This document shows, one piece after another, positions 1 to 64,000 of a stretch of 64,000 nt of DNA. Source of the DNA: Rhodanobacter sp. AS-Z3 (lineage in GTDB: Bacteria; Pseudomonadota; Gammaproteobacteria; Xanthomonadales; Rhodanobacteraceae); assembly GCF_029224025.1 (NCBI RefSeq), contig NZ_CP119392.1:457001-521000 (forward strand). The letters run 5' to 3'. The position numbers and the translations under genes were made by a program. The notes below the pieces were generated by a model that saw nothing but the letters and a program-made list of their open reading frames with translations, was not told where the DNA came from and did no database searches. Every line of letters starts with the position of its first letter. Position 1 is the stretch's first letter.

Positions 1-446
1 AACTTCTCGGTGGGGCGGATCAGCCCACTGCGGTAGGCAATCAGCAGCGCCGCCATGATGCCGAAGGTGAGACCGACGGCCTGCAACACGATGCCCGGAT
101 AGCGCGCATCGAAGATTGCCGATAGCGCGCCGATGAACAGGCCCTCCGCCACCGCATACAGCGGTGCGGTGTAAGGCGACCAGGTTTTCTTGAACACCGT
201 GATCATGGCCAGCACGAAGCCGCTGATGGCGCCGCCCATGATCAGCGGCAGCAAGGTTCCGATGCTTTCCGGACCGGCGTACTTGCTCCAGCTGAACATG
301 GCACCGATCACCACCAGCACCAGCAGCAGGCCGGTCTTGTTGATCGTGCCGTTGAGGGTCATGGCCTGGTCGCCATGCGATACCACCGCGCCGCTGGCAG
401 CATCGAGAAAGGTGTTCTTGTTGAGTGCCGGGTTACCGCTTTGCAT
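1..446 (-). CDS. Bax inhibitor-1/YccA family membrane protein (C-terminus beyond window)
   Basis: Inner-membrane protein of the Bax inhibitor-1 like family; the molecular role of bacterial members is not well defined. The visible 148 residues begin MQSGNPALNKNTF and have an N-terminal cytosolic stretch with a TLNGTINKTGLLL segment typical of the family. Hydrophobic helices follow (LLLVLVVIGAMFSW, IMGGAISGFVLAMIT, an AEGLFIGALSAIF segment). The start has a GGGAG Shine-Dalgarno a few bases upstream. The gene runs leftward off the window, so roughly the C-terminal third is not seen. It is divergent from hemC across 134 bp. Confidence 0.85.
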   Translation of the reverse strand, partial: MQSGNPALNKNTFLDAASGAVVSHGDQAMTLNGTINKTGLLLVLVVIGAMFSWSKYAGPESIGTLLPLIMGGAISGFVLAMITVFKKTWSPYTAPLYAVAEGLFIGALSAIFDARYPGIVLQAVGLTFGIMAALLIAYRSGLIRPTEK

Positions 447-526
447 GATGAACTCCCGATGGTTTGCCACCATCGTACTGGCTGTTGACGGCGACGACAG
501 CCGCCGCGTTGATACGCCGCGCTGCA

Positions 527-556
527 TTGGCATGACCAACTACGCGACAATATGAC
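527..556 (+). promoter_or_regulatory. Possible sigma70 promoter of hemC
   Basis: TTGGCA (527-532) and TATGAC (551-556) are separated by 18 bp and lie 24 bp before the hemC start. Each hexamer matches the consensus only partly. A GGAG ribosome-binding site follows at 572-575. Prediction by eye only. Confidence 0.3.
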
Positions 557-580
557 CTTGCCGAGTCTGCCGGAGTTCCG

Positions 581-1495
581 ATGAATCCATCCACCCTGCG
601 TATTGCCACCCGCAAAAGCGCGCTCGCGCTGTGGCAGGCCGAACATGTGGCCGCGCTGCTGCGCGCCGCGCATCCGGGATTGGTCGTCGAACTGGTGCCG
701 ATGAGCACACGCGGTGACGAGATTCTGGACAAGCCGCTGGCCAGCATCGGTGGCAAGGGTTTGTTCCTGAAGGAACTGGAAGTGGCCATGCTGGAAGGCC
801 GCGCCGACCTGGCCGTGCATTCGCTGAAAGACGTACCGGCCGAGCTGGAACCCGGCTTCGTGTTGCCGACGATTCTGCCGCGCGCAGATGCCGCGGACGC
901 GTTCGTCAGCAACGACTACGCCGAGCTCGCTGCGCTGCCGCAGGGTGCGCGGGTGGGTACTTCATCATTGCGTCGACAGGCGCAGTTGCGCGCGTTGCGA
1001 CCGGATCTGGTGCTGCTCGACCTGCGTGGCAATGTGGGCACCCGACTGAGCAAGCTGGACGCCGGCAACTACGACGCGATCGTGCTGGCCTGTGCCGGGC
1101 TGGAACGATTGGGACTGGCCTCGCGCATCCGTTCGCGACTGGCCGCACCGCACTGGTTGCCGGCCCCGGGCCAGGCCGCCATTGCGATCGAGGCGCGCGC
1201 GGATCAGTTCGCGGTGCTGGCCCTGCTCGGTGCGCTGGAAGATGTCGATAGCCGGCTCACCATCACCGCCGAGCGCGCGATGAACCACGCCTTGGGCGGC
1301 AGCTGCACGGTGCCGGTAGGTGCGTGGTGCACGCTGGCCGAACACGGCCTGCATTTGCGTGGACTGGTCGGCGATGCCGCCAGCGGGCGCTTGCTGCACG
1401 CCGAGGCCAGCGGCCCCGCTGACCAAGCCGAGGCACTGGGCCGACGGGTGGCTGAGCTGTTGCTGGCGCAGGGCGCGGGCGAACTGCTGGGGTGA
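581..1495 (+). CDS. hemC: Porphobilinogen deaminase (hydroxymethylbilane synthase)
   Basis: Condenses four porphobilinogen molecules into hydroxymethylbilane in cytoplasmic tetrapyrrole (haem) synthesis. The 304-residue protein has the usual length and hallmark segments: [12 protein letters not shown] near the N-terminus, HSLKDVP with catalytic Asp84, [11 protein letters not shown], and GGSCTVP with Cys242, which carries the dipyrromethane cofactor. Both residue numbers coincide with those of the E. coli enzyme. The start ATG has a GGAG site 5-8 bases upstream. No hemD follows: the next gene is convergent, so hemC appears monocistronic here. Confidence 0.98.
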
Positions 1496-1571
1496 GGCGG
1501 GGAACGGGGAACGGGGAATGGGGAACAAAAGCTTCCCAGCTTCACGCGCTTCCTGTTCCCTGTTCCCCGCC
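1496..1571. repeat. Imperfect inverted repeat between convergent hemC and the DUF481 gene
   Basis: Two 17-nt arms (1496-1512 and 1555-1571) are reverse complements with one mismatch. The left arm is followed by further GGGGAA/GGGGAAC units. The element starts directly after the hemC stop and ends before the convergent gene's stop, so it could act as a bidirectional terminator, although neither side has a clear T-run. GGGGAATGGGGAA-like repeats are common between genes in Xanthomonadales (general recollection). Confidence 0.6.
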
Positions 1572-1577
1572 CTTCAC

Positions 1578-2387
1578 TCAGAAGTTGTAAACCAGATTCG
1601 TGGTGGTCAGCGTGTCGGTCTTCTTGGTACCCGGCCGTACGTCGGTGTTGTGGCGAACCTGGAAACCAACCTTCAGCGCCAGCTTGCGGGTCATGCTGAC
1701 CGCCAGGCTGGCGTCGTTCTGCAGGTAGGAGTTCTTGGAGCCCGCTTCCATCAGGAAGGTGTCTTCGAACGCCGTGTTCTCGGTGAGCTTGTACTTGTAG
1801 TTGATCAGGCCACGACCCACCATTTCGCTTTCGGTCGGCTGCCGCTGGTGCACCACGGTATTGCCGACCACCACGGCGACGTCCGCCGGACGATAACGCT
1901 TGTAACCCGGACCGATTTCGAACGACAGCTCGTTGCGGCCATCCTTCAGTGCAATGTAGCCGTAGCCCAGCGAGACGATGCCCTGCCAGAGGTTCGAGCC
2001 GAAGTCGTCGTGCTCATAGCGCGCGGCGCCCACGATATAGCTGCGCGGATCAAGCTTCAGGCCGACCGAGGCGCCGCCGTCATAGCGATTCGCAGTGGTG
2101 TTGAATTCCTTCAAGGTGTTGCCGTTGGTGTCGACCACGGTCTGCTGGCTTTTCGAGCGCAGGGCATCGACGAAGAAGTTGTTCTTCCACTGGTCGTTTT
2201 CCTGGCTCAGGCCGAGCTTGGCATTGATGTTCTCGGAGCGAGAATTGCCGGTGGCCGAGGCAAAGCCGAACTCGCCCGAGCCGGTCCAGCCGCCGTTGTT
2301 GGCTGGCTGCGTGTCGGTGTCCTGGGCCTGGACGGCGAAGCTCGCAAAGCTGGCCAGCAGCAAGCCGGCGATCAAGGTCTTTTTCAT
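1578..2387 (-). CDS. DUF481 family outer-membrane beta-barrel protein (YdiY-like)
   Basis: Predicted outer-membrane protein of 269 residues. It has a clear Sec signal peptide (KKTLIAGLLLASFASFAVQA, cleavage after AQA). Alternating-hydrophobicity strands follow, beginning GWTGSGEFGFASATGNS, the typical DUF481 opening. The C-terminus LVYNF ends in phenylalanine as expected for BAM-assembled barrels. Family members are salt- or acid-induced outer-membrane proteins of unknown function. It is transcribed alone, convergent with hemC. Confidence 0.85.
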   Translation of the reverse strand: MKKTLIAGLLLASFASFAVQAQDTDTQPANNGGWTGSGEFGFASATGNSRSENINAKLGLSQENDQWKNNFFVDALRSKSQQTVVDTNGNTLKEFNTTANRYDGGASVGLKLDPRSYIVGAARYEHDDFGSNLWQGIVSLGYGYIALKDGRNELSFEIGPGYKRYRPADVAVVVGNTVVHQRQPTESEMVGRGLINYKYKLTENTAFEDTFLMEAGSKNSYLQNDASLAVSMTRKLALKVGFQVRHNTDVRPGTKKTDTLTTTNLVYNF

Positions 2388-2483
2388 GGGGGACGATCCG
2401 TTTGTTAAAAGATGGTAACGCGCTACCTTAACGACGTGGATTGAACTGCCAATGAACGGCGCTGCATCGCCATCGCGGACGAC

Positions 2484-3368
2484 TCAGCCCGCCAACGGAA
2501 GTTCGTCGCAGAGTGCCGTTTGGTAGACATGTTGTTCCACCATCTTGCCCAGCAAGCAACTGGGCACGGCGACGGCGGCAGCGAGTAAGCCGCCGCCGAA
2601 ACGCTCGGTCAGCAACAGCGCGGCGCAGGGCAGCACGTAAACCAGCAGCGCGGCGAACATGCGCAGGGGCGACACCGGATGCAGGATGCTGTCGTGGTCG
2701 CCTGCGTGGGCGGGCTCCAGCGACTGCCAGCGCATGCCTTCGAGCAAGCCCAGCAGCAAGGCCAGCGCCAGCAACAGCAGCACCCAGGGATAGGCGCCGT
2801 GTTCCGGCTCCGGGCCACTCTGCAGCATGAAACACAACCACAGCCACAGCCCACCGCCATACCACGCGGTGACCAGCCGGCTCACCGGCAGGCTGCTGGA
2901 CAGCCGCTGCAGATCCGGCGAGAGCTGGTTGCGGAAGCGACAAGCGCTTTGCACCAGGCTGACCAGACTGCACAACATCAATAATGCTCCGGCCAGACGC
3001 ATGACCAGCGCGTGTCCGTGACCGTCACCCAGCAGGATCAGCAGCAGCACCGGGCCAAGACAGGTCAGCGCCATCCACCCTGCTCGCGTCGGCCAGCGAC
3101 GCCCCGAGGGCGATGTGCCATACCCATCCGATCCGCCAGCCACGCGTTGACCGCGCGAACCCAATCCAGCACCTACGAGCGCCGTGCCAAGCATTAGCGG
3201 CATCTGCATGGGACCGTCACCGATCTGGTTCATGCCAAGCGCCACGCCCATGCCCAGCCAGACCCACAAGCCATAACCGCTGATCGCCAGCACCCGCAAC
3301 AGAATCTCGACGTATCCCGGCGGCAAGGCATCGGGGGCATAAAGGTCGTGCTCGCGACTGGGCAGCAT
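2484..3368 (-). CDS. Hypothetical polytopic membrane protein
   Basis: I do not recognise a family. From ATG at 3368 the protein has 294 residues: a short hydrophilic start (LPSREHDLYAPDALPPG), then about six or seven hydrophobic helices. These include ILLRVLAISGYGLWVW, LTCLGPVLLLILLG, LVMRLAGALLMLCSLV, WVLLLLALALLLGLLEG and LLVYVLPCAALLL. No transporter or catalytic motif is evident. An in-frame extension to 3422 exists, but it runs into the divergent promoter region and looks non-coding. It is divergent from the WYL-domain regulator at 3470, which might control it. Confidence 0.6.
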   Translation of the reverse strand: MLPSREHDLYAPDALPPGYVEILLRVLAISGYGLWVWLGMGVALGMNQIGDGPMQMPLMLGTALVGAGLGSRGQRVAGGSDGYGTSPSGRRWPTRAGWMALTCLGPVLLLILLGDGHGHALVMRLAGALLMLCSLVSLVQSACRFRNQLSPDLQRLSSSLPVSRLVTAWYGGGLWLWLCFMLQSGPEPEHGAYPWVLLLLALALLLGLLEGMRWQSLEPAHAGDHDSILHPVSPLRMFAALLVYVLPCAALLLTERFGGGLLAAAVAVPSCLLGKMVEQHVYQTALCDELPLAG

Positions 3369-3469
3369 GAGGCATCCATGACGGTGTTCGACAATGCCCG
3401 CAGCGACTTGCGGGCGGCACATACCGCCGCCATGCTACACAAGGCCTGCCATCGACGAAATGCCGCCCC

Positions 3470-4444
3470 ATGGATCGTTACGAACGCATACTGACCCTGC
3501 ACCGGCTGCTGAAGTCGGCGCATTACCCGATTCCGCTACCGCGCCTGCTCGACGAGCTGGAATGTTCGCGTGCGACGCTGTATCGCGACGTGGCGTTTCT
3601 GCGCGATGCACTGCGCGCGCCGATCGAAAGCGGCGGCAACGAGCAGGCGGCGTTCCGCTACGAACTGGCCGACGGCGAGAAATTCGAGTTGCCCGGGCTG
3701 TGGCTGACCTCCGACGAGCTGGCCGCGCTGCTGGCCTTGAACGAACTGATCGGCCGTTCCGGCCCCGGCGTGCTGGCCGGCGCGCTGGCACCGTTCAAGT
3801 CGCGCATCGAAGGGCTGCTGTCCAATCACGACAACGGCAAGGCCCTGCCGATCGAGCGTATCCGGGTAATCCCCTGGGGCGAGCGCAAACTGGATCAGCA
3901 GGTATTCCGCACGGTGGCCGGTGCGGTATTGCAGCGCAAGCAACTGCGCTTCCGCTATCGCGCGCGCACCACCAACGCCGACAGTCGGCGTACGGTGTCA
4001 CCGCAGCGACTGACGCATTACCGTGACAACTGGTATCTCGACGTGTGGGATCACGACCGCGACGCGCTGCGCAGTTTCGCCGTCGATCGCATCGTCGAGG
4101 CACAGACGCTGGATACCGCCGCGATCAATGTGACGGACACCGATCTCAATGACTTGCTGGCCTCCAGTTACGGCATTTTTGCCGGCAAGCCGAAGGCGTG
4201 GGCCACCATTCGGTTCTCGTCGCATGCGGCACGCTGGGTGGCCGACGAACACTGGCATTCGCAGCAAAAGGGCGAGTGGCTGTCCGACGGCCGCTACGAA
4301 TTGAAGCTGCCCTACTCCAACTCCAAGGAGTTGCTGATGGACGTGCTCAAGTACGGTCCGGATGCGGAGATCGTGGCGCCGTTGTCACTGCGCGAGGAGA
4401 TGAAGATTCTGCTGCAGCTGGCCTTGGGCGGCTACGCCCAATAG
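3470..4444 (+). CDS. YafY-type HTH/WYL-domain transcriptional regulator
   Basis: DNA-binding regulator of 324 residues. Residues about 1-65 form an HTH_11-type winged helix (MDRYERILTLHRLL, then ECSRATLYRDVAFLRDAL). A central region (ELPGLWLTSDELAALLAL) leads to a WYL domain near residues 140-220 (RKQLRFRYRARTT, then RDNWYLDVWDHDRDALRSF) and a WCX-like C-terminus. WYL domains sense nucleotides or other small ligands; the ligand here is unknown. The start follows the divergent membrane gene by about 100 bp, the likely shared promoter region. Confidence 0.9.
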   Translation: MDRYERILTLHRLLKSAHYPIPLPRLLDELECSRATLYRDVAFLRDALRAPIESGGNEQAAFRYELADGEKFELPGLWLTSDELAALLALNELIGRSGPGVLAGALAPFKSRIEGLLSNHDNGKALPIERIRVIPWGERKLDQQVFRTVAGAVLQRKQLRFRYRARTTNADSRRTVSPQRLTHYRDNWYLDVWDHDRDALRSFAVDRIVEAQTLDTAAINVTDTDLNDLLASSYGIFAGKPKAWATIRFSSHAARWVADEHWHSQQKGEWLSDGRYELKLPYSNSKELLMDVLKYGPDAEIVAPLSLREEMKILLQLALGGYAQ

Positions 4445-4525
4445 ATAACTCGAACATGCATTCCTCAGCGGCATTCAAGCTCCTCGAATGCACGAAGTGA
4501 CGAAACCCGCGCGGCACGATCGCCT

Positions 4526-4656
4526 CCTCTCCCCTGCGGGGAGAGGATTGAGGTGAGGGGGGCGGTATACGACGCAGCTTGTTCAAAGCCCGCTTCGATG
4601 TTGCTTCCGCGCAAGAGTGTCCCCTCACCCCAACCCTGTCCCCGCAGGAGAGGGGG
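4526..4656. repeat. Paired REP-like inverted elements
   Basis: In the 239-bp gap between the convergent WYL regulator and SLC13 genes there are two inverted copies of one element (about 4526-4560 and 4621-4656). The left copy contains a perfect 9-bp stem (4526-4534 with 4538-4546, loop TGC) followed by GAGGTGAGGGG. The right copy is the near reverse complement, CCCCTCACCCC with CCCCGCAGGAGAGGGG. The head-to-head arrangement resembles a BIME of repetitive extragenic palindromes. Confidence 0.7.
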
Positions 4657-4683
4657 AACGAACGCGAGAAGCTCTTGGCTCGG

Positions 4684-6444
4684 TTAAAACGGCCAGAACT
4701 GCGGGATCAGCCACATCGACAGCGTGCAGAAAATGGCGATCAGCGGGATGCCGACTTTCATGAAATCGGTGAAGCGGTAGCCGCCGGCGTAATAGACCAT
4801 GGTGTTGGTGGGATAGCCGACTGGCGTGGCAAACGACGTGGCCGCCGCAAATGCCACCGCCACCACGAACGGGCGTGGGTCCACATGCATGGCATGGGCA
4901 ACCGACACCGCAATGCCAACCATCAGCACCACCGACGGGTTGTGCCCCATCAGTTCGGTCAGCAGCGCGGTCAGCAGGTAGACCATCAGCAGGGCGGCCA
5001 GCGGTCCGTGATTGCCAACCACGCCAAGCCCCATGTGGACCAACGCCTCCGACAAACCGCTGCGCTCGATCGCAATGCCCAGCGGCAGGATCGCACCAAG
5101 CAAGACGATGATTTTCCAGTCAATGCCTTCGTAGACATCCTTGCGGCCAAAGCAGCCAGTCAACGCCATCGCCACCGCGCCGCAAATGGCGGCAATCGGT
5201 ATCGGCAACCAGCGCAGGCCTGAGGTCACCACCACCGCCGCCATGATGGCTGCCGCGTACAAGGCCTTGCGCGGGGTGCGATGGGTTTCTTCGCGCTCGC
5301 TCAGCACGATGAAGGCCTCGTCATTGCGCAGGTTCGATAGCGCCGCGTCATCCACCAGTACCAACAGCACGTCGCCCACCGCAAGGCTGACATCGCTGAG
5401 CTTGTCGCGCAGCAGTTGACCACGCCGATGGATGGCCACGGCAACGGCGTCGTAGCGCCACTTCAGGCCGGTTTCGTCGAGCCGGCGTCCCTCCATCGCG
5501 CTGGCCGGCGCCACCATCAACTCGACCATCACGCGTGAACGACTGTCACCCTTGGCGTAACGGCGATCCGGTGCGCTGCGCAGACCGGTGCGGCGCTGGA
5601 AGTCCTCGATTTTTTCCCAGTCACCGCGTACCAGCAACACGTCGCCAACGGCAATTTCCTGGCTGCGCGGCGACCACATGCGCTTCTCGCCGCGCAACAG
5701 TTCCAGCGGATAGACGCCATAGCGCTCGCCGAGCTTGGCATCGGCAATGCTGCCGCCCAGCAGCGACGATTGTTCGGTCACTTCCAGTTCGGTGACGTAC
5801 TTGCCGATTTCTTCCTGCGCCGGCATCTGGGCGTCCGTCTCGCGCGGCAGCAGCCAGCGGCCAACCAGCATCAGGTAGACGATACCCACCACGGCCAGAA
5901 TCATGCCCATGCGGGTGAACTCGAAGACGCCGATCGGGTCCATGCCGTGCGTCTGCGCCAGCGTGTCGGCCAGCAGGTTCGACGAAGTGCCGATCAGGGT
6001 GCACACGCCACCCATCTGCGCGGCATAGGCCATCGGCATCAACACACGCCCTGGCGAGGTATTCGTGCGCTGGCACACGCGCAACGCCAGCGGCAGGAAG
6101 GTGGCGACCAGCGCGATGTTCTTGACGAAGGCGCCCAGCGGCGCAATCGCCAGCATCAACGCCAGGGTCAACAACCACGGCCGCTTTATGCGCATCAGCA
6201 GGCGAGTCAGGGGTTCCAGCGCACCGGAGCGCTCAATGCCGAGGCTCAGCGCGAACATCGCCGCCACCGTTACCGTTGCCTCGTTACTGAAACCGCTCAA
6301 CGCCTCGGTCGGGCTGATGATGCCCAGGATCACCAGCGCCGCCAGCACCAGCAGGGCGACCAGATCGATGCGCAGCTTTTCGCTGGCAAACAACGCCATC
6401 GCCAGCACGATCACCGCCACCGTCGCCCAGCCCTGCAAAGTCAT
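4684..6444 (-). CDS. SLC13/DASS-family permease with two RCK_C domains
   Basis: Predicted inner-membrane Na+-coupled anion (dicarboxylate/sulfate-type) transporter, 586 residues. Residues about 1-200 and 395-586 form the two transmembrane halves. Between them lie two TrkA_C/RCK_C modules (about 210-380; GDVLLVRGDWEKIEDF and GDVLLVLVDDAALSNL are their repeated cores). The first substrate signature is visible (GTSSNLLADT), and the C-terminal half has FATPVGYPTNTMVYY and GGYRFTDFMKVG. The second Asn-containing loop reads MGHNPSVVLM rather than the more common TNNAAA type. Substrate cannot be assigned. It is divergent from the patatin gene. Confidence 0.85.
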   Translation of the reverse strand: MTLQGWATVAVIVLAMALFASEKLRIDLVALLVLAALVILGIISPTEALSGFSNEATVTVAAMFALSLGIERSGALEPLTRLLMRIKRPWLLTLALMLAIAPLGAFVKNIALVATFLPLALRVCQRTNTSPGRVLMPMAYAAQMGGVCTLIGTSSNLLADTLAQTHGMDPIGVFEFTRMGMILAVVGIVYLMLVGRWLLPRETDAQMPAQEEIGKYVTELEVTEQSSLLGGSIADAKLGERYGVYPLELLRGEKRMWSPRSQEIAVGDVLLVRGDWEKIEDFQRRTGLRSAPDRRYAKGDSRSRVMVELMVAPASAMEGRRLDETGLKWRYDAVAVAIHRRGQLLRDKLSDVSLAVGDVLLVLVDDAALSNLRNDEAFIVLSEREETHRTPRKALYAAAIMAAVVVTSGLRWLPIPIAAICGAVAMALTGCFGRKDVYEGIDWKIIVLLGAILPLGIAIERSGLSEALVHMGLGVVGNHGPLAALLMVYLLTALLTELMGHNPSVVLMVGIAVSVAHAMHVDPRPFVVAVAFAAATSFATPVGYPTNTMVYYAGGYRFTDFMKVGIPLIAIFCTLSMWLIPQFWPF

Positions 6445-6633
6445 GCAGCGACTCCGCGTGCGGTGGCGCGTGCGGGTGATGAGAGTGCAGCGGTAGCGAG
6501 AAACGTCATGCCTGAATCCGGGTGGGTTAGCGCAAGATTGCTTTCACGAGCACCGTCATACTAACCAGCCGCCGCCGCGATCGCTCGTGGTTCGCGCAGC
6601 TTCCGCATGGCGCTGCATGCATTTCGTGATTGA

Positions 6634-7590
6634 ATGTTGCTTATGAAAGTACCCGAAACCGCAGCCGCCGCAACGGCAACCTCGCGCGACCGTCGCAAGC
6701 CCACTGTCGCGTTGGCTTTAGGCGCGGGCGGCGCCAAGGGGCTGATTCATATTGGCGTGATCGAGGAACTCGAAACGCAGGGCTACCAGATCGTTGCCAT
6801 CGCCGGCACCTCGATGGGCGCCTTGATTGGCGGTATCCATGCCGCCGGCAAGCTGGCGGTCTACCGCGACTGGGTCTGCGCATTGGACAAGTTCGACGTG
6901 TTGCGACTGGTCGACTGGACGTTCACCGGCGGCGGCTTGATCAAGGGCGAGAAAATCATCGAAACCATGCGCACACTGGTCGGTGACGTGCAGATTGAAG
7001 CGCTGCCGCTGGCCTTCACCGCGGTGGCCACCGACATCGAGCGTGGCCGTGAGGTCTGGCTCAGCCGGGGCAGTTTGTTCGATGCGATCCGCGCCTCGAT
7101 CTCGATTCCCACGGTGTTCCGGCCGCACATCATCAACGGCCGCCGGCTGGTTGATGGCGCGCTGCTCAATCCGGTGCCGGTGACGCCATTGATCCGCGAA
7201 AGCGCCGACTACACCATCGCCGTCAGCGTGGACGGCGTCGCCACCAGCAGCACACCGCCCGAACCGCCGGTGCGCGACGACAGCGCGCAGGGCAGTTATC
7301 GCCAGCGTGTCGGTGATTTCATCGGGCGGATGATTCCACGCGGTGAAGAAGAACCGCGCGAGCCGGGTACGTTCGACGTGATGGCGCAATCGATGGACCT
7401 GATGCAGGCGAACCTGGCGCGCTTGCGCCTGGCGGCCTATGAGCCGGACTTGTTGATCGAGTTACCACGCAATATCGCCAGTGCCTACGAGTTCTACCGG
7501 GCGCGCGAGCTGATTGAACTGGGCCGCCTGCAGGCGCGCACCAGCCTGGCAAACTGGCCACGCGCAGGGACGCCACAGCGCGAGCGCTGA
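6634..7590 (+). CDS. Patatin-like phospholipase (RssA-type)
   Basis: Predicted serine lipid acyl hydrolase of 318 residues with the Ser-Asp dyad of patatins. It has the oxyanion loop GAGGAKG (30-36), nucleophile elbow GTSMG with Ser60, and DGALLNPVPV with Asp174. There is no signal peptide or autotransporter domain, so it is likely cytoplasmic or membrane-peripheral. A second ATG three codons in (6643) is an equally possible start. The gene is monocistronic, convergent at 11 bp with the DUF488 gene. Substrate unknown. Confidence 0.9.
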   Translation: MLLMKVPETAAAATATSRDRRKPTVALALGAGGAKGLIHIGVIEELETQGYQIVAIAGTSMGALIGGIHAAGKLAVYRDWVCALDKFDVLRLVDWTFTGGGLIKGEKIIETMRTLVGDVQIEALPLAFTAVATDIERGREVWLSRGSLFDAIRASISIPTVFRPHIINGRRLVDGALLNPVPVTPLIRESADYTIAVSVDGVATSSTPPEPPVRDDSAQGSYRQRVGDFIGRMIPRGEEEPREPGTFDVMAQSMDLMQANLARLRLAAYEPDLLIELPRNIASAYEFYRARELIELGRLQARTSLANWPRAGTPQRER

Positions 7591-7601
7591 TGCTCGGCGA
7601 A

Positions 7602-7970
7602 TCAACGCGGGCCGTGCGAATGCAGCCAGTTTTCCAGATAGGCCTTCATCGCCACCGCGTTGTTGTGCTCTTCGTCGCGCGCGCCGTAGAGCAGGGTGAG
7701 CGGGTGCCGCGCGGCGCGTTGCGCCAGCGGTTGCCAATACTCGGCGAGCTGGTCCAGTTCGCTGGCGTAGCGATGGCGGAAGCCATCCCATAACGCCGGG
7801 TCATGCCCGAACCATTGGCGCAACGCGGTTGATGGCGCCAGTTCCTTCGCCCACAGATCCAGCGGCACCGCTTCCTTTTTCAGTCCGCGCGGCCACAGCC
7901 GATCAATCAATACGCGATAGCCGTCAGCCGGTGCCGCCGGCTCATAAACACGTTTGATGGCGATACTCAT
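7602..7970 (-). CDS. DUF488 (YeaO-like) family protein
   Basis: Small cytoplasmic protein of 122 residues from the second in-frame ATG (MSIAIKRVYEP). Family features are DGYRVLIDRLWPRGLKKE, WAKELAPSTALRQWFGHDP and LTLLYGARDEEHNNAVAMK. Function is not established; the family is widespread. It lies downstream of and co-oriented with the GT2 gene (63 bp gap), and a two-gene unit is possible. Confidence 0.88.
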   Translation of the reverse strand: MSIAIKRVYEPAAPADGYRVLIDRLWPRGLKKEAVPLDLWAKELAPSTALRQWFGHDPALWDGFRHRYASELDQLAEYWQPLAQRAARHPLTLLYGARDEEHNNAVAMKAYLENWLHSHGPR

Positions 7971-8033
7971 GGGCAAACTCCCCGCAGGAGATCCCCAGCA
8001 TACGACGGTGCAAGCACGCCGTCGTGACGTGAA

Positions 8034-8750
8034 TCAGAGCTCTTCGACGCGGGTGACCTTGCCACGGCGCATCAGCCAGGCCACGCCGCGCAGATCGGCC
8101 AGGCCCACCCATAGCCGATCCAGCATGCCGTACTTCGATACGCCGGCAGTGCGGGGTCGATGACCAACCGGCACGCTCAGAATCTGGAAGCCCGCGCGCT
8201 TGACCAGTGCCGGCAGGTAGCGATGCATGTGATCGAAGTAGGGCAGCCGCAGGAACACCTCGCGATCAAACAGCTTCAGCCCGCAGCCGGTATCCGGCGT
8301 GGCGTCCTTGAGCATGCGCGAGCGCACCGCGTTGGCCACCTTCGACGAAATCCGCTTGTTGAAGCTGTCACGCCGGGTGGTACGCCAGCCGGCAAACAAG
8401 CGCGTCTGATCGGTGGCAGCTTCACGCGCGGCGAGCAGTTTGGGGATATCTGCCGGATCGTTCTGGCCATCGCCATCGAGCGTGGCGATCCATGGTGCGG
8501 TCGCCGCACGCACGCCATTCCACACCGCCGTGCTCTGGCCGCTGCGGGTGACGTGATGCAGCACGCGCAGTTCCGGATGCGCCGCTTTCTGCGCCGCCAG
8601 CACGGCACGACTGTCGTCAGTGGAATCGTCGTCGACGTAGATCACTTCGTAGTCGACGAGGCCACGCAACGCCGCAGCGATCTCGGCCAGCAGCGGCGGG
8701 ATGTTGTCACGCTCGTTGAAGACGGGAACGACGACGGAAAGTTGCAGCAT
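8034..8750 (-). CDS. Family 2 glycosyltransferase (polyprenyl-phosphate sugar transferase-like)
   Basis: 238-residue GT-A enzyme resembling dolichyl/undecaprenyl-phosphate glycosyltransferases, which load a sugar from a nucleotide donor onto a lipid carrier at the inner membrane. Motifs are LSVVVPVFNERDNI, YVDDDSTDDS, the DXD-like TLDGDGQNDP, and the acceptor-side DTGCGLKLFDREVF. No C-terminal transmembrane pair is present, so it is the short soluble form. The sugar is not predictable. No strong Shine-Dalgarno is visible. Confidence 0.88.
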   Translation of the reverse strand: MLQLSVVVPVFNERDNIPPLLAEIAAALRGLVDYEVIYVDDDSTDDSRAVLAAQKAAHPELRVLHHVTRSGQSTAVWNGVRAATAPWIATLDGDGQNDPADIPKLLAAREAATDQTRLFAGWRTTRRDSFNKRISSKVANAVRSRMLKDATPDTGCGLKLFDREVFLRLPYFDHMHRYLPALVKRAGFQILSVPVGHRPRTAGVSKYGMLDRLWVGLADLRGVAWLMRRGKVTRVEEL

Positions 8751-8883
8751 GAGGGAGGCCTTTCAGCGGAAGTAGATACCGCGCATGACGCAGCAGCGAC
8801 ACAGTTTAATGCGAAAGCGCGGGCGGCTTCTCCGTACGTCCCCAGCGCGGCTACGTTCGATCACGGCAAAAGCCGGAAAAGCG

Positions 8884-8954
8884 CGTAGGGCGGGCACTGC
8901 CCGCCACTCTTGCTGCAGGGTTCCGCAAAGCCGGCGGGCAGTGCCCGCCCTACG
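8884..8954. repeat. Perfect 22-bp inverted repeat (REP-like)
   Basis: Arms 8884-8905 and 8933-8954 are exact reverse complements, and each arm contains GGGCGGGCACTGCCCGCC or its complement. The element lies just downstream of the parB stop codon (gene leftward, ending at 8969) and upstream of the GT2 gene. It may end parAB transcripts, although no T-run follows. The rest of the 8751-8968 gap shows nothing else. Confidence 0.75.
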
Positions 8955-8968
8955 GCGGTGGCAATACC

Positions 8969-9838
8969 TCAGCGAATCTTGCCGAGAATGCCTTCGAGTT
9001 CGTCGTTGCTGTGGTAATGGATCACCAGCTTGCCGCGACCACCGCGACCTTGGGCCAGCTCGACACGGGCGGCGAAGCGTTCGCCCAGCTCGCGTTCCAG
9101 CGCACTGATGTTCGGATCGTGCGCCGGGGCGTTTTTCGCCTTGCCCTTCGGCGCGGTCTGCGCGCGGCGCGCCGCTTCTTCCAGCTCACGCACCGACCAG
9201 CCAAGCGTGACCGCCTGCCGTGCCAGCGGTACGGCGATGGCTTCTTCCAGCGTCAGCAGGCAACGCGCGTGGCCCATTTCGAGTTTGCCGTCGTCGAGCA
9301 GTTTCTTGATCGACTCCGGCATTTCGGTGAGTCGCAGCATGTTCGACACCGACGCTCGCGAGCGACCAACTGCATCGGCGGCCTGCTGGTGGGTGAGGTC
9401 GAAATCGTCGATCAGCCGCTTCAGCGCGTCGGCTTCTTCCAGCGGAGTCAGATCCTGACGCTGGATGTTCTCGATCAGCGCCATCGCCGGCACGGCTGCT
9501 TCGGAGACCTGCTTGATCAGCGCGGGAATTTCGCTCATCTGGGCACGCTGCGCCGCACGCCAGCGACGTTCGCCGGCAATCAGCTCGTAGCTGTTCTTGC
9601 CCAGTTCGCGCACAACTACCGGCTGGATCAGGCCCTGCGCCTTGATCGACGCGGCCAGCTCGTCCAGCGCCTCGTCGTTCCAGTGGCGACGCGGCTGGTA
9701 TTTGCCTGGCTGGATCTGCTGGATCGGCAGCGAGCGCAGCTCACCTTCCTGACTCAACACCGACGGCGTGCCGTCACCATCGCCACCGAGCAAGGCGTCA
9801 AGCCCGCGCCCCAAACCACGTTTCTTCGCAGCAGCCAT
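8969..9838 (-). CDS. parB: Chromosome-partitioning protein ParB
   Basis: CTP-dependent DNA clamp that loads at parS and works with ParA in origin segregation. The 289-residue protein starts MAAAKKRGLGRGLDALLGGD, the typical ParA-contacting N-terminus. It has the CTP-binding ParB/Srx domain (IQQIQPGKYQPRRHW, LIQPVVVR, LIAGERRWRAAQRA) and the parS-reading helix-turn-helix (LTHQQAADAVGRSRASVSN, continuing into MLRL). A C-terminal dimerisation domain follows. It starts 3 bp after parA, with an AGGAATAAGGC site inside the parA end. Matching parS palindromes occur at 51486 and 52110. Confidence 0.98.
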   Translation of the reverse strand: MAAAKKRGLGRGLDALLGGDGDGTPSVLSQEGELRSLPIQQIQPGKYQPRRHWNDEALDELAASIKAQGLIQPVVVRELGKNSYELIAGERRWRAAQRAQMSEIPALIKQVSEAAVPAMALIENIQRQDLTPLEEADALKRLIDDFDLTHQQAADAVGRSRASVSNMLRLTEMPESIKKLLDDGKLEMGHARCLLTLEEAIAVPLARQAVTLGWSVRELEEAARRAQTAPKGKAKNAPAHDPNISALERELGERFAARVELAQGRGGRGKLVIHYHSNDELEGILGKIR

Positions 9839-9841
9839 GCC

Positions 9842-10720
9842 TTATTCCTGATGATTCGCAGCCGGCGCCCTGAGCGTCGGACTGCTGTCGTCGAGTGCCG
9901 GCACAGACGCCGCCACTTCGAGGTCTTCGACCGGATCAACCGCCGCGCCGCGCGACAAGCCACGCTCACGCCGGATCATTTCGCCGGCCAGGCCGATATA
10001 GGCGATCGCGCCGCGCGAGCTACGATCGTACAGATGGATCGGCTGGCCATGACTCGGCGCTTCAGCCAGCCGCACGTTGCGCGGAATGATCGAACGCAGC
10101 ACCTTGTCGCCAAAATGCTGGGTGAGCTGCGCCGATACTTCATTGCCGAGGTTGTTGCGCACGTCGTACATGGTACGCAGCAGGCCTTCGATCTCCAGCT
10201 TCGGATTCAGTCGGTGACGCACGGCCTTGACCGTGTCGAGCAGGCTGGAAAGACCTTCCAGCGCGAAGTACTCACACTGCACCGGAATCAGCACGCCATC
10301 GGCGGCAGTCAGCGCGTTCAGAGTCAACAGGTTCAGTGAAGGCGGACAGTCGATGAGAATGGTCTGGTACTTGTCCGCCACCGTCGCCAGTAATTCCTTC
10401 AACCGGTGCTCGCGCGCCAGCGCGTCCATCAACTTCAGCTCGGCGGCGGTGAGATCGCCATTGCCGGGCAGCAGATCGTAATGCGCCTCGGTGGGCACGA
10501 TTGCCGCCGCCAGCGTCACTTCTTCCAGCAGCACTTCGCAGCCACTGGCCTTGATATCGCGCTTGTTGACGCCCGACGCCATGGTCGCATTGCCCTGCGG
10601 ATCGAGATCGATCAGCAATACCTTGCGCTTCGCCGCGGCCAGCGCAGCGGCGAGATTGACGGCAGTGGTGGTCTTGCCGACGCCACCCTTCTGGTTGGCG
10701 ACAGCGATGATGCGAGCCAT
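9842..10720 (-). CDS. parA: Chromosome-partitioning ATPase ParA
   Basis: Deviant Walker-A ATPase whose nucleoid-bound gradient moves ParB-parS complexes. The 292-residue protein has KGGVGKTTTAVNLA (residues 11-24), switch segments LLIDLDPQGNATM and ILIDCPPSLNLLT. The core ends near residue 255. A 35-40-residue Ala/Pro/Asp-rich tail (GAAVDPVEDLEVAASVPALD) extends past the usual end. It is the first gene of parAB; its promoter lies in 10721-10796. The gene usually preceding parA, rsmG, is about 2.8 kb away here. Confidence 0.97.
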   Translation of the reverse strand: MARIIAVANQKGGVGKTTTAVNLAAALAAAKRKVLLIDLDPQGNATMASGVNKRDIKASGCEVLLEEVTLAAAIVPTEAHYDLLPGNGDLTAAELKLMDALAREHRLKELLATVADKYQTILIDCPPSLNLLTLNALTAADGVLIPVQCEYFALEGLSSLLDTVKAVRHRLNPKLEIEGLLRTMYDVRNNLGNEVSAQLTQHFGDKVLRSIIPRNVRLAEAPSHGQPIHLYDRSSRGAIAYIGLAGEMIRRERGLSRGAAVDPVEDLEVAASVPALDDSSPTLRAPAANHQE

Positions 10721-10796
10721 GGATGGATAGCTACCGTTCGCGGAGGACGGTTAGATTAGCATTGCCGCAGCGGCGTGCCTGCACGCTTCAGTGAGC

Positions 10797-11888
10797 TCAG
10801 GCGCCGATCCGGCTGCCGCTGGCGGCGTCAAACAAGTGCAGCCGCTTGGGCACCAGGGTCAGCGGCATCTGACTGCCGGGCTCGGGCAGGGCCCGCGGCG
10901 ACACTCGCGAGACCAGCCTCTGGTCGCCGTAGCGCAGATTCAGAAAAACTTCGTTGCCGACCGGCTCGAGCACTTCGAGCTGCGCTGTGAGTGCGGAAAT
11001 GCCCGCTTCCATCGGCTGCAGATCCTCCGGCCGGACACCCAACACCACGGCACGCTCGCACCATGGTTGCCATGCCGAAGACGGCGGCGGCTCACCCAGA
11101 GTGATCTCGCCGTGCGCGGTGACCAAGGTCCAGCCACCATCGTGCTTCAAGGTGCCGTGCAGCAAGTTCATCGCCGGGCTGCCGAAGAAACCGGCAACGA
11201 ACAGGTTGGCGGGCTTGTCGTACAGGTTCATCGGCGTGTCGATCTGCTGGATCACGCCGCCATCCAGCACCACGATGCGCTGGCCCAGCGTCATCGCCTC
11301 GATCTGGTCATGGGTGACGTAGACCATGGTGGCCTTGAGCTGGCGATGCAGCCGGGCGATCTCCACCCGCATCGACAGCCGCAACTTGGCGTCCAGATTG
11401 GACAGCGGCTCGTCCAGCAGGAATACCTTGGGATCGCGCACTAGCGCGCGGCCCAGTGCTACGCGCTGACGCTGGCCGCCGGACAACGCACCTGGACGCG
11501 ACGCCAGCCGTGCTTCCAGCTCCAGGGTTTTTGCGGCGCCCGCTACGCGCTGGTCGATGTCGGCCTGTTTGTGCCCGCGCAACTTCAGACCGAAGCCCAG
11601 GTTTTCCGCCACCGTCATGTGCGGATACAACGCGTAATTCTGGAACACCATAGCGATGTCACGATCTTTCGGAGGCAAGTCGTTGACCACCCGACCGTCG
11701 ATTTCCAGCGTGCCATCGCTGATTGTTTCCAGCCCGGCGATCATCCTCAGCAAGGTGGTCTTGCCGCAGCCAGAGGGCCCCACCAGCACCAGCAACTCGC
11801 CGTCGGCGATCTCGAAACTGGCGTCGACCACGCCAACGTGGCCGTTCGGATAGATCTTGCGCAAATTCTTCAGGCGTACGGTGGCCAT
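10797..11888 (-). CDS. MalK/UgpC/MsmK-type sugar ABC transporter ATPase
   Basis: Cytoplasmic ATPase for CUT1 sugar importers, 363 residues from MATVRLKNLRKIYPNG; the GGAG site spaced 6 nt favours this ATG over the one two codons earlier. Walker A GPSGCGKTT, Q-loop VFQNYALYPHMT, signature LSGGQRQRVALGRAL, Walker B VFLLDEPLSNLD and switch THDQ are all intact. A C-terminal TOBE-type regulatory domain (VVLGVRPEDLQPME) follows. No permeases adjoin it. The nearest partners are the lipoprotein and permeases at 20760-23769, which lack their own ATPase. It is divergent from the GH1 gene. Confidence 0.93.
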   Translation of the reverse strand: MATVRLKNLRKIYPNGHVGVVDASFEIADGELLVLVGPSGCGKTTLLRMIAGLETISDGTLEIDGRVVNDLPPKDRDIAMVFQNYALYPHMTVAENLGFGLKLRGHKQADIDQRVAGAAKTLELEARLASRPGALSGGQRQRVALGRALVRDPKVFLLDEPLSNLDAKLRLSMRVEIARLHRQLKATMVYVTHDQIEAMTLGQRIVVLDGGVIQQIDTPMNLYDKPANLFVAGFFGSPAMNLLHGTLKHDGGWTLVTAHGEITLGEPPPSSAWQPWCERAVVLGVRPEDLQPMEAGISALTAQLEVLEPVGNEVFLNLRYGDQRLVSRVSPRALPEPGSQMPLTLVPKRLHLFDAASGSRIGA

Positions 11889-11956
11889 CAACATCTCCGC
11901 AGGGTTGGACGCGATCGCCCGTCATTGTCAGCCGTCTGGCTCCAGCATGCGCGGTC

Positions 11957-12004
11957 TGCACAGCGGCGGAACATTGCGCTATTCTGCCCATGTAATCGTT
12001 TACA
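11957..12004 (+). promoter_or_regulatory. Putative promoter with LacI-type operator before the GH1 gene
   Basis: A possible -35 TGCACA (11957-11962) and -10 TATTCT (11980-11985), 17 bp apart, precede the palindrome TGTAATCGTTTACA (11991-12004). The operator has a CG centre and TGTAA/TTACA arms, a classic LacI-family layout, and would overlap the transcription start. It also sits in the malK-GH1 divergent region, so it could control both. The similar site TGAAAACGTTTACG lies before the lacI gene (11 of 14 positions equal). Confidence 0.55.
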
Positions 12005-12031
12005 TCAAGCACTTTGATTGCAGGAACCCCG

Positions 12032-13387
12032 ATGACGCGTGCCAGCTTCCGCTTTCCCGACGGCTTTCACTGGGGTGCCGCCACCTCTGCCTACCAGATC
12101 GAAGGCTCGCCGCTGGCCGACGGGGCCGGGCCCAGCATCTGGCAGCGGTTCGCCCATACGCCGGGGATGATGTCCAACGGTGACACCGGCGATATCGCCT
12201 GCGATCACTACCGTCGCTACAAGGATGACGTGCAGCTGATGAAGGCGCTGGGCCTGCAGGGCTATCGCTTCAGCATCAACTGGGCACGGGTGTTGCCCGA
12301 GGGCACCGGGCGAGTCAATCCGAAGGGGCTGGATTTCTATTCGCGACTGGTCGACGAACTGCTTGAAAACGGCATCGTGCCGAACGCCACGCTGTTCCAC
12401 TGGGACTTGCCGGCGGCGCTGGATGACCGCGGCGGCTGGCTCAACCGCGACGTTGCGCACTGGTTTGCCGAATACGCCGAAGTGATGTTCAAGGCGCTGG
12501 ACGACCGCGTGCCGCGCTGGGCCACGCTGAACGAACCGTGGGTGGTCACCGACGGCGGCTACCTGCACGGTGCGCTGGCACCTGGCCATCGCAGCAAGTA
12601 CGAGGCGCCGATCGCCGCGCACAACCTGATGCGCGCCAGTGGCGCCGGCATCCAGGCGTATCGGGCGCACGGCCAGCACGAGATCGGCGTGGTGTTCAAT
12701 ATCGAGCCGAAATACCCGCACTCCGACAGCGCCGAAGACCTCGCCGCCACGCGCCGCGCACATGCCTACATGAATGAGCAGTTTGCCGATCCGGCGCTGC
12801 TTGGCAGCTACCCGCCGGAACTAAAAGAGATTTTTGGCGATGCGTGGCCCGATTTCCCCGAAGACGACTTCAAGCTGACGAATCAGAAGGTCGACTTCGT
12901 CGGTATCAATTACTACACGCGCGCCGTGGTGAAAAATGATCCGAATGCCTATCCGCTGAAGGCAGTGCCGGTACGCCAGCCGAACAAGACCTATACGGAA
13001 ACCGGCTGGGAAGTGTTCGAGCAGGGCCTGACCGACACGCTCACGTGGTTCAAGCAGCGCTACGGCGACATCCCGCTGTACATCACCGAAAACGGTTCGG
13101 CTTTCTACGACCCGCCGGTGGCCGAAAACGGCGTACTCGACGATCCGCTGCGCACCAACTATCTGCGCAAGCACCTCAAGGCACTGCACAAGGCGATCGA
13201 GGCCGGAGTGAACCTGAAGGGTTATTACGCGTGGTCGCTGATGGACAACCTGGAGTGGTCGCTGGGTTTCTCCAAGCGCTTCGGCCTGTACCACGTCGAC
13301 TTCGCCACCCAGCAGCGCACGCCAAAAGCCACGGCGAAGCTGTATGCGCAAGTGATCGAGAGCAACGGCAGCATCCTGGACGCGTAG
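12032..13387 (+). CDS. GH1 family beta-glucosidase
   Basis: Retaining beta-glucosidase of 451 residues, no signal peptide, hence cytoplasmic. It opens SFRFPDGFHWGAATSAYQIE, as GH1 enzymes do. The acid/base Glu168 lies in TLNEPWVV and the nucleophile Glu353 in ITENGSAF. Other substrate-site segments are FHWDLP, FVGINYYT and SLMDNLEWSLGFSKRFGLY. ATG 12032 has an AGGA site; a TTG six codons earlier is less likely. In this setting it would cut imported beta-gluco-oligosaccharides to glucose; linkage preference cannot be read from sequence. Confidence 0.95.
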   Translation: MTRASFRFPDGFHWGAATSAYQIEGSPLADGAGPSIWQRFAHTPGMMSNGDTGDIACDHYRRYKDDVQLMKALGLQGYRFSINWARVLPEGTGRVNPKGLDFYSRLVDELLENGIVPNATLFHWDLPAALDDRGGWLNRDVAHWFAEYAEVMFKALDDRVPRWATLNEPWVVTDGGYLHGALAPGHRSKYEAPIAAHNLMRASGAGIQAYRAHGQHEIGVVFNIEPKYPHSDSAEDLAATRRAHAYMNEQFADPALLGSYPPELKEIFGDAWPDFPEDDFKLTNQKVDFVGINYYTRAVVKNDPNAYPLKAVPVRQPNKTYTETGWEVFEQGLTDTLTWFKQRYGDIPLYITENGSAFYDPPVAENGVLDDPLRTNYLRKHLKALHKAIEAGVNLKGYYAWSLMDNLEWSLGFSKRFGLYHVDFATQQRTPKATAKLYAQVIESNGSILDA

Positions 13388-13388
13388 A

Positions 13389-13455
13389 AGCCCGCTCGCG
13401 GGCGATGCTCTGGCTTTTGCAATTCCCGCCAAAAGGCATCGCCCGCGAGCGGGCT
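13389..13455. repeat. Perfect 20-bp inverted repeat between convergent genes
   Basis: Arms 13389-13408 and 13436-13455 are exact reverse complements built on GCCCGCTCGCGGGC. It begins one base after the GH1 stop and ends 21 bp before the rsmG stop, so it probably shields the two convergent transcripts from each other. It belongs to the GC-rich palindromes that recur in this window but differs in core sequence from those at 4526 and 8884. Confidence 0.75.
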
Positions 13456-13476
13456 CCTGCGCGACACGCCGACCCG

Positions 13477-14106
13477 TCAGCTGCGACCGATCACCAGCAG
13501 ATGGCGTTCGGCTGGCAGGCCCGGCACCGCCAACTCGTGCGTACTGCGTACGGCGAAGCCTGACGGAATGCCAGGCAACTCCTCGTCCGGCCGCTTCCCC
13601 TTCATCGCCAGCCAGATTCCGTCCGGCGCCAGCAGGTGGCCGCCCCAGCCGAGCATGTCGGCGAGACTGGCGAACGCACGCGCGGTTACGCAATCGAACT
13701 GACCTTCGACGTCTTCCACGCGCGACTGCTCGGCGCGCACGCCTTCCAGCTTCAGCGTGCGGATTGCCTCACGCAGGAAGCGCACCTTCTTGCCATTCGA
13801 ATCCACCAAAAGGATTTGTCGACCCGGCGCGGCAATCGCCAGCACAATGCCGGGCAGGCCGGGACCGGTGCCGAGATCGGCCAGAGTCTGGCCCCGCACA
13901 TACGGCAGGATCGCCAGCGAATCGAGCAGGTGGCGGGTGACCATCTCCTCCGCATCACGCACGGCAGTGAGGTTGTAGGTCGCATTCCAGCGCTGCAACA
14001 GCGCCTGGTAGTCGAGCAGACGCGGCACCGCCTCAGCAGGCAAATCCAGGCCAAGCGCGGCAATGCCTTGTTCGAGTCGTGCCTGCAGAGCGTCGCGGCT
14101 GGTCAT
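13477..14106 (-). CDS. rsmG: 16S rRNA (guanine-527-N7)-methyltransferase
   Basis: SAM-dependent enzyme (GidB) that methylates G527 of 16S rRNA; loss gives low-level streptomycin resistance in other bacteria. The 209-residue protein from MTSRDALQARLEQG has YQALLQRWNATYNLTAVRD, the SAM motif LADLGTGPGLPGIVLAI and VTARAFASLADML. A longer in-frame reading upstream (to 14259) crosses a terminator and is not supported. The gene usually borders parAB; here GH1 and malK lie between. Confidence 0.96.
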   Translation of the reverse strand: MTSRDALQARLEQGIAALGLDLPAEAVPRLLDYQALLQRWNATYNLTAVRDAEEMVTRHLLDSLAILPYVRGQTLADLGTGPGLPGIVLAIAAPGRQILLVDSNGKKVRFLREAIRTLKLEGVRAEQSRVEDVEGQFDCVTARAFASLADMLGWGGHLLAPDGIWLAMKGKRPDEELPGIPSGFAVRSTHELAVPGLPAERHLLVIGRS

Positions 14107-14182
14107 CGGATCACTCGGGTGCGTGGGGGCGCAAGTATCAGCGGCTGGCGCCGGGCTTGCCAACCCCGACTCAAAGATCAGG

Positions 14183-14207
14183 TAAAAAGAAACCCGCCGA
14201 AGCGGGT
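14183..14207 (-). terminator. Rho-independent terminator after the SPFH-like gene
   Basis: On the minus strand ACCCGC-TTCG-GCGGGT is followed by TTTCTTTTT. It lies about 60 bp past the stop of the gene ending at 14269 and upstream of rsmG, so rsmG should have its own promoter in 14107-14182. Confidence 0.85.
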
Positions 14208-14268
14208 CGAAAACTTGAAATCCCCTGTGGCGCGGACGCTCTCGGGCGCCCTGGCGCAACTCCGCTAC

Positions 14269-14727
14269 TCAGGCGGCGTCCAACTCAACGCGCGTCACCA
14301 TCATTCCGCGTTCCCGCAGTGCACTGTTCAAGGAATGTTTCACCCGTGCACCCACATCGCGCCGATCGGCGCCATCGGCGGCCGGCTCGTTGCGCAGTGC
14401 CTCGCGGGCACCGCGACGGATCAATTGATCAACTTGTTCGAACACGGCATCGGCGCGCTCCGGCTCCAACACCTGCCAGTAGACGGTGCCACGCATATCG
14501 CCGGCGTCGTCTTGCCGCGCGTCCAGCCGCAGCGTCTGACCAGCGAGGTCAATCTTGTGCGCAACCCGATCCAGCAATGGCAAGACCAGATGCGTTCCCT
14601 GCTGCAGAACACGCACCAACTTGCCGCGACGGTACAGGCTGTAGACGTGACCGGCCGGCACATGCCGGATCGCGCTGGCGATCAGCACGGCAGCAAGGGG
14701 AAACAGGAGGGCGGATAGAGTCATCAT
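14269..14727 (-). CDS. Small SPFH/band-7-like membrane protein
   Basis: 152 residues from ATG 14727 (14724 is also possible). One N-terminal transmembrane helix (LSALLFPLAAVLIASAI) is followed by VPAGHVYSLYRRGKLVRVLQ and GTHLVLPLLDRVAHKIDLAG, the usual opening of SPFH domains. TVYWQVLEPERADAVFEQVD and VKHSLNSALRERGMMVTRVE come next. It ends where longer stomatin/HflK-type proteins continue into a coiled coil. No protease or NfeD partner is adjacent. Function unknown; the family call rests on motif resemblance. Confidence 0.6.
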   Translation of the reverse strand: MMTLSALLFPLAAVLIASAIRHVPAGHVYSLYRRGKLVRVLQQGTHLVLPLLDRVAHKIDLAGQTLRLDARQDDAGDMRGTVYWQVLEPERADAVFEQVDQLIRRGAREALRNEPAADGADRRDVGARVKHSLNSALRERGMMVTRVELDAA

Positions 14728-15097
14728 GGTCTTCAGAAACAACAAGTTGTCTTGCTTTTATTGAGAAAGTGGAACAACTAAAGAATACAGTTGTTTGAGT
14801 CCACGAATATTAACCTTCATTTAACGATGTGGCCAAGGCTTGGGCGGGGATTCCAGAACGACCTGTGGCAATACCTGTCAGGAAATCGGGAAGTACACGA
14901 CTGACAAGCCTGAATCGTGCCAGCCACTTGAATGCTGCGGCGCCATAGCGCGGTCTTTGCGCCCACGGATCAGCGAAGGGGTGAATCTGTGACGGGCATC
15001 GCGTTCGGATACCGTTAACTTGTTGCACTGCAACGTGGAATCCCTTTTACAAGCGCTTTACAACGTGCCATGAAAACGTTTACGTTGGCGCTGTGCA
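14728..15097. other. 370-bp intergenic region between the SPFH-like gene and lacI
   Basis: A divergent promoter region, more AT-rich than its surroundings near 14750-14825. It contains a small hairpin (ACAACT 14774-14779 with AGTTGT 14789-14794) and, next to lacI, two LacI-type operator-like sites (see the separate entry). A 72-codon leftward reading frame (14810-15028) has no family signature and is considered chance. No RNA gene was recognised. Confidence 0.5.
15047..15084 (+). promoter_or_regulatory. Two LacI-family operator-like sites before the lacI-type gene
   Basis: TGAAAACGTTTACG (15071-15084) matches 11 of 14 positions of the palindrome at 11991-12004. A second element, TTACAAGCGCTTTACA (15047-15062), has an AAGCGCTT palindromic core, another common LacI-family form. 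Both lie within 55 bp upstream of the regulator start, consistent with autoregulation. This is inferred from sequence shape only. Confidence 0.45.
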
Positions 15098-16168
15098 ATG
15101 GTTCTTGCGGTCTCCGCCATACATTGCAAGCCACACCATGCCAGTGAGGTTGCCATCATCAAAGCTGCCACCATCAAGGATGTCGCGCGTGAGGCCGGTG
15201 TATCCGTGGCCTCGGTATCGCGCGCGCTAAATGGCGGCAGCGGGGTCACCGCGGAGACTGGCCAGCGCATCCACGAAGTGGCCAAACGCCTGCGTTACGT
15301 GCCACATGCGGCCGCCCGCATGCTGATCACCCGGCGCACCAACACGGTCGGCGCGCTGCTGCCGGACTTGTACGGTGAATTCTTTTCCGAGCTGATCCGC
15401 GGCATCGACCTGGCCGCGCGCGCCCGCGGTATGCATCTGCTGGTTTCCAGTTCGCACGACGATGCCGAGACCGCGGCGCTCGCCCTGCGCGCGATGCAGG
15501 GCCGGGTCGACGGCCTGTTGCTGATGTCGCCCCACGCCAATGCTGACTTTTTGCGGCAGAATCTGCCGCAAAACATCCCTACTGTGCTGATGAACACACG
15601 TTTGTCCGGCACCGACTACTGCTCGCTGTCGGTGGACAACGACGGCGGGGCCCGGCTGATGGTCGAGCACATGCTGGCGCAAGGGCGTCAGCGGATTGCC
15701 TTCATCGAAGGTCCGTCCGGCAATCGCGATGCCGAGCAGCGCAAACTGGGCTTTCGCGAAACCCTCGCCAGCCATGGCCTGGCGAGCGCCGCAACGATGC
15801 TGCAAGGAGACTTCAGCGAAGCATCCGGTTACCGCGCCGGCCAGCAGCTGCTGGCCATGGAAACGCGACCCGATGCCGTGTTCGCCGCCAACGACATGAT
15901 GGCGATCGGTTGCATGGCGGCCTTGCGCGAAGCCGGCGTGCGTATTCCGCAGGAGCTGGCCGTGGGCGGCTTCGATGACGTGCCCATGGCACGTTATGTC
16001 ACGCCATCGCTGACCACGATCAAGGTGCACATTGCCGACCTGGGCAGCGAGGCTATGGCCTGGCTGGGCGAGCAAATTGATGATTCAACCGGAATGCGAA
16101 TCGGCACCCGGCGCAAAGTTTCTGCCGAATTGGTGGTACGGGCGTCCAGCGCCGTGGCGTCCGGCTGA
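15098..16168 (+). CDS. LacI/GalR-family transcriptional regulator
   Basis: Sugar-responsive regulator of 356 residues as drawn. The helix-turn-helix and hinge are ATIKDVAREAGVSVASVSRA with LNG following, then the periplasmic-binding-protein-like sensor core (TNTVGALLPDLYGEFFSELI, PDAVFAANDMMAIGC, VGGFDDVPMARYVTPSLTT). The HTH begins about 24 residues after the ATG at 15098, which lacks a good ribosome-binding site. The true start may be a nearer non-ATG codon. Position directly before the receptor and glycosidase operon, plus the operator-like sites, suggests it controls this locus. Confidence 0.9.
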   Translation: MVLAVSAIHCKPHHASEVAIIKAATIKDVAREAGVSVASVSRALNGGSGVTAETGQRIHEVAKRLRYVPHAAARMLITRRTNTVGALLPDLYGEFFSELIRGIDLAARARGMHLLVSSSHDDAETAALALRAMQGRVDGLLLMSPHANADFLRQNLPQNIPTVLMNTRLSGTDYCSLSVDNDGGARLMVEHMLAQGRQRIAFIEGPSGNRDAEQRKLGFRETLASHGLASAATMLQGDFSEASGYRAGQQLLAMETRPDAVFAANDMMAIGCMAALREAGVRIPQELAVGGFDDVPMARYVTPSLTTIKVHIADLGSEAMAWLGEQIDDSTGMRIGTRRKVSAELVVRASSAVASG

Positions 16169-16333
16169 CCGCATTTTTGAATACTGGCGCTGGATCGCGC
16201 CGGAAAGAACCGAGTTTTCCAAGGTCGGTTCGAGGCAGGCGAATCGGAGCACTGGTTCGCGGGCAGCATCACGTCAACATCTCGACGAAGCGTTCCACCT
16301 CAATTTGCAACGATTACGGGAGAGGATCAGGTC

Positions 16334-19165
16334 ATGGTCAAACAACATACGTTATCCAGGCACATCTCGCTGGCGCTTGCCGGCCTGCTGGTCACCGCAC
16401 TCGCCCTGCCGGCGGCACACGCGCAGTCCAGCACCGCCGTCCTGCGCGGACACGTCAGCGCGCCGCAAGGCCAGATGCCGACCGAGGTGGTTGCCACCAA
16501 TACCGCCAACGGCTTCGTCAGCAAGACCAAGGTCGGCGCAGACGGCAACTACACTCTGGCGGGGTTGAGCCCAGGCAGTTACACCATCGTCGCCAGTGGC
16601 AACGGCAGCAGCACCAGTCGTACCGTCACCGTGCAGGTAGGCCAGGCCTTAAGCCTCAATCTGGATGCCGGTGCTGCCGCCACCGGACCCAGCACCAGCG
16701 ATGCAACGAACCTGCAGGGCGTTTCGGTGAGCGCGGTCACCCTGGTTGAAACACGCACCTCGGAAGTGGCCACCAACATCAGCCAGAAGCAGATCCAGGA
16801 ATTACCGCAGAACGAGCGCAACTTCCTTGACTTCGCCAAGCTGGTTCCCGGCATCACCACCTCACGCGACCCCAACTCCAAAACGTTCTCGGCGGGCGGT
16901 CAATCAGCCGAGAATGTAAACGTTTTCATCGACGGCGCCAGCCTGAAGAACAACGTGCTCAAGGGCGGCATCGCCGGCCAGGACTCCACCCGCGGCAACC
17001 CGTTCTCGCAGGAAGCGGTGCAGGAATTCCGCGTACTGACCAACAACTTCAAGGCCGAATACGAGCAGGCCGGCACGGCAATCATCACCGCGGTGACCAA
17101 GTCGGGCACGAACGACTTCCATGGTTCGCTCTACGACTACTACCAGAACCAGTCGATGATCGCGCAGAACTCGTTTGACAAGGAAAACCACGTCAAGAAA
17201 CCCGAGTACAAACGCGAACAACGCGGCTTCAGTTTTGGCGGCCCTATCATCAAGGACGTGGCGCAGTTCTTCATCAACTACGAGGAACGCAAGGACACCG
17301 CCAACACCACCGTGCAGATCAACGACCCGCGATTCGCTCAGTACAACGGCACATTCTCGGCACCGTTCAACGAAAAGGCATTCTTCGGCAAGTTGAGCTG
17401 GCAGCCGAACCACGACAACAACGTCGACCTCAGCCTGACCACCCGGCGCGACAGCGAGCAGCTCGGTTTTGGCGGCAACACCGCCTACACCGCGCGCAGC
17501 AACCGCAAGAACAACGTCGACGATCTGCTGCTGAAATGGCAATCGCGCGGCGAAAGCTATACCAATGACTTGTTGCTGGATGCCGGCACCGCGAGGTGGC
17601 ATCCCACCTCCGCTCAATCTGGCAACGTGCGCAGCGTGTACGATCCGGGCATCGCGGTGATCGGCAGCGGCAGCGACCTGCAGGACAAGGGCCAGAACCA
17701 GCGCACCATCCGCGACGACTTCACCTGGTTCGGCTTGCCCGATCACACGATCAAGGCGGGTATCAAATACGCCACTTACGGCATCACGCTGGAACAGAAC
17801 AGCGCCACCGTGCCGACCTACTACTACCAGGAAGGAAGTGCTTATCCCGGCGGCTTCAACTCGCCTTACCAGGCCGTGTACTCGCCGAGCGGCGCCAGCG
17901 CCAACCTGCACACCAACCAGCTCGGCCTGTACGTGCAGGATGACTGGGATATCACCCAGCGACTGCAGCTGAATCTCGGTCTGCGTTGGGACTACGAGAC
18001 CAACGCGCTGAACAAGGATTACGTGACCCCGGCCGTGCAGGTCCCCACGTTGCAATACCTGGGTCTGCAGAACTACATCAGCAATGGCCACAACCGCGAC
18101 GGCTACAAGGGTGCGATCCAGCCGCGGCTGGGCTTCTCGCTGGACGTCAGCAAAGACGGCGACCAGAGCACCACCGTCTTCGGCGGTGTTGGCCGCTATT
18201 ACGACCGCACTCCGTTTGACTGGATCAGCCAGGAAAAACTGCATTCGCTGGTACCGAACTACACCTTCCGGTTCAGCCCCGGCGGCGTCACCCCCGGGAC
18301 CATCGCCTGGGATCCGAGCTACCTGACCGCGGCTGGCCTGAATGGCCTGTTGGCTTCGGGCTCTGCCGGCTTTACCAGCGAATTGGACGTGGTCAACAAC
18401 AACACCAAGCCGCCGCACACGGACCAGTTCAGCCTGGGTGTGCGTCAGGTAATGGGAGACTGGAACGCATCACTGACCCTGACTCGCGTGCTGGGCTATG
18501 ACCAGTTCACCTGGGTATGGAACCGTCTGCCGCAGCCAGGCTTCGTGCTCAATCAAATGCCGGGCAGTCCTTACGGTGTCGTCCTGCACAACACCGACAA
18601 GAAAACGCAATCCAGCAACGTACTGGTCAGCATCAACAAGCCGTACACGGAAGCGTCGGGCTGGGGCATGGGGCTGGCCTACACGTATCAGGACGCTCAT
18701 CAGCAAGGTGGTGACAACTACTCGCTGGACTATGTCGATCCCGCTGGTTATTACGCCAACAACGTGGGCGAAAAGCAGCATCTGGTACTGAACGGAATCG
18801 TACGCGGCCCGTGGGACACACGTTTGACCGGCATCTTCACCTACGGCTCGGGCTTGCCGTACGACTACTTCGCCAACGTGCCCGGTTGCGACTACAACTG
18901 CATCTTCTACAAGAACGGCAAGTACGGTCAGAAGTATCTCAACCTGGACCTGTCGATCGCCAAGGAGTTCCACTGGGGCGAGAGCCAGGCGCTGGAACTG
19001 CGCTTTGACGTGATGAACGTGTTCAACCGTGATGTCGACAACGGTTACATCAACAACCAGTACAACTGGGGCTCGATGAATCCGAACCCGGACTTCGGCA
19101 AGGTGACCAGCGCCGATCCGAACCAGACCCGTCGCTTCCAGATTGGCGCGCGCTATTCGTTCTGA
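16334..19165 (+). CDS. TonB-dependent receptor with N-terminal carboxypeptidase-like domain (Oar-type)
   Basis: Outer-membrane receptor of 943 residues for energised uptake of a large ligand, here probably a glucan oligosaccharide. It has a signal peptide ending AAHA (residue 30). A beta-sandwich of the CarboxypepD_reg type follows (about 33-110; GNYTLAGLSPGSYTIVASG). A TonB-box-like NLQGVSVSA lies at 126-134, then a plug (about 142-270; LPQNERNFLDFAKLVPGIT, EFRVLTNNFKAEYEQAG) and a 22-strand barrel ending RYSF. GGAGAGGA lies upstream of the ATG. It is 165 bp after lacI and co-oriented. Substrate is inferred from neighbours only. Confidence 0.92.
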   Translation: MVKQHTLSRHISLALAGLLVTALALPAAHAQSSTAVLRGHVSAPQGQMPTEVVATNTANGFVSKTKVGADGNYTLAGLSPGSYTIVASGNGSSTSRTVTVQVGQALSLNLDAGAAATGPSTSDATNLQGVSVSAVTLVETRTSEVATNISQKQIQELPQNERNFLDFAKLVPGITTSRDPNSKTFSAGGQSAENVNVFIDGASLKNNVLKGGIAGQDSTRGNPFSQEAVQEFRVLTNNFKAEYEQAGTAIITAVTKSGTNDFHGSLYDYYQNQSMIAQNSFDKENHVKKPEYKREQRGFSFGGPIIKDVAQFFINYEERKDTANTTVQINDPRFAQYNGTFSAPFNEKAFFGKLSWQPNHDNNVDLSLTTRRDSEQLGFGGNTAYTARSNRKNNVDDLLLKWQSRGESYTNDLLLDAGTARWHPTSAQSGNVRSVYDPGIAVIGSGSDLQDKGQNQRTIRDDFTWFGLPDHTIKAGIKYATYGITLEQNSATVPTYYYQEGSAYPGGFNSPYQAVYSPSGASANLHTNQLGLYVQDDWDITQRLQLNLGLRWDYETNALNKDYVTPAVQVPTLQYLGLQNYISNGHNRDGYKGAIQPRLGFSLDVSKDGDQSTTVFGGVGRYYDRTPFDWISQEKLHSLVPNYTFRFSPGGVTPGTIAWDPSYLTAAGLNGLLASGSAGFTSELDVVNNNTKPPHTDQFSLGVRQVMGDWNASLTLTRVLGYDQFTWVWNRLPQPGFVLNQMPGSPYGVVLHNTDKKTQSSNVLVSINKPYTEASGWGMGLAYTYQDAHQQGGDNYSLDYVDPAGYYANNVGEKQHLVLNGIVRGPWDTRLTGIFTYGSGLPYDYFANVPGCDYNCIFYKNGKYGQKYLNLDLSIAKEFHWGESQALELRFDVMNVFNRDVDNGYINNQYNWGSMNPNPDFGKVTSADPNQTRRFQIGARYSF

Positions 19166-19196
19166 TCATTTCGTGACATCCCAGTAGTCGATTCAC

Positions 19197-19267
19197 CCGT
19201 CCGTCCACGTCACACGGACGGACGTCTGGACGTCCAGCCTGACCTGCACGAGATGCAGTTCAGGCTG
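19197..19267 (+). promoter_or_regulatory. Stacked hairpins between the receptor and GH144 genes
   Basis: Three structures lie in the 134-bp gap. An 8-bp stem (19197-19204 with 19214-19221) is followed by a perfect 12-bp palindrome, CTGGACGTCCAG (19226-19237). A 14-bp stem with one mismatch (19235-19248 with 19254-19267, loop CGAGA) comes last. No T-run follows, so they are not standard terminators. They could attenuate or stabilise the receptor transcript relative to downstream genes. Confidence 0.6.
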
Positions 19268-19299
19268 GCGTCGCATACTCAAAGTACGGCAGACCGATC

Positions 19300-20763
19300 A
19301 TGAAGCTTCCCCACCGGCCCGCATGGCTTTCCTCTCTCCTTCTTGGCGCGGCGCTGTTACTGGCAGCTCCAGCCAGCCCCGCCTGGCAGGCACAACCGGC
19401 CACCCCGGAAGCAAGCCGCAGCAGCGCTGAAGTACCCGCGCTGGTCAACGATCTCGAACAGCGCACCTTCCGCTTTTTCTGGGACAGCGCGGATCCGGCT
19501 ACAGGCCTGGTTCCTGATCACTATCCCGGCGAGTCCTTCTCCAGCATTGCCGCGGTGGGCTTCGGCCTGACCGCTTACGGCGTGGGCGTGGAGCGTGGCT
19601 ACATCACCCGCGAGCAGGCGATCGAGCGCACGCTGGCCACGCTGCGTTTCTTCGACACCGCGCCGCAGGGTGACAGCGAAGACGACGACAGCGGCTATCA
19701 CGGTTTCTTCTATCACTTCCTCGACATGAAGAGCGGCAAGCGCTTCGCGCGCTGGACCGAAGTCTCCACGGTGGACACCAGCCTGCTGCTGGGCGGCGTG
19801 TTGTTTGCACAGTCGTACTACGACCGCGACACCCCGGCCGAACACGAGATCCGCACGCTGGCCGATCGCATCTATCGCCGCGTCGACTGGCCCTGGGCAC
19901 AAGTGCGGCCGCCGTTGATCAGCATGGGCTGGACGCCCGGCGGCAAGTTCATCCCGCATGACTGGGAGGGCTACAACGAGGCGATGCTGGTCTATGTACT
20001 GGCACTGGGTTCGCCAACCCATCCGGTGGACTCCGATGCATGGTCGGCATGGACCGGTACCTACGACCGCAGCTGGGGCAAGTTCCAAGGTCAGCAACTG
20101 TTGAATTTCGGCCCGCTGTTCGGCCACCAGTACAGCCATGTATGGATCGACTTCCGCGGCATCCGCGACGCCTGGAATCGCCAGCATGACTTGGACTATT
20201 TCGAGAACAGCCGCCGCGCGGTGATCGCCCAGCGCAACTACGCGATCACCAATCCGGGGCATTGGACCGGTTATGGCGCAAACGTGTGGGGTTTGACCGC
20301 CAGCAATGGTCCCGGCGGCATCCTCGTCGAGGGTCAAGGCCGCCGACAGTTCTACGGCTATACCGCGCGCGGCGCGGGACTGGGCTATCTGGTCGATGAC
20401 GGCACCATCGTGCCCAGCGCCGCCGCCGGTTCGATCGCCTTCGCACCCGAGCTGGTGATTCCCGCGCTGGAGGAAATGAAGCGCCGCTACGGCACCGCCA
20501 TCTACAACGAGCACGGTTTCGTTGATGCGTTCAATCCCAGCTTCCACGTGCAAACCCTGCTGCGTACCGGCAAAGTGCTGCCGATGGGCTGGGTCGATAG
20601 CGAACAGCTCGGCATCGACCAGGGCCCGATCGTGTTGATGATCGAGAACTGGCGCAGCGACTTCGTGTGGAACGTGATGAAGAAGAATCCGTACATCCGC
20701 AAGGGACTTCAGCGCGCCGGCTTCGAAGGCGGCTGGCTGGATGCGCCGGTACCGGCAAAATGA
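19300..20763 (+). CDS. Glucoamylase-like (PF10091) / GH144-type endo-beta-1,2-glucanase
   Basis: Exported protein of 487 residues with signal peptide (LSSLLLGAALLLAAPASPA). The remainder is an (alpha/alpha)6 enzyme of the Pfam Glycoamylase group: TFRFFWDSADPATGLVPDH, GFGLTAYGVGVERGYI, WTEVSTVDTSLLLGGVLFAQ, WEGYNEAMLVYVLALGSP, FGHQYSHVWIDFRGIRD. Stand-alone proteins of this kind define GH144, whose characterised members are endo-beta-1,2-glucanases releasing sophoro-oligosaccharides. It begins the glycosidase-transport operon; its stop overlaps the next start (ATGA). The family call is firm, the linkage is inferred. Confidence 0.85.
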   Translation: MKLPHRPAWLSSLLLGAALLLAAPASPAWQAQPATPEASRSSAEVPALVNDLEQRTFRFFWDSADPATGLVPDHYPGESFSSIAAVGFGLTAYGVGVERGYITREQAIERTLATLRFFDTAPQGDSEDDDSGYHGFFYHFLDMKSGKRFARWTEVSTVDTSLLLGGVLFAQSYYDRDTPAEHEIRTLADRIYRRVDWPWAQVRPPLISMGWTPGGKFIPHDWEGYNEAMLVYVLALGSPTHPVDSDAWSAWTGTYDRSWGKFQGQQLLNFGPLFGHQYSHVWIDFRGIRDAWNRQHDLDYFENSRRAVIAQRNYAITNPGHWTGYGANVWGLTASNGPGGILVEGQGRRQFYGYTARGAGLGYLVDDGTIVPSAAAGSIAFAPELVIPALEEMKRRYGTAIYNEHGFVDAFNPSFHVQTLLRTGKVLPMGWVDSEQLGIDQGPIVLMIENWRSDFVWNVMKKNPYIRKGLQRAGFEGGWLDAPVPAK

Positions 20764-22076
20764 TTCACTCGGCGCGTCAGCAACGATGGCGGCGTGGGCT
20801 GTGCATGGCCAGCATCGTCTTGTGCAGTGCCTTGCTGGGCAGTTGTAAGCAGGCATCGGACAGCCACGAACTCGTGTTCTGGACGATTGGCCGCGAAGGC
20901 GAAGCCGTGGTCAAATTGCTGCCGGCGTTCGAGCGCGCGCATCCGGATATCCGTGTGAAAGTTCAGCAGCTGCCGTTGACTGCTGCGCACCAGAAATTGC
21001 TCACCGCGTTCGCCGGCGACTCCACCCCGGATCTCAGCCAGCTTGGCAACACCTGGCTGCCCGAACTGGCGGCGCTGCACGCACTGGAACCATTGCAGGT
21101 GCGGGTCGACCATTCGAGCGTGATCCAGCCGTCCGACTACTTCGCCAGCATCTGGTCCACCAATGTGATTGAGGGCACCCTGTACGGCGTACCGTGGTAT
21201 GTCGACACGCGTTTGTTGTTCTATCGCAACGACCTGTTGAAGGCTGCTGGCTTCGATGCGCCACCGCGTACCTGGGCTGAATGGCGACGCATGCTGGGCG
21301 CGCTCAGCGATCCGTCGCAACATCGCTACGGCGTATTGCTTCCAACCAACGAGTACGAGCAATTGATGTCGCTGGGATTGCAGCAAGACGATCCGCTGCT
21401 GCGTGATGGCGGACGCTACGGGAATTTCGAGAGTGCCGGCTTCAAGCGCGCGCTGACGTTCTATGTCGACACCTTCCGGCTGCAGCAGGCGCCGGCAATC
21501 ACCAACGTGGAAGCGGGCAATCCGTGGACGGAATTTGGTCGCGGCGTCTACGCGTTCTATCTGTCCGGGCCGTGGAACATCGGCGAGTTCCGTTCGCGCC
21601 TGCCGGCCCTTGAGCAGGACGATTGGTCTACCGCACCACTGCCCGGTCCGAGCAGTCCCGGTGTCGGCGTAGCCGGCGGTTCGAGCCTGGTGATCTTCCG
21701 GCGCTCACCGCACAAAGAGGCTGCCTGGAAGTTGATTGAATACCTGTCGCAGCCGGCCGTGCAGCAGCAGTTTTACGACCTGCTTGGCGACATGCCGCCA
21801 CGGCGCAGCTCATGGGAAGGCGGCGCATTGCGCGACGATCCGAAGGCACGCGCTTTTCGCGAACAGCTGGAACAGGTGAAACCTGCGCCGGCGGTGCCGG
21901 AATGGGAACGCATCGCCAACGAAATGCAGCTGGTCGCCGCCCAGGTGATCGCCGGCCGACTGACGATCGACCAGGCCGCCGTTGAGATGGACCACCGCGC
22001 TGATGCGATTCTGGCCAAGCGACGCTGGGTGCTGGACCACGCTGCAGCGAGTCATGCGAAGGAGCCCACACGATGA
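20760..22076 (+). CDS. CUT1 ABC transporter sugar-binding lipoprotein
   Basis: Extracytoplasmic solute receptor of 438 residues. It starts MIHSARQQRWRRGL and has a lipobox ending LLGSC (Cys29), so it is probably anchored on the periplasmic side. Family segments are LVFWTIGREGEAVVKLLPAF, PDLSQLGNTWLPELAAL, TLYGVPWYVDTRLLFYRNDL and FYLSGPWNIGEF. Start and stop both form ATGA overlaps with neighbours, implying translational coupling. Ligand is unknown; neighbouring enzymes suggest a beta-gluco-oligosaccharide. Confidence 0.92.
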   Translation: MIHSARQQRWRRGLCMASIVLCSALLGSCKQASDSHELVFWTIGREGEAVVKLLPAFERAHPDIRVKVQQLPLTAAHQKLLTAFAGDSTPDLSQLGNTWLPELAALHALEPLQVRVDHSSVIQPSDYFASIWSTNVIEGTLYGVPWYVDTRLLFYRNDLLKAAGFDAPPRTWAEWRRMLGALSDPSQHRYGVLLPTNEYEQLMSLGLQQDDPLLRDGGRYGNFESAGFKRALTFYVDTFRLQQAPAITNVEAGNPWTEFGRGVYAFYLSGPWNIGEFRSRLPALEQDDWSTAPLPGPSSPGVGVAGGSSLVIFRRSPHKEAAWKLIEYLSQPAVQQQFYDLLGDMPPRRSSWEGGALRDDPKARAFREQLEQVKPAPAVPEWERIANEMQLVAAQVIAGRLTIDQAAVEMDHRADAILAKRRWVLDHAAASHAKEPTR

Positions 22077-22951
22077 ATCCGCAGCGTACGGCCTGGTTGT
22101 TCCTTGCCCCCGCGCTGGTCGTGCTGGGAGTGTTCTTCCTGCTGCCGGTGCTTGCCGCGCTCGCGCTCAGTCTTACCGATTACGACCTGTACGCGCTGGC
22201 AAACATTCACAACCTGCGCTTCGTGGCGTTGGGCAATTATTGGGAACTGCTCCACCGGCCGCTGTTCTGGGCTGCACTGGGACACACGGTGTACTTCGTC
22301 GCGCTAGGCGTGCCCTTGTCGATGGGCGCGTCGCTCGGCGCGGCGATGTTGCTGAACTCACCGCTGGCGACAGCGAAGCCGTTCTTCCGCACGGCGCTGT
22401 TCGCGCCGGTGGTGACCACGGTGGTCGCCACCGCCGTGATCTGGCGCTATCTGTTCAACACCAAGTACGGCATGGCGAACTATCTGCTGGGACTGGTCGA
22501 TATTCACCCGGTGGACTGGCTGGGTGATCCGCACTGGGCGATGCCGACGATCATCGCGTTCGCGGTGTGGAAAAACTTTGGCTACAACATGATCATCTTC
22601 CTCGCTGGCCTGCAGGCGATTCCGCCGGACCTGTACGAGGCTGCACGTATCGACGGCGCGTCGCCCTGGCGGCAGTTCCGTCACATCACCTTGCCAATGC
22701 TGAAACCGACCATGTTGATGGTCGGCATCCTCACCGTGTCCGGCTACTTCCAGCTGTTTGCCGAGCCGTACGTGATGACCGAAGGCGGGCCACTGCAAAG
22801 CACGGTCAGCGTGCTGTACCTGATGTACGACGAAGGCTTCAAGTGGTGGAACCTCGGCTCCGCTTCCGCCGTGGCGTTCCTGTTGTTCGTGATCATGTTC
22901 GCAGTGACCGTGCTGATGCTGAAGCTGTCGCAGCGGGGAGACCAGACATGA
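22073..22951 (+). CDS. Sugar ABC transporter permease, MalF/UgpA type
   Basis: Inner-membrane subunit of 292 residues with six predicted helices starting at LFLAPALVVLGVFFLLPVLA. The EAA coupling loop YEAARIDGASPWRQFRHITL docks the ATPase. It overlaps the genes on both sides by ATGA and pairs with the MalG-type protein downstream. The ATPase is expected to be the MalK homologue at 10797-11888, since none is encoded in this operon. Confidence 0.94.
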   Translation: MNPQRTAWLFLAPALVVLGVFFLLPVLAALALSLTDYDLYALANIHNLRFVALGNYWELLHRPLFWAALGHTVYFVALGVPLSMGASLGAAMLLNSPLATAKPFFRTALFAPVVTTVVATAVIWRYLFNTKYGMANYLLGLVDIHPVDWLGDPHWAMPTIIAFAVWKNFGYNMIIFLAGLQAIPPDLYEAARIDGASPWRQFRHITLPMLKPTMLMVGILTVSGYFQLFAEPYVMTEGGPLQSTVSVLYLMYDEGFKWWNLGSASAVAFLLFVIMFAVTVLMLKLSQRGDQT

Positions 22952-23769
22952 GCCCACGACTGGCCAAGGCGCTGATCAACGGTCTGCTCATCGGGGTGGC
23001 GGCGGTCGCACTGTTTCCGTTGCTGTGGATGTTGTCGGTGTCGTTCATGGCGCCGGGTGCCGCCAGCACGCTGCCACCGCCGTTGTTGCCGCGCCATGCC
23101 AGCTGGGACAACTATCGCGAACTGTTCGTGCATGCCGGCATGGGCCGCTACCTGATCAACAGCTTGCTGGTCGCCGGCGCGATCACCGTGCTCTCGGTGG
23201 TTTTCAATTTGCTGGCCGGCTATGCGTTCGCCAAGCTGCGTTTCGCTGGTCGCGAGCGATTGTTTCAGGCACTGCTTGGCGCACTGGTGATTCCCGCCCA
23301 GGTCGCCATGCTGCCGTTGTTCCTGCTGCTGAAATACATGGGCCTGGTGAACAGCTATGCCGGCGTGGTGGTGCCAGCGCTGGCCACCGTGTTCGGCATT
23401 TTCCTGGTACGCCAGTACGCACGCGGCATTCCCGATGAATTGCTCGAAGCGGCGCGGATCGACGGCGCCAGCGAGTCGCGCATCTTCGTGCAGATCGTGC
23501 TGCCACTGCTGAAGCCGATTGTCGTGACGCTGGCGATCTTCACCTTCCTCGCCGCGTGGAACGACTTCATGTGGCCGCTGATCGTGCTGACCGGACAGGA
23601 GCACTACACGCTGCCGATCGGGTTGGCCTCGCTGGCGCGCGAACATTCGCAGGACAGCGAACTGATGATGGCCGGCTCAGTCGTCACCGTACTGCCGGTG
23701 CTGCTCTTGTTCCTGTCGATGCAGCGCTACTACCTCGAAGGACTGCTGCTGGGCAGTGTGAAGGGTTGA
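22948..23769 (+). CDS. Sugar ABC transporter permease, MalG/UgpE type
   Basis: Second permease subunit, 273 residues from MSPRLAKALINGLLIG (ATGA overlap with the preceding stop). It has six helices, the EAA loop LEAARIDGASESRIFVQIVL, and the usual C-terminal FLSMQRYYLEGLLLGSVKG, which inserts toward the ATPase. It is followed after 2 bp by the large glycosidase-like gene, so the five genes from 19300 to 26552 look like one transcription unit. Confidence 0.94.
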   Translation: MSPRLAKALINGLLIGVAAVALFPLLWMLSVSFMAPGAASTLPPPLLPRHASWDNYRELFVHAGMGRYLINSLLVAGAITVLSVVFNLLAGYAFAKLRFAGRERLFQALLGALVIPAQVAMLPLFLLLKYMGLVNSYAGVVVPALATVFGIFLVRQYARGIPDELLEAARIDGASESRIFVQIVLPLLKPIVVTLAIFTFLAAWNDFMWPLIVLTGQEHYTLPIGLASLAREHSQDSELMMAGSVVTVLPVLLLFLSMQRYYLEGLLLGSVKG

Positions 23770-23771
23770 CG

Positions 23772-26552
23772 ATGCGCCACGGTCATCTCGTGCTACTGGC
23801 CTTGCTGCTTGTAAGCAACGTTGTAGGTGCCGAGACCGCAGCGCGAACGCTCGACGATTTCAGTCAACCGAATCGCTGGACGGCTGCGGCCACCGATGAC
23901 ATCCGTGCCACGCTGCACCCGGCCAGCGCTCCACACGGCAAGGCGATCTGTCTGGAGTTCAACTTCAACGGTGTATCCGGCGGCCCCAGCCTGCGTCGTC
24001 GCCTGCCCATCACCTTTCCGGAAAATTACGCCTTGTCATTTGACGTGCGCGGCACCATGCCGCCGAATGACCTGCAAGTGAAGCTGATCGATGCCAGCGG
24101 CGACAACGTGTGGTGGTACCGCCGCGAGCACTTCACGCCAACGGACGCATGGCAGACCATCACTGCAAACAAGCGCGATATCGTTTCCGCGTGGGGGCCG
24201 GCGAAGGACCGAACGCTGCGCCAGACACAGACCGTGGAATTCACTCTTTATGCAGGGCAGGGTGGCCGTGGCGATTTTTGCGTCAGCAATCTGCGTTTGA
24301 CGCCGTTGCCGCCAGCAGCCGTAGACGAACCCACGCCAGCCAGCCTCACGCCAAACGCCGTGCTGATGCAGCAAGCCAGGCATGCAGCACGCGGCATCTA
24401 CCCACGTGGCTTCTCCGGTGAGCAGAGTTACTGGACGCTGGTTGGCGTCGACGGTGGCGCGGCAAAATCAGCGCTGATCTCCGAAGATGGCGCGGTGGAG
24501 GTGCGCAAGGGCGGCTGGTCGATCGAGCCGATGTTGCTCGACGGCAACCAGCTGATCGACTGGGCCACGGTGCAGACTAGGCAAAGTCTGCAAGACAATT
24601 ACCTGCCGATCCCCACGGTGCATTGGCAGACCGACGGCGTGCAACTGGACACCACCGCCTTCGCCAGCGGCACGCCGCAGCAGACGAACCTGCTGCTGCA
24701 ATACCGCCTCTCCAACCGCCGCAATAAACCACGCACGCTGACGCTGGCCTTGCTGTTGCGACCGTTCCAGGTCAACCCGCCAACGCAATTCCTCAATACC
24801 CCGGGCGGGATCAGTCCGATCACGGATCTGCGCTGGGACGGTCACGCCGTGCAGATCAACCACGCGTTGCAGGTGGTGTCGCTGCAGCCCGGCGACTTCG
24901 TCGCCAGCGCCCATGGTGCGATCACCCTCCCGGAGCGGTTGGCCGCAGGCGAACGTCCGCAGCTGCGCACGCTGCACGATGCAAGCGGGTACGCACAGGG
25001 TGCGCTGTTGTACCGACTGACTGTGCCGCCGCACGCAACCATCACGCTGGGGCTGGTGGTGCCTTCGAGCCCGGCGTCATTCAAGCCACCGGCCGATGCG
25101 GCAGCGTGGCTGAAACAGCAACGCGATGAAGTGGCGGCAGCGTGGCGCGTGAAGCTCAACCACGTGACGCTTGCGTTGCCCGCCGCGCAGCAGGATTTAG
25201 CTGACACCGCGCGCAGCGCACAAGCGCAGATGCTGATGTCACGCGATGGCCCGGCGTTTCAGCCAGGCACGCGCTCCTACGCGCGCACGTGGATCCGCGA
25301 TGGCGCGATGATGAGCGAGGCGTTGCTGCGCAGCGGTCACAGCGATGTGGTCGGCGCCTTCGTGCGTTGGTACGCGCCGCATCAGTTCAATACCGGCAAG
25401 GTGCCTTGCTGCGTTGACGCGCGCGGTTCGGACCCGGTACCGGAGAACGACAGCCAGGGCGAGCTGCTGTTCACCATCGCGGAGTGGTGGCGTTTCAGCC
25501 ATGACCTTTCCGGCCTGAAGAAGCTGTGGCCGCACGTGGAGCACACGGTGGCGTACATGGACCAGCTGCGCAACAGTGAGCGCACTTCGGCGCAGCAGGG
25601 CACCGCGCTGTACGGCCTGATGCCGGCGTCGATCAGCCACGAAGGCTATTCGGCCAAGCCGATGCATTCGTACTGGGACGACTTCTGGGCACTGCGCGGC
25701 TACGACGATGCGATCGCGCTGGCCAATGCCCTCGACAAACCTGATGAAGCGGCGCGCTTCACTGCCTCGCGGGATGTTTTACGCAGCGATTTGCAGTCGT
25801 CGATCCTCGCCGCAACGCGTGAACACGCCATCTACTACGTTCCCGGTGCGGCCGAACTGGGCGACTTCGATCCAACCTCCACCACCATCGCGCTGTCACC
25901 CGCCGGTGCGCAGGAGTGGCTGCCGCCGGCCTTGCTGCAACAAACCTTCGAACGCTACTGGCAGGATTTCATCGCGCGTCGCGACGGCAGCAAGGCGTGG
26001 GACGACTACACGCCGTACGAATGGCGCAACGTGGGGGCGTTTGTGCGGCTGGGCTGGCGCGAACGGATTCCGCAACTGCTCGCTTTTTTCATGGCTGACC
26101 GGCGACCAGCGGCGTGGAACCAGTGGGCCGAGGTGGTCGGGCATGACCCGCGCAAGCCGCGTTTCGTCGGCGACATGCCGCACGCATGGATCGCCTCGGA
26201 CTACCTGCGTTCGCTATACGACATGTTTGCATGGGAGCGTGCCAGCGATCACGCGCTCGTTCTGGCGGCAGGCATTCCCGCTGCGTGGTTGCGCCAAGGT
26301 CACATCGACATCGAGGGATTGCGGACGCCTTACGGTGAGCTGCACTACTCGCTGCGAGAGCAGCATGACCAGCTGCAGCTTGAGGTAAGCGACGGATTGA
26401 GCTTGCCTTCCGGCGGTCTGGTTTTCCCGTGGCCGTATGCCGCTCAACCCAGCGGCAAGGCGTGGCTGAACGGCAAACCGGTGGCATGGCGCAACGGCGA
26501 GATCACGATACGCGAGCTGCCGGCAACGTTGAGGATCGAACGACCACGCTGA
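23772..26552 (+). CDS. Large exported glycosidase-like protein with N-terminal carbohydrate-binding-like module
   Basis: 926 residues from ATG 23772 (longer readings overlap the permease and are rejected). Signal peptide HLVLLALLLVSNVVGAE. Residues about 25-175 look like a jelly-roll CBM11/CIA30-type module (LDDFSQPNRWTAA, NYALSFDVRGTMPPNDLQVK, GRGDFCVSNLRLTPL). A beta-sandwich linker follows. An (alpha/alpha)6 barrel lies at about 470-870, with the opening SYARTWIRDGAMMSEALLRS, GKVPCCVDARGSDPVPENDS, GELLFTIAEWWRF and HSYWDDFWALRGYDDAI. I cannot assign a GH family. Last gene of the operon; likely acts in the periplasm or outside on the same glucan. Confidence 0.75.
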   Translation: MRHGHLVLLALLLVSNVVGAETAARTLDDFSQPNRWTAAATDDIRATLHPASAPHGKAICLEFNFNGVSGGPSLRRRLPITFPENYALSFDVRGTMPPNDLQVKLIDASGDNVWWYRREHFTPTDAWQTITANKRDIVSAWGPAKDRTLRQTQTVEFTLYAGQGGRGDFCVSNLRLTPLPPAAVDEPTPASLTPNAVLMQQARHAARGIYPRGFSGEQSYWTLVGVDGGAAKSALISEDGAVEVRKGGWSIEPMLLDGNQLIDWATVQTRQSLQDNYLPIPTVHWQTDGVQLDTTAFASGTPQQTNLLLQYRLSNRRNKPRTLTLALLLRPFQVNPPTQFLNTPGGISPITDLRWDGHAVQINHALQVVSLQPGDFVASAHGAITLPERLAAGERPQLRTLHDASGYAQGALLYRLTVPPHATITLGLVVPSSPASFKPPADAAAWLKQQRDEVAAAWRVKLNHVTLALPAAQQDLADTARSAQAQMLMSRDGPAFQPGTRSYARTWIRDGAMMSEALLRSGHSDVVGAFVRWYAPHQFNTGKVPCCVDARGSDPVPENDSQGELLFTIAEWWRFSHDLSGLKKLWPHVEHTVAYMDQLRNSERTSAQQGTALYGLMPASISHEGYSAKPMHSYWDDFWALRGYDDAIALANALDKPDEAARFTASRDVLRSDLQSSILAATREHAIYYVPGAAELGDFDPTSTTIALSPAGAQEWLPPALLQQTFERYWQDFIARRDGSKAWDDYTPYEWRNVGAFVRLGWRERIPQLLAFFMADRRPAAWNQWAEVVGHDPRKPRFVGDMPHAWIASDYLRSLYDMFAWERASDHALVLAAGIPAAWLRQGHIDIEGLRTPYGELHYSLREQHDQLQLEVSDGLSLPSGGLVFPWPYAAQPSGKAWLNGKPVAWRNGEITIRELPATLRIERPR

Positions 26553-26578
26553 CGGTTGCCGGCAACGCGGGTTCCCCG

Positions 26579-27412
26579 CTAGAACTTGCCGGCGCGGAAG
26601 TCGGCAATGGCCTGCTGGATCTGCTCGGGCGTGTTCATCACGAACGGTCCGTAGCGCGCCACACTTTCGTTGAGCGGTTTGCCGGCGACGACGAGCAGGC
26701 GTGCTGGTGTGTCGGTACCTGCCAGTTGCAGTTGTTCGCCATCGGACAAGACGCCCAATTCACTGCGCTGCAACGCTTCGCCACCCACCAACGCTGCCTC
26801 ACCTTCGAACACGTAGGCGAAACCGTGATGGCCTGCGGGAAGGTCCAGCGTCAATTGCGCACCGGGTTGCAAGCTGATGTCCAGATACACCGGCGCGGTG
26901 ACGATGCCTTCCACCGGGCCGGTGGCGCCGGCCAGTTCGCCGGCGATCACCTTGACTTCGACGCCGGGGGCGGGATGCACGACCGGGATGCGCTCCGGAC
27001 CGATGTCCTGGTAACGCGGCGCGGTCATCTTGTCTTTCGCCGGCAGGTTCACCCAGAGCTGGAAGCCCCACATCAGGCCATTTTCCTGCTGCGGCATTTC
27101 CGAGTGCAGGATGCCGCGGCCGGCGGTCATCCATTGCACGCTGCCCGGCACCAGATCACCGCGGTTGCCATGGTTGTCGCCGTGCTGCATGTGGCCGGCG
27201 AGCATGTAGGTCACCGTCTCGAAACCACGGTGCGGATGCTCGGGGAAGCCAGCGATGTAGTCACCCGCCTGGTCGGAACGGAATTCGTCCAGCAGCAGGA
27301 ATGGATCAAGCATGTCCAGTCCGGGCTGGCCGATGACGCGCTTCAATTTCACGCCCGCGCCGTCGGACGTATCCATGCCGCGGATGCGGCGGGTGATGTG
27401 GCGATCGCTCAT
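26579..27412 (-). CDS. Pirin family cupin protein
   Basis: 277-residue bicupin from MSDRHITRRIRGM; GGAG 6 nt before this ATG decides the start. The metal site of pirins is visible: FPEHPHRGFETVTYML (two His), then GDLVPGSVQWMTAGRGILH and HSEMPQ (His, Glu). Some bacterial pirins are quercetin dioxygenases or redox-sensing regulators; the role here is unknown. Monocistronic, convergent with the glycosidase operon at 26 bp. Confidence 0.92.
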   Translation of the reverse strand: MSDRHITRRIRGMDTSDGAGVKLKRVIGQPGLDMLDPFLLLDEFRSDQAGDYIAGFPEHPHRGFETVTYMLAGHMQHGDNHGNRGDLVPGSVQWMTAGRGILHSEMPQQENGLMWGFQLWVNLPAKDKMTAPRYQDIGPERIPVVHPAPGVEVKVIAGELAGATGPVEGIVTAPVYLDISLQPGAQLTLDLPAGHHGFAYVFEGEAALVGGEALQRSELGVLSDGEQLQLAGTDTPARLLVVAGKPLNESVARYGPFVMNTPEQIQQAIADFRAGKF

Positions 27413-27570
27413 GGCTTGCTCCATCAAGGGAATGACTGGCCGACAAGATGGCCCCATCACGCCGCCAGTCCAAGCCTCCGCGCAGGAACGGATCGTTCCA
27501 TCGACGCGACAGTGGTTCGACGAGACGAGTTACCGCCCTCGTCCCTCACTCCTCTCCACTCATGCCCGCT

Positions 27571-28254
27571 TCAATGCACCCAGTGACCGCTGCGCTGGCG
27601 TGGCGGGCTGATTTCATCTTCCTTGCCCGGCCGCTGTTGCAGCACCATCGTTTCCACTTCGGCTTCGGTGGCAGGTTTGGCTTGCCAGTACTGGTTGACT
27701 GCGTTGAGCACGGTGGGCACCTGAGACAGACACTCGTCGTACTCGTCTTCGCTGAGTTTCTCGAATTCGGTATCGGCACTGAGAATGCCTTCGTCCACTG
27801 CCAGCGCCATCACCGGCCCCAGCAACTCCATCAACTGCGGGTCTTCGGCGAGGCGGTTTTCCCACAGCGCCGCGCGCAGGTCGATGCCACGACTGAACCC
27901 TTCGCACCAGCCGGCAGCCGACAGCAACGGGCCGCCTTCCATTTCGACTTCGCCGAGAATCGGTTCGTAAGCGTCCACATCAAGTTCCGCGCTGATCGAA
28001 TCGTTGAGCTTGGCCAGCAGTGCCAGCACGCGATTGCCTTCGTCCTCGTCGGCGAACGGTTCGTGCAATACCTCATGCAGCCATTCATCCGGCAGCACCA
28101 GCAGCGGGCCAACTGTCAGCGCGCTGAGCAGGCCGTGCACGCCGTCCAGCAGCAAATCACCTTCGCCGGTATGCGCGCGCAGGTAGCGATCCAGCTCTTC
28201 CAGTTCGCTGTCGTCCAGCGAGCTGGGCCATTCGGCTTTGGTCATGTCGTTCAT
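27571..28254 (-). CDS. UPF0149 (YecA/YgfB) family protein
   Basis: 227-residue acidic cytoplasmic protein starting MNDMTKAEWPSSL, the start overlapping the xth stop as ATGA. Family segments are LDRYLRAHTGEGDLLLDGVH, LLSALTVGPLLVLPDEWL, GWCEGFSRGIDLRAALW and ILSADTEFEKLSEDEYDECL. The biochemical role is unclear. Coupled translation with xth suggests a two-gene operon. Confidence 0.88.
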   Translation of the reverse strand: MNDMTKAEWPSSLDDSELEELDRYLRAHTGEGDLLLDGVHGLLSALTVGPLLVLPDEWLHEVLHEPFADEDEGNRVLALLAKLNDSISAELDVDAYEPILGEVEMEGGPLLSAAGWCEGFSRGIDLRAALWENRLAEDPQLMELLGPVMALAVDEGILSADTEFEKLSEDEYDECLSQVPTVLNAVNQYWQAKPATEAEVETMVLQQRPGKEDEISPPRQRSGHWVH

Positions 28255-29018
28255 ATATCCAGTTCCAGCATCACCGGCGTGTGATCGGAAGGGCGCTCCC
28301 AGCGTCGCGGTTCGCGGTCGATCGACGCTGCGGTAGCAGCAGATTTCAAAGCCTCGCCGATCAGGATCAGATCGATGCGCAAGCCCATGTTGCGGCGGAA
28401 TGCTGCCTGCCGATAGTCCCACCAGCTGTAGTGCCCGGCCTCTGGCTGGAACAGGCGGAAACTGTCATGCAGGCCAAGGTCGGTAATCGCCTTGAGTGCG
28501 GCGCGCTCCGGCGGCGAACACAGGATGTCTTCACCCCAGGCAGCCGGATCGTAGACGTCGCGGTCGTCAGGACAGATGTTGAAGTCACCCAGCACCACCA
28601 GGTTCGGATGGCGTTCGTGCTCGTGGGCAAGGAAGTCGCGTACCTTGGCCATCCAGTCCAGCTTGTACGCATATTTCTCGTCACCGACTGCCTTGCCGTT
28701 GACGACATACAAGTCCACCACGCGCAACTTGCCGATGGTTGCGGCCAGGATGCGCCGCTGCGGATCGTCCAGACCGGGGATGTCGGTGACGATGTCGGTA
28801 GGTTCGTCGCGAGCCAGAATAGCCACGCCGTTGTAGGTCTTCTGGCCGGAATAGACCGCGCGATAGCCGGCGGCAGCCAGTTCCTCGACCGGAAACTTCG
28901 CGTCCTCCAGCTTGGTTTCCTGCAGCGCCACTACGTCCGGTTGGGCGTCAGCCAGCCACTGGGTCAGGTGCGGCAGGCGCACTTTCAGCGAATTGACGTT
29001 CCACGAGGCGATCTTCAT
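28251..29018 (-). CDS. xth: Exodeoxyribonuclease III (AP endonuclease)
   Basis: 255-residue Mg2+-dependent nuclease of the EEP fold for base-excision repair of abasic sites and 3' blocks. Signature segments are MKIASWNVNSLKVRLPHL, VALQETKLEDAKFP, YSGQKTYNGVAILARDEP, VLGDFNICPDDRDVYDP and the closing SDHTPVMLELDI with catalytic Asp-His. The start at 29018 matches the family N-terminus; upstream in-frame codons cover the 5' region and are not used. First gene of an operon with the UPF0149 gene. Confidence 0.95.
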   Translation of the reverse strand: MKIASWNVNSLKVRLPHLTQWLADAQPDVVALQETKLEDAKFPVEELAAAGYRAVYSGQKTYNGVAILARDEPTDIVTDIPGLDDPQRRILAATIGKLRVVDLYVVNGKAVGDEKYAYKLDWMAKVRDFLAHEHERHPNLVVLGDFNICPDDRDVYDPAAWGEDILCSPPERAALKAITDLGLHDSFRLFQPEAGHYSWWDYRQAAFRRNMGLRIDLILIGEALKSAATAASIDREPRRWERPSDHTPVMLELDI

Positions 29019-29298
29019 GCGGCTATTGTAAGGGAACCGGGGTGGCTTCCGGGGGCGGGGGCCCGCCCGTAGAGTGGTCACCGATGGCGCCACAGCGCGG
29101 TTTTTGGGGCGGCACAGGGGCGTTTCGAGATGGAGAAATACGGGTTCGCGAATCTTTCGTTGAAAAATCCACCAAAACGCCAAAATCCAGTGTATGCTGG
29201 TCGAGCAAGAGTACCGCTTAAAGGCGACTTCTTGCTTCTAGTGGTTCGGCGCATGCCGCCAGGGCCACAAACCATCCATGCTTCAAAGGTATAGTTAC

Positions 29299-29508
29299 AT
29301 GTCGGATCGTCAGAGCGGTACAGTCAAGTGGTTCAACGACGCCAAAGGTTTTGGCTTCATCACCCCGGAAAGCGGTGACGACCTGTTCGTGCATTTCCGC
29401 GCGATCCAGGGCACGGGCTTCAAGTCCCTGCAGGAAGGCCAGCGCGTCACGTTCGTCGTCACCAAGGGCCAGAAAGGCCTGCAGGCTGAGGAAGTCCAGG
29501 TTGCCTAA
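29299..29508 (+). CDS. Cold-shock domain protein (CspA family)
   Basis: 69-residue OB-fold single-stranded nucleic-acid-binding protein. RNP1 is KGFGFITP and RNP2 is [22 protein letters not shown] is the diagnostic start. ATG 29299 gives the standard length; an ATG seven codons earlier (29278) would add an unusual leader. The 280-bp gap to the divergent xth gene leaves room for a long 5' UTR, as is usual for csp genes. A TATGCT at 29193-29198 may be the -10. A strong terminator follows. Confidence 0.95.
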
Positions 29509-29537
29509 TTCCTTCGGGAATTGAGCGGTCTTGAAGA

Positions 29538-29560
29538 AACCCGCTTCGGCGGGTTTTTTC
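29538..29560 (+). terminator. Rho-independent terminator of the cold-shock gene
   Basis: Stem AACCCGC/GCGGGTT with TTCG tetraloop followed by a T-run at 29554-29559, 30 bp after the stop. The opposite strand reads GCGGGTTTCTTC, so it may also help end the convergent prlC transcript. Confidence 0.93.
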
Positions 29561-29620
29561 TTGCCTGGCGTTTGGCGTTTGTCCCGACAACGCCGCGGCA
29601 ATGCCGCAGCGCTGCCTTGA

Positions 29621-31663
29621 TCAGACCAGCCCGTAGCTACGCAACAAGGCTTCCGGTTCGGGTTTGCGACCACGAAAAGCGACGAAGCTTTCCAGCGCCG
29701 GCCGGCTGGCACCTACTGACAGGAACTCGGCGCGGAAGCGTTCGCCGGTGGCGCGGTCAATCACGCCATGTTCCTCGAACTCGCCAAACGCATCGGCGCT
29801 GAGCAGCTCGGCCCACAGGTAGCTGTAGTAACCCGCCGCATAACCGCCAGCGAAGACGTGGCTGAAGCCATGCGGAAAACGCTGCCACGCGGGCGGATGC
29901 AGTACGGCGACCTGCTTGCGCACCTGCTCCAGCACAGCCAGCGTGCGTGCACCCCGTGCCGGTTCGTACTCCAGGTGCAGCAGGAAGTCGAACAGCGCGA
30001 ACTCCAGTTGGCGCACCAGGAACAGGCCGGCGTGGAAGTGGCGCGCAGCAAGCATGCGTTCGAACAGTTCGTCGGGCAACCGCTCGCCGGTCTGGTAATG
30101 CTTCGCGAACAGGTCGAGTGCTTCGCGGTTCCAGCCGAAGTTCTCCATGAACTGGCTGGGCAACTCCACCGCATCCCACTCGACGCCATCGATACCGCCA
30201 ATCGAGGGTAACGTGATCTCGGTCAGCAGGTGATGTAGACCATGGCCGAATTCATGGAAAAGAGTGAGCACGTCGTCGTGTGTAAGCAACGCCGGCTTGC
30301 CTTCGGTCGGCGGGGCAAAATTGCAGGTGAGGAAGGCCACCGGCAACTGCTGCTGTGCGCCGTCGTCAAAGCGGGCGCGGCAGACATCCATCCACGCGCC
30401 GCCGCGCTTGCCATTGCGCGCATACAGATCGATATACGCGCCGGCAAACACCCGACCCTTGGCATCGCGCACGTCGTAATAGCGCACCTCGGGATGCCAT
30501 ACGTCGACGCCTTCGCGCACAGCCAGGGTAATGCCGTAGAGCTTTTCGGTGAGGCCGAACAAGCCATCGAGCACCGCCGGCAGCGGGAAGTAAGGCTTCA
30601 GCTGCTCTTCGTCCAGCGTGTACTCACGCTGGCGCAGTTTTTCCGAGGCATAGCCGACGTCCCACGGTTCCAGATTGTCGAGTTGCAATTCGTCATGCGC
30701 GAAAGCACGCAGCGTGGCCAGTTCCTGCTGTGCCACGGGCTTTGCGCGCAAGGCCAGATCGTGCAGGAATTCCAGCACCTCGACCGGCGAGCCGGCCATC
30801 TTGGTGGCCAGCGATTCTTCCGCGGCGTTGGCGAAGCCAAGCAACTGTGCCGCCTCGTGGCGCAACGCCATGATCTGCTCGATGCGCTCGCCATTGTCGA
30901 ACTTGCCCGCGTCCGGGCCCTGGTCAGAGGCACGCGTCTGGTAGGCCCAGTACACCCGTTCGCGCAGGCCGCGATTGTCCGCGTAAGTCAAAACGGCCTG
31001 CACGCTGGGCTGCTTCAGCGTAACCAGATAGCCGTCCAGTTGCTGGTCCCCGGCGTACTGGCGCAGCACGGCACGACCGGAATCCGGAACGCCGGCAAGG
31101 TCGCGCTCGTCGGTAACGTGTTCATGCCATGCTTCGCTGGCATCGAGCACCGCGTTGGAGAATTCGGTGGAGAGTTTGCTGAGCTCGACACCGATCTCGC
31201 GAAAACGCGAACGCGCCGGCTCTTCCAGTGCCACCCCCGAGAGTTTGAAGTCACGCAGCGCGTGTTCCACCAGCGCGCGTTCCGCCCGCGGCAGCGTGTC
31301 GAAATCCGGTGCATCGGCCAGCGCCTGCACGGCGGCGTACAGCTCGCGGTTCTGGCCCAGTTCGATCGCGTGGTCGGTGAGCTGTTCTTCGGCCGGCGCG
31401 TAGACCTTGCGCAGCGCCTCGCTGTCTGCAACCGAGTGCAGGTGCGATACCGGCGCCCAGGCACGGGCCAGACGCTGCTCCAACCGTTCCTGGGTCAACA
31501 TCACCGTGACAAAATCACGTGGCGCGCCAGGCGCGAGCAGCGCGTCGATGCCCGCGCGATAGTCGGCGAGCATCGTCTCGATCGCTGGCGCGACATGTTC
31601 AGGGCGAATTTGCGAAAAAGCTGGCAGGACATCGTCAGCCAGCAGGGGGTTGTCGTGACTCAT
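29621..31663 (-). CDS. prlC: Oligopeptidase A (M3 family zinc metallopeptidase)
   Basis: 680-residue cytoplasmic thimet-type peptidase that degrades short peptides, including cleaved signal peptides. ATG 31663 follows AGGAG by 6 nt. The zinc site HEFGH is at residues 470-474 (LTLFHEFGHGLHHLL), with the third ligand in the following helix region (DAVELPSQFMENF). C-terminal GGYAAGYYSYLWAELLSAD is typical. The gene stands alone, divergent from the gamma-carbonic anhydrase gene. Confidence 0.95.
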   Translation of the reverse strand: MSHDNPLLADDVLPAFSQIRPEHVAPAIETMLADYRAGIDALLAPGAPRDFVTVMLTQERLEQRLARAWAPVSHLHSVADSEALRKVYAPAEEQLTDHAIELGQNRELYAAVQALADAPDFDTLPRAERALVEHALRDFKLSGVALEEPARSRFREIGVELSKLSTEFSNAVLDASEAWHEHVTDERDLAGVPDSGRAVLRQYAGDQQLDGYLVTLKQPSVQAVLTYADNRGLRERVYWAYQTRASDQGPDAGKFDNGERIEQIMALRHEAAQLLGFANAAEESLATKMAGSPVEVLEFLHDLALRAKPVAQQELATLRAFAHDELQLDNLEPWDVGYASEKLRQREYTLDEEQLKPYFPLPAVLDGLFGLTEKLYGITLAVREGVDVWHPEVRYYDVRDAKGRVFAGAYIDLYARNGKRGGAWMDVCRARFDDGAQQQLPVAFLTCNFAPPTEGKPALLTHDDVLTLFHEFGHGLHHLLTEITLPSIGGIDGVEWDAVELPSQFMENFGWNREALDLFAKHYQTGERLPDELFERMLAARHFHAGLFLVRQLEFALFDFLLHLEYEPARGARTLAVLEQVRKQVAVLHPPAWQRFPHGFSHVFAGGYAAGYYSYLWAELLSADAFGEFEEHGVIDRATGERFRAEFLSVGASRPALESFVAFRGRKPEPEALLRSYGLV

Positions 31664-31757
31664 GGGCGCTCCTTTGCGTAGGCTCAGCGTGGCGACCGGA
31701 CGCACCGAAATCAAGCGCGGTGATGTGACAAGGCCAGCGCGCCGCTAGAATGCGCGA

Positions 31758-32291
31758 ATGAATTCCCTGCGCAGCTTCAAGGGCATCGCGCCCACCCTCG
31801 GCCAGCGCGTCTACGTCGACCCCGTCGCCAGCGTGATGGGTGACGTAGTGCTCGGCGACGATGTCTCGATCTGGCCCGGCGCAGTGCTGCGCGGCGACGT
31901 CAACCATATCCGGGTTGGCGCGAAGACCAGCATCCAGGACGGCAGCATCGTGCATGTGGCGCACGCCGGCCCGTACGGTCCGGGCTTTCCGTGCCTGATC
32001 GGCGAAGGCGTCACCATCGGCCACGCTGCCGTCGTGCATGCCTGCACTATCGGCGATTACTGCATGATCGGCATGCATGCCACGGTGATGGACGGCGCGG
32101 TTATCCAGAAATACGGCTTCGTCGGTGCCGGCAGCCTGGTCGCTCCCGGCAAGGTCGTCGGCGAGCGCGAGCTATGGCTGGGCAACCCCGCGCGGTTCGT
32201 GCGTTTGCTCAGCGACGCACAGGTCGAACAACTGCATTACTCGGCCGATCACTACGTGCGATTGAAGGACACCTATCTGGCTTCGGCCTGA
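31758..32291 (+). CDS. Gamma-class carbonic anhydrase family protein (YrdA/CaiE-like)
   Basis: 177-residue left-handed beta-helix trimer protein. Hexapeptide repeats (PVASVMGDVVLGDDVSIWPG) run through the centre. Putative metal ligands are the His residues in IVHVAHAGPYG and GHAAVVHACTIGDYCMIGMH. Many homologues have weak or no carbonic anhydrase activity, so an enzymatic role is not assured. Convergent with the YkgJ gene across 20 bp. Confidence 0.9.
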   Translation: MNSLRSFKGIAPTLGQRVYVDPVASVMGDVVLGDDVSIWPGAVLRGDVNHIRVGAKTSIQDGSIVHVAHAGPYGPGFPCLIGEGVTIGHAAVVHACTIGDYCMIGMHATVMDGAVIQKYGFVGAGSLVAPGKVVGERELWLGNPARFVRLLSDAQVEQLHYSADHYVRLKDTYLASA

Positions 32292-32311
32292 TCCTGCGCT
32301 TGTTGCTGAGC

Positions 32312-32575
32312 TCAACGGCTCGTGGCGGCTTCCAGTTGCGTCAGCCACGCCAGCGCATGATCACGGTTGGCACCGCACATCGCCGGCTCGGCACGCAAGC
32401 TGCTGCACACGGCGGGTCGCTCGGGCCGACCGAAGATGGCGCAGCGGTTGTCTTCGGTCAGTTGCACACAACGAACGCCGGCCGGCTTGCCGTTTGGCAT
32501 GCCGGGAATGGGCGAGGAGATTGACGGCGCAATACAGCAAGCACCGCAGCCAACCCGGCAAGTTATCGATGTCAC
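32312..32575 (-). CDS. YkgJ family cysteine-cluster protein
   Basis: 87-residue protein with a Zn/Fe-type cysteine cluster: CRVGCGACC near the N-terminus, [15 protein letters not shown], then [16 protein letters not shown]. The best start is GTG at 32575, which overlaps the aroE stop as GTGA and gives a normal family length. Longer readings overlap aroE and are rejected. It is translationally coupled to aroE. Function unknown. Confidence 0.8.
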
Positions 32576-33402
32576 GCAGCTTGCTGGCGCAAGGTTTGAT
32601 AGACCGGTTCGGTTTCCGGCCGCTTGCCATGCCACAACTCGAACGCATCGGCGGCTGTTTCCACCAGCATGCCGAGACCGTCTACCGCGTAGCGCGCACC
32701 GGCGGCTTTTGCCCAACTCAGGAAACTGCTGGCGGCGGCACCGTAGGACAGGTCGTAACACAGCGCACGTGAGCCGATCAGCGAACCGGGAAGTTGCAAG
32801 GCCACGCCCAGCACGCCAGCTGAAGTCGCATTGACAATCAAGTCGTAGCTGCCGATGTTGGCCAGGTCATCCCAGTAGCGCGTGTGTGCACGCGCGGGAT
32901 CACCGATCGCATCGGCGAGAACATCGGCGGCCGCGGGTGAGCGATTGACGATGGTCAACGTTTCCACACCGGCATCCAGCAGATCCCACGCCACGCCGTG
33001 GGCGGCGCCACCGGCACCGAGCAGCAGCGCGGTATGGCCACGCAGGTCCAGCTCGTGGCGTTCGGTGATATCGCGAACCATGCCGGCACCATCGGTGTTG
33101 TGCGCGGCCAGTCGGCCATCCGCCAGTCGGGTCAGGACGTTCGCGCCGCCTGCGCGGGTGGCGGCGGCACTGTGCTGATCGGCCAAGGCAAACGCCGCGG
33201 CCTTGTGCGGCAAGGTGACATTCGCGCCATGGCCACCTTCCGCGAAGAACTGCTGCACCGCTTGGGCAAACTCGTCGGGCGCCGCATCAATCGCGCGGTA
33301 TTCCAGTTCGATACCGAACTGCTGCGCGAATGCCTGATGGATGCGTGGCGACAGGCTATGCGCTATCGGATGGCCGAATACGGCGAACTGAGCGACAGAC
33401 AT
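32572..33402 (-). CDS. aroE: Shikimate dehydrogenase (NADP)
   Basis: Reduces 3-dehydroshikimate to shikimate in aromatic amino-acid synthesis. 276 residues with [14 protein letters not shown] (substrate Ser pair), [11 protein letters not shown] (catalytic Lys), [14 protein letters not shown] (Asp), the nucleotide-binding [16 protein letters not shown] and NATSAGV. Followed by YkgJ through a GTGA overlap. Confidence 0.96.
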
Positions 33403-33516
33403 GGTGATTCCCTGAAGTGGTTTATGACGTCCATTCTACGTAGGTCCAGAGCATCGTCGCAGCGGATGAGATCAGCAGCCGGCAATCTGCCGCTGTCATT
33501 CACCGCTGGAGTTGCC

Positions 33517-33774
33517 ATGCACGCTCGACCGCTGCCTTCCCCGCACCATCAACGCCTGCTTGGCGCCAGCGCACTGTGGCTGGCCGGTGGTGCAAGCCTG
33601 TTGCTGACTACGCTGATCCCGGCACACACCGAAACGCTCGGCTGGACGCCGGCGTTCTGGCTACTCGGAGCACCACTGGTCGTGCTGCTGGCACTGCAGC
33701 CCGCCTTGCCACGTCAGTTGTTGATGCTCTGCCGGCCACAGCGTCGGGCTCTTCACCGCAATATCTGGCAATAA
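33517..33774 (+). CDS. Small hypothetical membrane protein
   Basis: 85 residues from ATG 33517, with a GGAG site 5 nt upstream. It has two predicted helices (LLGASALWLAGGASLLLTTL and PAFWLLGAPLVVLLALQ) and a basic C-terminus (LCRPQRRALHRNIW). No family recognised. It lies between divergent aroE and the convergent ATP-grasp gene (10 bp from its stop). Confidence 0.6.
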   Translation: MHARPLPSPHHQRLLGASALWLAGGASLLLTTLIPAHTETLGWTPAFWLLGAPLVVLLALQPALPRQLLMLCRPQRRALHRNIWQ

Positions 33775-33784
33775 ACCAGGCCGA

Positions 33785-35272
33785 TCAGCGCGCGCTGCCA
33801 CCCTGACGCTTGCGCTCCATCCGGCGCAAAAACTCCTGCATGATCCGCAGATACAACTCGTCGCCGAGATGCGCATCCTCGACCCCCGCATCAATGGATG
33901 GGTTGTCGTTGACTTCGATGACCACCGGCTTGCTGCCGACCTGTTTCAGATCGACCCCGTAGAGACCATCGCCGATCGATTGCGTAGCCTTCAATGCCAG
34001 CTTGACCACTTCGGCCGGCGCATCGTTCACCGCGATCGTTTCGAAGCCGCCGGACTTCGCGGTGCCCTTGGCGCCGTGGTTGTAAATCTGCCAGTGGCCA
34101 CGCGACATATAGTACTTGCATGCATACAGCGGCTCGCGGTTGAGTACGCCGATACGCCAGTCGAAGTCGGTATAGAGGTATTCCTGCGCCAGCAGCAAGG
34201 CGCTGTGCTGGAACAGGCCACTGGCGGCCGCGGCCAGCGACGCCTCGTCCTCGACCTTGACCACGCCACGCGAGAACGAGCCGTCCGGAATCTTCAGCAC
34301 CAACGGGAAACCGAGCTTGGCAACAACGTCCTTGGTGCCCTTTGCATCATCACGATAGAGGATCTCGGTGCGCGGCACTGCCAGCTTGCGCGAGACCATC
34401 AGGTCGTTGAGGAAGATCTTGTTGGTGCAACGCAGGATCGAGGTGGGATCATCGATCACCACCATGCCTTCCTTCTCCGCGCGATGGGCGAAGCGATAGG
34501 TATGGTTGTCCGACGCGGTGGTTTCGCGAATGAACAGGCCATCGTATTCGGCCAGCCGCTGGTAATCATTTTTGCCGATGGGATCGACTTCGATGCCGAG
34601 TTCCTTGCCGGCAGCGACGAAGGACTTCAGCGCCTTCTTGTTCGACGGCGGCATCTGCTCGGCTGGATCAACCAGCATCGCCAGGTCGTAGCGGAACTGA
34701 CGACGCGCGCGCGGCTTGCGCCACAATTTGCGCGAGAAACGGTCGAGCTCCTCGGCGAACGCGTCTTCCTGGGCATCGTCGAGCGTATGCAATCCGACCG
34801 GCTTGATCGAACTGACCTGCCACACGCGATCGCGCTCGAACTCGATCCGCAGCAGCGGGCAGGGAAACATTTCGAACACCTGCCGAGCCAGGTCCTGCAG
34901 CGCGGGATAGGCGGTTTCGCCGAAGTAGACGAGGATGCCAAAGTCGGTGGTGTCGCGCCCGCCGGCGGGAAGGAAGTGGGTCAGTTTCTGGTTGAGATCG
35001 TCGATGTCCAGACCGTACAGCGAGCGCCGGCGCAGATCGTTGACCGTGCGCACCGACGGCATCACCTTGTGCCCGCGGGCCTCGGCCAGCAACGATACGT
35101 AATAGCCGGTGCCGAGATATTTGTAGCTGCGGCAGAGGTTGAGCACGTGCGTGCGCTCATCGTCACTGTCGACCGGCCTGCGCAAATAGTCCATCGCGCT
35201 GACAACGTCGACGGACGGGTAGTACGAGCCCCAGTCGGAGGCTTTTTCGACAACGATGACCAGACGGGTCAT
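33785..35272 (-). CDS. RLAN-domain RimK-like ATP-grasp ligase
   Basis: 495-residue predicted amide-bond-forming ligase. Residues about 1-190 fit the RLAN domain (RLVIVVEKASDWGSYYPSVD, GTGYYVSLLAEARGHKVMPS, ILVYFGETAYPALQDLA). Residues about 240-480 form the RimK-type ATP-grasp: LFIRETTASDNHTYRFAH, LGFPLVLKIPDGSFSRGVVK, LLAQEYLYTDFDWRIGVL, LYGVDLKQ, VVIEVNDNPSIDAGVED with metal-binding Glu and Asn. Substrate unknown. A GNAT acetyltransferase is divergent from it across 250 bp, a pairing reported for RLAN proteins (recollection). Confidence 0.88.
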   Translation of the reverse strand: MTRLVIVVEKASDWGSYYPSVDVVSAMDYLRRPVDSDDERTHVLNLCRSYKYLGTGYYVSLLAEARGHKVMPSVRTVNDLRRRSLYGLDIDDLNQKLTHFLPAGGRDTTDFGILVYFGETAYPALQDLARQVFEMFPCPLLRIEFERDRVWQVSSIKPVGLHTLDDAQEDAFAEELDRFSRKLWRKPRARRQFRYDLAMLVDPAEQMPPSNKKALKSFVAAGKELGIEVDPIGKNDYQRLAEYDGLFIRETTASDNHTYRFAHRAEKEGMVVIDDPTSILRCTNKIFLNDLMVSRKLAVPRTEILYRDDAKGTKDVVAKLGFPLVLKIPDGSFSRGVVKVEDEASLAAAASGLFQHSALLLAQEYLYTDFDWRIGVLNREPLYACKYYMSRGHWQIYNHGAKGTAKSGGFETIAVNDAPAEVVKLALKATQSIGDGLYGVDLKQVGSKPVVIEVNDNPSIDAGVEDAHLGDELYLRIMQEFLRRMERKRQGGSAR

Positions 35273-35522
35273 GACACCACTCAGACGATGCGGCGACGGC
35301 GGGAAAGGCCCTCAGCTGGCAGGGCGACGCGTACAAGGCGCGCAGTTTGGCACAGCGTCCGGGTTGCACAAAGGCGCGCGCTGAAGCGCGAATAAACGCG
35401 CGGATGGAAGGGCGAATGGATCGTCACAAGGGGCCGGGCGATCAGCCCAGCCACCGAAGCGCATCCGCGGCTGCTAAAGTCCGCAGGTGCCGACCCTTAA
35501 TTCCCCATCATCTTCTGCTCGC

Positions 35523-36020
35523 ATGCGCCGCGTCTTGCCGGACTCCGCCGACCTGCCGCCGGCAATCAGCAGCACGCGAGTACGTCGCGCCGCCGGCTCC
35601 GATCTTGACGATCTGGTTGCGCTGGAACAGCGCAGTTTCAGCACTGATCGACTGAGTCGTGCGCAATACCGCCGTCATCTGGACAGCGATTCGGCGGTGG
35701 TCCTGATAGCTACCGACAGTCATCGCCAGCTGCTAGGCAGTGCCGTGCTGTTCTTCCGCAAACGCAGCAGCGTGGCACGTCTCTACTCGCTGGCCACGCG
35801 GCAGGAAGCGCGCGGCCACGGCGTTGGCGCAGCTTTGCTGGTGGCCACCATTGACGCGTCCCGCCAACGGGGATGCCAGGCAATGCGACTGGAAGTGCGC
35901 AGCGACAACAGCGCCGCGATTGGCCTGTACGAACGTGCCGGGTTTCAGCGCATCGGTCGCTACGAATCCTATTACGAAGATGGCGCCGACGCGTTGCGCT
36001 ACGAACTGACGTTGGCTTGA
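35523..36020 (+). CDS. GNAT family N-acetyltransferase
   Basis: 165 residues from ATG 35523; a GTG at 35487 would add 12 residues and cannot be excluded. The GNAT core runs from TRVRRAAGSDLDDLVALEQ to the acetyl-CoA loop RQEARGHGVGAALLVATID (Q/RxxGxG/A type) and the final AIGLYERAGFQRIGRYESYY. Acceptor unknown. Divergent neighbour of the RLAN/RimK ligase, so the two may modify the same product. Confidence 0.88.
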   Translation: MRRVLPDSADLPPAISSTRVRRAAGSDLDDLVALEQRSFSTDRLSRAQYRRHLDSDSAVVLIATDSHRQLLGSAVLFFRKRSSVARLYSLATRQEARGHGVGAALLVATIDASRQRGCQAMRLEVRSDNSAAIGLYERAGFQRIGRYESYYEDGADALRYELTLA

Positions 36021-36030
36021 ACCACGGCGT

Positions 36031-36720
36031 TCAACGACCCAGTGGTTCTCCGATCCGACGCTCGGTTGCCTCATCAGGGCGCGCGACCAGCGCGCCGGTG
36101 CGCATCAGACTCACCGTGTAATGCCCCTGGTCGACCAGCGGCAGGAACGCACCACTGCCATAGACCGTATCGACCTCCGGCAACCAGCTCGGATACTGCT
36201 TTTTCAGATCGAGCAAGTCGAAACCACCAGCGTCGCTGAAACTGATCACCGTGCGCGGTGCCTGCATTTCCTGATTGGCGTCGTCGTAACGGCCAGACAG
36301 GCGATCCAGCCGATACAGCGGCGGCACGCCGGCCAGCAAGGCAGGCAGTTTCCACTTCAACACGACCGCCTCGATGCGCCAGTCATCGCCCGCCAGTTGC
36401 ACTTGGCGCGTACGGCCATCAGGCCTGGTGAGGGTGACCGCCCAGCGCTGCGGCGACAGGATATGTGCGTCGATATCCACCACCGGCGCCTCCTCGCCAA
36501 GCAGGCGATAACCGCGCAACGCATAGCCCATGCCGGCCAGCAACAAGGTCAGCATGAAGCAGATGATGCACAGCACCGCTCGCCAACTGGCGGCGAGCCG
36601 GCGACCGCCATGCAGGCGCTGGCGTACGGCAATCAACTGCACCAGGGTAATCAAGGCCAACACCGCCGCCATGATCAGCAGCAGGGTGGTCGGCAAACGC
36701 AGTAGTGCGGCCCAATCCAT
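36031..36720 (-). CDS. Conserved hypothetical membrane-anchored protein
   Basis: 229 residues from ATG 36720 (AGGA 8 nt upstream). Two N-terminal helices (LPTTLLLIMAAVLALITLVQ and WRAVLCIICFMLTLLLAGMG) are followed by a predicted beta-rich periplasmic domain of about 150 residues (WAVTLTRPDGRTRQVQLAGD, PPLYRLDRLSGRYDD, VDTVYGSGAFLPLVDQGHY). I do not recognise a function. A two-helix anchor is not compatible with an efflux pump. Convergent with the GNAT gene (10 bp). Confidence 0.7.
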   Translation of the reverse strand: MDWAALLRLPTTLLLIMAAVLALITLVQLIAVRQRLHGGRRLAASWRAVLCIICFMLTLLLAGMGYALRGYRLLGEEAPVVDIDAHILSPQRWAVTLTRPDGRTRQVQLAGDDWRIEAVVLKWKLPALLAGVPPLYRLDRLSGRYDDANQEMQAPRTVISFSDAGGFDLLDLKKQYPSWLPEVDTVYGSGAFLPLVDQGHYTVSLMRTGALVARPDEATERRIGEPLGR

Positions 36721-36859
36721 CTTCGTCGTCCTCATCGCCTGCAACGGCGAATCACGGTCCATCATAACGGGGCAGGTTGATGACAGCGGCCAGAATGTCG
36801 GTGGCCGTGGTCAGTCCCGCGGCCTCGCTATACTGGATGCGTTTCCAGGAACCCTGACC

Positions 36860-37015
36860 ATGTCCCGAATACTCTTGCTGCTGACATCCTGCCTCGTTCT
36901 GCTCCTGCTTGCCGGTTGCGGCAACAAGGGCTTGCTGGTGCTGCCGCCACATCCGGCCACACCATCCACGGTGGCGGCACCGACCTCCGCTGCGCCAGTC
37001 AACACACCACGCTGA
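36860..37015 (+). CDS. lptM: Small lipoprotein LptM (YifL family)
   Basis: 51-residue lipoprotein with lipobox LLAGC (Cys20) followed by GNKGLLVLPP, which matches the LptM/YifL pattern CGxKGxLxLP. In E. coli LptM promotes LptD oxidative maturation in LPS export. Its position just before dapF (10 bp gap) is the same as in E. coli yifL-dapF, which supports the call. Confidence 0.85.
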   Translation: MSRILLLLTSCLVLLLLAGCGNKGLLVLPPHPATPSTVAAPTSAAPVNTPR

Positions 37016-37025
37016 GTGATCTCAG

Positions 37026-37877
37026 GTGAACCTGCTGCGCTTTTCGAAGATGCATGGCATCGGCAACGACTTCGTCGTGCTCGACTGCCGCGAACACGCA
37101 TTCGCGCTGCAGCCAGCGCAGATTCGCGCCCTCGGTGATCGCCATACCGGGGTGGGCTTCGATCAATTGATCAGCATCGAGCCACCGCGGGACCCATCCT
37201 GTGCGTTCTATTACGGCATCTGGAATACCGACGGTTCGCCGTCGGGTCAGTGCGGTAACGGCGTGCGCTGCGTGGCCGCATGGCTGCATCGCGCGGGCGC
37301 GCTGGCGATCGGCGAATTGGTAATGATCGAAAGCCCGTCCGGTCCAGTGACGGTGCGTCTGGCAAACGCGCACGAAGTTACCGTGGACATGGGCGAGCCG
37401 GTGTTCGAGCCCGCAGGGATTCCACTGCTGGCTGACAGCATGGCGGACCACTACGAAGTCGTCGTCGACAACCGGACACTGGTGTTCGGCGCGGTCTCGA
37501 TGGGCAACCCGCACGCCGTGGTAACCGTGAACGACCTGGCCGACCCGGCGCTGGAGCAGCTCGGGCCGCTGCTGACCGCCCATGCCTCGTTTGCCGAAGG
37601 CGCCAATGCCGGCTTTGTCCAGCGGGTGGATCGAAGTCACCTGCGTTTGCGCGTGCACGAACGCGGCGCCGGCTGGACCCGCGCCTGCGGTACCGGCGCC
37701 TGTGCCGCGATGGCCATATTGCATCAGCGCGGCGAGGTCAGCGACTCGGTCACCGTCGAACTTCCCGGCGGCAAGCTGCGGATCGACTGGTCCGGCCCCG
37801 GCCACCCGCTGTGGATGAGTGGCCCGGCGGCCTTCGTTTTCGAAGGTGAATGGCCGGTTTCGGCACTCAGCGGGTAA
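37026..37877 (+). CDS. dapF: Diaminopimelate epimerase
   Basis: Converts LL- to meso-diaminopimelate for lysine and peptidoglycan. 283 residues from GTG 37026 (NLLRFSKMHGIGNDFVVLD). Catalytic cysteines: Cys76 in SGQCGNGVRC and Cys221 in ACGTGACAAM. RVHERGAGWTRACG and MGNPHAV are also conserved. The next ATG (37050) would cut into the conserved FSKMHG start. Part of lptM-dapF-DUF484-xerC. Confidence 0.96.
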   Translation: MNLLRFSKMHGIGNDFVVLDCREHAFALQPAQIRALGDRHTGVGFDQLISIEPPRDPSCAFYYGIWNTDGSPSGQCGNGVRCVAAWLHRAGALAIGELVMIESPSGPVTVRLANAHEVTVDMGEPVFEPAGIPLLADSMADHYEVVVDNRTLVFGAVSMGNPHAVVTVNDLADPALEQLGPLLTAHASFAEGANAGFVQRVDRSHLRLRVHERGAGWTRACGTGACAAMAILHQRGEVSDSVTVELPGGKLRIDWSGPGHPLWMSGPAAFVFEGEWPVSALSG

Positions 37878-37970
37878 TGAGGCGGTTGAAGCGCGCGCCG
37901 GTCCATCGCACACTCCGAACTGGCGGCATGCACCCGCGCCGGTCGTGACACGGTTCGAGGACTTTCCCCC

Positions 37971-38660
37971 ATGAGCGCAAGCACCTTGCTCGATGATGCC
38001 ACCCAGGCCCGGGTGGTCGCTGCCTATCTGAAACGCCATCCGGAGTTTCTCAGCGAATATCCCGAGCTGGCCGCCAAACTGACCATGCCCCGCCCGCAGG
38101 GCGCGGTGTCGTCACTGGCGGTATACCAACTACAGAGTCTGCGCGACAAGAATGCGGAACTGGAGCGCCAGCTGGCCGAACTGGTGGCAATCGCTGCGGA
38201 TAACGAAAAGTTGATGGAGCGCGTGCACGCGCTGACGGTGGCCTTGCTGCGGGCAAATACCATGGAGGTCGCCACCCGCACGGTGATTGCCAAGCTGTCT
38301 GCGGACTTCCATACCGAACAGGTGCGCCTGCTGTTGTTCGGCGACGAACCGCTGCTGCCGCGTACCGACTGGATGCAGCAGATTCCCGAAGGTGCGGCGG
38401 CCCTGCCGGAGTTCAGCGAATTCCTGCAGAAAAACGAGCCGGTTTCCGGCCGACTTTCCACGGAAAAACTTGAGCGCCTGTTCGGCGCCGACGCGGCACA
38501 AATTCAGTCAGTGGCGATGATGCGGCTAGGCGACTGCGGCATGCTGGCCATTGGCAGCGCCGATCCGGATCGCTTCCAGCCGGGTATGGGCAACCTGTTC
38601 CTGAAGATGATCGCCAGCACCATCACCGCGGCGCTGGCACGTGCACGGGATGTCTCCTGA
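37971..38660 (+). CDS. DUF484 family protein (YigA-like)
   Basis: 229-residue cytoplasmic protein with a GAF-like fold. The N-terminus VAAYLKRHPEFLSEYPELAA is diagnostic. A coiled-coil segment follows (LQSLRDKNAELERQLAELVA), then the GAF-like part (VRLLLFGDEPLL, MMRLGDCGMLAIGSADPDRF). It usually sits between dapF and xerC, as here. Biochemical role unknown. Confidence 0.9.
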   Translation: MSASTLLDDATQARVVAAYLKRHPEFLSEYPELAAKLTMPRPQGAVSSLAVYQLQSLRDKNAELERQLAELVAIAADNEKLMERVHALTVALLRANTMEVATRTVIAKLSADFHTEQVRLLLFGDEPLLPRTDWMQQIPEGAAALPEFSEFLQKNEPVSGRLSTEKLERLFGADAAQIQSVAMMRLGDCGMLAIGSADPDRFQPGMGNLFLKMIASTITAALARARDVS

Positions 38661-38667
38661 GCCGTCG

Positions 38668-39555
38668 ATGAGCCCACAACAACAGGTTGAACTGTGGCTT
38701 GCGCGGCTGGCTGACGAACGGCATGCCTCACCGCATACCACCGCAGGTTATCGCCGCGACCTGGCCAAGCTGCTGCGCTTCATGCACGAAGGCAACATCG
38801 GCTCGTTCGAAGCACTGGATACCAACCGAATGCGCAGCTTCGTGGCGGGCGAGCATCGCGCGGGACTGGCACCAAAAAGTTTGCAGCGGCTGCTGTCATC
38901 CTGCCGCAGCCTGTTCCGCCAACTCAGTCGAGAAGGCTTGCTGGCACATGACCCGTTGCTCGGCATCCGCGGCCCCAAGGTACGCCGCAAGCTGCCTCAA
39001 GTACTCGACGTGGACGAAGCCAGCGCACTGGTCGAAACCGACAGTGGCGGCAAGCTGGCGGTGCGTGACCGCGCGATGCTGGAACTGTTCTATTCCAGCG
39101 GATTGCGTCTTTCCGAACTGGTCGGCCTGCGCTGGCTCGACCTGAGCCTCGACGACGGCGAAGTCCGCGTACTCGGCAAGGGCAGCAAGACGCGCATCGT
39201 GCCGGTCGGTCGCCACGCCATTGCCGCCTTGCGCGCGCTCGGTGCCGAGCAGGGCATGCCCGCGGACGGGCCGGTGTTCCGTGGGCGTGGCAATGCACCG
39301 ATCAATCCGCGCACCGTGCAGTTGCGCATGAAGACGCTGGCGTTGCAGCAGGGCATCCCCAAGCACATCCATCCGCACTTGTTGCGCCACACGTTCGCCA
39401 GCCACATGCTGGAATCCTCCGGTGACCTGCGCGCGGTGCAGGAGCTGCTCGGCCACGCCGACATCGCCACCACGCAAATCTATACCCATCTGGATTTCCA
39501 GCATCTGGCGAAGGTTTACGACGCCGCGCACCCGCGAGCCCGACGCAAGCCGTGA
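38668..39555 (+). CDS. xerC: Tyrosine recombinase XerC
   Basis: Site-specific recombinase that resolves chromosome dimers at dif with XerD. 295 residues from ATG 38668, close to the E. coli length (298); ATG 38650, overlapping the DUF484 end, is an alternative. Core-binding N-domain (LARLADERHASPHTTAGYRR) and catalytic domain with Arg in SSGLRLSELVGLRW, Lys in GKGSKTRIVPV, HLLRHTFASHML, LGHADIATTQIYTHLDF with the Tyr nucleophile. Starts 7 bp after DUF484. Confidence 0.95.
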   Translation: MSPQQQVELWLARLADERHASPHTTAGYRRDLAKLLRFMHEGNIGSFEALDTNRMRSFVAGEHRAGLAPKSLQRLLSSCRSLFRQLSREGLLAHDPLLGIRGPKVRRKLPQVLDVDEASALVETDSGGKLAVRDRAMLELFYSSGLRLSELVGLRWLDLSLDDGEVRVLGKGSKTRIVPVGRHAIAALRALGAEQGMPADGPVFRGRGNAPINPRTVQLRMKTLALQQGIPKHIHPHLLRHTFASHMLESSGDLRAVQELLGHADIATTQIYTHLDFQHLAKVYDAAHPRARRKP

Positions 39556-39628
39556 CGTGACGGGATGCATTGAAGCGAAACCGTGACGGCCCCATGTCAT
39601 CGGCTCAAGCCCAATTCGCGGAGCCTCC

Positions 39629-40165
39629 ATGGAATCGTTTCACGCCACCACCATTGTCTGCGTGCGCCGCGAAGGGCGCGTCGTGATTGGCAGCGACGGC
39701 CAGGTCACGCTGGGTAACACGGTGATGAAGGGCAACGCCCGCAAGGTGCGTCGACTGGGCAAGACCGGTGAAGTGGTTGCGGGTTTCGCCGGCGCTACCG
39801 CCGACGCATTCACCTTGTTCGAACTGTTCGAACAGAAACTCGAAAAGCACAACAACAACCTCACCCGCGCTGCGGTGGAGATGGCCAAGGAATGGCGTAC
39901 CGATCGCCGTTTCGGCAAGCTCGAGGCGATGCTGGCGGTGGCGGACAAGGAAGTGTCGCTGCTGATTTCCGGCAACGGTGACGTGGTCGAACCCGAGCAC
40001 GGCCTGATCGCGATTGGTTCCGGTGGTCCGTTTGCGCAGTCCGCGGCGATGGCGCTGCTGGAAAACACCGAACTGGATGCACGCACCGTCGTCGAGAAGG
40101 CGCTGAAGATCGCCGGCGACATCTGCATCTACACAAACCACAACGTGTCGATCGAAGAGCTGTAA
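39629..40165 (+). CDS. hslV: ATP-dependent protease subunit HslV
   Basis: Proteasome-like Ntn hydrolase of 178 residues. The catalytic N-terminal threonine is Thr7 in [10 protein letters not shown], exposed after removal of six residues. [37 protein letters not shown] and GIGSGG-like [17 protein letters not shown] are characteristic. GGAG lies before the ATG. Forms the HslUV complex with the next gene (71 bp gap). Confidence 0.97.
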
Positions 40166-40236
40166 GCCCCCTCGATCCATCGTCACCCGGGCCGGCGCCG
40201 GGATAGCGACTGAAAACCCCTCTTTCTGGTGATCCC

Positions 40237-41580
40237 ATGTCTGAATTGACTCCCCGCGAAATCGTCAACGAACTCGACCGCTACATCATCGGCCAGCACG
40301 ATGCCAAGCGCGCGGTGGCGGTGGCGCTGCGCAGCCGCTGGCGGCGCATGCAGTTGCCGACGGAAATGCGCAACGAGATCACGCCGAAAAATATCCTGAT
40401 GATCGGACCGACCGGCGTCGGCAAGACCGAGATCGCCCGTCGCCTGGCCACGCTGGCGAATGCGCCCTTCGTGAAAGTGGAAGCCACCAAGTTCACCGAG
40501 GTCGGCTACGTCGGCAAGGATGTCGAGTCGATCATTCGCGATCTGGCCGATGGGGCTTACAAGCTGACCCGCGAACAGGCGATCAAACGCGTGCGTACGC
40601 AGGCCGAGGATCGGGCCGAGGATCGCATCCTCGACGCCCTGCTGCCGCGCCGCCAGGCCCAGCCAACCGACTGGAGCCACGACGCCGCGCCAGCCCCCGC
40701 GATCGACAGCGATACCCGCCAGAAGCTGCGCAAACAGCTACGCGAAGGCGTGCTGGACGAGCGCGAGATCGAACTGGACTTCGCCATGAATGTGGGTGTG
40801 GAGATCATGTCGCCACCCGGCATGGAGGAAATGGGCGCGCAGTTGCGCCAGATGTTCCAGAACATCGGCGGCGCCAAGACCCAGCAGCGCAAGCTGGCGA
40901 TCAAGCTGGCGCGGCCGCTGCTGATCGACGAAGAAGCCGGCAAGCTGCTCAACGACGAGGAGATCCGCGCCCAGGCGATGGAGAACGCCGAGCAGAACGG
41001 CATCGTCTTTATCGACGAGATCGACAAGGTCGCCCAGCGCAGCGACCACGGCCATGCCGGGGTCAGTCGTGAGGGCGTGCAGCGCGACCTGCTGCCGCTG
41101 GTGGAAGGCTCCACCGTGTCGACCAAGTACGGCCCGATCAAGACCGATCACATGCTGTTCATCGCTTCCGGCGCGTTCTCGCTGGCCAAGCCGTCGGATC
41201 TGATCCCCGAGCTGCAGGGCCGGCTGCCGATACGGGTTGAGCTTTCCGCGCTGTCGGTGGGCGACTTCAAGCGCATCCTGCGCGAGCCGCACAATGCACT
41301 GACCAAGCAATACATCGCGCTGCTCGGCACCGAAGGCGTCACCATTGAATTCACCGAGGCGGGCATCGACCGATTGGCCGAAGTGGCATTTCAGGTCAAC
41401 GAGCGCACCGAGAACATCGGCGCACGCCGGTTGCACACCGTGATGGAGCGTCTACTTGAGAAAATCTCCTTCGACGCGGCGGACAAATCCGGTGAAAAGT
41501 ATCTTATCGACGCCGATCAGGTGGATAGCAGTCTGGGCAGCCTGGTGCAGAACGAGGATCTCAGCCGCTATATCCTCTAG
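40237..41580 (+). CDS. hslU: HslU ATPase of the HslUV protease
   Basis: AAA+ unfoldase of 447 residues: [20 protein letters not shown], Walker [14 protein letters not shown], the GYVGKD pore loop in [14 protein letters not shown], Walker [16 protein letters not shown], and sensor/arginine segments [11 protein letters not shown]. It ends EDLSRYIL, the tail that inserts into HslV. The intermediate (I) domain (about residues 110-240) is present at normal length. Confidence 0.97.
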
Positions 41581-41621
41581 CTTGCAACCACGTAACAAGC
41601 CAGCCAGCGCGCTCTGCTAAA

Positions 41622-42254
41622 ATGGATCCCGTGAATAACGTCATCGAACTGAAAAATACCGGCCAGCGCGCCCAGTTGCGCGAGGCGCAGCAAAAGCAGA
41701 CCTTGATCCGCTTGTGGCGCGACGAGCTGGAACACGGCAGCTTCTGCGGTTACGTGGGTGGCGTCGGCCGGGAGTTTTTCCTGCTGTGGGTGGTCGGTGA
41801 CGGCATCACCTACGACGGCATGTACGTGATGCGTCACCGTGATATTTCCGAACTGGAAGCCCCGGACAAGCACCATGTGTTCTTCGAAAAGGCACTGGCG
41901 CTGAAGCACATCCTGCCGCGTCCGCCGCGCGGCTTCCCGCTGGACAACATCCGCGAAGTCATCCAGGCCGCTGGTGCGCAGGCGCCCGTCATTGGCGTGC
42001 ATGTGGACAGCGAGGACGAGTCGGAGGTTTGCTATATCGGCCGGCTGGTCAGCGTCGAGGAAGACGGTTTCAACATGCAGGAACTGAGCCCTGACGCAGA
42101 ATGGATGCGCGAGGCATCGTTCTTCAGCTGGGACGAAGTTTCCACGGTAAGCATCGAGGATGCCTACGCGCAATCGCTGCTGGCCGTCGCCGGCCCCGCA
42201 CCCGAGCTGTTGCCCAGCGGTGAAACCGGCCTCGGTCGCGCGCCATCGCCCTGA
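41622..42254 (+). CDS. Conserved hypothetical protein downstream of hslU
   Basis: 210-residue soluble protein. No family is recognised with confidence. It contains REAQQKQTLIRLWRDELEHG, GYVGGVGREFFLLWVVGDG and NIREVIQAAGAQAPVIGVHV, with an acidic centre (DSEDESEVCYIGRLVSVEED) reminiscent of a WYL- or Sm-like beta fold, and a poorly conserved tail. GTG at 41631 is an alternative start. It may be co-transcribed with hslVU (41 bp gap). Confidence 0.7.
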   Translation: MDPVNNVIELKNTGQRAQLREAQQKQTLIRLWRDELEHGSFCGYVGGVGREFFLLWVVGDGITYDGMYVMRHRDISELEAPDKHHVFFEKALALKHILPRPPRGFPLDNIREVIQAAGAQAPVIGVHVDSEDESEVCYIGRLVSVEEDGFNMQELSPDAEWMREASFFSWDEVSTVSIEDAYAQSLLAVAGPAPELLPSGETGLGRAPSP

Positions 42255-42321
42255 GCGGTGGCAGTAGCGCTGCAACCGTTAAGCTCTCACTTCGTCTTCC
42301 CTCGAAACAAGTGAGCAATAG

Positions 42322-43218
42322 ATGACCCGCATCGTCGTCGTCGGCAGCGTCAACATGGATCTGGTCACTCAGGCGCCGCGTTTTGTCGGCCCTGGGGAGA
42401 CCATTCTGGGCGACCGTTTCCTGACCGTACCCGGTGGCAAGGGAGCCAACCAGGCCGTCGCGGCAGCTCGACTTGGCGCCGAAGTGGCACTCGTTGGCGC
42501 CATCGGCAACGACGCGTTCGGCGCGCAACTGCGCGACGGACTGGTCAGCGAAGGTATCGACCTCAGCCAGCTGACCCAGCTTGATGATTGCGGCAGCGGC
42601 ACCGCCTCGATCACGGTTGCCGAGGGCGAGAACCAGATCATCGTGGTACCGGCGGCCAACGCAAGGGTAACCCCGGCGCAGGTTGAAAGCGCGCAGGCCT
42701 TGATCAGCCGGGCTGACGCGGTGCTGGTGCAGATGGAAATTCCGCTGGACGCCGTCGAAGCCACACTGCGACTCGGTCATCGACTCGGCACTCCGGTTAT
42801 TCTCAACCCCGCTCCGGCACAGCAGCTGCCCACCGACTGGCTGAGACTTGCCCGTTACGTCACGCCGAACCAGCATGAACTGGCGATACTGCTTGGCGCA
42901 GATCTCGCGGAAGATTTCCGCGAACTGATGCGTCGCGCGCCCTGTCCGGTAGTGCTGACCCGTGGCGGCGAAGGCGCCTGGTATCGCGACGCAGGCGAAC
43001 CGACCCATCAAGCCGGCTTCAAGGTCAGCGTGGTCGACAGCACCGGCGCCGGCGACACGTTCAACGCTGCGCTGGCGGTATTTCTGCACGAAGGCCTGGC
43101 CGCCGCGGTGCGCAAAGCCTGCCTTGCCGCCGCGCTTTCGGTGACCCGGCTCGGCGCCCAAGGCGGCATGCCACGCCTCGCCGAACTTGATCGGCAACTG
43201 TCCGAACATTCCGCCTGA
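42322..43218 (+). CDS. rbsK: Ribokinase (PfkB family)
   Basis: Phosphorylates D-ribose at O5, feeding the pentose-phosphate pathway. 298 residues with the PfkB signatures VGSVNMDLVTQAPRFVGPGE, GGKGANQAVAAARLGAEV, VTPNQHELAIL and the C-terminal DSTGAGDTFNAALAVFL bearing the catalytic Asp. No ribose transporter or rbsD/rbsR is adjacent, so the substrate could also come from nucleoside breakdown. Confidence 0.9.
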   Translation: MTRIVVVGSVNMDLVTQAPRFVGPGETILGDRFLTVPGGKGANQAVAAARLGAEVALVGAIGNDAFGAQLRDGLVSEGIDLSQLTQLDDCGSGTASITVAEGENQIIVVPAANARVTPAQVESAQALISRADAVLVQMEIPLDAVEATLRLGHRLGTPVILNPAPAQQLPTDWLRLARYVTPNQHELAILLGADLAEDFRELMRRAPCPVVLTRGGEGAWYRDAGEPTHQAGFKVSVVDSTGAGDTFNAALAVFLHEGLAAAVRKACLAAALSVTRLGAQGGMPRLAELDRQLSEHSA

Positions 43219-43263
43219 TCGCACCGGCGCAAGCAGCGGCCATGTTGGCGCTATGCTGCGGTC

Positions 43264-44328
43264 ATGCGCCTGCGCGATCTCGGCTTCCTGCTCGCCTTCT
43301 CCACCGCCCTGCTGCCGTGGGGTGCGCGGTCGCTTGGCCGAGCCGGCGTGCCGCTCGATCTGGCTACATGGTTTCCGCTGCTCTTCATTTTCGGCATCGT
43401 GCCGCTGATCGATGCACTGGTCGGACAGGACCGCAGCAACCGGCTCGATCCTGAAGAAGTCGGTCGGCTCGACCGGAATCGTTACTTCCGCACACTGACC
43501 GCGCTGGTCTTGCCGTTGTGGCTGGCCACATTGGCATGGTGCACCTGGCAATTCATCAGCTGGCCGTTGGGGCCGGTCGGCGCACTCGGCTGGATTCTCT
43601 CGACCGGGGTGATCGGCGGAACGCTGGCGATCAACCCGGCACACGAATTGATCCACAAATCGTCGCGGATCGAACCGCTGATCGGCGGCATCCTGCTATC
43701 AAGCGTGGGCTACCAGGGTTTCAAGGTGGAACATGTGCGCGGCCACCACCTGCACGTGGCCACGCCAGAGGATTCCTCCTCGGCACGACTCGGCGAATCG
43801 GTCTACGCGTTTGTGCCGCGCGCGCTGTGGCGCAACGTCCGCAATGCCTGGCGGCTGGAATCGGCACGGCTGCGCCAGCGCGGCAAATCCGTGTGGTCGA
43901 TGCATAACGAGATGGTGCACTGGACCCTGCTGTGGCTTGTGTTCATGGGAGTGGCGGCCACGTGGGGCGGCTTCCGCGGCTTGCTGTTCTTTCTGGCACA
44001 AGGCCTGGCCGCGGCAGCGACGCTGGAAGTGATCAATTACGTTGAGCATTACGGTCTGTCACGCCGCGAGATATCACCCGGCCGTTATGAGCGCGTCACT
44101 CACCTGCATTCGTGGAACTCGTCGCAACGCTACACAAACTGGTTGCTGTTCAATCTGCAGCGCCATTCGGATCACCATGAAACCGCGCGGCGGCGCTATC
44201 AATCCCTGTTGCACCATGAAGACAGTCCGCAATTGCCGGCCGGCTACGCCAGCATGTTCGTGCTGGCGCTACTGCCACCGCTGTGGCGTCGGGTGATGGA
44301 CCCGCGAGTACGCGCAGCGGCGCAGTAA
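43264..44328 (+). CDS. AlkB-like integral-membrane di-iron monooxygenase
   Basis: 354-residue membrane protein of the alkane hydroxylase/desaturase superfamily. Histidine boxes: HELIHK (His127), HVRGHHLH (His157, 161, 162), NYVEHYGL (His262) and RHSDHH (His301, 304, 305). NYVEHYGL and LQRHSDHH are the AlkB-specific forms. Helices include FPLLFIFGIVPLIDALVG and GWILSTGVIGGTLAI. It is shorter than typical AlkB (about 400), and no rubredoxin gene is adjacent. The substrate may be an n-alkane or another hydrocarbon chain. Convergent with mnmE (1 bp). Confidence 0.85.
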   Translation: MRLRDLGFLLAFSTALLPWGARSLGRAGVPLDLATWFPLLFIFGIVPLIDALVGQDRSNRLDPEEVGRLDRNRYFRTLTALVLPLWLATLAWCTWQFISWPLGPVGALGWILSTGVIGGTLAINPAHELIHKSSRIEPLIGGILLSSVGYQGFKVEHVRGHHLHVATPEDSSSARLGESVYAFVPRALWRNVRNAWRLESARLRQRGKSVWSMHNEMVHWTLLWLVFMGVAATWGGFRGLLFFLAQGLAAAATLEVINYVEHYGLSRREISPGRYERVTHLHSWNSSQRYTNWLLFNLQRHSDHHETARRRYQSLLHHEDSPQLPAGYASMFVLALLPPLWRRVMDPRVRAAAQ

Positions 44329-44329
44329 C

Positions 44330-45676
44330 TCACTTGCCAATGCAGAACGAACTGAAGATCGCGCCAAGCAGATCGTCGCTGCTGTAGCTGCCGGTGATTT
44401 CACCGAGAACGTGTTGGGCTTGGCGCAGTTCTTCGGCGGCCAGTTCGCCGGCACGACTGCTGTCGAGAATGTGCGCGGTTTGATCGAGATGTGTGGCTAC
44501 GTGCTGCAACGCCAGCACATGACGCCGGCGCGCACTGAAGGCGCCTTCGCCGCTGCCCGCGCCGGCCAGCAACTTCAGGTGCTCACGCAAGCTATCGAGG
44601 CCTTCGCCGGTTTTCGCCGAAACCCACAGCCAGTGCATGCCATCGCACTGATCGTGCCGTGGCCGCAGCTGGTCGATGTCGATCTTGTTGATCAGTACTA
44701 CCCGTTCAACGCCGGCCGGCACGTTATCGAAAAACGCCAGGTCGGCGGCATAGCCGGCGTGGGTGGTGACCAGCAGGGCAACATCGGCACGCTGCAGTTC
44801 GCCGTGGGCGCGACGCACACCTTCGCGTTCCACCTCGTCGTCCGTTTCGCGCAGGCCGGCGGTGTCGGCCAGTTCAAGCGCGATGCCGTCGAGGCTCAGG
44901 CTTTCGCGCAACACATCGCGAGTGGTGCCGGCGATCGGCGTGACGATGGCACGGTCACTGCCAGACAGTGCATTGAGCAGGCTCGACTTGCCGGCGTTAG
45001 GCCGGCCCACGATGGCTACCTTGAGGCCATCGTTTAGACGCACGCCGCGTTGCGCCTCGCGCAGGAGTTCGGCCAACTCCGCATGCAGGCGTTCAAGTTG
45101 CGCCGTGATAGCTGGGTCGGCCAGGAAGTCGATTTCCTCTTCGGGAAAATCGATCGCAGCCTCGATGTGCACGCGCAAGGCGATCAGCTCATGCAGCAGC
45201 GCCTCAACTTTGCGCGAGAACACGCCTTCCATCGATTGCAGAGCCGCGCGCGCGCCCGCTTGCGAACGCGCGGCAATCAGATCGGCCACAGCTTCCGCCT
45301 GGGCCAGATCCAGCTTGCCGTTGAGAAATGCGCGCTCGGTGAATTCGCCGGGGCGGGCCAGTCGTGCGCCGAGTTCGCAGACGCGACGCAGCAACAGGTC
45401 CAGCAGCACCGCGCTGCCGTGGCCTTGCAGTTCCAGCACGTGTTCGCCGGTGTAGGAGGCTGGCGCGGGGAAGTGCAGCAACAGACCACGATCGATCAAC
45501 TCACCTTGCGCATTCCAAAACGCTGCGAAGTGCGCGTAGCGCGGCTGCGGTGCGCGGCCAAGCAGGGCCTGCGCGATCGCCGGCACGGCAGCCCCGGACA
45601 CGCGCAGTACGCCCACACCTGCGGCGCCTGGTGCGCTGGCGATCGCTGCAATGGTGTCGCTGCTGTGATCGCTCAT
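44330..45676 (-). CDS. mnmE: tRNA uridine-5-carboxymethylaminomethyl modification GTPase
   Basis: With MnmG, modifies the wobble U34 of certain tRNAs. 448 residues: N-terminal folate-binding domain (IAAIASAPGAAGVGVLRVSG), helical domain, and an inserted G domain with GRPNAGKSSLLNAL, GTTRD, DTAGLRETDDEVEREGVRRA and NKIDID. It ends FCIGK, containing the conserved C-terminal C-x-G-K. Transcribed after yidC in the leftward rpmH-rnpA-yidC-mnmE group. MnmG is not in this window. Confidence 0.97.
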   Translation of the reverse strand: MSDHSSDTIAAIASAPGAAGVGVLRVSGAAVPAIAQALLGRAPQPRYAHFAAFWNAQGELIDRGLLLHFPAPASYTGEHVLELQGHGSAVLLDLLLRRVCELGARLARPGEFTERAFLNGKLDLAQAEAVADLIAARSQAGARAALQSMEGVFSRKVEALLHELIALRVHIEAAIDFPEEEIDFLADPAITAQLERLHAELAELLREAQRGVRLNDGLKVAIVGRPNAGKSSLLNALSGSDRAIVTPIAGTTRDVLRESLSLDGIALELADTAGLRETDDEVEREGVRRAHGELQRADVALLVTTHAGYAADLAFFDNVPAGVERVVLINKIDIDQLRPRHDQCDGMHWLWVSAKTGEGLDSLREHLKLLAGAGSGEGAFSARRRHVLALQHVATHLDQTAHILDSSRAGELAAEELRQAQHVLGEITGSYSSDDLLGAIFSSFCIGK

Positions 45677-45697
45677 GATTCGCCGACTTGTGCGAAG

Positions 45698-45730
45698 TCA
45701 GCCGCGACGGTTGCCCGATCGCGGCTGACA
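45698..45730. repeat. Perfect 11-bp hairpin between yidC and mnmE
   Basis: GTCAGCCGCGA (45698-45708) pairs exactly with 45720-45730 around an 11-nt loop. No T-run follows on the leftward strand, so it may be a processing or stability element rather than a full terminator. Confidence 0.55.
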
Positions 45731-45749
45731 GGAAGACCGTGACGCGAAC

Positions 45750-47483
45750 TCAGGCAGCCTTGGGCGTGGCCACTTCTTCACGATCAATGTGATGGGTGAT
45801 CCACCACTGCTGACCCAGACCGACGATGCCGTTGACGGCGTAGTACAGGCACAAGCCGGCCGGGAAGAAGGCGAACATCACCGTGAACAGCAGCGGCATC
45901 ACCTTCATCATCTTGGCTTGGGTGGGATCCATGCCCGCCGCGACCGGATTCAGGATCTGTGTTCCCAGCATGACCGCCGCGTAGATGATTGGCAGGATGT
46001 AGAACGGATCGGGCGCGCTGAGGTCGGGAATCCACATGAACGGTGCGTGGCGCAGTTCCAGACTGTACTCGAGCACATAGAACAAGCCGTAAAACACCGG
46101 AAGGGTAATCAGCACCGGCAGGCAGCCGCCCATCGGGTTGACCTTCTCCTTCTTGTACAGCTCCATCATCGCGGTCTGCATTTTCTGCTTGTCGTCGCCG
46201 TAACGCTCCTTGAGCGCCTGGACACGCGGCTGCAGCTTGCGCATGCGGGCGCTGGAGCGGTACTGAATGGCGGTGAGCTTCCAGCTCAAACCCTTGATCA
46301 GCAACACCAGCAGGATGATGGCCACGCCCCAGTTCTTGGTGATGGCATGCAATTGCGACAGCACCCAGTGCATCGGCACGGCGATGATCTTGAACATGCC
46401 ATAGTCGATGGTCAGATCGAGGCCGGGCGCGATTGCGTCCATCGAGCCCTGCTTGTTCGGTCCGAGGTACAGACGCGACTGGCTGGTGACGGCCTGACCG
46501 GCCGCGACATTGAGGGTGGGCCCGACGGTACGGATCAGGAAACGCGGATGCGCACTGTCCGGGTTGATCGTATCGGTGAGGTAGTGCTCGGTCTGTCCCG
46601 CCGGTGGAATCCACGCGGCCACAAAGTACAAGCGCAACATCGCGGCCCAGCCACCCTTGATCTGAGCATTGAGCTGATCTTTGGGTTCGCCGAACTGCTT
46701 GAACGTTAGCTTCTCGAACTTCTCGCCGGTGAACCAGGCCGCGCCCTGAAAGCTGCGCGATTCCGGGTTGGTGTAGTTGGCCAGCCAGTTGCTCGGCTTC
46801 GGCGGCTGCACCCGCAAGAGTTGCTGGTAGGCATTGCCCTGCCAGGCCGTGGTGCCACCGTTATCGATACGCTGGCTGACGTCGATGACGTAGCTGCCGC
46901 GCTTGAACACGTAAGTCTTGGTGACCTTGAGGCCAGCGGCGTCTTGCCAGGTAAGGTCGACCTTCAGCTCATTCTGACCGTCTGCCAGCGTGTACGAGGT
47001 CTTGTCGCTGTGGAACAGCGCCAGATGGTTCGGCTGATCGGCCGCTGCCGTGTCGCTGCTGCTGACCAAACCGTTCTGGGCCACCGAGTAGTGCGCATCA
47101 TCGCTGGAAAGCAGTACGGTCGGCGGCGGATTCGGCGCCTTGCGTGTGCGTGGTGCGTTCGGATAGGCCAGCAAGTCCGCGTGCACCAGACTGCCGCCGC
47201 GGCTGTCCACGCTCAGCTTCAACACGTCGGTCTGCACCGTGATCAGCTGCGCCGGCGCAGCCGCTTCGGTGCTCACCGTGCCGACGGCGGGCGTCGCGGC
47301 ACCTGTGGCATTGCCTGCAGCGCCGGGAATGGCACCCGGCACGCTGGCATCGCTGGAAGGAACACTAGCCGTCGGTGCAACCGTCGACGGCGCTGCCGGT
47401 GCATAGTCTTTCTGCCAGGCCATGAACAGCAGGTAGGCCACAGCCAGCAGAGCGAACATGAGGAAGGTGCGCGTTTGATTCAT
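45750..47483 (-). CDS. yidC: Membrane protein insertase YidC
   Basis: 577-residue Oxa1/Alb3-type insertase for inner-membrane proteins, alone or with SecYEG. N-terminal helix TFLMFALLAVAYLLFMAWQ, a large periplasmic P1 domain (about 60-360), then the conserved core with IPMHWVLSQLHAITKNWGVA-like AVPMHWVLSQLHAI, KMQTAMMELYKKEKVNPMGG and GCLPVLITLPVFYGLFYVL. The Ala/Thr/Ser-rich spacer (residues about 30-70) is species-variable. Between rnpA and yidC there are only 64 bp and no yidD. Confidence 0.97.
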   Translation of the reverse strand: MNQTRTFLMFALLAVAYLLFMAWQKDYAPAAPSTVAPTASVPSSDASVPGAIPGAAGNATGAATPAVGTVSTEAAAPAQLITVQTDVLKLSVDSRGGSLVHADLLAYPNAPRTRKAPNPPPTVLLSSDDAHYSVAQNGLVSSSDTAAADQPNHLALFHSDKTSYTLADGQNELKVDLTWQDAAGLKVTKTYVFKRGSYVIDVSQRIDNGGTTAWQGNAYQQLLRVQPPKPSNWLANYTNPESRSFQGAAWFTGEKFEKLTFKQFGEPKDQLNAQIKGGWAAMLRLYFVAAWIPPAGQTEHYLTDTINPDSAHPRFLIRTVGPTLNVAAGQAVTSQSRLYLGPNKQGSMDAIAPGLDLTIDYGMFKIIAVPMHWVLSQLHAITKNWGVAIILLVLLIKGLSWKLTAIQYRSSARMRKLQPRVQALKERYGDDKQKMQTAMMELYKKEKVNPMGGCLPVLITLPVFYGLFYVLEYSLELRHAPFMWIPDLSAPDPFYILPIIYAAVMLGTQILNPVAAGMDPTQAKMMKVMPLLFTVMFAFFPAGLCLYYAVNGIVGLGQQWWITHHIDREEVATPKAA

Positions 47484-47547
47484 CGCGTAGCAGGTCCAGG
47501 TAACGCCACGACACGTGTCAACGCCGCGGAGACAGTAAGGAAAGAGG

Positions 47548-47952
47548 TCAACGCTCGATTGTGGTGGTCTGGCCGGCGCGCTTCAATGGTTCAGGTGCCG
47601 CGGCATGACTGGCCAGCAACTTTTTCCACAAACCATCGAGTTCGATGAGCAACTCGGCTCCCGGCACGCCGGCAGCCTGTTCGCGCGCCATCACCATCAT
47701 GTCGACTGCCGGCAGTTGATGACGCACGCGACGAAACGATTCGCGCAGCAGCCGCTTGATCCGGTTGCGCTCGACCGCCCGTTTCGAAACACGCTTGGAA
47801 ATCGCCAGACCGAGTCGGGCATGACCCAAATCGTTGTCACGAAAACGCAAATGAAAACAGCGGCCGCCTGCGCGTCCGCTGTTTGTCCGCAAGGCGGCGA
47901 AGTCACCCGGCCGTCGTAGCCGCGCATCGCGCGGCAACCCGGCAGTCAACAT
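47548..47952 (-). CDS. rnpA: Ribonuclease P protein component
   Basis: 134-residue protein subunit of RNase P (tRNA 5' maturation). The start LPRDARLRRPGDFAALRTNS and the RNA-binding RNR segment (RLGLAISKRVSKRAVERNRI, KRLLRESFR) are diagnostic. It begins 14 bp after rpmH. The C-terminal tail (SHAAAPEPLKRAGQTTTIER) is longer than in E. coli. Confidence 0.95.
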   Translation of the reverse strand: MLTAGLPRDARLRRPGDFAALRTNSGRAGGRCFHLRFRDNDLGHARLGLAISKRVSKRAVERNRIKRLLRESFRRVRHQLPAVDMMVMAREQAAGVPGAELLIELDGLWKKLLASHAAAPEPLKRAGQTTTIER

Positions 47953-47966
47953 GACGCCCGGCCCGA

Positions 47967-48101
47967 TTACGGGATGAGGCGCTTGCGGCCCTTGGCGCGA
48001 CGGGCGTTGAGAATCTTGCGACCGTCGGCGGTGGCCATACGGGCACGGAAACCGTGCGTGCGAGCGCGCTTGAGCTTGCTTGGCTGGAAGGTCCGCTTCA
48101 T
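47967..48101 (-). CDS. rpmH: 50S ribosomal protein L34
   Basis: 44-residue very basic ribosomal protein: [38 protein letters not shown], ending KRLIP. It has the family's exact length and the conserved rpmH-rnpA order next to dnaA. Divergent from dnaA across a 193-bp region with DnaA boxes. Confidence 0.98.
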
Positions 48102-48119
48102 GGCTTACTCCGAAGGGAA

Positions 48120-48232
48120 TGTGGATAAAAAGGTTGGAAAGTATGGCGGGCTTTTGCGGTCGCTGTCAAATGGTTGCAACTCGACTGCTGTGGACAGGCT
48201 TGTGGATATGTGGGCGGCCGGCCTGTGGATGA
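48120..48232. promoter_or_regulatory. DnaA-box cluster between rpmH and dnaA
   Basis: TGTGGATAA (48120-48128) is a perfect consensus DnaA box. TGTGGACAG (48189-48197), TGTGGATAT (48201-48209) and TGTGGATGA (48224-48232) differ at one or two positions. They all face the same way and precede the dnaA start by 63-175 bp, consistent with DnaA autoregulation or with one half of a bipartite origin. Confidence 0.8.
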
Positions 48233-48294
48233 GGCTGCTAGACTAGTCCATCACCCCGCGCAGCAGCGCTTCAAAGCAGTGGTTGATTTCATTC

Positions 48295-49629
48295 ATGAGT
48301 GATCTGTGGCGGCGCTGCCTTGAGCGCCTGGAGGGCGATCTGAGCGCCGAAGACCTGCACACCTGGCTGATGCCATTGCAGGCGCGTGAGGACACTCGGG
48401 GTTTGCAGTTGTTCGCACCGAACTCCTACACGCTTGAGACTGTTCGCGAGCGTTACCTGCCGCAGATCGAAGTCGTTGTGGCCCAGTTGGGCGGCAAGCC
48501 TTGCCCGGTCCGGCTGGAAGTTGGCTCGAGCGCGGCCCGTCCGGCTCCAGTGACCAAGCCAGCCGCCGCACCGGCCACCCGCCCTGCAGCCGCTGCGACG
48601 ACCCCGCATCATCACAACCTCGATCCGCACTACACCTTCGAAACCTTCGTCGAAGGCAAGTCCAACCAGCTGGGCAAGGCGGCGGCGATCCAGGTGGCGA
48701 CCAACCCTGGCCGCGCCTACAACCCGCTGCTGCTGTACGGCGGCACCGGCTTGGGCAAAACCCATTTGATGCACGCGGCGGGCAATCTGATGCGCGAGCG
48801 CAACCCCGACTTCAAGGTGCTTTACCTGCGCTCGGAACAGTTCGTCGGTTCGATGATCGAAGCGCTGCGCGCCAAGAGCATGGATGAGTTCAAGCGGAAG
48901 TTCCGCTCGGTGGATGCGTTGCTGATCGACGATATTCAGTTCTTCGCCGGCAAGGACACCACTCAGGAAGAGTTTTTCCATACTTTCAATGCCTTGTTCG
49001 AGTCGAAGCAGCAAATCATCCTGACCTGCGACCGCTATCCAAAGGAAGTGGACAAGCTTGAGCCGCGGCTCAAGTCTCGACTGGGCTGGGGTCTTTCGGT
49101 GGCTATCGAGCCGCCGGACTTCGAGACACGGGCGGCGATCCTGCTGGCCAAGGCTCACGAAAAGGGCGTGGGCGTGGACGAAAGTGTCGCCATGCTGCTG
49201 GCCAAGCGCATCCGTTCCAACGTGCGGGATCTCGAGGGTGCGTTGAACACGCTGGCTGCCCGCGCGAACTTCTATGGCAAACCCATCACCACCGAATTTG
49301 CCGAGGAAACCCTGCGCGACCTGCTGGCTACCCATGCCCAGGCAGTGACCATCCCGAACATTCAGAAGATCACTGCCGAGTATTTCAACGTTCGGCTGCA
49401 GGACTTGCTGTCGAAACGCCGGGTGCGTTCGCTGGCTCGGCCGCGGCAGATCGCGATGACGCTGTCGAAAGAACTGACCGAACACAGCCTGCCGGAAATC
49501 GGTGAAGCGTTCGGTGGTCGCGACCACACCACCGTGATGCATGCCTGCAAGACGATCCGCAAGTTCATCGAAACCGACCCGCGGATACGTCAGGATTGGG
49601 AACAATTGATCCGGACGCTGACCGGTTGA
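48295..49629 (+). CDS. dnaA: Chromosomal replication initiator DnaA
   Basis: 444-residue AAA+ initiator that binds DnaA boxes and opens oriC. Domain I ([20 protein letters not shown], continuing WLMPLQ), an Ala/Pro linker (about 80-110), domain III with [38 protein letters not shown] and sensor [11 protein letters not shown], and domain IV with [18 protein letters not shown] 48295 gives the conserved MSDLW start. Confidence 0.98.
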
Positions 49630-49873
49630 TCCAAACAGGCGCAAAGTTATGGATAAATGGGCGTGCAGGCTGTGGATAATAGGTGGATGAATTGACCGCT
49701 GAAGTTATCCACATTTCACACACCGGTAACCCGCGTTTCAGAGCACAGCTTAAAAATCAAGTAAAGCGTTGATTCAATTGTGCTTTTCTCATTTTTTGAG
49801 TTATGCACAGCGCCTACAACAACTACTAAACTTCTTTTAAAGACAGAACAGCAGGTATAGGGGAAGCATCGCC
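49630..49873. other. oriC: Probable oriC in the dnaA-dnaN gap
   Basis: 244 bp holding DnaA boxes TATGGATAA (49648-49656, one mismatch), TGTGGATAA (49671-49679, perfect), TTATCCACA (49705-49713, perfect, opposite orientation) and TTATGCACA (49801-49809, one mismatch). An AT-rich stretch at about 49748-49805 (TTAAAAATCAAGTAAAG, CTTTTCTCATTTTTTGAG) could be the unwinding element. The dnaA-dnaN location is the usual one in Xanthomonas and Pseudomonas relatives. The dnaN ribosome-binding site GGGGAAG lies at the end. Confidence 0.85.
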
Positions 49874-50974
49874 ATGCAATTCAGCATCCAAAGAGAAGCC
49901 TTGCTCAAGCCGCTGCAACAGGTTGTCGGCGTCGTTGAACGTCGGCAGACGTTGCCTGTTTTGGCCAACCTGCTGGTCAAGGTCGGCGACAACAAAGTTT
50001 CGCTGACCGGCACCGATCTTGAAGTTGAGATGGTTGCAACCACTGATGCTGAAAAACTGGTGGATGGTGAAATAACCATCCCGGCTCGGAAACTGTTCGA
50101 CATTGTGCGCGCGCTTCCGGACGGAGCTCGGATCGACTTGAAGTTGAACGGTGACCGCGTTGCCCTGAGTGCCGGACGCAGTCGCTTCACGCTGACGACG
50201 TTGCCAGCCAGTGAATTTCCAACGGTGGATGAAATCGAGCTGGTCGAAAAGGTCAGCCTGCCGGAAGAGGTTCTGCGGGACTTGATGGAACGCACAGCGT
50301 TTGCGATGGCCAACCAGGACGTGCGCTATTACCTCAATGGCATGTTGCTCGATCTGCAGGAACACACCTTGCGCTGCGTGGCAACCGATGGCCACCGTCT
50401 GGCAATGAAGGAGACTGAACTGCAAAGCTCGGTAAGCACCCGACGTCAGATCATCATTCCCCGCAAGGGCGTGAACGAGCTGGTGGGTTTGCTGGAATCG
50501 GGCGACGGCCTGGTCGAACTGGAGTTTGGTCGCAACCACCTGCGAGTTCGACGTGGCGAAGTGGTGTTCACCTCGAAGCTGATCGACGGTCGTTTCCCGG
50601 ATTACGAGGCGGTGATTCCGTTGGGTGCCGACAAGACCGCAACGTTGGACCGCGAAGTTCTGCGTGGTGCCTTGCAGCGAGCAGCGATTCTCTCCAATGA
50701 AAAGTACCGCGGTGTAAGGCTCGAATTGTCGCCTGGCAAGTTGCGGATCATTGCGCACAACCCTGAGCAGGAAGAGGCGGTCGAGGAAGTCGAGGCGGAG
50801 ACGCATGTCTCGGACTTGGCAGTCGGTTTCAATGTGGGCTATCTGCTCGATGCGCTGGCGGCACTGCGCGGTGACCAGGCTCGTTTGAGTTTGCGTGACG
50901 CGCAGTCCAGCTGCCTGGTGCAGGAGCACGACAACGAACATGCGCGCCACGTGATCATGCCTTTGCGGCTCTGA
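49874..50974 (+). CDS. dnaN: DNA polymerase III beta subunit (sliding clamp)
   Basis: 366-residue ring-forming processivity clamp: MQFSIQREALLKPLQQVVGV, then three clamp domains. Conserved segments include FPTVDEIELVEKVSLPEEVL, MANQDVRYYLNGMLLDLQEH, VATDGHRLAMKE and the C-terminal HVIMPLRL, which lies near the partner-binding groove. Normal length. Confidence 0.98.
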   Translation: MQFSIQREALLKPLQQVVGVVERRQTLPVLANLLVKVGDNKVSLTGTDLEVEMVATTDAEKLVDGEITIPARKLFDIVRALPDGARIDLKLNGDRVALSAGRSRFTLTTLPASEFPTVDEIELVEKVSLPEEVLRDLMERTAFAMANQDVRYYLNGMLLDLQEHTLRCVATDGHRLAMKETELQSSVSTRRQIIIPRKGVNELVGLLESGDGLVELEFGRNHLRVRRGEVVFTSKLIDGRFPDYEAVIPLGADKTATLDREVLRGALQRAAILSNEKYRGVRLELSPGKLRIIAHNPEQEEAVEEVEAETHVSDLAVGFNVGYLLDALAALRGDQARLSLRDAQSSCLVQEHDNEHARHVIMPLRL

Positions 50975-51017
50975 CTTCCTGCGCATGGCTTTCGCGGTTA
51001 TCGGTAAAAAACTGAAG

Positions 51018-51046
51018 CGCCGGAGTTTCCATCAGGAGCTCCGGCG
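51018..51046 (+). repeat. Hairpin between dnaN and recF
   Basis: CGCCGGAG (51018-51025) pairs with CTCCGGCG (51039-51046) around a 13-nt loop; TTCCTGTTTGT follows, so it is a weak terminator at best. It lies 25 bp before the recF start and could reduce read-through from dnaN. Confidence 0.5.
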
Positions 51047-51070
51047 TTCCTGTTTGTGGGCTGATCGCGC

Positions 51071-52150
51071 ATGAACATCGAGCAATTACGCATCGCGGGG
51101 CTGCGTTGCTTCGAGGAAGTGGCCATTGAATTGGACCCTGGCATGAACCTCTTCACCGGAGCCAACGGCGCCGGCAAGACCAGTGTGCTGGAGGCCGTGT
51201 TCCTGTTGTCTCACGGACGTTCCTTTCGTAGCGGTGCCAAAGATGCGCTTGCGCGCCGAGGGTGCTCCGCGCTTTCCGTGTTTGCAGAGTTGCGGCGCGG
51301 GGATGGGCGCAGTGTGCGTTCGGGCTTGGGCCGAAGCGGGTCGCGATGGGAAGCACGGATTGACGGAGCGACGGTACCGCTCGGTCAACTGGTGCAGGAA
51401 TGTGCGGTGGTTTGTTTTGACCCAGGGTCGCATGCTCTGATTTCGGGTGGCGCAGAGGAACGCCGGCGTTACCTCGATTGGGGTGTGTTCCACGTGGAAC
51501 AGGATTTCCTCACCTGTTGGCGTCGGTATCAACGAGCATTGAAGCAACGCAACAGTTTGCTGCGCACAACCCCGGTAACCGCAGACGCCCTATATGCGCC
51601 CTGGGAGGTAGAGTTGGCGCAGACTGCCCAGCAAATTGACAACCTGCGGGAAGCCTACCTCGGGCTGCTGCGACCGCTGCTCGTGCAGAGCACAAGCGCC
51701 TTGTTGGGCGAGTTGGGCGGCATGGAGCTGCGTTATCGACGCGGCTGGATGGACCACGTCGACTTGGCGGACCAGCTTCGCGAGCAACGAGCCAGAGACG
51801 TCGGCAGAGGGCACACGACCGCTGGTGCGCATCGTGCAGACTGGACTCTCGCTTTCGAATGCGCGCCTCTGCGTGAGCACCTTTCCCGCGGCCAGGGGAA
51901 GTTGGCCGCGCTCGCCTGCATGCTGGCGCAGGCCCAGCTATATGCTGCGCATCATGGCGAGTGGCCAATCGTCTGCCTCGATGATCTGGCTTCGGAACTG
52001 GATCAAGCTCATCAGCGCTCAGTAATCGCGCAACTGACGGAAGCCAAGGCACAGATTTTGTTGACCGGGACAGAATCGCCGCTCGCGATGGAGGGCATCC
52101 CTGCGCGTATGTTCCACGTGGAACAAGGGCAACTGTCCCGCCTGCTATAA
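51071..52150 (+). CDS. recF: Recombination mediator RecF
   Basis: SMC-like ATPase of 359 residues that loads RecA at gaps with RecOR. Walker A GANGAGKTSVLEAVF, VVCFDPGSHALISGGAEERR, the signature-like LSRGQGKLAALACML and Walker B IVCLDDLASELD are intact. Unusually, its coding sequence carries two parS palindromes (51486 and 52110), both reading FHVEQ in protein. Confidence 0.96.
   Translation: MNIEQLRIAGLRCFEEVAIELDPGMNLFTGANGAGKTSVLEAVFLLSHGRSFRSGAKDALARRGCSALSVFAELRRGDGRSVRSGLGRSGSRWEARIDGATVPLGQLVQECAVVCFDPGSHALISGGAEERRRYLDWGVFHVEQDFLTCWRRYQRALKQRNSLLRTTPVTADALYAPWEVELAQTAQQIDNLREAYLGLLRPLLVQSTSALLGELGGMELRYRRGWMDHVDLADQLREQRARDVGRGHTTAGAHRADWTLAFECAPLREHLSRGQGKLAALACMLAQAQLYAAHHGEWPIVCLDDLASELDQAHQRSVIAQLTEAKAQILLTGTESPLAMEGIPARMFHVEQGQLSRLL
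51486..51501. promoter_or_regulatory. parS site 1 (inside recF)
   Basis: TGTTCCACGTGGAACA is a perfect 16-bp palindrome of the widely conserved ParB-binding parS type (the Bacillus consensus is TGTTTCACGTGAAACA). It encodes VFHVEQ within RecF. ParB is encoded in this window (8969-9838). Confidence 0.93.
52110..52125. promoter_or_regulatory. parS site 2 (inside the recF 3' end)
   Basis: A second copy of the same 16-bp palindrome, TGTTCCACGTGGAACA, 624 bp from the first and just before the recF stop, encoding MFHVEQ. Two identical copies in an origin-proximal position make chance occurrence very unlikely. Confidence 0.93.
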
Positions 52151-52221
52151 TCGAAGGGTTACATCACTCACAGATTGCATAACCCTGTCCAACCCATCAC
52201 GGTGCCGTGTCGGGCGGGTAA

Positions 52222-54678
<2,457 letters not shown>

Positions 54679-54834
54679 CCATTCGCGTGAGTACGCAAGC
54701 TTCAAGGCTAAGTGACTGATTTCCAAGAGCCTTTAATGCGGCACCGCAACTTGTTATTGCGTGCCGTGTAGAGGTACTCTCCGTGATTCCCCCGCGTCAT
54801 TCGTTGCCGACGCGCACACAGATCGAGGACCACC

Positions 54835-56121
54835 ATGAAGCATGTCCGTGTATTGACCATGCTGGCGAGCGCGGCGTTGCTGTTCTGCGTTGCCAGCAGC
54901 CCGGCACTCGCCCGCAAGCACGATGACGCTCCGAAGAAGGAAGCGCTGTATCCGAACGCCACGCGTGTCGAGCCGAAGCTCGACCTCACCAGCGAACGCG
55001 ACCAGAAGAGCCTCAACGAAGGTCTTGATGCGGTAAACGCCGGTGACAAGGCGAAGGCGCAGGAAGTCCTGCAGCCAATCATCGACAAGAGCAAGAGCAA
55101 GTACGCTCAGGCGCTTGCGCTGCAAGGCTTGGCCAGCGTTGCTTACAACGATGGCGACATCAAGGGAGCGATCAGCCTGCTGCAGCGCTCGCTGGCCGCT
55201 GGCGTGATGCCAAACGAAACCTTCTTCCAGCTCGAGTACATGTTGGCCCAGTTCCAGTTGGCTGATGAGCAGTACCAGGCATCGCTTGACACCATTGCGA
55301 AATGGCGCGCGGAGGGCAAGCGGGAAACCGCAGACTCCTATGCACTCGAGGGCAATGCTTACTATCGCCTCGCCAAATATCCCGAAGCGATCGCCGCCAT
55401 TACCAAGGCCAAATCGCTGACCACCAAGGCCGAGCCCACCTGGGATCAGATCCTGATGGCCAGTTACGCTGAATCTGGCCAGGACGAAAAGGCCGCCGAG
55501 CTCGCCACCAGCCAGTACTCCGCCAATCCGGACGATCCCAGCGCACTGAACAACGCAGTCGCCGTCCTGATGCAGGCGCACAAGTATCCAGAAGCCATTG
55601 CGATGATGGAAAAGGCTCGCGCCGCCGGCCACCTGACCAAGGACACTCATTACATCAACCTGGCCAAGCTCTACCTGATCACTGGTCAGGAAAGCGCTGA
55701 TCCAGGCCCGAATGCCCAAAAGGCTACCGCGGTGCTCGAGGAAGGTATCAGCAAGGGCGTTCTGCAGCCGTCCGCCGACACTTATGTGTTGTTGGGCCAG
55801 GCCGCCGAGATTGGCAACAATATCGACAAGGCCATAGGTTATTACAACAAGGCCCAGCCGCTCGCGACCGACGGTGAGCCGGCGCTGCGTGCCGCGCGGC
55901 TGATGCTCAGCGAGAGCAAGTATCAGCAGGCAAAGACGCTGGCGCAGACGGCACTTTCCAAGGGCGTCAAGCAGAAGGGTACGGCGTACATGGTGCTGGC
56001 CGAATCCGAGCGCGCGATGAAGAACAAACCGGCCGCCATTGCAGCGATGAAAAAAGCCGCAGAGGATCCGGAAACTGCAGCGAAAGCCAAAGCCTGGTTG
56101 AAAAAGACTGGCGCTGGCTGA
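54835..56121 (+). CDS. Exported TPR-repeat protein upstream of tonB
   Basis: 428 residues with a signal peptide (LTMLASAALLFCVASSPALA) and at least eight TPR-like helical pairs: YAQALALQGLASVAYNDGDI, DSYALEGNAYYRLAKYPEAI, DPSALNNAVAVLMQAHKYPE, DTYVLLGQAAEIGNNIDKAI. Ends in a Lys/Ala-rich helix. Likely periplasmic protein-protein scaffold; its place before tonB-exbBD suggests a link to the energy-transduction complex, which is inference. AGGA lies before the ATG. Confidence 0.82.
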   Translation: MKHVRVLTMLASAALLFCVASSPALARKHDDAPKKEALYPNATRVEPKLDLTSERDQKSLNEGLDAVNAGDKAKAQEVLQPIIDKSKSKYAQALALQGLASVAYNDGDIKGAISLLQRSLAAGVMPNETFFQLEYMLAQFQLADEQYQASLDTIAKWRAEGKRETADSYALEGNAYYRLAKYPEAIAAITKAKSLTTKAEPTWDQILMASYAESGQDEKAAELATSQYSANPDDPSALNNAVAVLMQAHKYPEAIAMMEKARAAGHLTKDTHYINLAKLYLITGQESADPGPNAQKATAVLEEGISKGVLQPSADTYVLLGQAAEIGNNIDKAIGYYNKAQPLATDGEPALRAARLMLSESKYQQAKTLAQTALSKGVKQKGTAYMVLAESERAMKNKPAAIAAMKKAAEDPETAAKAKAWLKKTGAG

Positions 56122-56333
56122 GTTTGGAAAAAAACATGGTGGGCTGCAGGTTGAATGCTTCCATATCACCCTGACAGCGCTATACAAAAGTCATGTGCTG
56201 TTGTAACGTTGAAACCTTCCCCTGCGTCTCCCCAGTGGCACAATTCCTCGGTTCCGTCCAGGCATCAGGCGGTATCGAGGCAAGCCCTGCGGCAACGTTG
56301 TCTTCCGATTGATCAGCTCCAGACTAGTGACAG

Positions 56334-56993
<660 letters not shown>

Positions 56994-57049
56994 CCGGTTC
57001 ACCCCGGTTTACAGTTACAGTTCACGCTTGACTTCCCTAGGGTAGCGTT

Positions 57050-57823
57050 ATGTTCCTACAGACTCCTGCAACGACCGATGCCGCACAGGCCATGGGTGGC
57101 AATACCAACGCCGAAGCCATGAAACAGATGGGCTTTGACAACCTGATTCAGAACTTCGACTGGCTCGGTTGGGTGGTCTTCGTGACCCTCGTCGCGATGT
57201 CGTTCCTGTCTTGGTACTTCATCATCGCCAACGGCATTCGCAACGCGACCGTGCGGTCCCGCGCCGACAAGGTTATCGACGGTTTCTGGGGTAACGGTTC
57301 CACCCAGGACGCAATCCGCGAACTCGAAGCGCAGCCGCGCAGCGAGCCGTTCTCGAAGATCGCACTGGACGCTGCTTCCGCGGTTGCCCACCACCAGCAG
57401 GCCACCGCGGCTGCCGGTACCACCGGTCGTCTGGCCGAATCGCTGAGCCGTTCGGAATTTATCGATCGCGCCCTGCGTCAGGCTGTGGCTCGCGAGAGCC
57501 TGCGTCTGGAAGGCGGCATGACCCTGCTCGCCACGGTCGGCTCTGCCGCACCGTTCGTCGGTCTGCTCGGTACGGTGTGGGGTATTTACCACGCACTGAT
57601 CCGCATCGCTGCTTCGGGCAATGCCTCGATGAACGCGGTGGCCGGTCCGGTCGGTGAAGCTCTGATCATGACCGCGTTTGGTCTGTTCGCGGCTATCCCG
57701 GCACTGTTTGCGTACAACTTCTTCAGTCGCTCGAACCGCCTGACTTACGCCCGTTTCGACGAATTCGCGCACGACCTGCACGACTTCTTCGCAACCGGTT
57801 CGCGCGTCGAAAGCTCGAAGTGA
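57050..57823 (+). CDS. exbB: Biopolymer transport protein ExbB
   Basis: 257-residue inner-membrane proton-channel subunit of the MotA/TolQ/ExbB family. Three helices: WLGWVVFVTLVAMSFLSWYF, then LLATVGSAAPFVGLLGTVWG (the conserved proton-path helix), and GEALIMTAFGLFAAIPALFA. It has a longer N-terminus than TolQ. Located 56 bp after tonB and 11 bp before exbD1. Confidence 0.95.
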   Translation: MFLQTPATTDAAQAMGGNTNAEAMKQMGFDNLIQNFDWLGWVVFVTLVAMSFLSWYFIIANGIRNATVRSRADKVIDGFWGNGSTQDAIRELEAQPRSEPFSKIALDAASAVAHHQQATAAAGTTGRLAESLSRSEFIDRALRQAVARESLRLEGGMTLLATVGSAAPFVGLLGTVWGIYHALIRIAASGNASMNAVAGPVGEALIMTAFGLFAAIPALFAYNFFSRSNRLTYARFDEFAHDLHDFFATGSRVESSK

Positions 57824-57834
57824 GGGATTGACTC

Positions 57835-58257
57835 ATGTCGATGAGCGTAGGAGGCAATTCCGGCGGCCCGATGTCGGAAATCAATGTCACGCCGCTGGTT
57901 GACGTGATGTTGGTACTGCTGATCATCTTCATGATCACGGCACCCTTGATGTCCCACTCGATCACGATTGACCTGCCCACAGCCAATCCGAAAACCAAAG
58001 ATCCAGAGATGGTGGTTGCACCGCTGGATCTGGCGGTCAAGCAGGATGGCAGCATGTACTTCAATGACCATCAGGTCACCGAGGCCGAGCTGCGGGCGCA
58101 ACTGGCGGTGAACGCTCAGAAGTCGCCACAGCCGGAACTGCAGCTCCGCGTGGACAAGGGCACGGAGTTCAAGATCGTGAAGAAAATCATCGGTGATGCG
58201 AAGGATTCGGGCATGGTCCATGTCGGCTTCATGACTACCGACGCGCCGAAGGGGTGA
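57835..58257 (+). CDS. exbD: Biopolymer transport protein ExbD (first copy)
   Basis: 140 residues with one N-terminal helix containing the protonatable Asp in TPLVDVMLVLLIIFMITA, followed by a periplasmic domain (LDLAVKQDGSMYFNDHQVTE, LQLRVDKGTEFKIVKKIIGD). It starts 11 bp after exbB and ends 6 bp before the second exbD. The N-terminal helix region is almost identical to that of the next gene, whereas the periplasmic domains differ. Confidence 0.94.
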   Translation: MSMSVGGNSGGPMSEINVTPLVDVMLVLLIIFMITAPLMSHSITIDLPTANPKTKDPEMVVAPLDLAVKQDGSMYFNDHQVTEAELRAQLAVNAQKSPQPELQLRVDKGTEFKIVKKIIGDAKDSGMVHVGFMTTDAPKG

Positions 58258-58263
58258 TCTGAG

Positions 58264-58668
58264 ATGTCTTTCACTACCAATACCAGTGGTCCGATGTCGG
58301 AAATCAACGTCACGCCGCTGGTCGACGTGATGCTGGTTCTGCTGATCATTTTCATGATCACGGCCCCCGTGCTGGCGCACAAGATCCAGGTCGACCTGCC
58401 GCAGCCAAATCCGAACCAGACTCCGCCCACGAACCCGCTGGATCCGATCCATCTGAAGATCGACCAATCCGGCGCGTTGTACTGGAACGACACTCCGGTA
58501 GACGAACTGGGGCTCAAGGCTCAGCTGGCCGTTATCGCCCAGCAGACCAATCAGCCGGAAATCCAGATCGCCGCGGCGGATGGCGTGGCTTACCAGCACG
58601 TTGCCGTGGTGCTGGCTGACGCAAAAAGCTACAACTTGGTCAAGATCGGTTTTACCGAGAACTTCTGA
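58264..58668 (+). CDS. exbD2: Biopolymer transport protein ExbD (second copy)
   Basis: 134-residue paralogue of the preceding protein. It shares SEINVTPLVDVMLVLLII but has a different periplasmic part (IHLKIDQSGALYWNDTPVDE, VAVVLADAKSYNLVKIGF). Xanthomonas also carries two exbD genes after exbB, with different requirements for iron uptake and plant responses in published work (recollection). Followed by a strong bidirectional terminator. Confidence 0.93.
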   Translation: MSFTTNTSGPMSEINVTPLVDVMLVLLIIFMITAPVLAHKIQVDLPQPNPNQTPPTNPLDPIHLKIDQSGALYWNDTPVDELGLKAQLAVIAQQTNQPEIQIAAADGVAYQHVAVVLADAKSYNLVKIGFTENF

Positions 58669-58693
58669 CCTGATAACGCCTCGGCAGCCATGA

Positions 58694-58736
58694 CGCAAAC
58701 GAAAACCCCCGCCTTGCGCGGGGGTTTTCGTTTGCG
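58694..58736. terminator. Strong bidirectional terminator (19-bp perfect stem)
   Basis: Arms 58694-58712 and 58718-58736 are exact reverse complements with a 5-nt loop. The core is AAAACCCCCGC/GCGGGGGTTTT, giving A/T tracts on both sides. It separates convergent exbD2 and pdxJ. Confidence 0.93.
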
Positions 58737-58759
58737 AAGTGTTGCCAACCTCGCAACGC

Positions 58760-59503
58760 TCAGCGCAGGATCTGCAGATAGTTGCGCACGGTAGTCGACA
58801 AGCCTTCGTATAGTGCTTCACCGATCAAAGCGTGTCCGATCGATACCTCCGCCAGTCCGGGAATCACCGCACGAAAAGTGCCAAGATTCGCCTGACTCAA
58901 ATCATGACCGGCATTTACCGCCAATCCCGCCTGCTGCGCCCGACGAGCAGTGTCCACGCAGGCAGCCAACTCTGCCGCGGGTTCTGCATTGGCAAAAGCT
59001 TCTGCATAAGGCCCGGTATAGATCTCGATGCGCTGCACACCGATGGCTGTAGCCAACTCAAAGTCCTTGCAGCCGGCATCGACGAACAAGCTGACGCGGC
59101 AACCCAACTCGCATAATTCTGCCACCAAGGGCCGCAGCCGTTCGATGTCCTGACGCAAATCGAAGCCATGATCCGACGTGATCTGTCCGTCACCATCCGG
59201 TACGAGAGTTACCTGAGTCGGACGTACCCCACGAGCCAGTTCGATCAGTCCTGGATAGTCGCCGCGTGCCGCTGCGAACGGGTTACCCTCGATGTTGAAT
59301 TCCACTCGACCACGCAGCATCGACGCCAAAGCACGCACATCGTGTGGACGAACATGTCGCTGGTCAGGACGCGGGTGAACGGTAATGCCGCCCGCGCCAG
59401 CTTCGATGCAGGTTTGTGCAGCACGACAGATGTCAGGTTCGTCACCACCGCGCGAATTGCGCAGTACGGCGATCTTGTTGAGGTTGACGCTGAGCAGGGT
59501 CAT
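58760..59503 (-). CDS. pdxJ: Pyridoxine 5'-phosphate synthase
   Basis: Final step of DXP-dependent vitamin B6 synthesis, a TIM barrel of 247 residues. [20 protein letters not shown] (active-site start), [53 protein letters not shown] and [13 protein letters not shown] are family hallmarks. Gene ends facing the terminator shared with exbD2. Its start is 84 bp from the PPTase stop, both leftward. Confidence 0.96.
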
Positions 59504-59587
59504 GGTGAGCCGAAAGTTGCGGAAGACAAAAGAGGCATTACATGCCGGTCAGAGGATACCTGCAACTCAACAGGGACAGTGCGCCAA

Positions 59588-60235
59588 TCAGCCCTGGCTG
59601 AAAAGCCTACCCACGCGGATGCGCCTCGGCCCGCCACGCCAGGCCAGCGCGGCAACCAGCTCGGGTCCCAGCGCAAGCTGCTGCAGTTGCCAGGCGCTGG
59701 CGTCGTCATCCAGAAGATAGTCGAGTTCCAGCTGACCGGCCTCACCGCGGGTCACCGAGAAGCGATCCAGTCCGAACGCAATACCTCGGCCCAACGCTTT
59801 CACCACCGCCTCCTTGGCCGTCCATAACTCAAGAAAAGCCATGGTCTGTTCGGACTCCGTCAGTGCGGCCAGCGATGCTGCCTCGTGCGGACTGAAGAAC
59901 CGCTGTGCCAGCGCCAGTGCGCGCGGTCGCGGCCGTACTCGTTCAAGATCGATGCCAGGCGAGAGCCGTCGAGCGACAGCGATCAGTGCCTGGTTGCCGC
60001 TGTGTGACCAGTTGAAGCCGAGCGACTGGTCGTGGTTCGCGGCAAGCGCTGGTCGACCGTGCTCGCCGTTGGTCAGTTCCACCCTCTCTTCCGAACTGCC
60101 GAGATAGCTGGCCAGAACCGAGCACAGCGGCAAGCGTCCGAGCGATGGCTGGTACTCAAGCAACCACACGTGAATCTCGTCATCACGCAGGGTGTCTGCT
60201 ACGTTGGCAAGCGCAAGTTCGGATGTGGCAATCAT
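59588..60235 (-). CDS. Sfp-type 4'-phosphopantetheinyl transferase
   Basis: 215 residues from ATG 60235. Transfers phosphopantetheine from CoA to carrier proteins. Two halves of the Sfp fold: GIDLERVRPRPRALALAQRF (Mg-binding Asp/Glu) and ELWTAKEAVVKALGRGIAFG (catalytic Glu, Lys). N-terminal substrate part GEHGRPALAANHDQ and FNWSHSGNQALIAV. Its carrier protein is unknown; no PKS/NRPS genes are in the window. In-frame codons upstream overlap the divergent kinase gene and are not used. Confidence 0.9.
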   Translation of the reverse strand: MIATSELALANVADTLRDDEIHVWLLEYQPSLGRLPLCSVLASYLGSSEERVELTNGEHGRPALAANHDQSLGFNWSHSGNQALIAVARRLSPGIDLERVRPRPRALALAQRFFSPHEAASLAALTESEQTMAFLELWTAKEAVVKALGRGIAFGLDRFSVTRGEAGQLELDYLLDDDASAWQLQQLALGPELVAALAWRGGPRRIRVGRLFSQG

Positions 60236-60324
60236 CCGTGCATGGTGCCGGCCGCGTCGTTGGCATACAAGCACGCAACCGTCGGGATACGCGGGCGATG
60301 CAGGCCTGCCGGGGAGAACAGGGC

Positions 60325-63300
60325 TTGATCCAGGGTTGGCTGTTGCTGCTGGTCTCGTTGCTGTACGTCGGCCTGTTGTTTGTCGTGGCCTACGCCGGCG
60401 ACCGTCGGCCGTTGTATCCGCGCCAGCCGCGCCTGCGTCCGATCGTCTACAGCCTCGCGCTGGCGGTGTACTGCTCATCGTGGACGCTCTATGGCGCGGT
60501 GGGCACGGCGGCGCGCGACGGCCTGGCCTACCTGCCCATCTATCTGGGTCCGATTCTGTTGTTCGTCTTCGGCTTCGGGCTGCTGCGCCGGTTGGTGCGT
60601 GTAGTCAGGCAGCGCAACATCACTTCAATCGCCGACTTCATCGGTGCGCGCTTCGGCAAATCCCATGGACTCGCTGCCCTGGTGGCGGTGATCGCGGTCA
60701 TTGCGGTGGTGCCGTATATCGCCCTGCAGTTCAAGGCCGTGGCGATGTCCTATGGCGTGCTTGGTGGCACGGCAATGGGTGCGGTGAAGGCCGGTGGCAT
60801 CGATAGCGCGATGTGGTGCGCGGCCTTGCTGGCGCTGTTTGCGATTCTGTTTGGCACGCGCAGTATCGACGCCACCGAACATCACCATGGCTTGATGCTG
60901 GCGATTGCGCTGGAGTCGCTGATCAAGCTATTCGTATTTGTCGCGCTCGCAGGTTATGCGCTATGGCGCGGTCCGGGTCTCGCCGTTACCGCGCAGCTGC
61001 CGGTGACCCAGTTGAGCCATGGTCTCTCGCCCGGATTTATTGGTCATACGTTGTTGGCTTTTCTTGCGATGTTCTGCCTTCCGCGCCAATTCCAGATCGG
61101 CATGGTGGAGTGCGAGGACGCGGGCGATCTTTCGCGCGCGCGCTGGATGGTGCCGTTGTATCTGGTCATTGTCAGCATCGCGGTGCTGCCGATTGTGGCC
61201 GCAGGCGCGCATATGCCATTGGTGAGAGATGGCGCAGCCGATGCGTGGGTACTGACGTTGCCGATGGCGTATGGCGATCGAACCATCGCTTTGCTCGCTT
61301 TTCTCGGTGGCTTCTCGGCAGCGACCGGCATGGTCATCGTCGCGGCCGTGGCGCTGTCCACGATGATCAGCAACGATCTGGTGATGCCTGCCCTGTTGCG
61401 CATCCGTCGCTTCCGACTGGAACAGCGCAGCGATCTTTCGCAGCTGGTGCTTGGCGTGCGCCGGGTGGCGATCATCCTGCTGGCCGTCATGGCCTATGCG
61501 TACTATCGGGTCGCCGCCAACGCCGAAAACCTGGCTGCCACCGGTCTGCTTGCGTTCGCCGCGGTGGCGCAATTTGCGCCGGCACTGATCGCGGCCATCT
61601 ATTGGCGCGGCGCCAGTCGGCGCGGTGTGATGATCGGCCTCGCGGCGGGTGCCACGGTATGGTTCTACACCTTGTTGCTGCCGGCGCTGATCCACTCGGA
61701 TGGCTGGCTGCAGTACGGGCCGTTCGGCTGGGACTGGTTGCGCCCGCAGGCACTGTTCCATCTCGGCGGTTGGGAACCGGTGATGCACGGTGCGTTCTGG
61801 TCGCTGTTGATCAACGTGGCTTGCCTGGTTTTCTTCTCGCTGCGTTACCGGCCAAGCCTCGAAGAACGCCTGCACGCGGCAATGTTCATCGAGCCTGATC
61901 CTTCCAGCCGCGGCGGCGCCGGCGACTGGCGCGGTCGCGTGGTGGTGGCTGACTTGCGCACGATTGCGGAGCGCATCGTCGGCGAACGCAGCAGCACGCG
62001 AGCGTTCGAGGAATATGCGCATCGCAACGGCAAGTTGCTGTCGCCGACGGCTGCTGCCGATCGCGCCCTGATCCAGTACACCGAACGTCTGCTGGCCGCA
62101 GCGGTGGGTGCGGCCAACGCACGTCGCATCCTGATCAGCGCGTTGTCAGGTCGTGGGCTGGACCTTGCCGAGTCGATGGCGTTGCTGGACGAAGCCTCGC
62201 AGGAGTTGCGCTTCAATCGCGACTTGTTGTCGACCACGCTGGAGAACGTCTCACAAGGCATCAGCGTGGTCGATGCGAACATGCATCTGGTCGCGTGGAA
62301 TCGGCGCTATCTGGAACTGTTCGACTACCCGGAGGGCCTGGTGCATGTCGGCGTGCCAGTCGCCGAGCTGATCCGCCGGAATGCCGAACTGGGTGAATGT
62401 GGCCCGGGCGAAGTGGACGGCCATGTGGTCAGGCGTATCGAGCACATGCGCGCCGGATCATCGCATCTATTCCAGCGCATCCGTCCGGACGGCACGGTGA
62501 TCGAGATGCGCGGCCGCGCACTGCCGGGTGGAGGCTACGTCACCACGTATACTGACGTGACTGCCTACAAGAACGCCGAACTGGCGTTGCGCGAAGCCAA
62601 TGAAACGCTCGAACTCCGGGTGGAGCAGCGCACTGCCGAACTATCCGAGGCCTTGGTTGCCACCGCGCAGGCGCGGCGCGCGGCGGAGGCAGCAAATATC
62701 TCCAAGACACGCTTCGTCGCTGCTGCCAGCCATGACTTGCTGCAGCCGTTGAATGCCGCACGTTTGTTCACCTCGGCGTTGCGCCAGCATCCCGGGTTGG
62801 ACGCCGACGCTGGCCAGTTGGCCGAGCGCATTGATGCGTCCTTCCGCGCCGCCGAAGATCTGATCGATGCGTTGCTTGATACCTCGCGCCTGGACACTGG
62901 CAGCTATCGCCCCGAGGTAGTGGGCTTTGCGCTGGCTGAGTTGTTCGACTCGCTGACCGCGCAATTCGGCGTGGTGGCGGAACAACGGGGTCTGCGCCTG
63001 CGAGTGGTTCCGACGCGGCTGGCGGTGCGCAGTGACCCGCAATTGTTGCGGCGGATTCTGCAGAACTTTCTATCAAACGCACTGCGCTATACCCACCACG
63101 GCGGCGTGCTGCTGGGCGCGCGCCGGGTCGGTGACGAGGTGCGCATTGAAGTGTGGGATTCGGGCCCTGGCATTGCCGCCGAGCAGCGAGCGTGTATCTT
63201 CGATGAGTTCCAGCGGTTGGAGCAGCCCTCGCCGTGGGGTGAGAAAGGCCTCGGGCTGGGCTTGTCGATCTGCGACCGGCTGGCCGGCATTCTCGGTCAT

Positions 63301-63801
63301 CGTCTCGATCTGCAATCGCGCGTGCATCACGGCAGCTGCTTTGCGGTCACCGTATTGCGCAACGAAGCGGTACCGGCACGCGACGGCAGGCCGGCACGCA
63401 ACGGTCCCGACTCACCGTTACCGCTCACCGTGTTGTGCCTGGACAACGATGCATCGATTCTCGAAGGCATGCGCGCGCTGCTTGGACGCTGGGGCGTCGA
63501 CTGCCGTACGGTGTTGGACGTGGCACAGGCTCGAGTGGAATTGGCGCGAGGTGCGATCGATCTGATCCTTGTCGACTACCATCTGGCCGATGATGTTGAT
63601 GGATTGCAGGCGCTGCAGCAGCTGCGCGAGGAGCTCGGCGAGCTGCCACCGGTTGCGATCATTACCGCCGATGGCAGCAGCGAACTGAAGCAACGCGCGC
63701 GTGCGCTCGGCTACCCGGTACTGCAAAAGCCGGTGAAGCCAGCGGCCCTGCGTGCCTTGCTGGCGGCGCCGCTGCGCGGCCAGCAAAGCCAACCCGATTA
63801 G
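60325..63801 (+). CDS. Transporter-fused hybrid sensor histidine kinase (SSS/SLC5-PAS-HisKA-HATPase-REC)
   Basis: 1158 residues from TTG 60325, chosen because GGGGAG lies 8 nt upstream; ATG 60298 (nine residues longer) is the alternative. About 1-500: 12-13 helices of the Na+/solute symporter fold (YSLALAVYCSSWTLYGAVGT, RNITSIADFIGARFGKSHGL). Then a PAS domain (TLENVSQGISVVDANMHLVA), a coiled coil, HisKA with His803 in AASHDLLQPLNAARLF, HATPase_c (ILQNFLSNALRYT, KGLGLGLSICDRL) and a receiver with Asp1084 in LILVDYHLADD. Domain order as in CbrA/NahK-like kinases. It probably senses uptake of a nutrient. No cognate regulator adjoins it. Confidence 0.9.
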   Translation: MIQGWLLLLVSLLYVGLLFVVAYAGDRRPLYPRQPRLRPIVYSLALAVYCSSWTLYGAVGTAARDGLAYLPIYLGPILLFVFGFGLLRRLVRVVRQRNITSIADFIGARFGKSHGLAALVAVIAVIAVVPYIALQFKAVAMSYGVLGGTAMGAVKAGGIDSAMWCAALLALFAILFGTRSIDATEHHHGLMLAIALESLIKLFVFVALAGYALWRGPGLAVTAQLPVTQLSHGLSPGFIGHTLLAFLAMFCLPRQFQIGMVECEDAGDLSRARWMVPLYLVIVSIAVLPIVAAGAHMPLVRDGAADAWVLTLPMAYGDRTIALLAFLGGFSAATGMVIVAAVALSTMISNDLVMPALLRIRRFRLEQRSDLSQLVLGVRRVAIILLAVMAYAYYRVAANAENLAATGLLAFAAVAQFAPALIAAIYWRGASRRGVMIGLAAGATVWFYTLLLPALIHSDGWLQYGPFGWDWLRPQALFHLGGWEPVMHGAFWSLLINVACLVFFSLRYRPSLEERLHAAMFIEPDPSSRGGAGDWRGRVVVADLRTIAERIVGERSSTRAFEEYAHRNGKLLSPTAAADRALIQYTERLLAAAVGAANARRILISALSGRGLDLAESMALLDEASQELRFNRDLLSTTLENVSQGISVVDANMHLVAWNRRYLELFDYPEGLVHVGVPVAELIRRNAELGECGPGEVDGHVVRRIEHMRAGSSHLFQRIRPDGTVIEMRGRALPGGGYVTTYTDVTAYKNAELALREANETLELRVEQRTAELSEALVATAQARRAAEAANISKTRFVAAASHDLLQPLNAARLFTSALRQHPGLDADAGQLAERIDASFRAAEDLIDALLDTSRLDTGSYRPEVVGFALAELFDSLTAQFGVVAEQRGLRLRVVPTRLAVRSDPQLLRRILQNFLSNALRYTHHGGVLLGARRVGDEVRIEVWDSGPGIAAEQRACIFDEFQRLEQPSPWGEKGLGLGLSICDRLAGILGHRLDLQSRVHHGSCFAVTVLRNEAVPARDGRPARNGPDSPLPLTVLCLDNDASILEGMRALLGRWGVDCRTVLDVAQARVELARGAIDLILVDYHLADDVDGLQALQQLREELGELPPVAIITADGSSELKQRARALGYPVLQKPVKPAALRALLAAPLRGQQSQPD

Positions 63802-63816
63802 TGCCAGCCGACCCGT

Positions 63817-64000
63817 TCAGCGTGGCAGGCGGGAGTCGCCCATCAGATATTCGTCCACCGCACGTGCGCATTGCCGGCCCTCGCGGATAGCCCACACCAC
63901 CAGCGATTGTCCGCGGCGCATGTCACCGGCGGCAAACACCTTGTCGACGCTGGTGCGGTAATCCGCTGTGTCGGCCTTGGCGTTGCCACGTGCGTCCTTG
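63817..64000 (-). CDS. gltD: Glutamate synthase small subunit, C-terminal fragment (cut by window edge)
   Basis: The last 61 codons of a leftward gene. [20 protein letters not shown] followed by [20 protein letters not shown] is the FAD-binding C-terminal end of GltD, which passes electrons from NADPH to the large subunit in GOGAT. It converges with the kinase gene (15 bp). The rest lies outside the window. Confidence 0.92.

Follow-up and report, generated by a model that had tools for sequence, protein, structure and literature searches.

Gene content and organization of the locus

The window analyzed here is a 64-kb stretch of DNA from Rhodanobacter sp. AS-Z3, in which positions 10797 to 26552 harbor genes for a MalK ATPase, a GH1 enzyme, a LacI regulator, an Oar-type TonB-dependent receptor, a GH144 enzyme, a CUT1 lipoprotein, two permeases and a large exported protein. 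The window also contains parA, parB, gidB, mnmE, yidC, recF-like and gyrB genes, which fits the position near the origin proposed by the first-pass annotation; tRNA and Rfam RNA searches of the 64 kb returned nothing.

The MalK/UgpC-type CUT1 ATPase (10797–11894, minus strand; PRK11650 UgpC, 475.4 bits against a cut-off of 432; ABC_tran, OB_MalK and TOBE_2) and the GH1 β-glucosidase (12032–13387, plus strand) form a divergent pair. The GH1 assignment derives from TIGR03356 (584.3 bits, cut-off 478.5) and from GH1 structures; the profile search used ORF 12014–13387, and the gene is counted from its ATG. The remaining genes, all on the plus strand, comprise the LacI-family repressor (15098–16168; PF00356 and PF13377 above cut-off), whose true start may lie further in; the TonB-dependent receptor (16334–19165; PF25183, PF13620, Plug, TonB_dep_Rec and OMP_b-brl_4); the exported GH144 protein (19300–20763); the solute-binding lipoprotein (20760–22076; SBP_bac_1, with a lipobox LLGSC recognized by eye); the MalF-type permease (22073–22951; PF00528, BPD_transp_1); the MalG-type permease (22948–23769; PF00528, BPD_transp_1, on the overlapping ORF 22567–23769, with the start read in the sequence); and the large exported putative glycosidase (23772–26552). 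Five genes had been described as linked through ATGA overlaps or a spacing of 2 bp, and reading the sequence bears this out for the last five: the GH144, lipoprotein and MalF-type genes end at 20763, 22076 and 22951, each in an ATGA overlap with the next start (20760, 22073 and 22948, respectively), and 2 bp separate the MalG-type end at 23769 from the ATG at 23772. All genes of the earlier list are present and in place (Pfam; TIGR03356 for GH1), but the list needs amending in two respects: the large protein has 926 residues from this ATG, within a 998-residue ORF that begins upstream, and the GH1/MalK pair is detached from the other genes by gidB (ORF 13477–14259).

The GH144 enzyme and the import components

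The GH144-like assignment holds, with 283.8 bits to PF10091 (cut-off 27) and a close match to a characterized member, XCC2207 (XcSGL; 8XUL), which is the best solved structure match (617.9 bits). XcSGL is active on β-1,2-glucan, with no activity detected on other polysaccharides tested (PMC12102758, Table 1). GH1 and CUT1 are broad families and would accommodate a 1,3-, 1,4- or 1,6-linked β-glucan as substrate; given that XcSGL activity was undetectable on barley β-glucan, lichenan, laminarin, CM-curdlan, pustulan and CM-cellulose (PMC12102758), we regard such a substrate as highly improbable. D159 of the window protein aligns with E142 of CpSGL, the general base proposed in PMC12102758, when chain numbering is taken as matching that of the paper; Asp is also found in XCC2207, and the position is acidic in all three. 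By sequence, the GH144 protein is probably an endo-β-1,2-glucanase; since the family also includes an exo enzyme, according to the accessible part of PMC12369401, endo action is assigned through the nearest relative.

Lipoprotein, permeases and ATPase all belong to the MalEFGK type (Pfam, PRK11650). The nearest relative of the lipoprotein with a known ligand is Lin1841 (5ysb; ≈211.3–211.5 bits, next entry 115.8), described in the accessible part of PMC12369401 as a binder of β-1,2-gluco-oligosaccharides (sophoro-oligosaccharides). The lipoprotein scores 498.9 bits against 3UOR, an X. citri lipoprotein named MalE and labeled putative maltose/trehalose-binding, although the table of the same paper lists its specificity as unknown. 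That name, together with the MalEFGK type, would imply a maltose/trehalose (α-glucoside) importer beside which GH144 stands by chance. Lin1841, however, leads the next entry by 95 bits, the neighboring enzymes are GH144 and a β-glucosidase, and the maltose-tied, maltose-induced receptor of X. campestris is found in another locus, XCC2469, in the accessible part of PMC1790865; an α-glucoside importer is thus very unlikely. 3UOR is the binding protein of this type of locus and probably misnamed, which puts the ligand of a solved structure in question.

No signal peptide was seen by eye in the GH1 protein, which is therefore taken as cytoplasmic, and a GH1 β-1,2-glucosidase has precedent in the accessible part of PMC12369401. 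The specificity of XCC2207, the kinship to Lin1841 and the GH1 precedent together favor β-1,2-glucan or sophorose, the first-pass guess, over the other substrates considered.

Recurrence in related genomes

Related loci were picked by likeness to the large protein, giving 80 of at least 558 confirmed relatives; these loci are akin to each other, and counts across them are not independent. The order of the genes found is kept in all 80, which argues that the arrangement is more than chance, and we report here for the first time that Xanthomonas, Stenotrophomonas, Lysobacter and Duganella have loci of the same layout. Across 200 genomes, occurrence is nested: the large enzyme is found in 41, all within the 52 that carry the lipoprotein, all of which are within the 56 with GH144. 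One of the 41 has a large-enzyme match at only 35% identity and may carry a paralogue. Eleven of the 52 genomes with lipoprotein and GH144 have no large enzyme, indicating that it is not essential. In the sole Duganella locus examined, a GH94 protein (849.7 bits against cyclic β-1,2-glucan synthase) lies between GH1 and MalK. The corresponding stretch holds a glucokinase and a PF01182 gene (6-phosphogluconolactonase/glucosamine isomerase family) in a Lysobacter locus and an ILVD/EDD gene in a Luteimonas locus, as expected if glucose is the end product.

A predicted LacI-type operator common to both units

An operator, TGTAAWCGWTTACA, is found 5′ of the LacI gene and in the GH1/MalK gap. The site in the divergent gap (TGTAATCGTTTACA, 11991–12004) has no mismatches and is the sole exact match in the 4.09-Mb genome, the site directly 5′ of LacI (TGAAAACGTTTACG, 15071–15084) has two mismatches, and a third operator-like site with one mismatch lies within the receptor gene (16915–16928). 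These three sites in the window compare with 0.08 expected, whereas genome-wide the pattern is not in excess (six sites versus four for the reversed control pattern); the signal is thus one of clustering at the locus and not of genome-wide number. Neither GH144 nor the receptor has an operator site directly 5′ of it in this window.

Of the 56 related loci with sufficient DNA, 54 have the operator within 200 bp 5′ of LacI; it also occurs in the GH1/MalK gap of all 12 related divergent pairs and 5′ of GH144 in 42 of 75. Allowing one mismatch, we count 87 sites in 64 of the 80 related loci, compared with a mean of 0.1 and a maximum of 2 for 60 shuffled palindromes; six of the 80 have no operator site at all, and eight matches fall inside receptor genes. 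Conservation at LacI and in the GH1/MalK gap places the detached pair in the same regulon. With a palindromic operator common to both units and rare elsewhere, the pair and the main operon form one predicted LacI regulon, new here. A word search of the main text of a 2014 LacI regulon survey returned no mention of Xanthomonas.

The large exported protein

The AF2 model of the large protein has a mean pLDDT of 88.7 and predicts an N-terminal beta domain, a supersandwich and an (α/α)6 barrel; Foldseek finds the predicted fold similar to GH15 (dextran dextrinase, glucodextranase) and GH94 at 9–13% identity, with hhalign probabilities of 9.6 to GH15 and 73.7 to GH94. For an alignment, 79 of the 80 relatives were read and reduced to 56 non-redundant sequences at 88%; two mis-framed sequences were dropped, and nine of the remaining 54 were set aside because of their size or an unusual length, leaving 45 relatives plus the window protein. 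W507, R509, D510, E624 and E787 are kept in all 46, and the W-x-R-D motif is one likewise present in GH15. E624 aligns to a GH15 Glu in the profile alignment of probability 9.6, and E787 was paired by eye; as a candidate acid/base pair, they lean on the catalytic glutamate roles in GH15.

Plain GH15 membership was rejected, as only one of the 46 members matches PF00723 (E 0.042) and the window protein scores 23.7 bits against a TIGR01577 cut-off of 820.7, as was plain GH94, since neither PF17167 nor PF06165 gave a match. The window protein also falls below every family cut-off for GH78 and amylo-α-1,6-glucosidase. The best of 46 relatives matches the GH78 barrel profile PF17389 at E 1.2e-7, probably over cut-off. 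GH94-type phosphorolysis is unlikely because the protein is exported. As modeled, the protein has a GH15/GH94-like fold and fits no named family, a finding new to this work.

A speculative proposal, which we consider doubtful, is that the large protein founds a new GH family that cuts a linkage left by GH144 in natural cyclic glucans, e.g., the single α-1,6 closure of Xanthomonas cyclic glucohexadecaose, in which case the locus would handle α-1,6-cyclized β-1,2-glucan. A link to home-made α-1,6-cyclized glucan found no support in MdoG co-occurrence. MdoG-family genes are found in 25 of the 41 genomes with the large enzyme, all 25 in the family of Xanthomonas, where 28 genomes carry the enzyme, and in 0 of 13 such genomes of the window's own family; five genomes have MdoG and no large enzyme.

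A candidate route from β-1,2-glucan to glucose

We propose that the locus is, very probably, a LacI-controlled scavenging system for β-1,2-glucans. The receptor would carry the glucan or large fragments across the outer membrane, the exported GH144 would cut it to sophoro-oligosaccharides, and the large enzyme may trim or finish what GH144 leaves. The lipoprotein would pass oligosaccharides to the two permeases and the separately encoded MalK, and cytoplasmic GH1 would split them to glucose. The repressor would act on the operator 5′ of its own operon and on that between MalK and GH1, so that both units might open together upon induction. The specificity of GH144 was established by others for a close relative; gene content, order, operator and large-enzyme fold are computed here. 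The first-pass reading probably had the substrate right but missed the operator common to both units and the failure of the large protein to fit a family.

The system could instead recycle the cyclic β-1,2-glucan of the cell itself or its kin, as the genome has a full-length NdvB-like cyclic β-1,2-glucan synthase (2908 residues; 2048 bits to 8rf0), encoded ≈32 kb before the locus start, and a second GH144 adjoining a GH94 protein. Both readings have the same substrate. The TonB receptor, however, suggests uptake from outside, and LacI control suits an occasional substrate, which makes recycling the less likely reading, at perhaps one chance in several, and scavenging of foreign glucan the one we prefer.

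Comparison with known systems

β-1,2-Glucans serve many bacteria as osmotic and signaling polymers, plant symbionts and pathogens being among these bacteria. The searchable literature says little on how Gram-negative neighbors break them down. The locus offers a candidate for the whole path from the receptor to glucose that recurs in Xanthomonadaceae, Rhodanobacteraceae and Duganella, and its analysis yields a predicted regulon and an unclassified enzyme with candidate catalytic residues.

As described in the accessible part of PMC12369401, Listeria innocua lin1839–1841 encodes a CUT1 binding protein homologous to the Rhodanobacter lipoprotein and β-1,2-gluco-oligosaccharides are degraded intracellularly, but this cluster has GH94 and GH3 where the window has GH1. 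One Duganella locus has GH94, as the Listeria cluster does. Listeria is Gram-positive, and its cluster is not known to include a TonB receptor. Streptomyces griseus SGR_2422–2426 and related clusters, like the window, pair a GH1 enzyme, there a β-1,2-glucosidase, with ABC transporter genes; in the accessible part of PMC12369401, however, GH193 rather than GH144 genes are named, and neither a TonB receptor nor a large-enzyme counterpart is described.

The first-pass annotation could name no standard catabolic locus of this kind, yet the term TonB-receptor CUT locus dates from 2007 (PMC1790865, accessible part). XCC2208, whose number adjoins that of XCC2207 (XcSGL), is entered there as a TonB receptor lacking a canonical plug domain, with no substrate given. 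The sux locus of X. campestris differs in that sucrose is taken up via an MFS transporter. The X. campestris CUT loci described in that part of PMC1790865 comprise a TonB receptor, an inner-membrane transporter, a LacI-type regulator and enzymes, the same component set as in Rhodanobacter; with TonB receptor, transporter, regulator and degrading-enzyme genes all present, the locus is, by predicted gene content, a TonB-receptor CUT locus, a kind known since 2007.

Gene content and substrate

Domain searches of the window recovered every gene that the first-pass annotation had named in the beta-glucan locus (10797-26552), and the tight five-gene run described there is borne out by the sequence, which reads GH144, CUT1 lipoprotein, two permeases, and large exported protein (23772-26552, +), with ATGA overlaps at three of the junctions and a 2-bp gap at the fourth. 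The GH1 and MalK genes form a divergent pair 5' of this operon, with gidB between the two. Inspection by eye reveals N-termini resembling signal peptides in GH144 and the large protein and a lipobox (LLGSC) in the CUT1 binding protein; GH1, inspected in the same way, has neither a signal-peptide-like N-terminus nor a lipobox.

The top solved match of GH144 is 8xul, XCC2207 of Xanthomonas campestris (617.9 bits; runner-up, 216 bits). This enzyme, XcSGL, exhibits 3.85 U/mg on beta-1,2-glucan alditol, with no activity detected on the other polysaccharides tested, a set that did not include xylan (PMC12102758). The GH144 protein here retains, as D159, the Asp that XcSGL has at its proposed general-base position. 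XCC2207 and XCC2208, the latter listed as a TonB receptor, are the X. campestris counterparts to which locus numbers could be assigned. The putative GH1 final step has a precedent in the beta-1,2-glucan–associated GH1 enzyme reported in PMC12369401.

The host genome, a single contig of 4.09 Mb, encodes outside the window a second GH144 (42 to 44% identical), divergent from a GH94 protein (the pair at L115:5930-10078, −, and 9823-11394, +), perhaps a second beta-1,2-glucan locus; two GH144 matches are also found in all seven same-genus genomes among the matches listed. Also outside the window, some 32 kb upstream of where the utilization locus begins, is a full-length cyclic beta-1,2-glucan synthase of 2908 residues (L116:3009-11735, genome C1:427008-435734; 2048 bits to NdvB) and, judging from this sequence, AS-Z3 probably also makes cyclic beta-1,2-glucan.

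The genes gidB and parA-parB are usually adjacent; here, in the region 10797-14259, the MalK/GH1 pair lies between them. In Rhodanobacter sp. MP7CTX1 (locus L031), the pair is instead located 3' of the large enzyme, with a GH39-family gene (L031:15562-17151) 3' of GH1 in this one Rhodanobacter. Elsewhere in the window, a region harboring recF-like and gyrB genes (48001-60000) has a GC content of 58 to 60% versus mostly 61 to 65% in the remainder of the window.

Conservation of the locus

For the large protein, at least 558 relatives were confirmed, and we examined the loci of the best 80; the large protein is thus present in these loci by construction. PermG, the MalG-type permease, is found in 80/80 and the MalF-type PermF in 79/80, followed by the lipoprotein (78/80), GH144 (75/80), receptor (70/80), and LacI (65/80). 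The genes found occur in the same order in all 80 loci, and all seven are present in 63 of the 74 loci with over 9 kb of upstream sequence. The host genera include Xanthomonas, Stenotrophomonas, Lysobacter, Luteimonas, Luteibacter, Dyella, and Duganella. GH1 and MalK are both found in 21 of the 80; in 12 of these, they are divergent and no more than 400 bp apart. Among 200 genomes drawn from the order, the large protein occurs in 41, the lipoprotein (E ≤1e-70) in 52, and GH144 (E ≤1e-60) in 56, each set nested inside the next; in 11 genomes, the lipoprotein and GH144 are present but the large protein is not, making the latter an accessory.

Some neighboring genes fit the proposed substrate. 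In one Duganella locus (L043), GH1 and MalK flank a gene for a GH94 protein whose top solved match is a cyclic beta-1,2-glucan synthase (849.7 bits). The corresponding stretch harbors a glucokinase and a PF01182 gene in one Lysobacter locus (L103) and an ILVD/EDD-family gene in one Luteimonas locus (L052), which we read as sugar-acid/Entner–Doudoroff genes; the genes inspected there in two Xanthomonas/Stenotrophomonas loci (L067 and L099) are unrelated. A Rhodanobacter locus (L027) places a tryptophan-halogenase–family gene (L027:3733-5283; PF04820, 681 bits) between GH144 and a less closely related TonB receptor (35% identical); at this position, Luteibacter loci show a gap and an ORF of similar size.

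A putative LacI operator

Putative operators are found in the GH1/MalK gap (TGTAATCGTTTACA, 11991-12004) and the LacI promoter (TGAAAACGTTTACG, 15071-15084). The pattern TGTAAWCGWTTACA, allowing two mismatches, occurs three times in the window versus a mean of 0.08 in shuffles. The whole genome contains six such sites, no excess by itself (four for the reversed control pattern), and the three in the window include the only zero- and one-mismatch sites of the genome. At one mismatch or fewer, 87 sites fall in 64 of the best 80 related loci, compared with a mean of 0.1 and a maximum of 2 for 60 shuffled same-letter palindromes. With two mismatches allowed, 54 of the 56 loci with sufficient DNA carry a site within 200 bp 5' of LacI, and so do the GH1/MalK gaps of all 12 divergent pairs; 42 of 75 loci have a site no more than 350 bp 5' of GH144, and 6 of the 80 lack any site. 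This distribution connects GH1 and MalK, although detached, with the operon. The one-mismatch, operator-like site at 16915-16928 is inside the receptor gene, and eight hits in related loci likewise fall in receptor genes. A few searches of open-licence PMC literature aimed at this operator or the large protein returned no paper on either.

The large exported protein

At an E threshold of 0.001, no Pfam family matches the 926-residue large protein. A model built from 46 sequences (mean pLDDT 88.7, pTM 0.89), together with its secondary structure and matches, is read as an N-terminal beta domain, a supersandwich, and an (alpha/alpha)6 barrel. The top Foldseek match of this model is dextran dextrinase 9ju0 (GH15; E 6.2e-19, 12% identity), followed by GH94 phosphorylases and, lower, by glucodextranase, rhamnosidases, fucosidases, and GH65-type phosphorylases. 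Weak profile matches (E up to 0.1) to GH15-type TIGR01577 (46/46), GH78-type PF17389 (41/46), and amylo-alpha-1,6-glucosidase PF06202 (20/46) point in the same direction; an F5/8-type-C domain is matched in 34/46. Profile–profile comparison gives probabilities of 73.7 to GH94 and 9.6 to GH15, the latter alignment placing E624 on an invariant GH15 glutamate. W507, R509, D510, E624, and E787 are invariant in 46/46 aligned sequences, with E787 the candidate catalytic base by eye.

We infer an inverting exported hydrolase. It may act on an alpha-1,6 linkage of cyclized glucans; exo-trimming of sophoro-oligosaccharides is the likelier role. MdoG-family genes accompany the large protein in 25/28 genomes of the Xanthomonas family and 0/13 of the window's own family, a co-occurrence that is confounded by descent.

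The binding lipoprotein and Xanthomonas "MalE"

The solved matches of the lipoprotein are led by 3uor from X. citri (about 499 bits), followed by Lin1841 (about 211 bits) and a third at 115.8 bits. Lin1841 is described in PMC12369401 as binding beta-1,2-gluco-oligosaccharides. In the Xanthomonas euvesicatoria locus (L067), the binding protein adjoining GH144 is almost identical to 3uor (930.6 bits), and X. citri "MalE" is therefore the binding protein of this locus type. In PMC7676653, 3uor is called putative maltose/trehalose-binding yet is tabulated with unknown specificity, and PMC1790865 places the maltose-induced receptor gene of X. campestris elsewhere, in locus XCC2469. X. citri "MalE" is probably misnamed and is predicted to bind sophoro-oligosaccharides.
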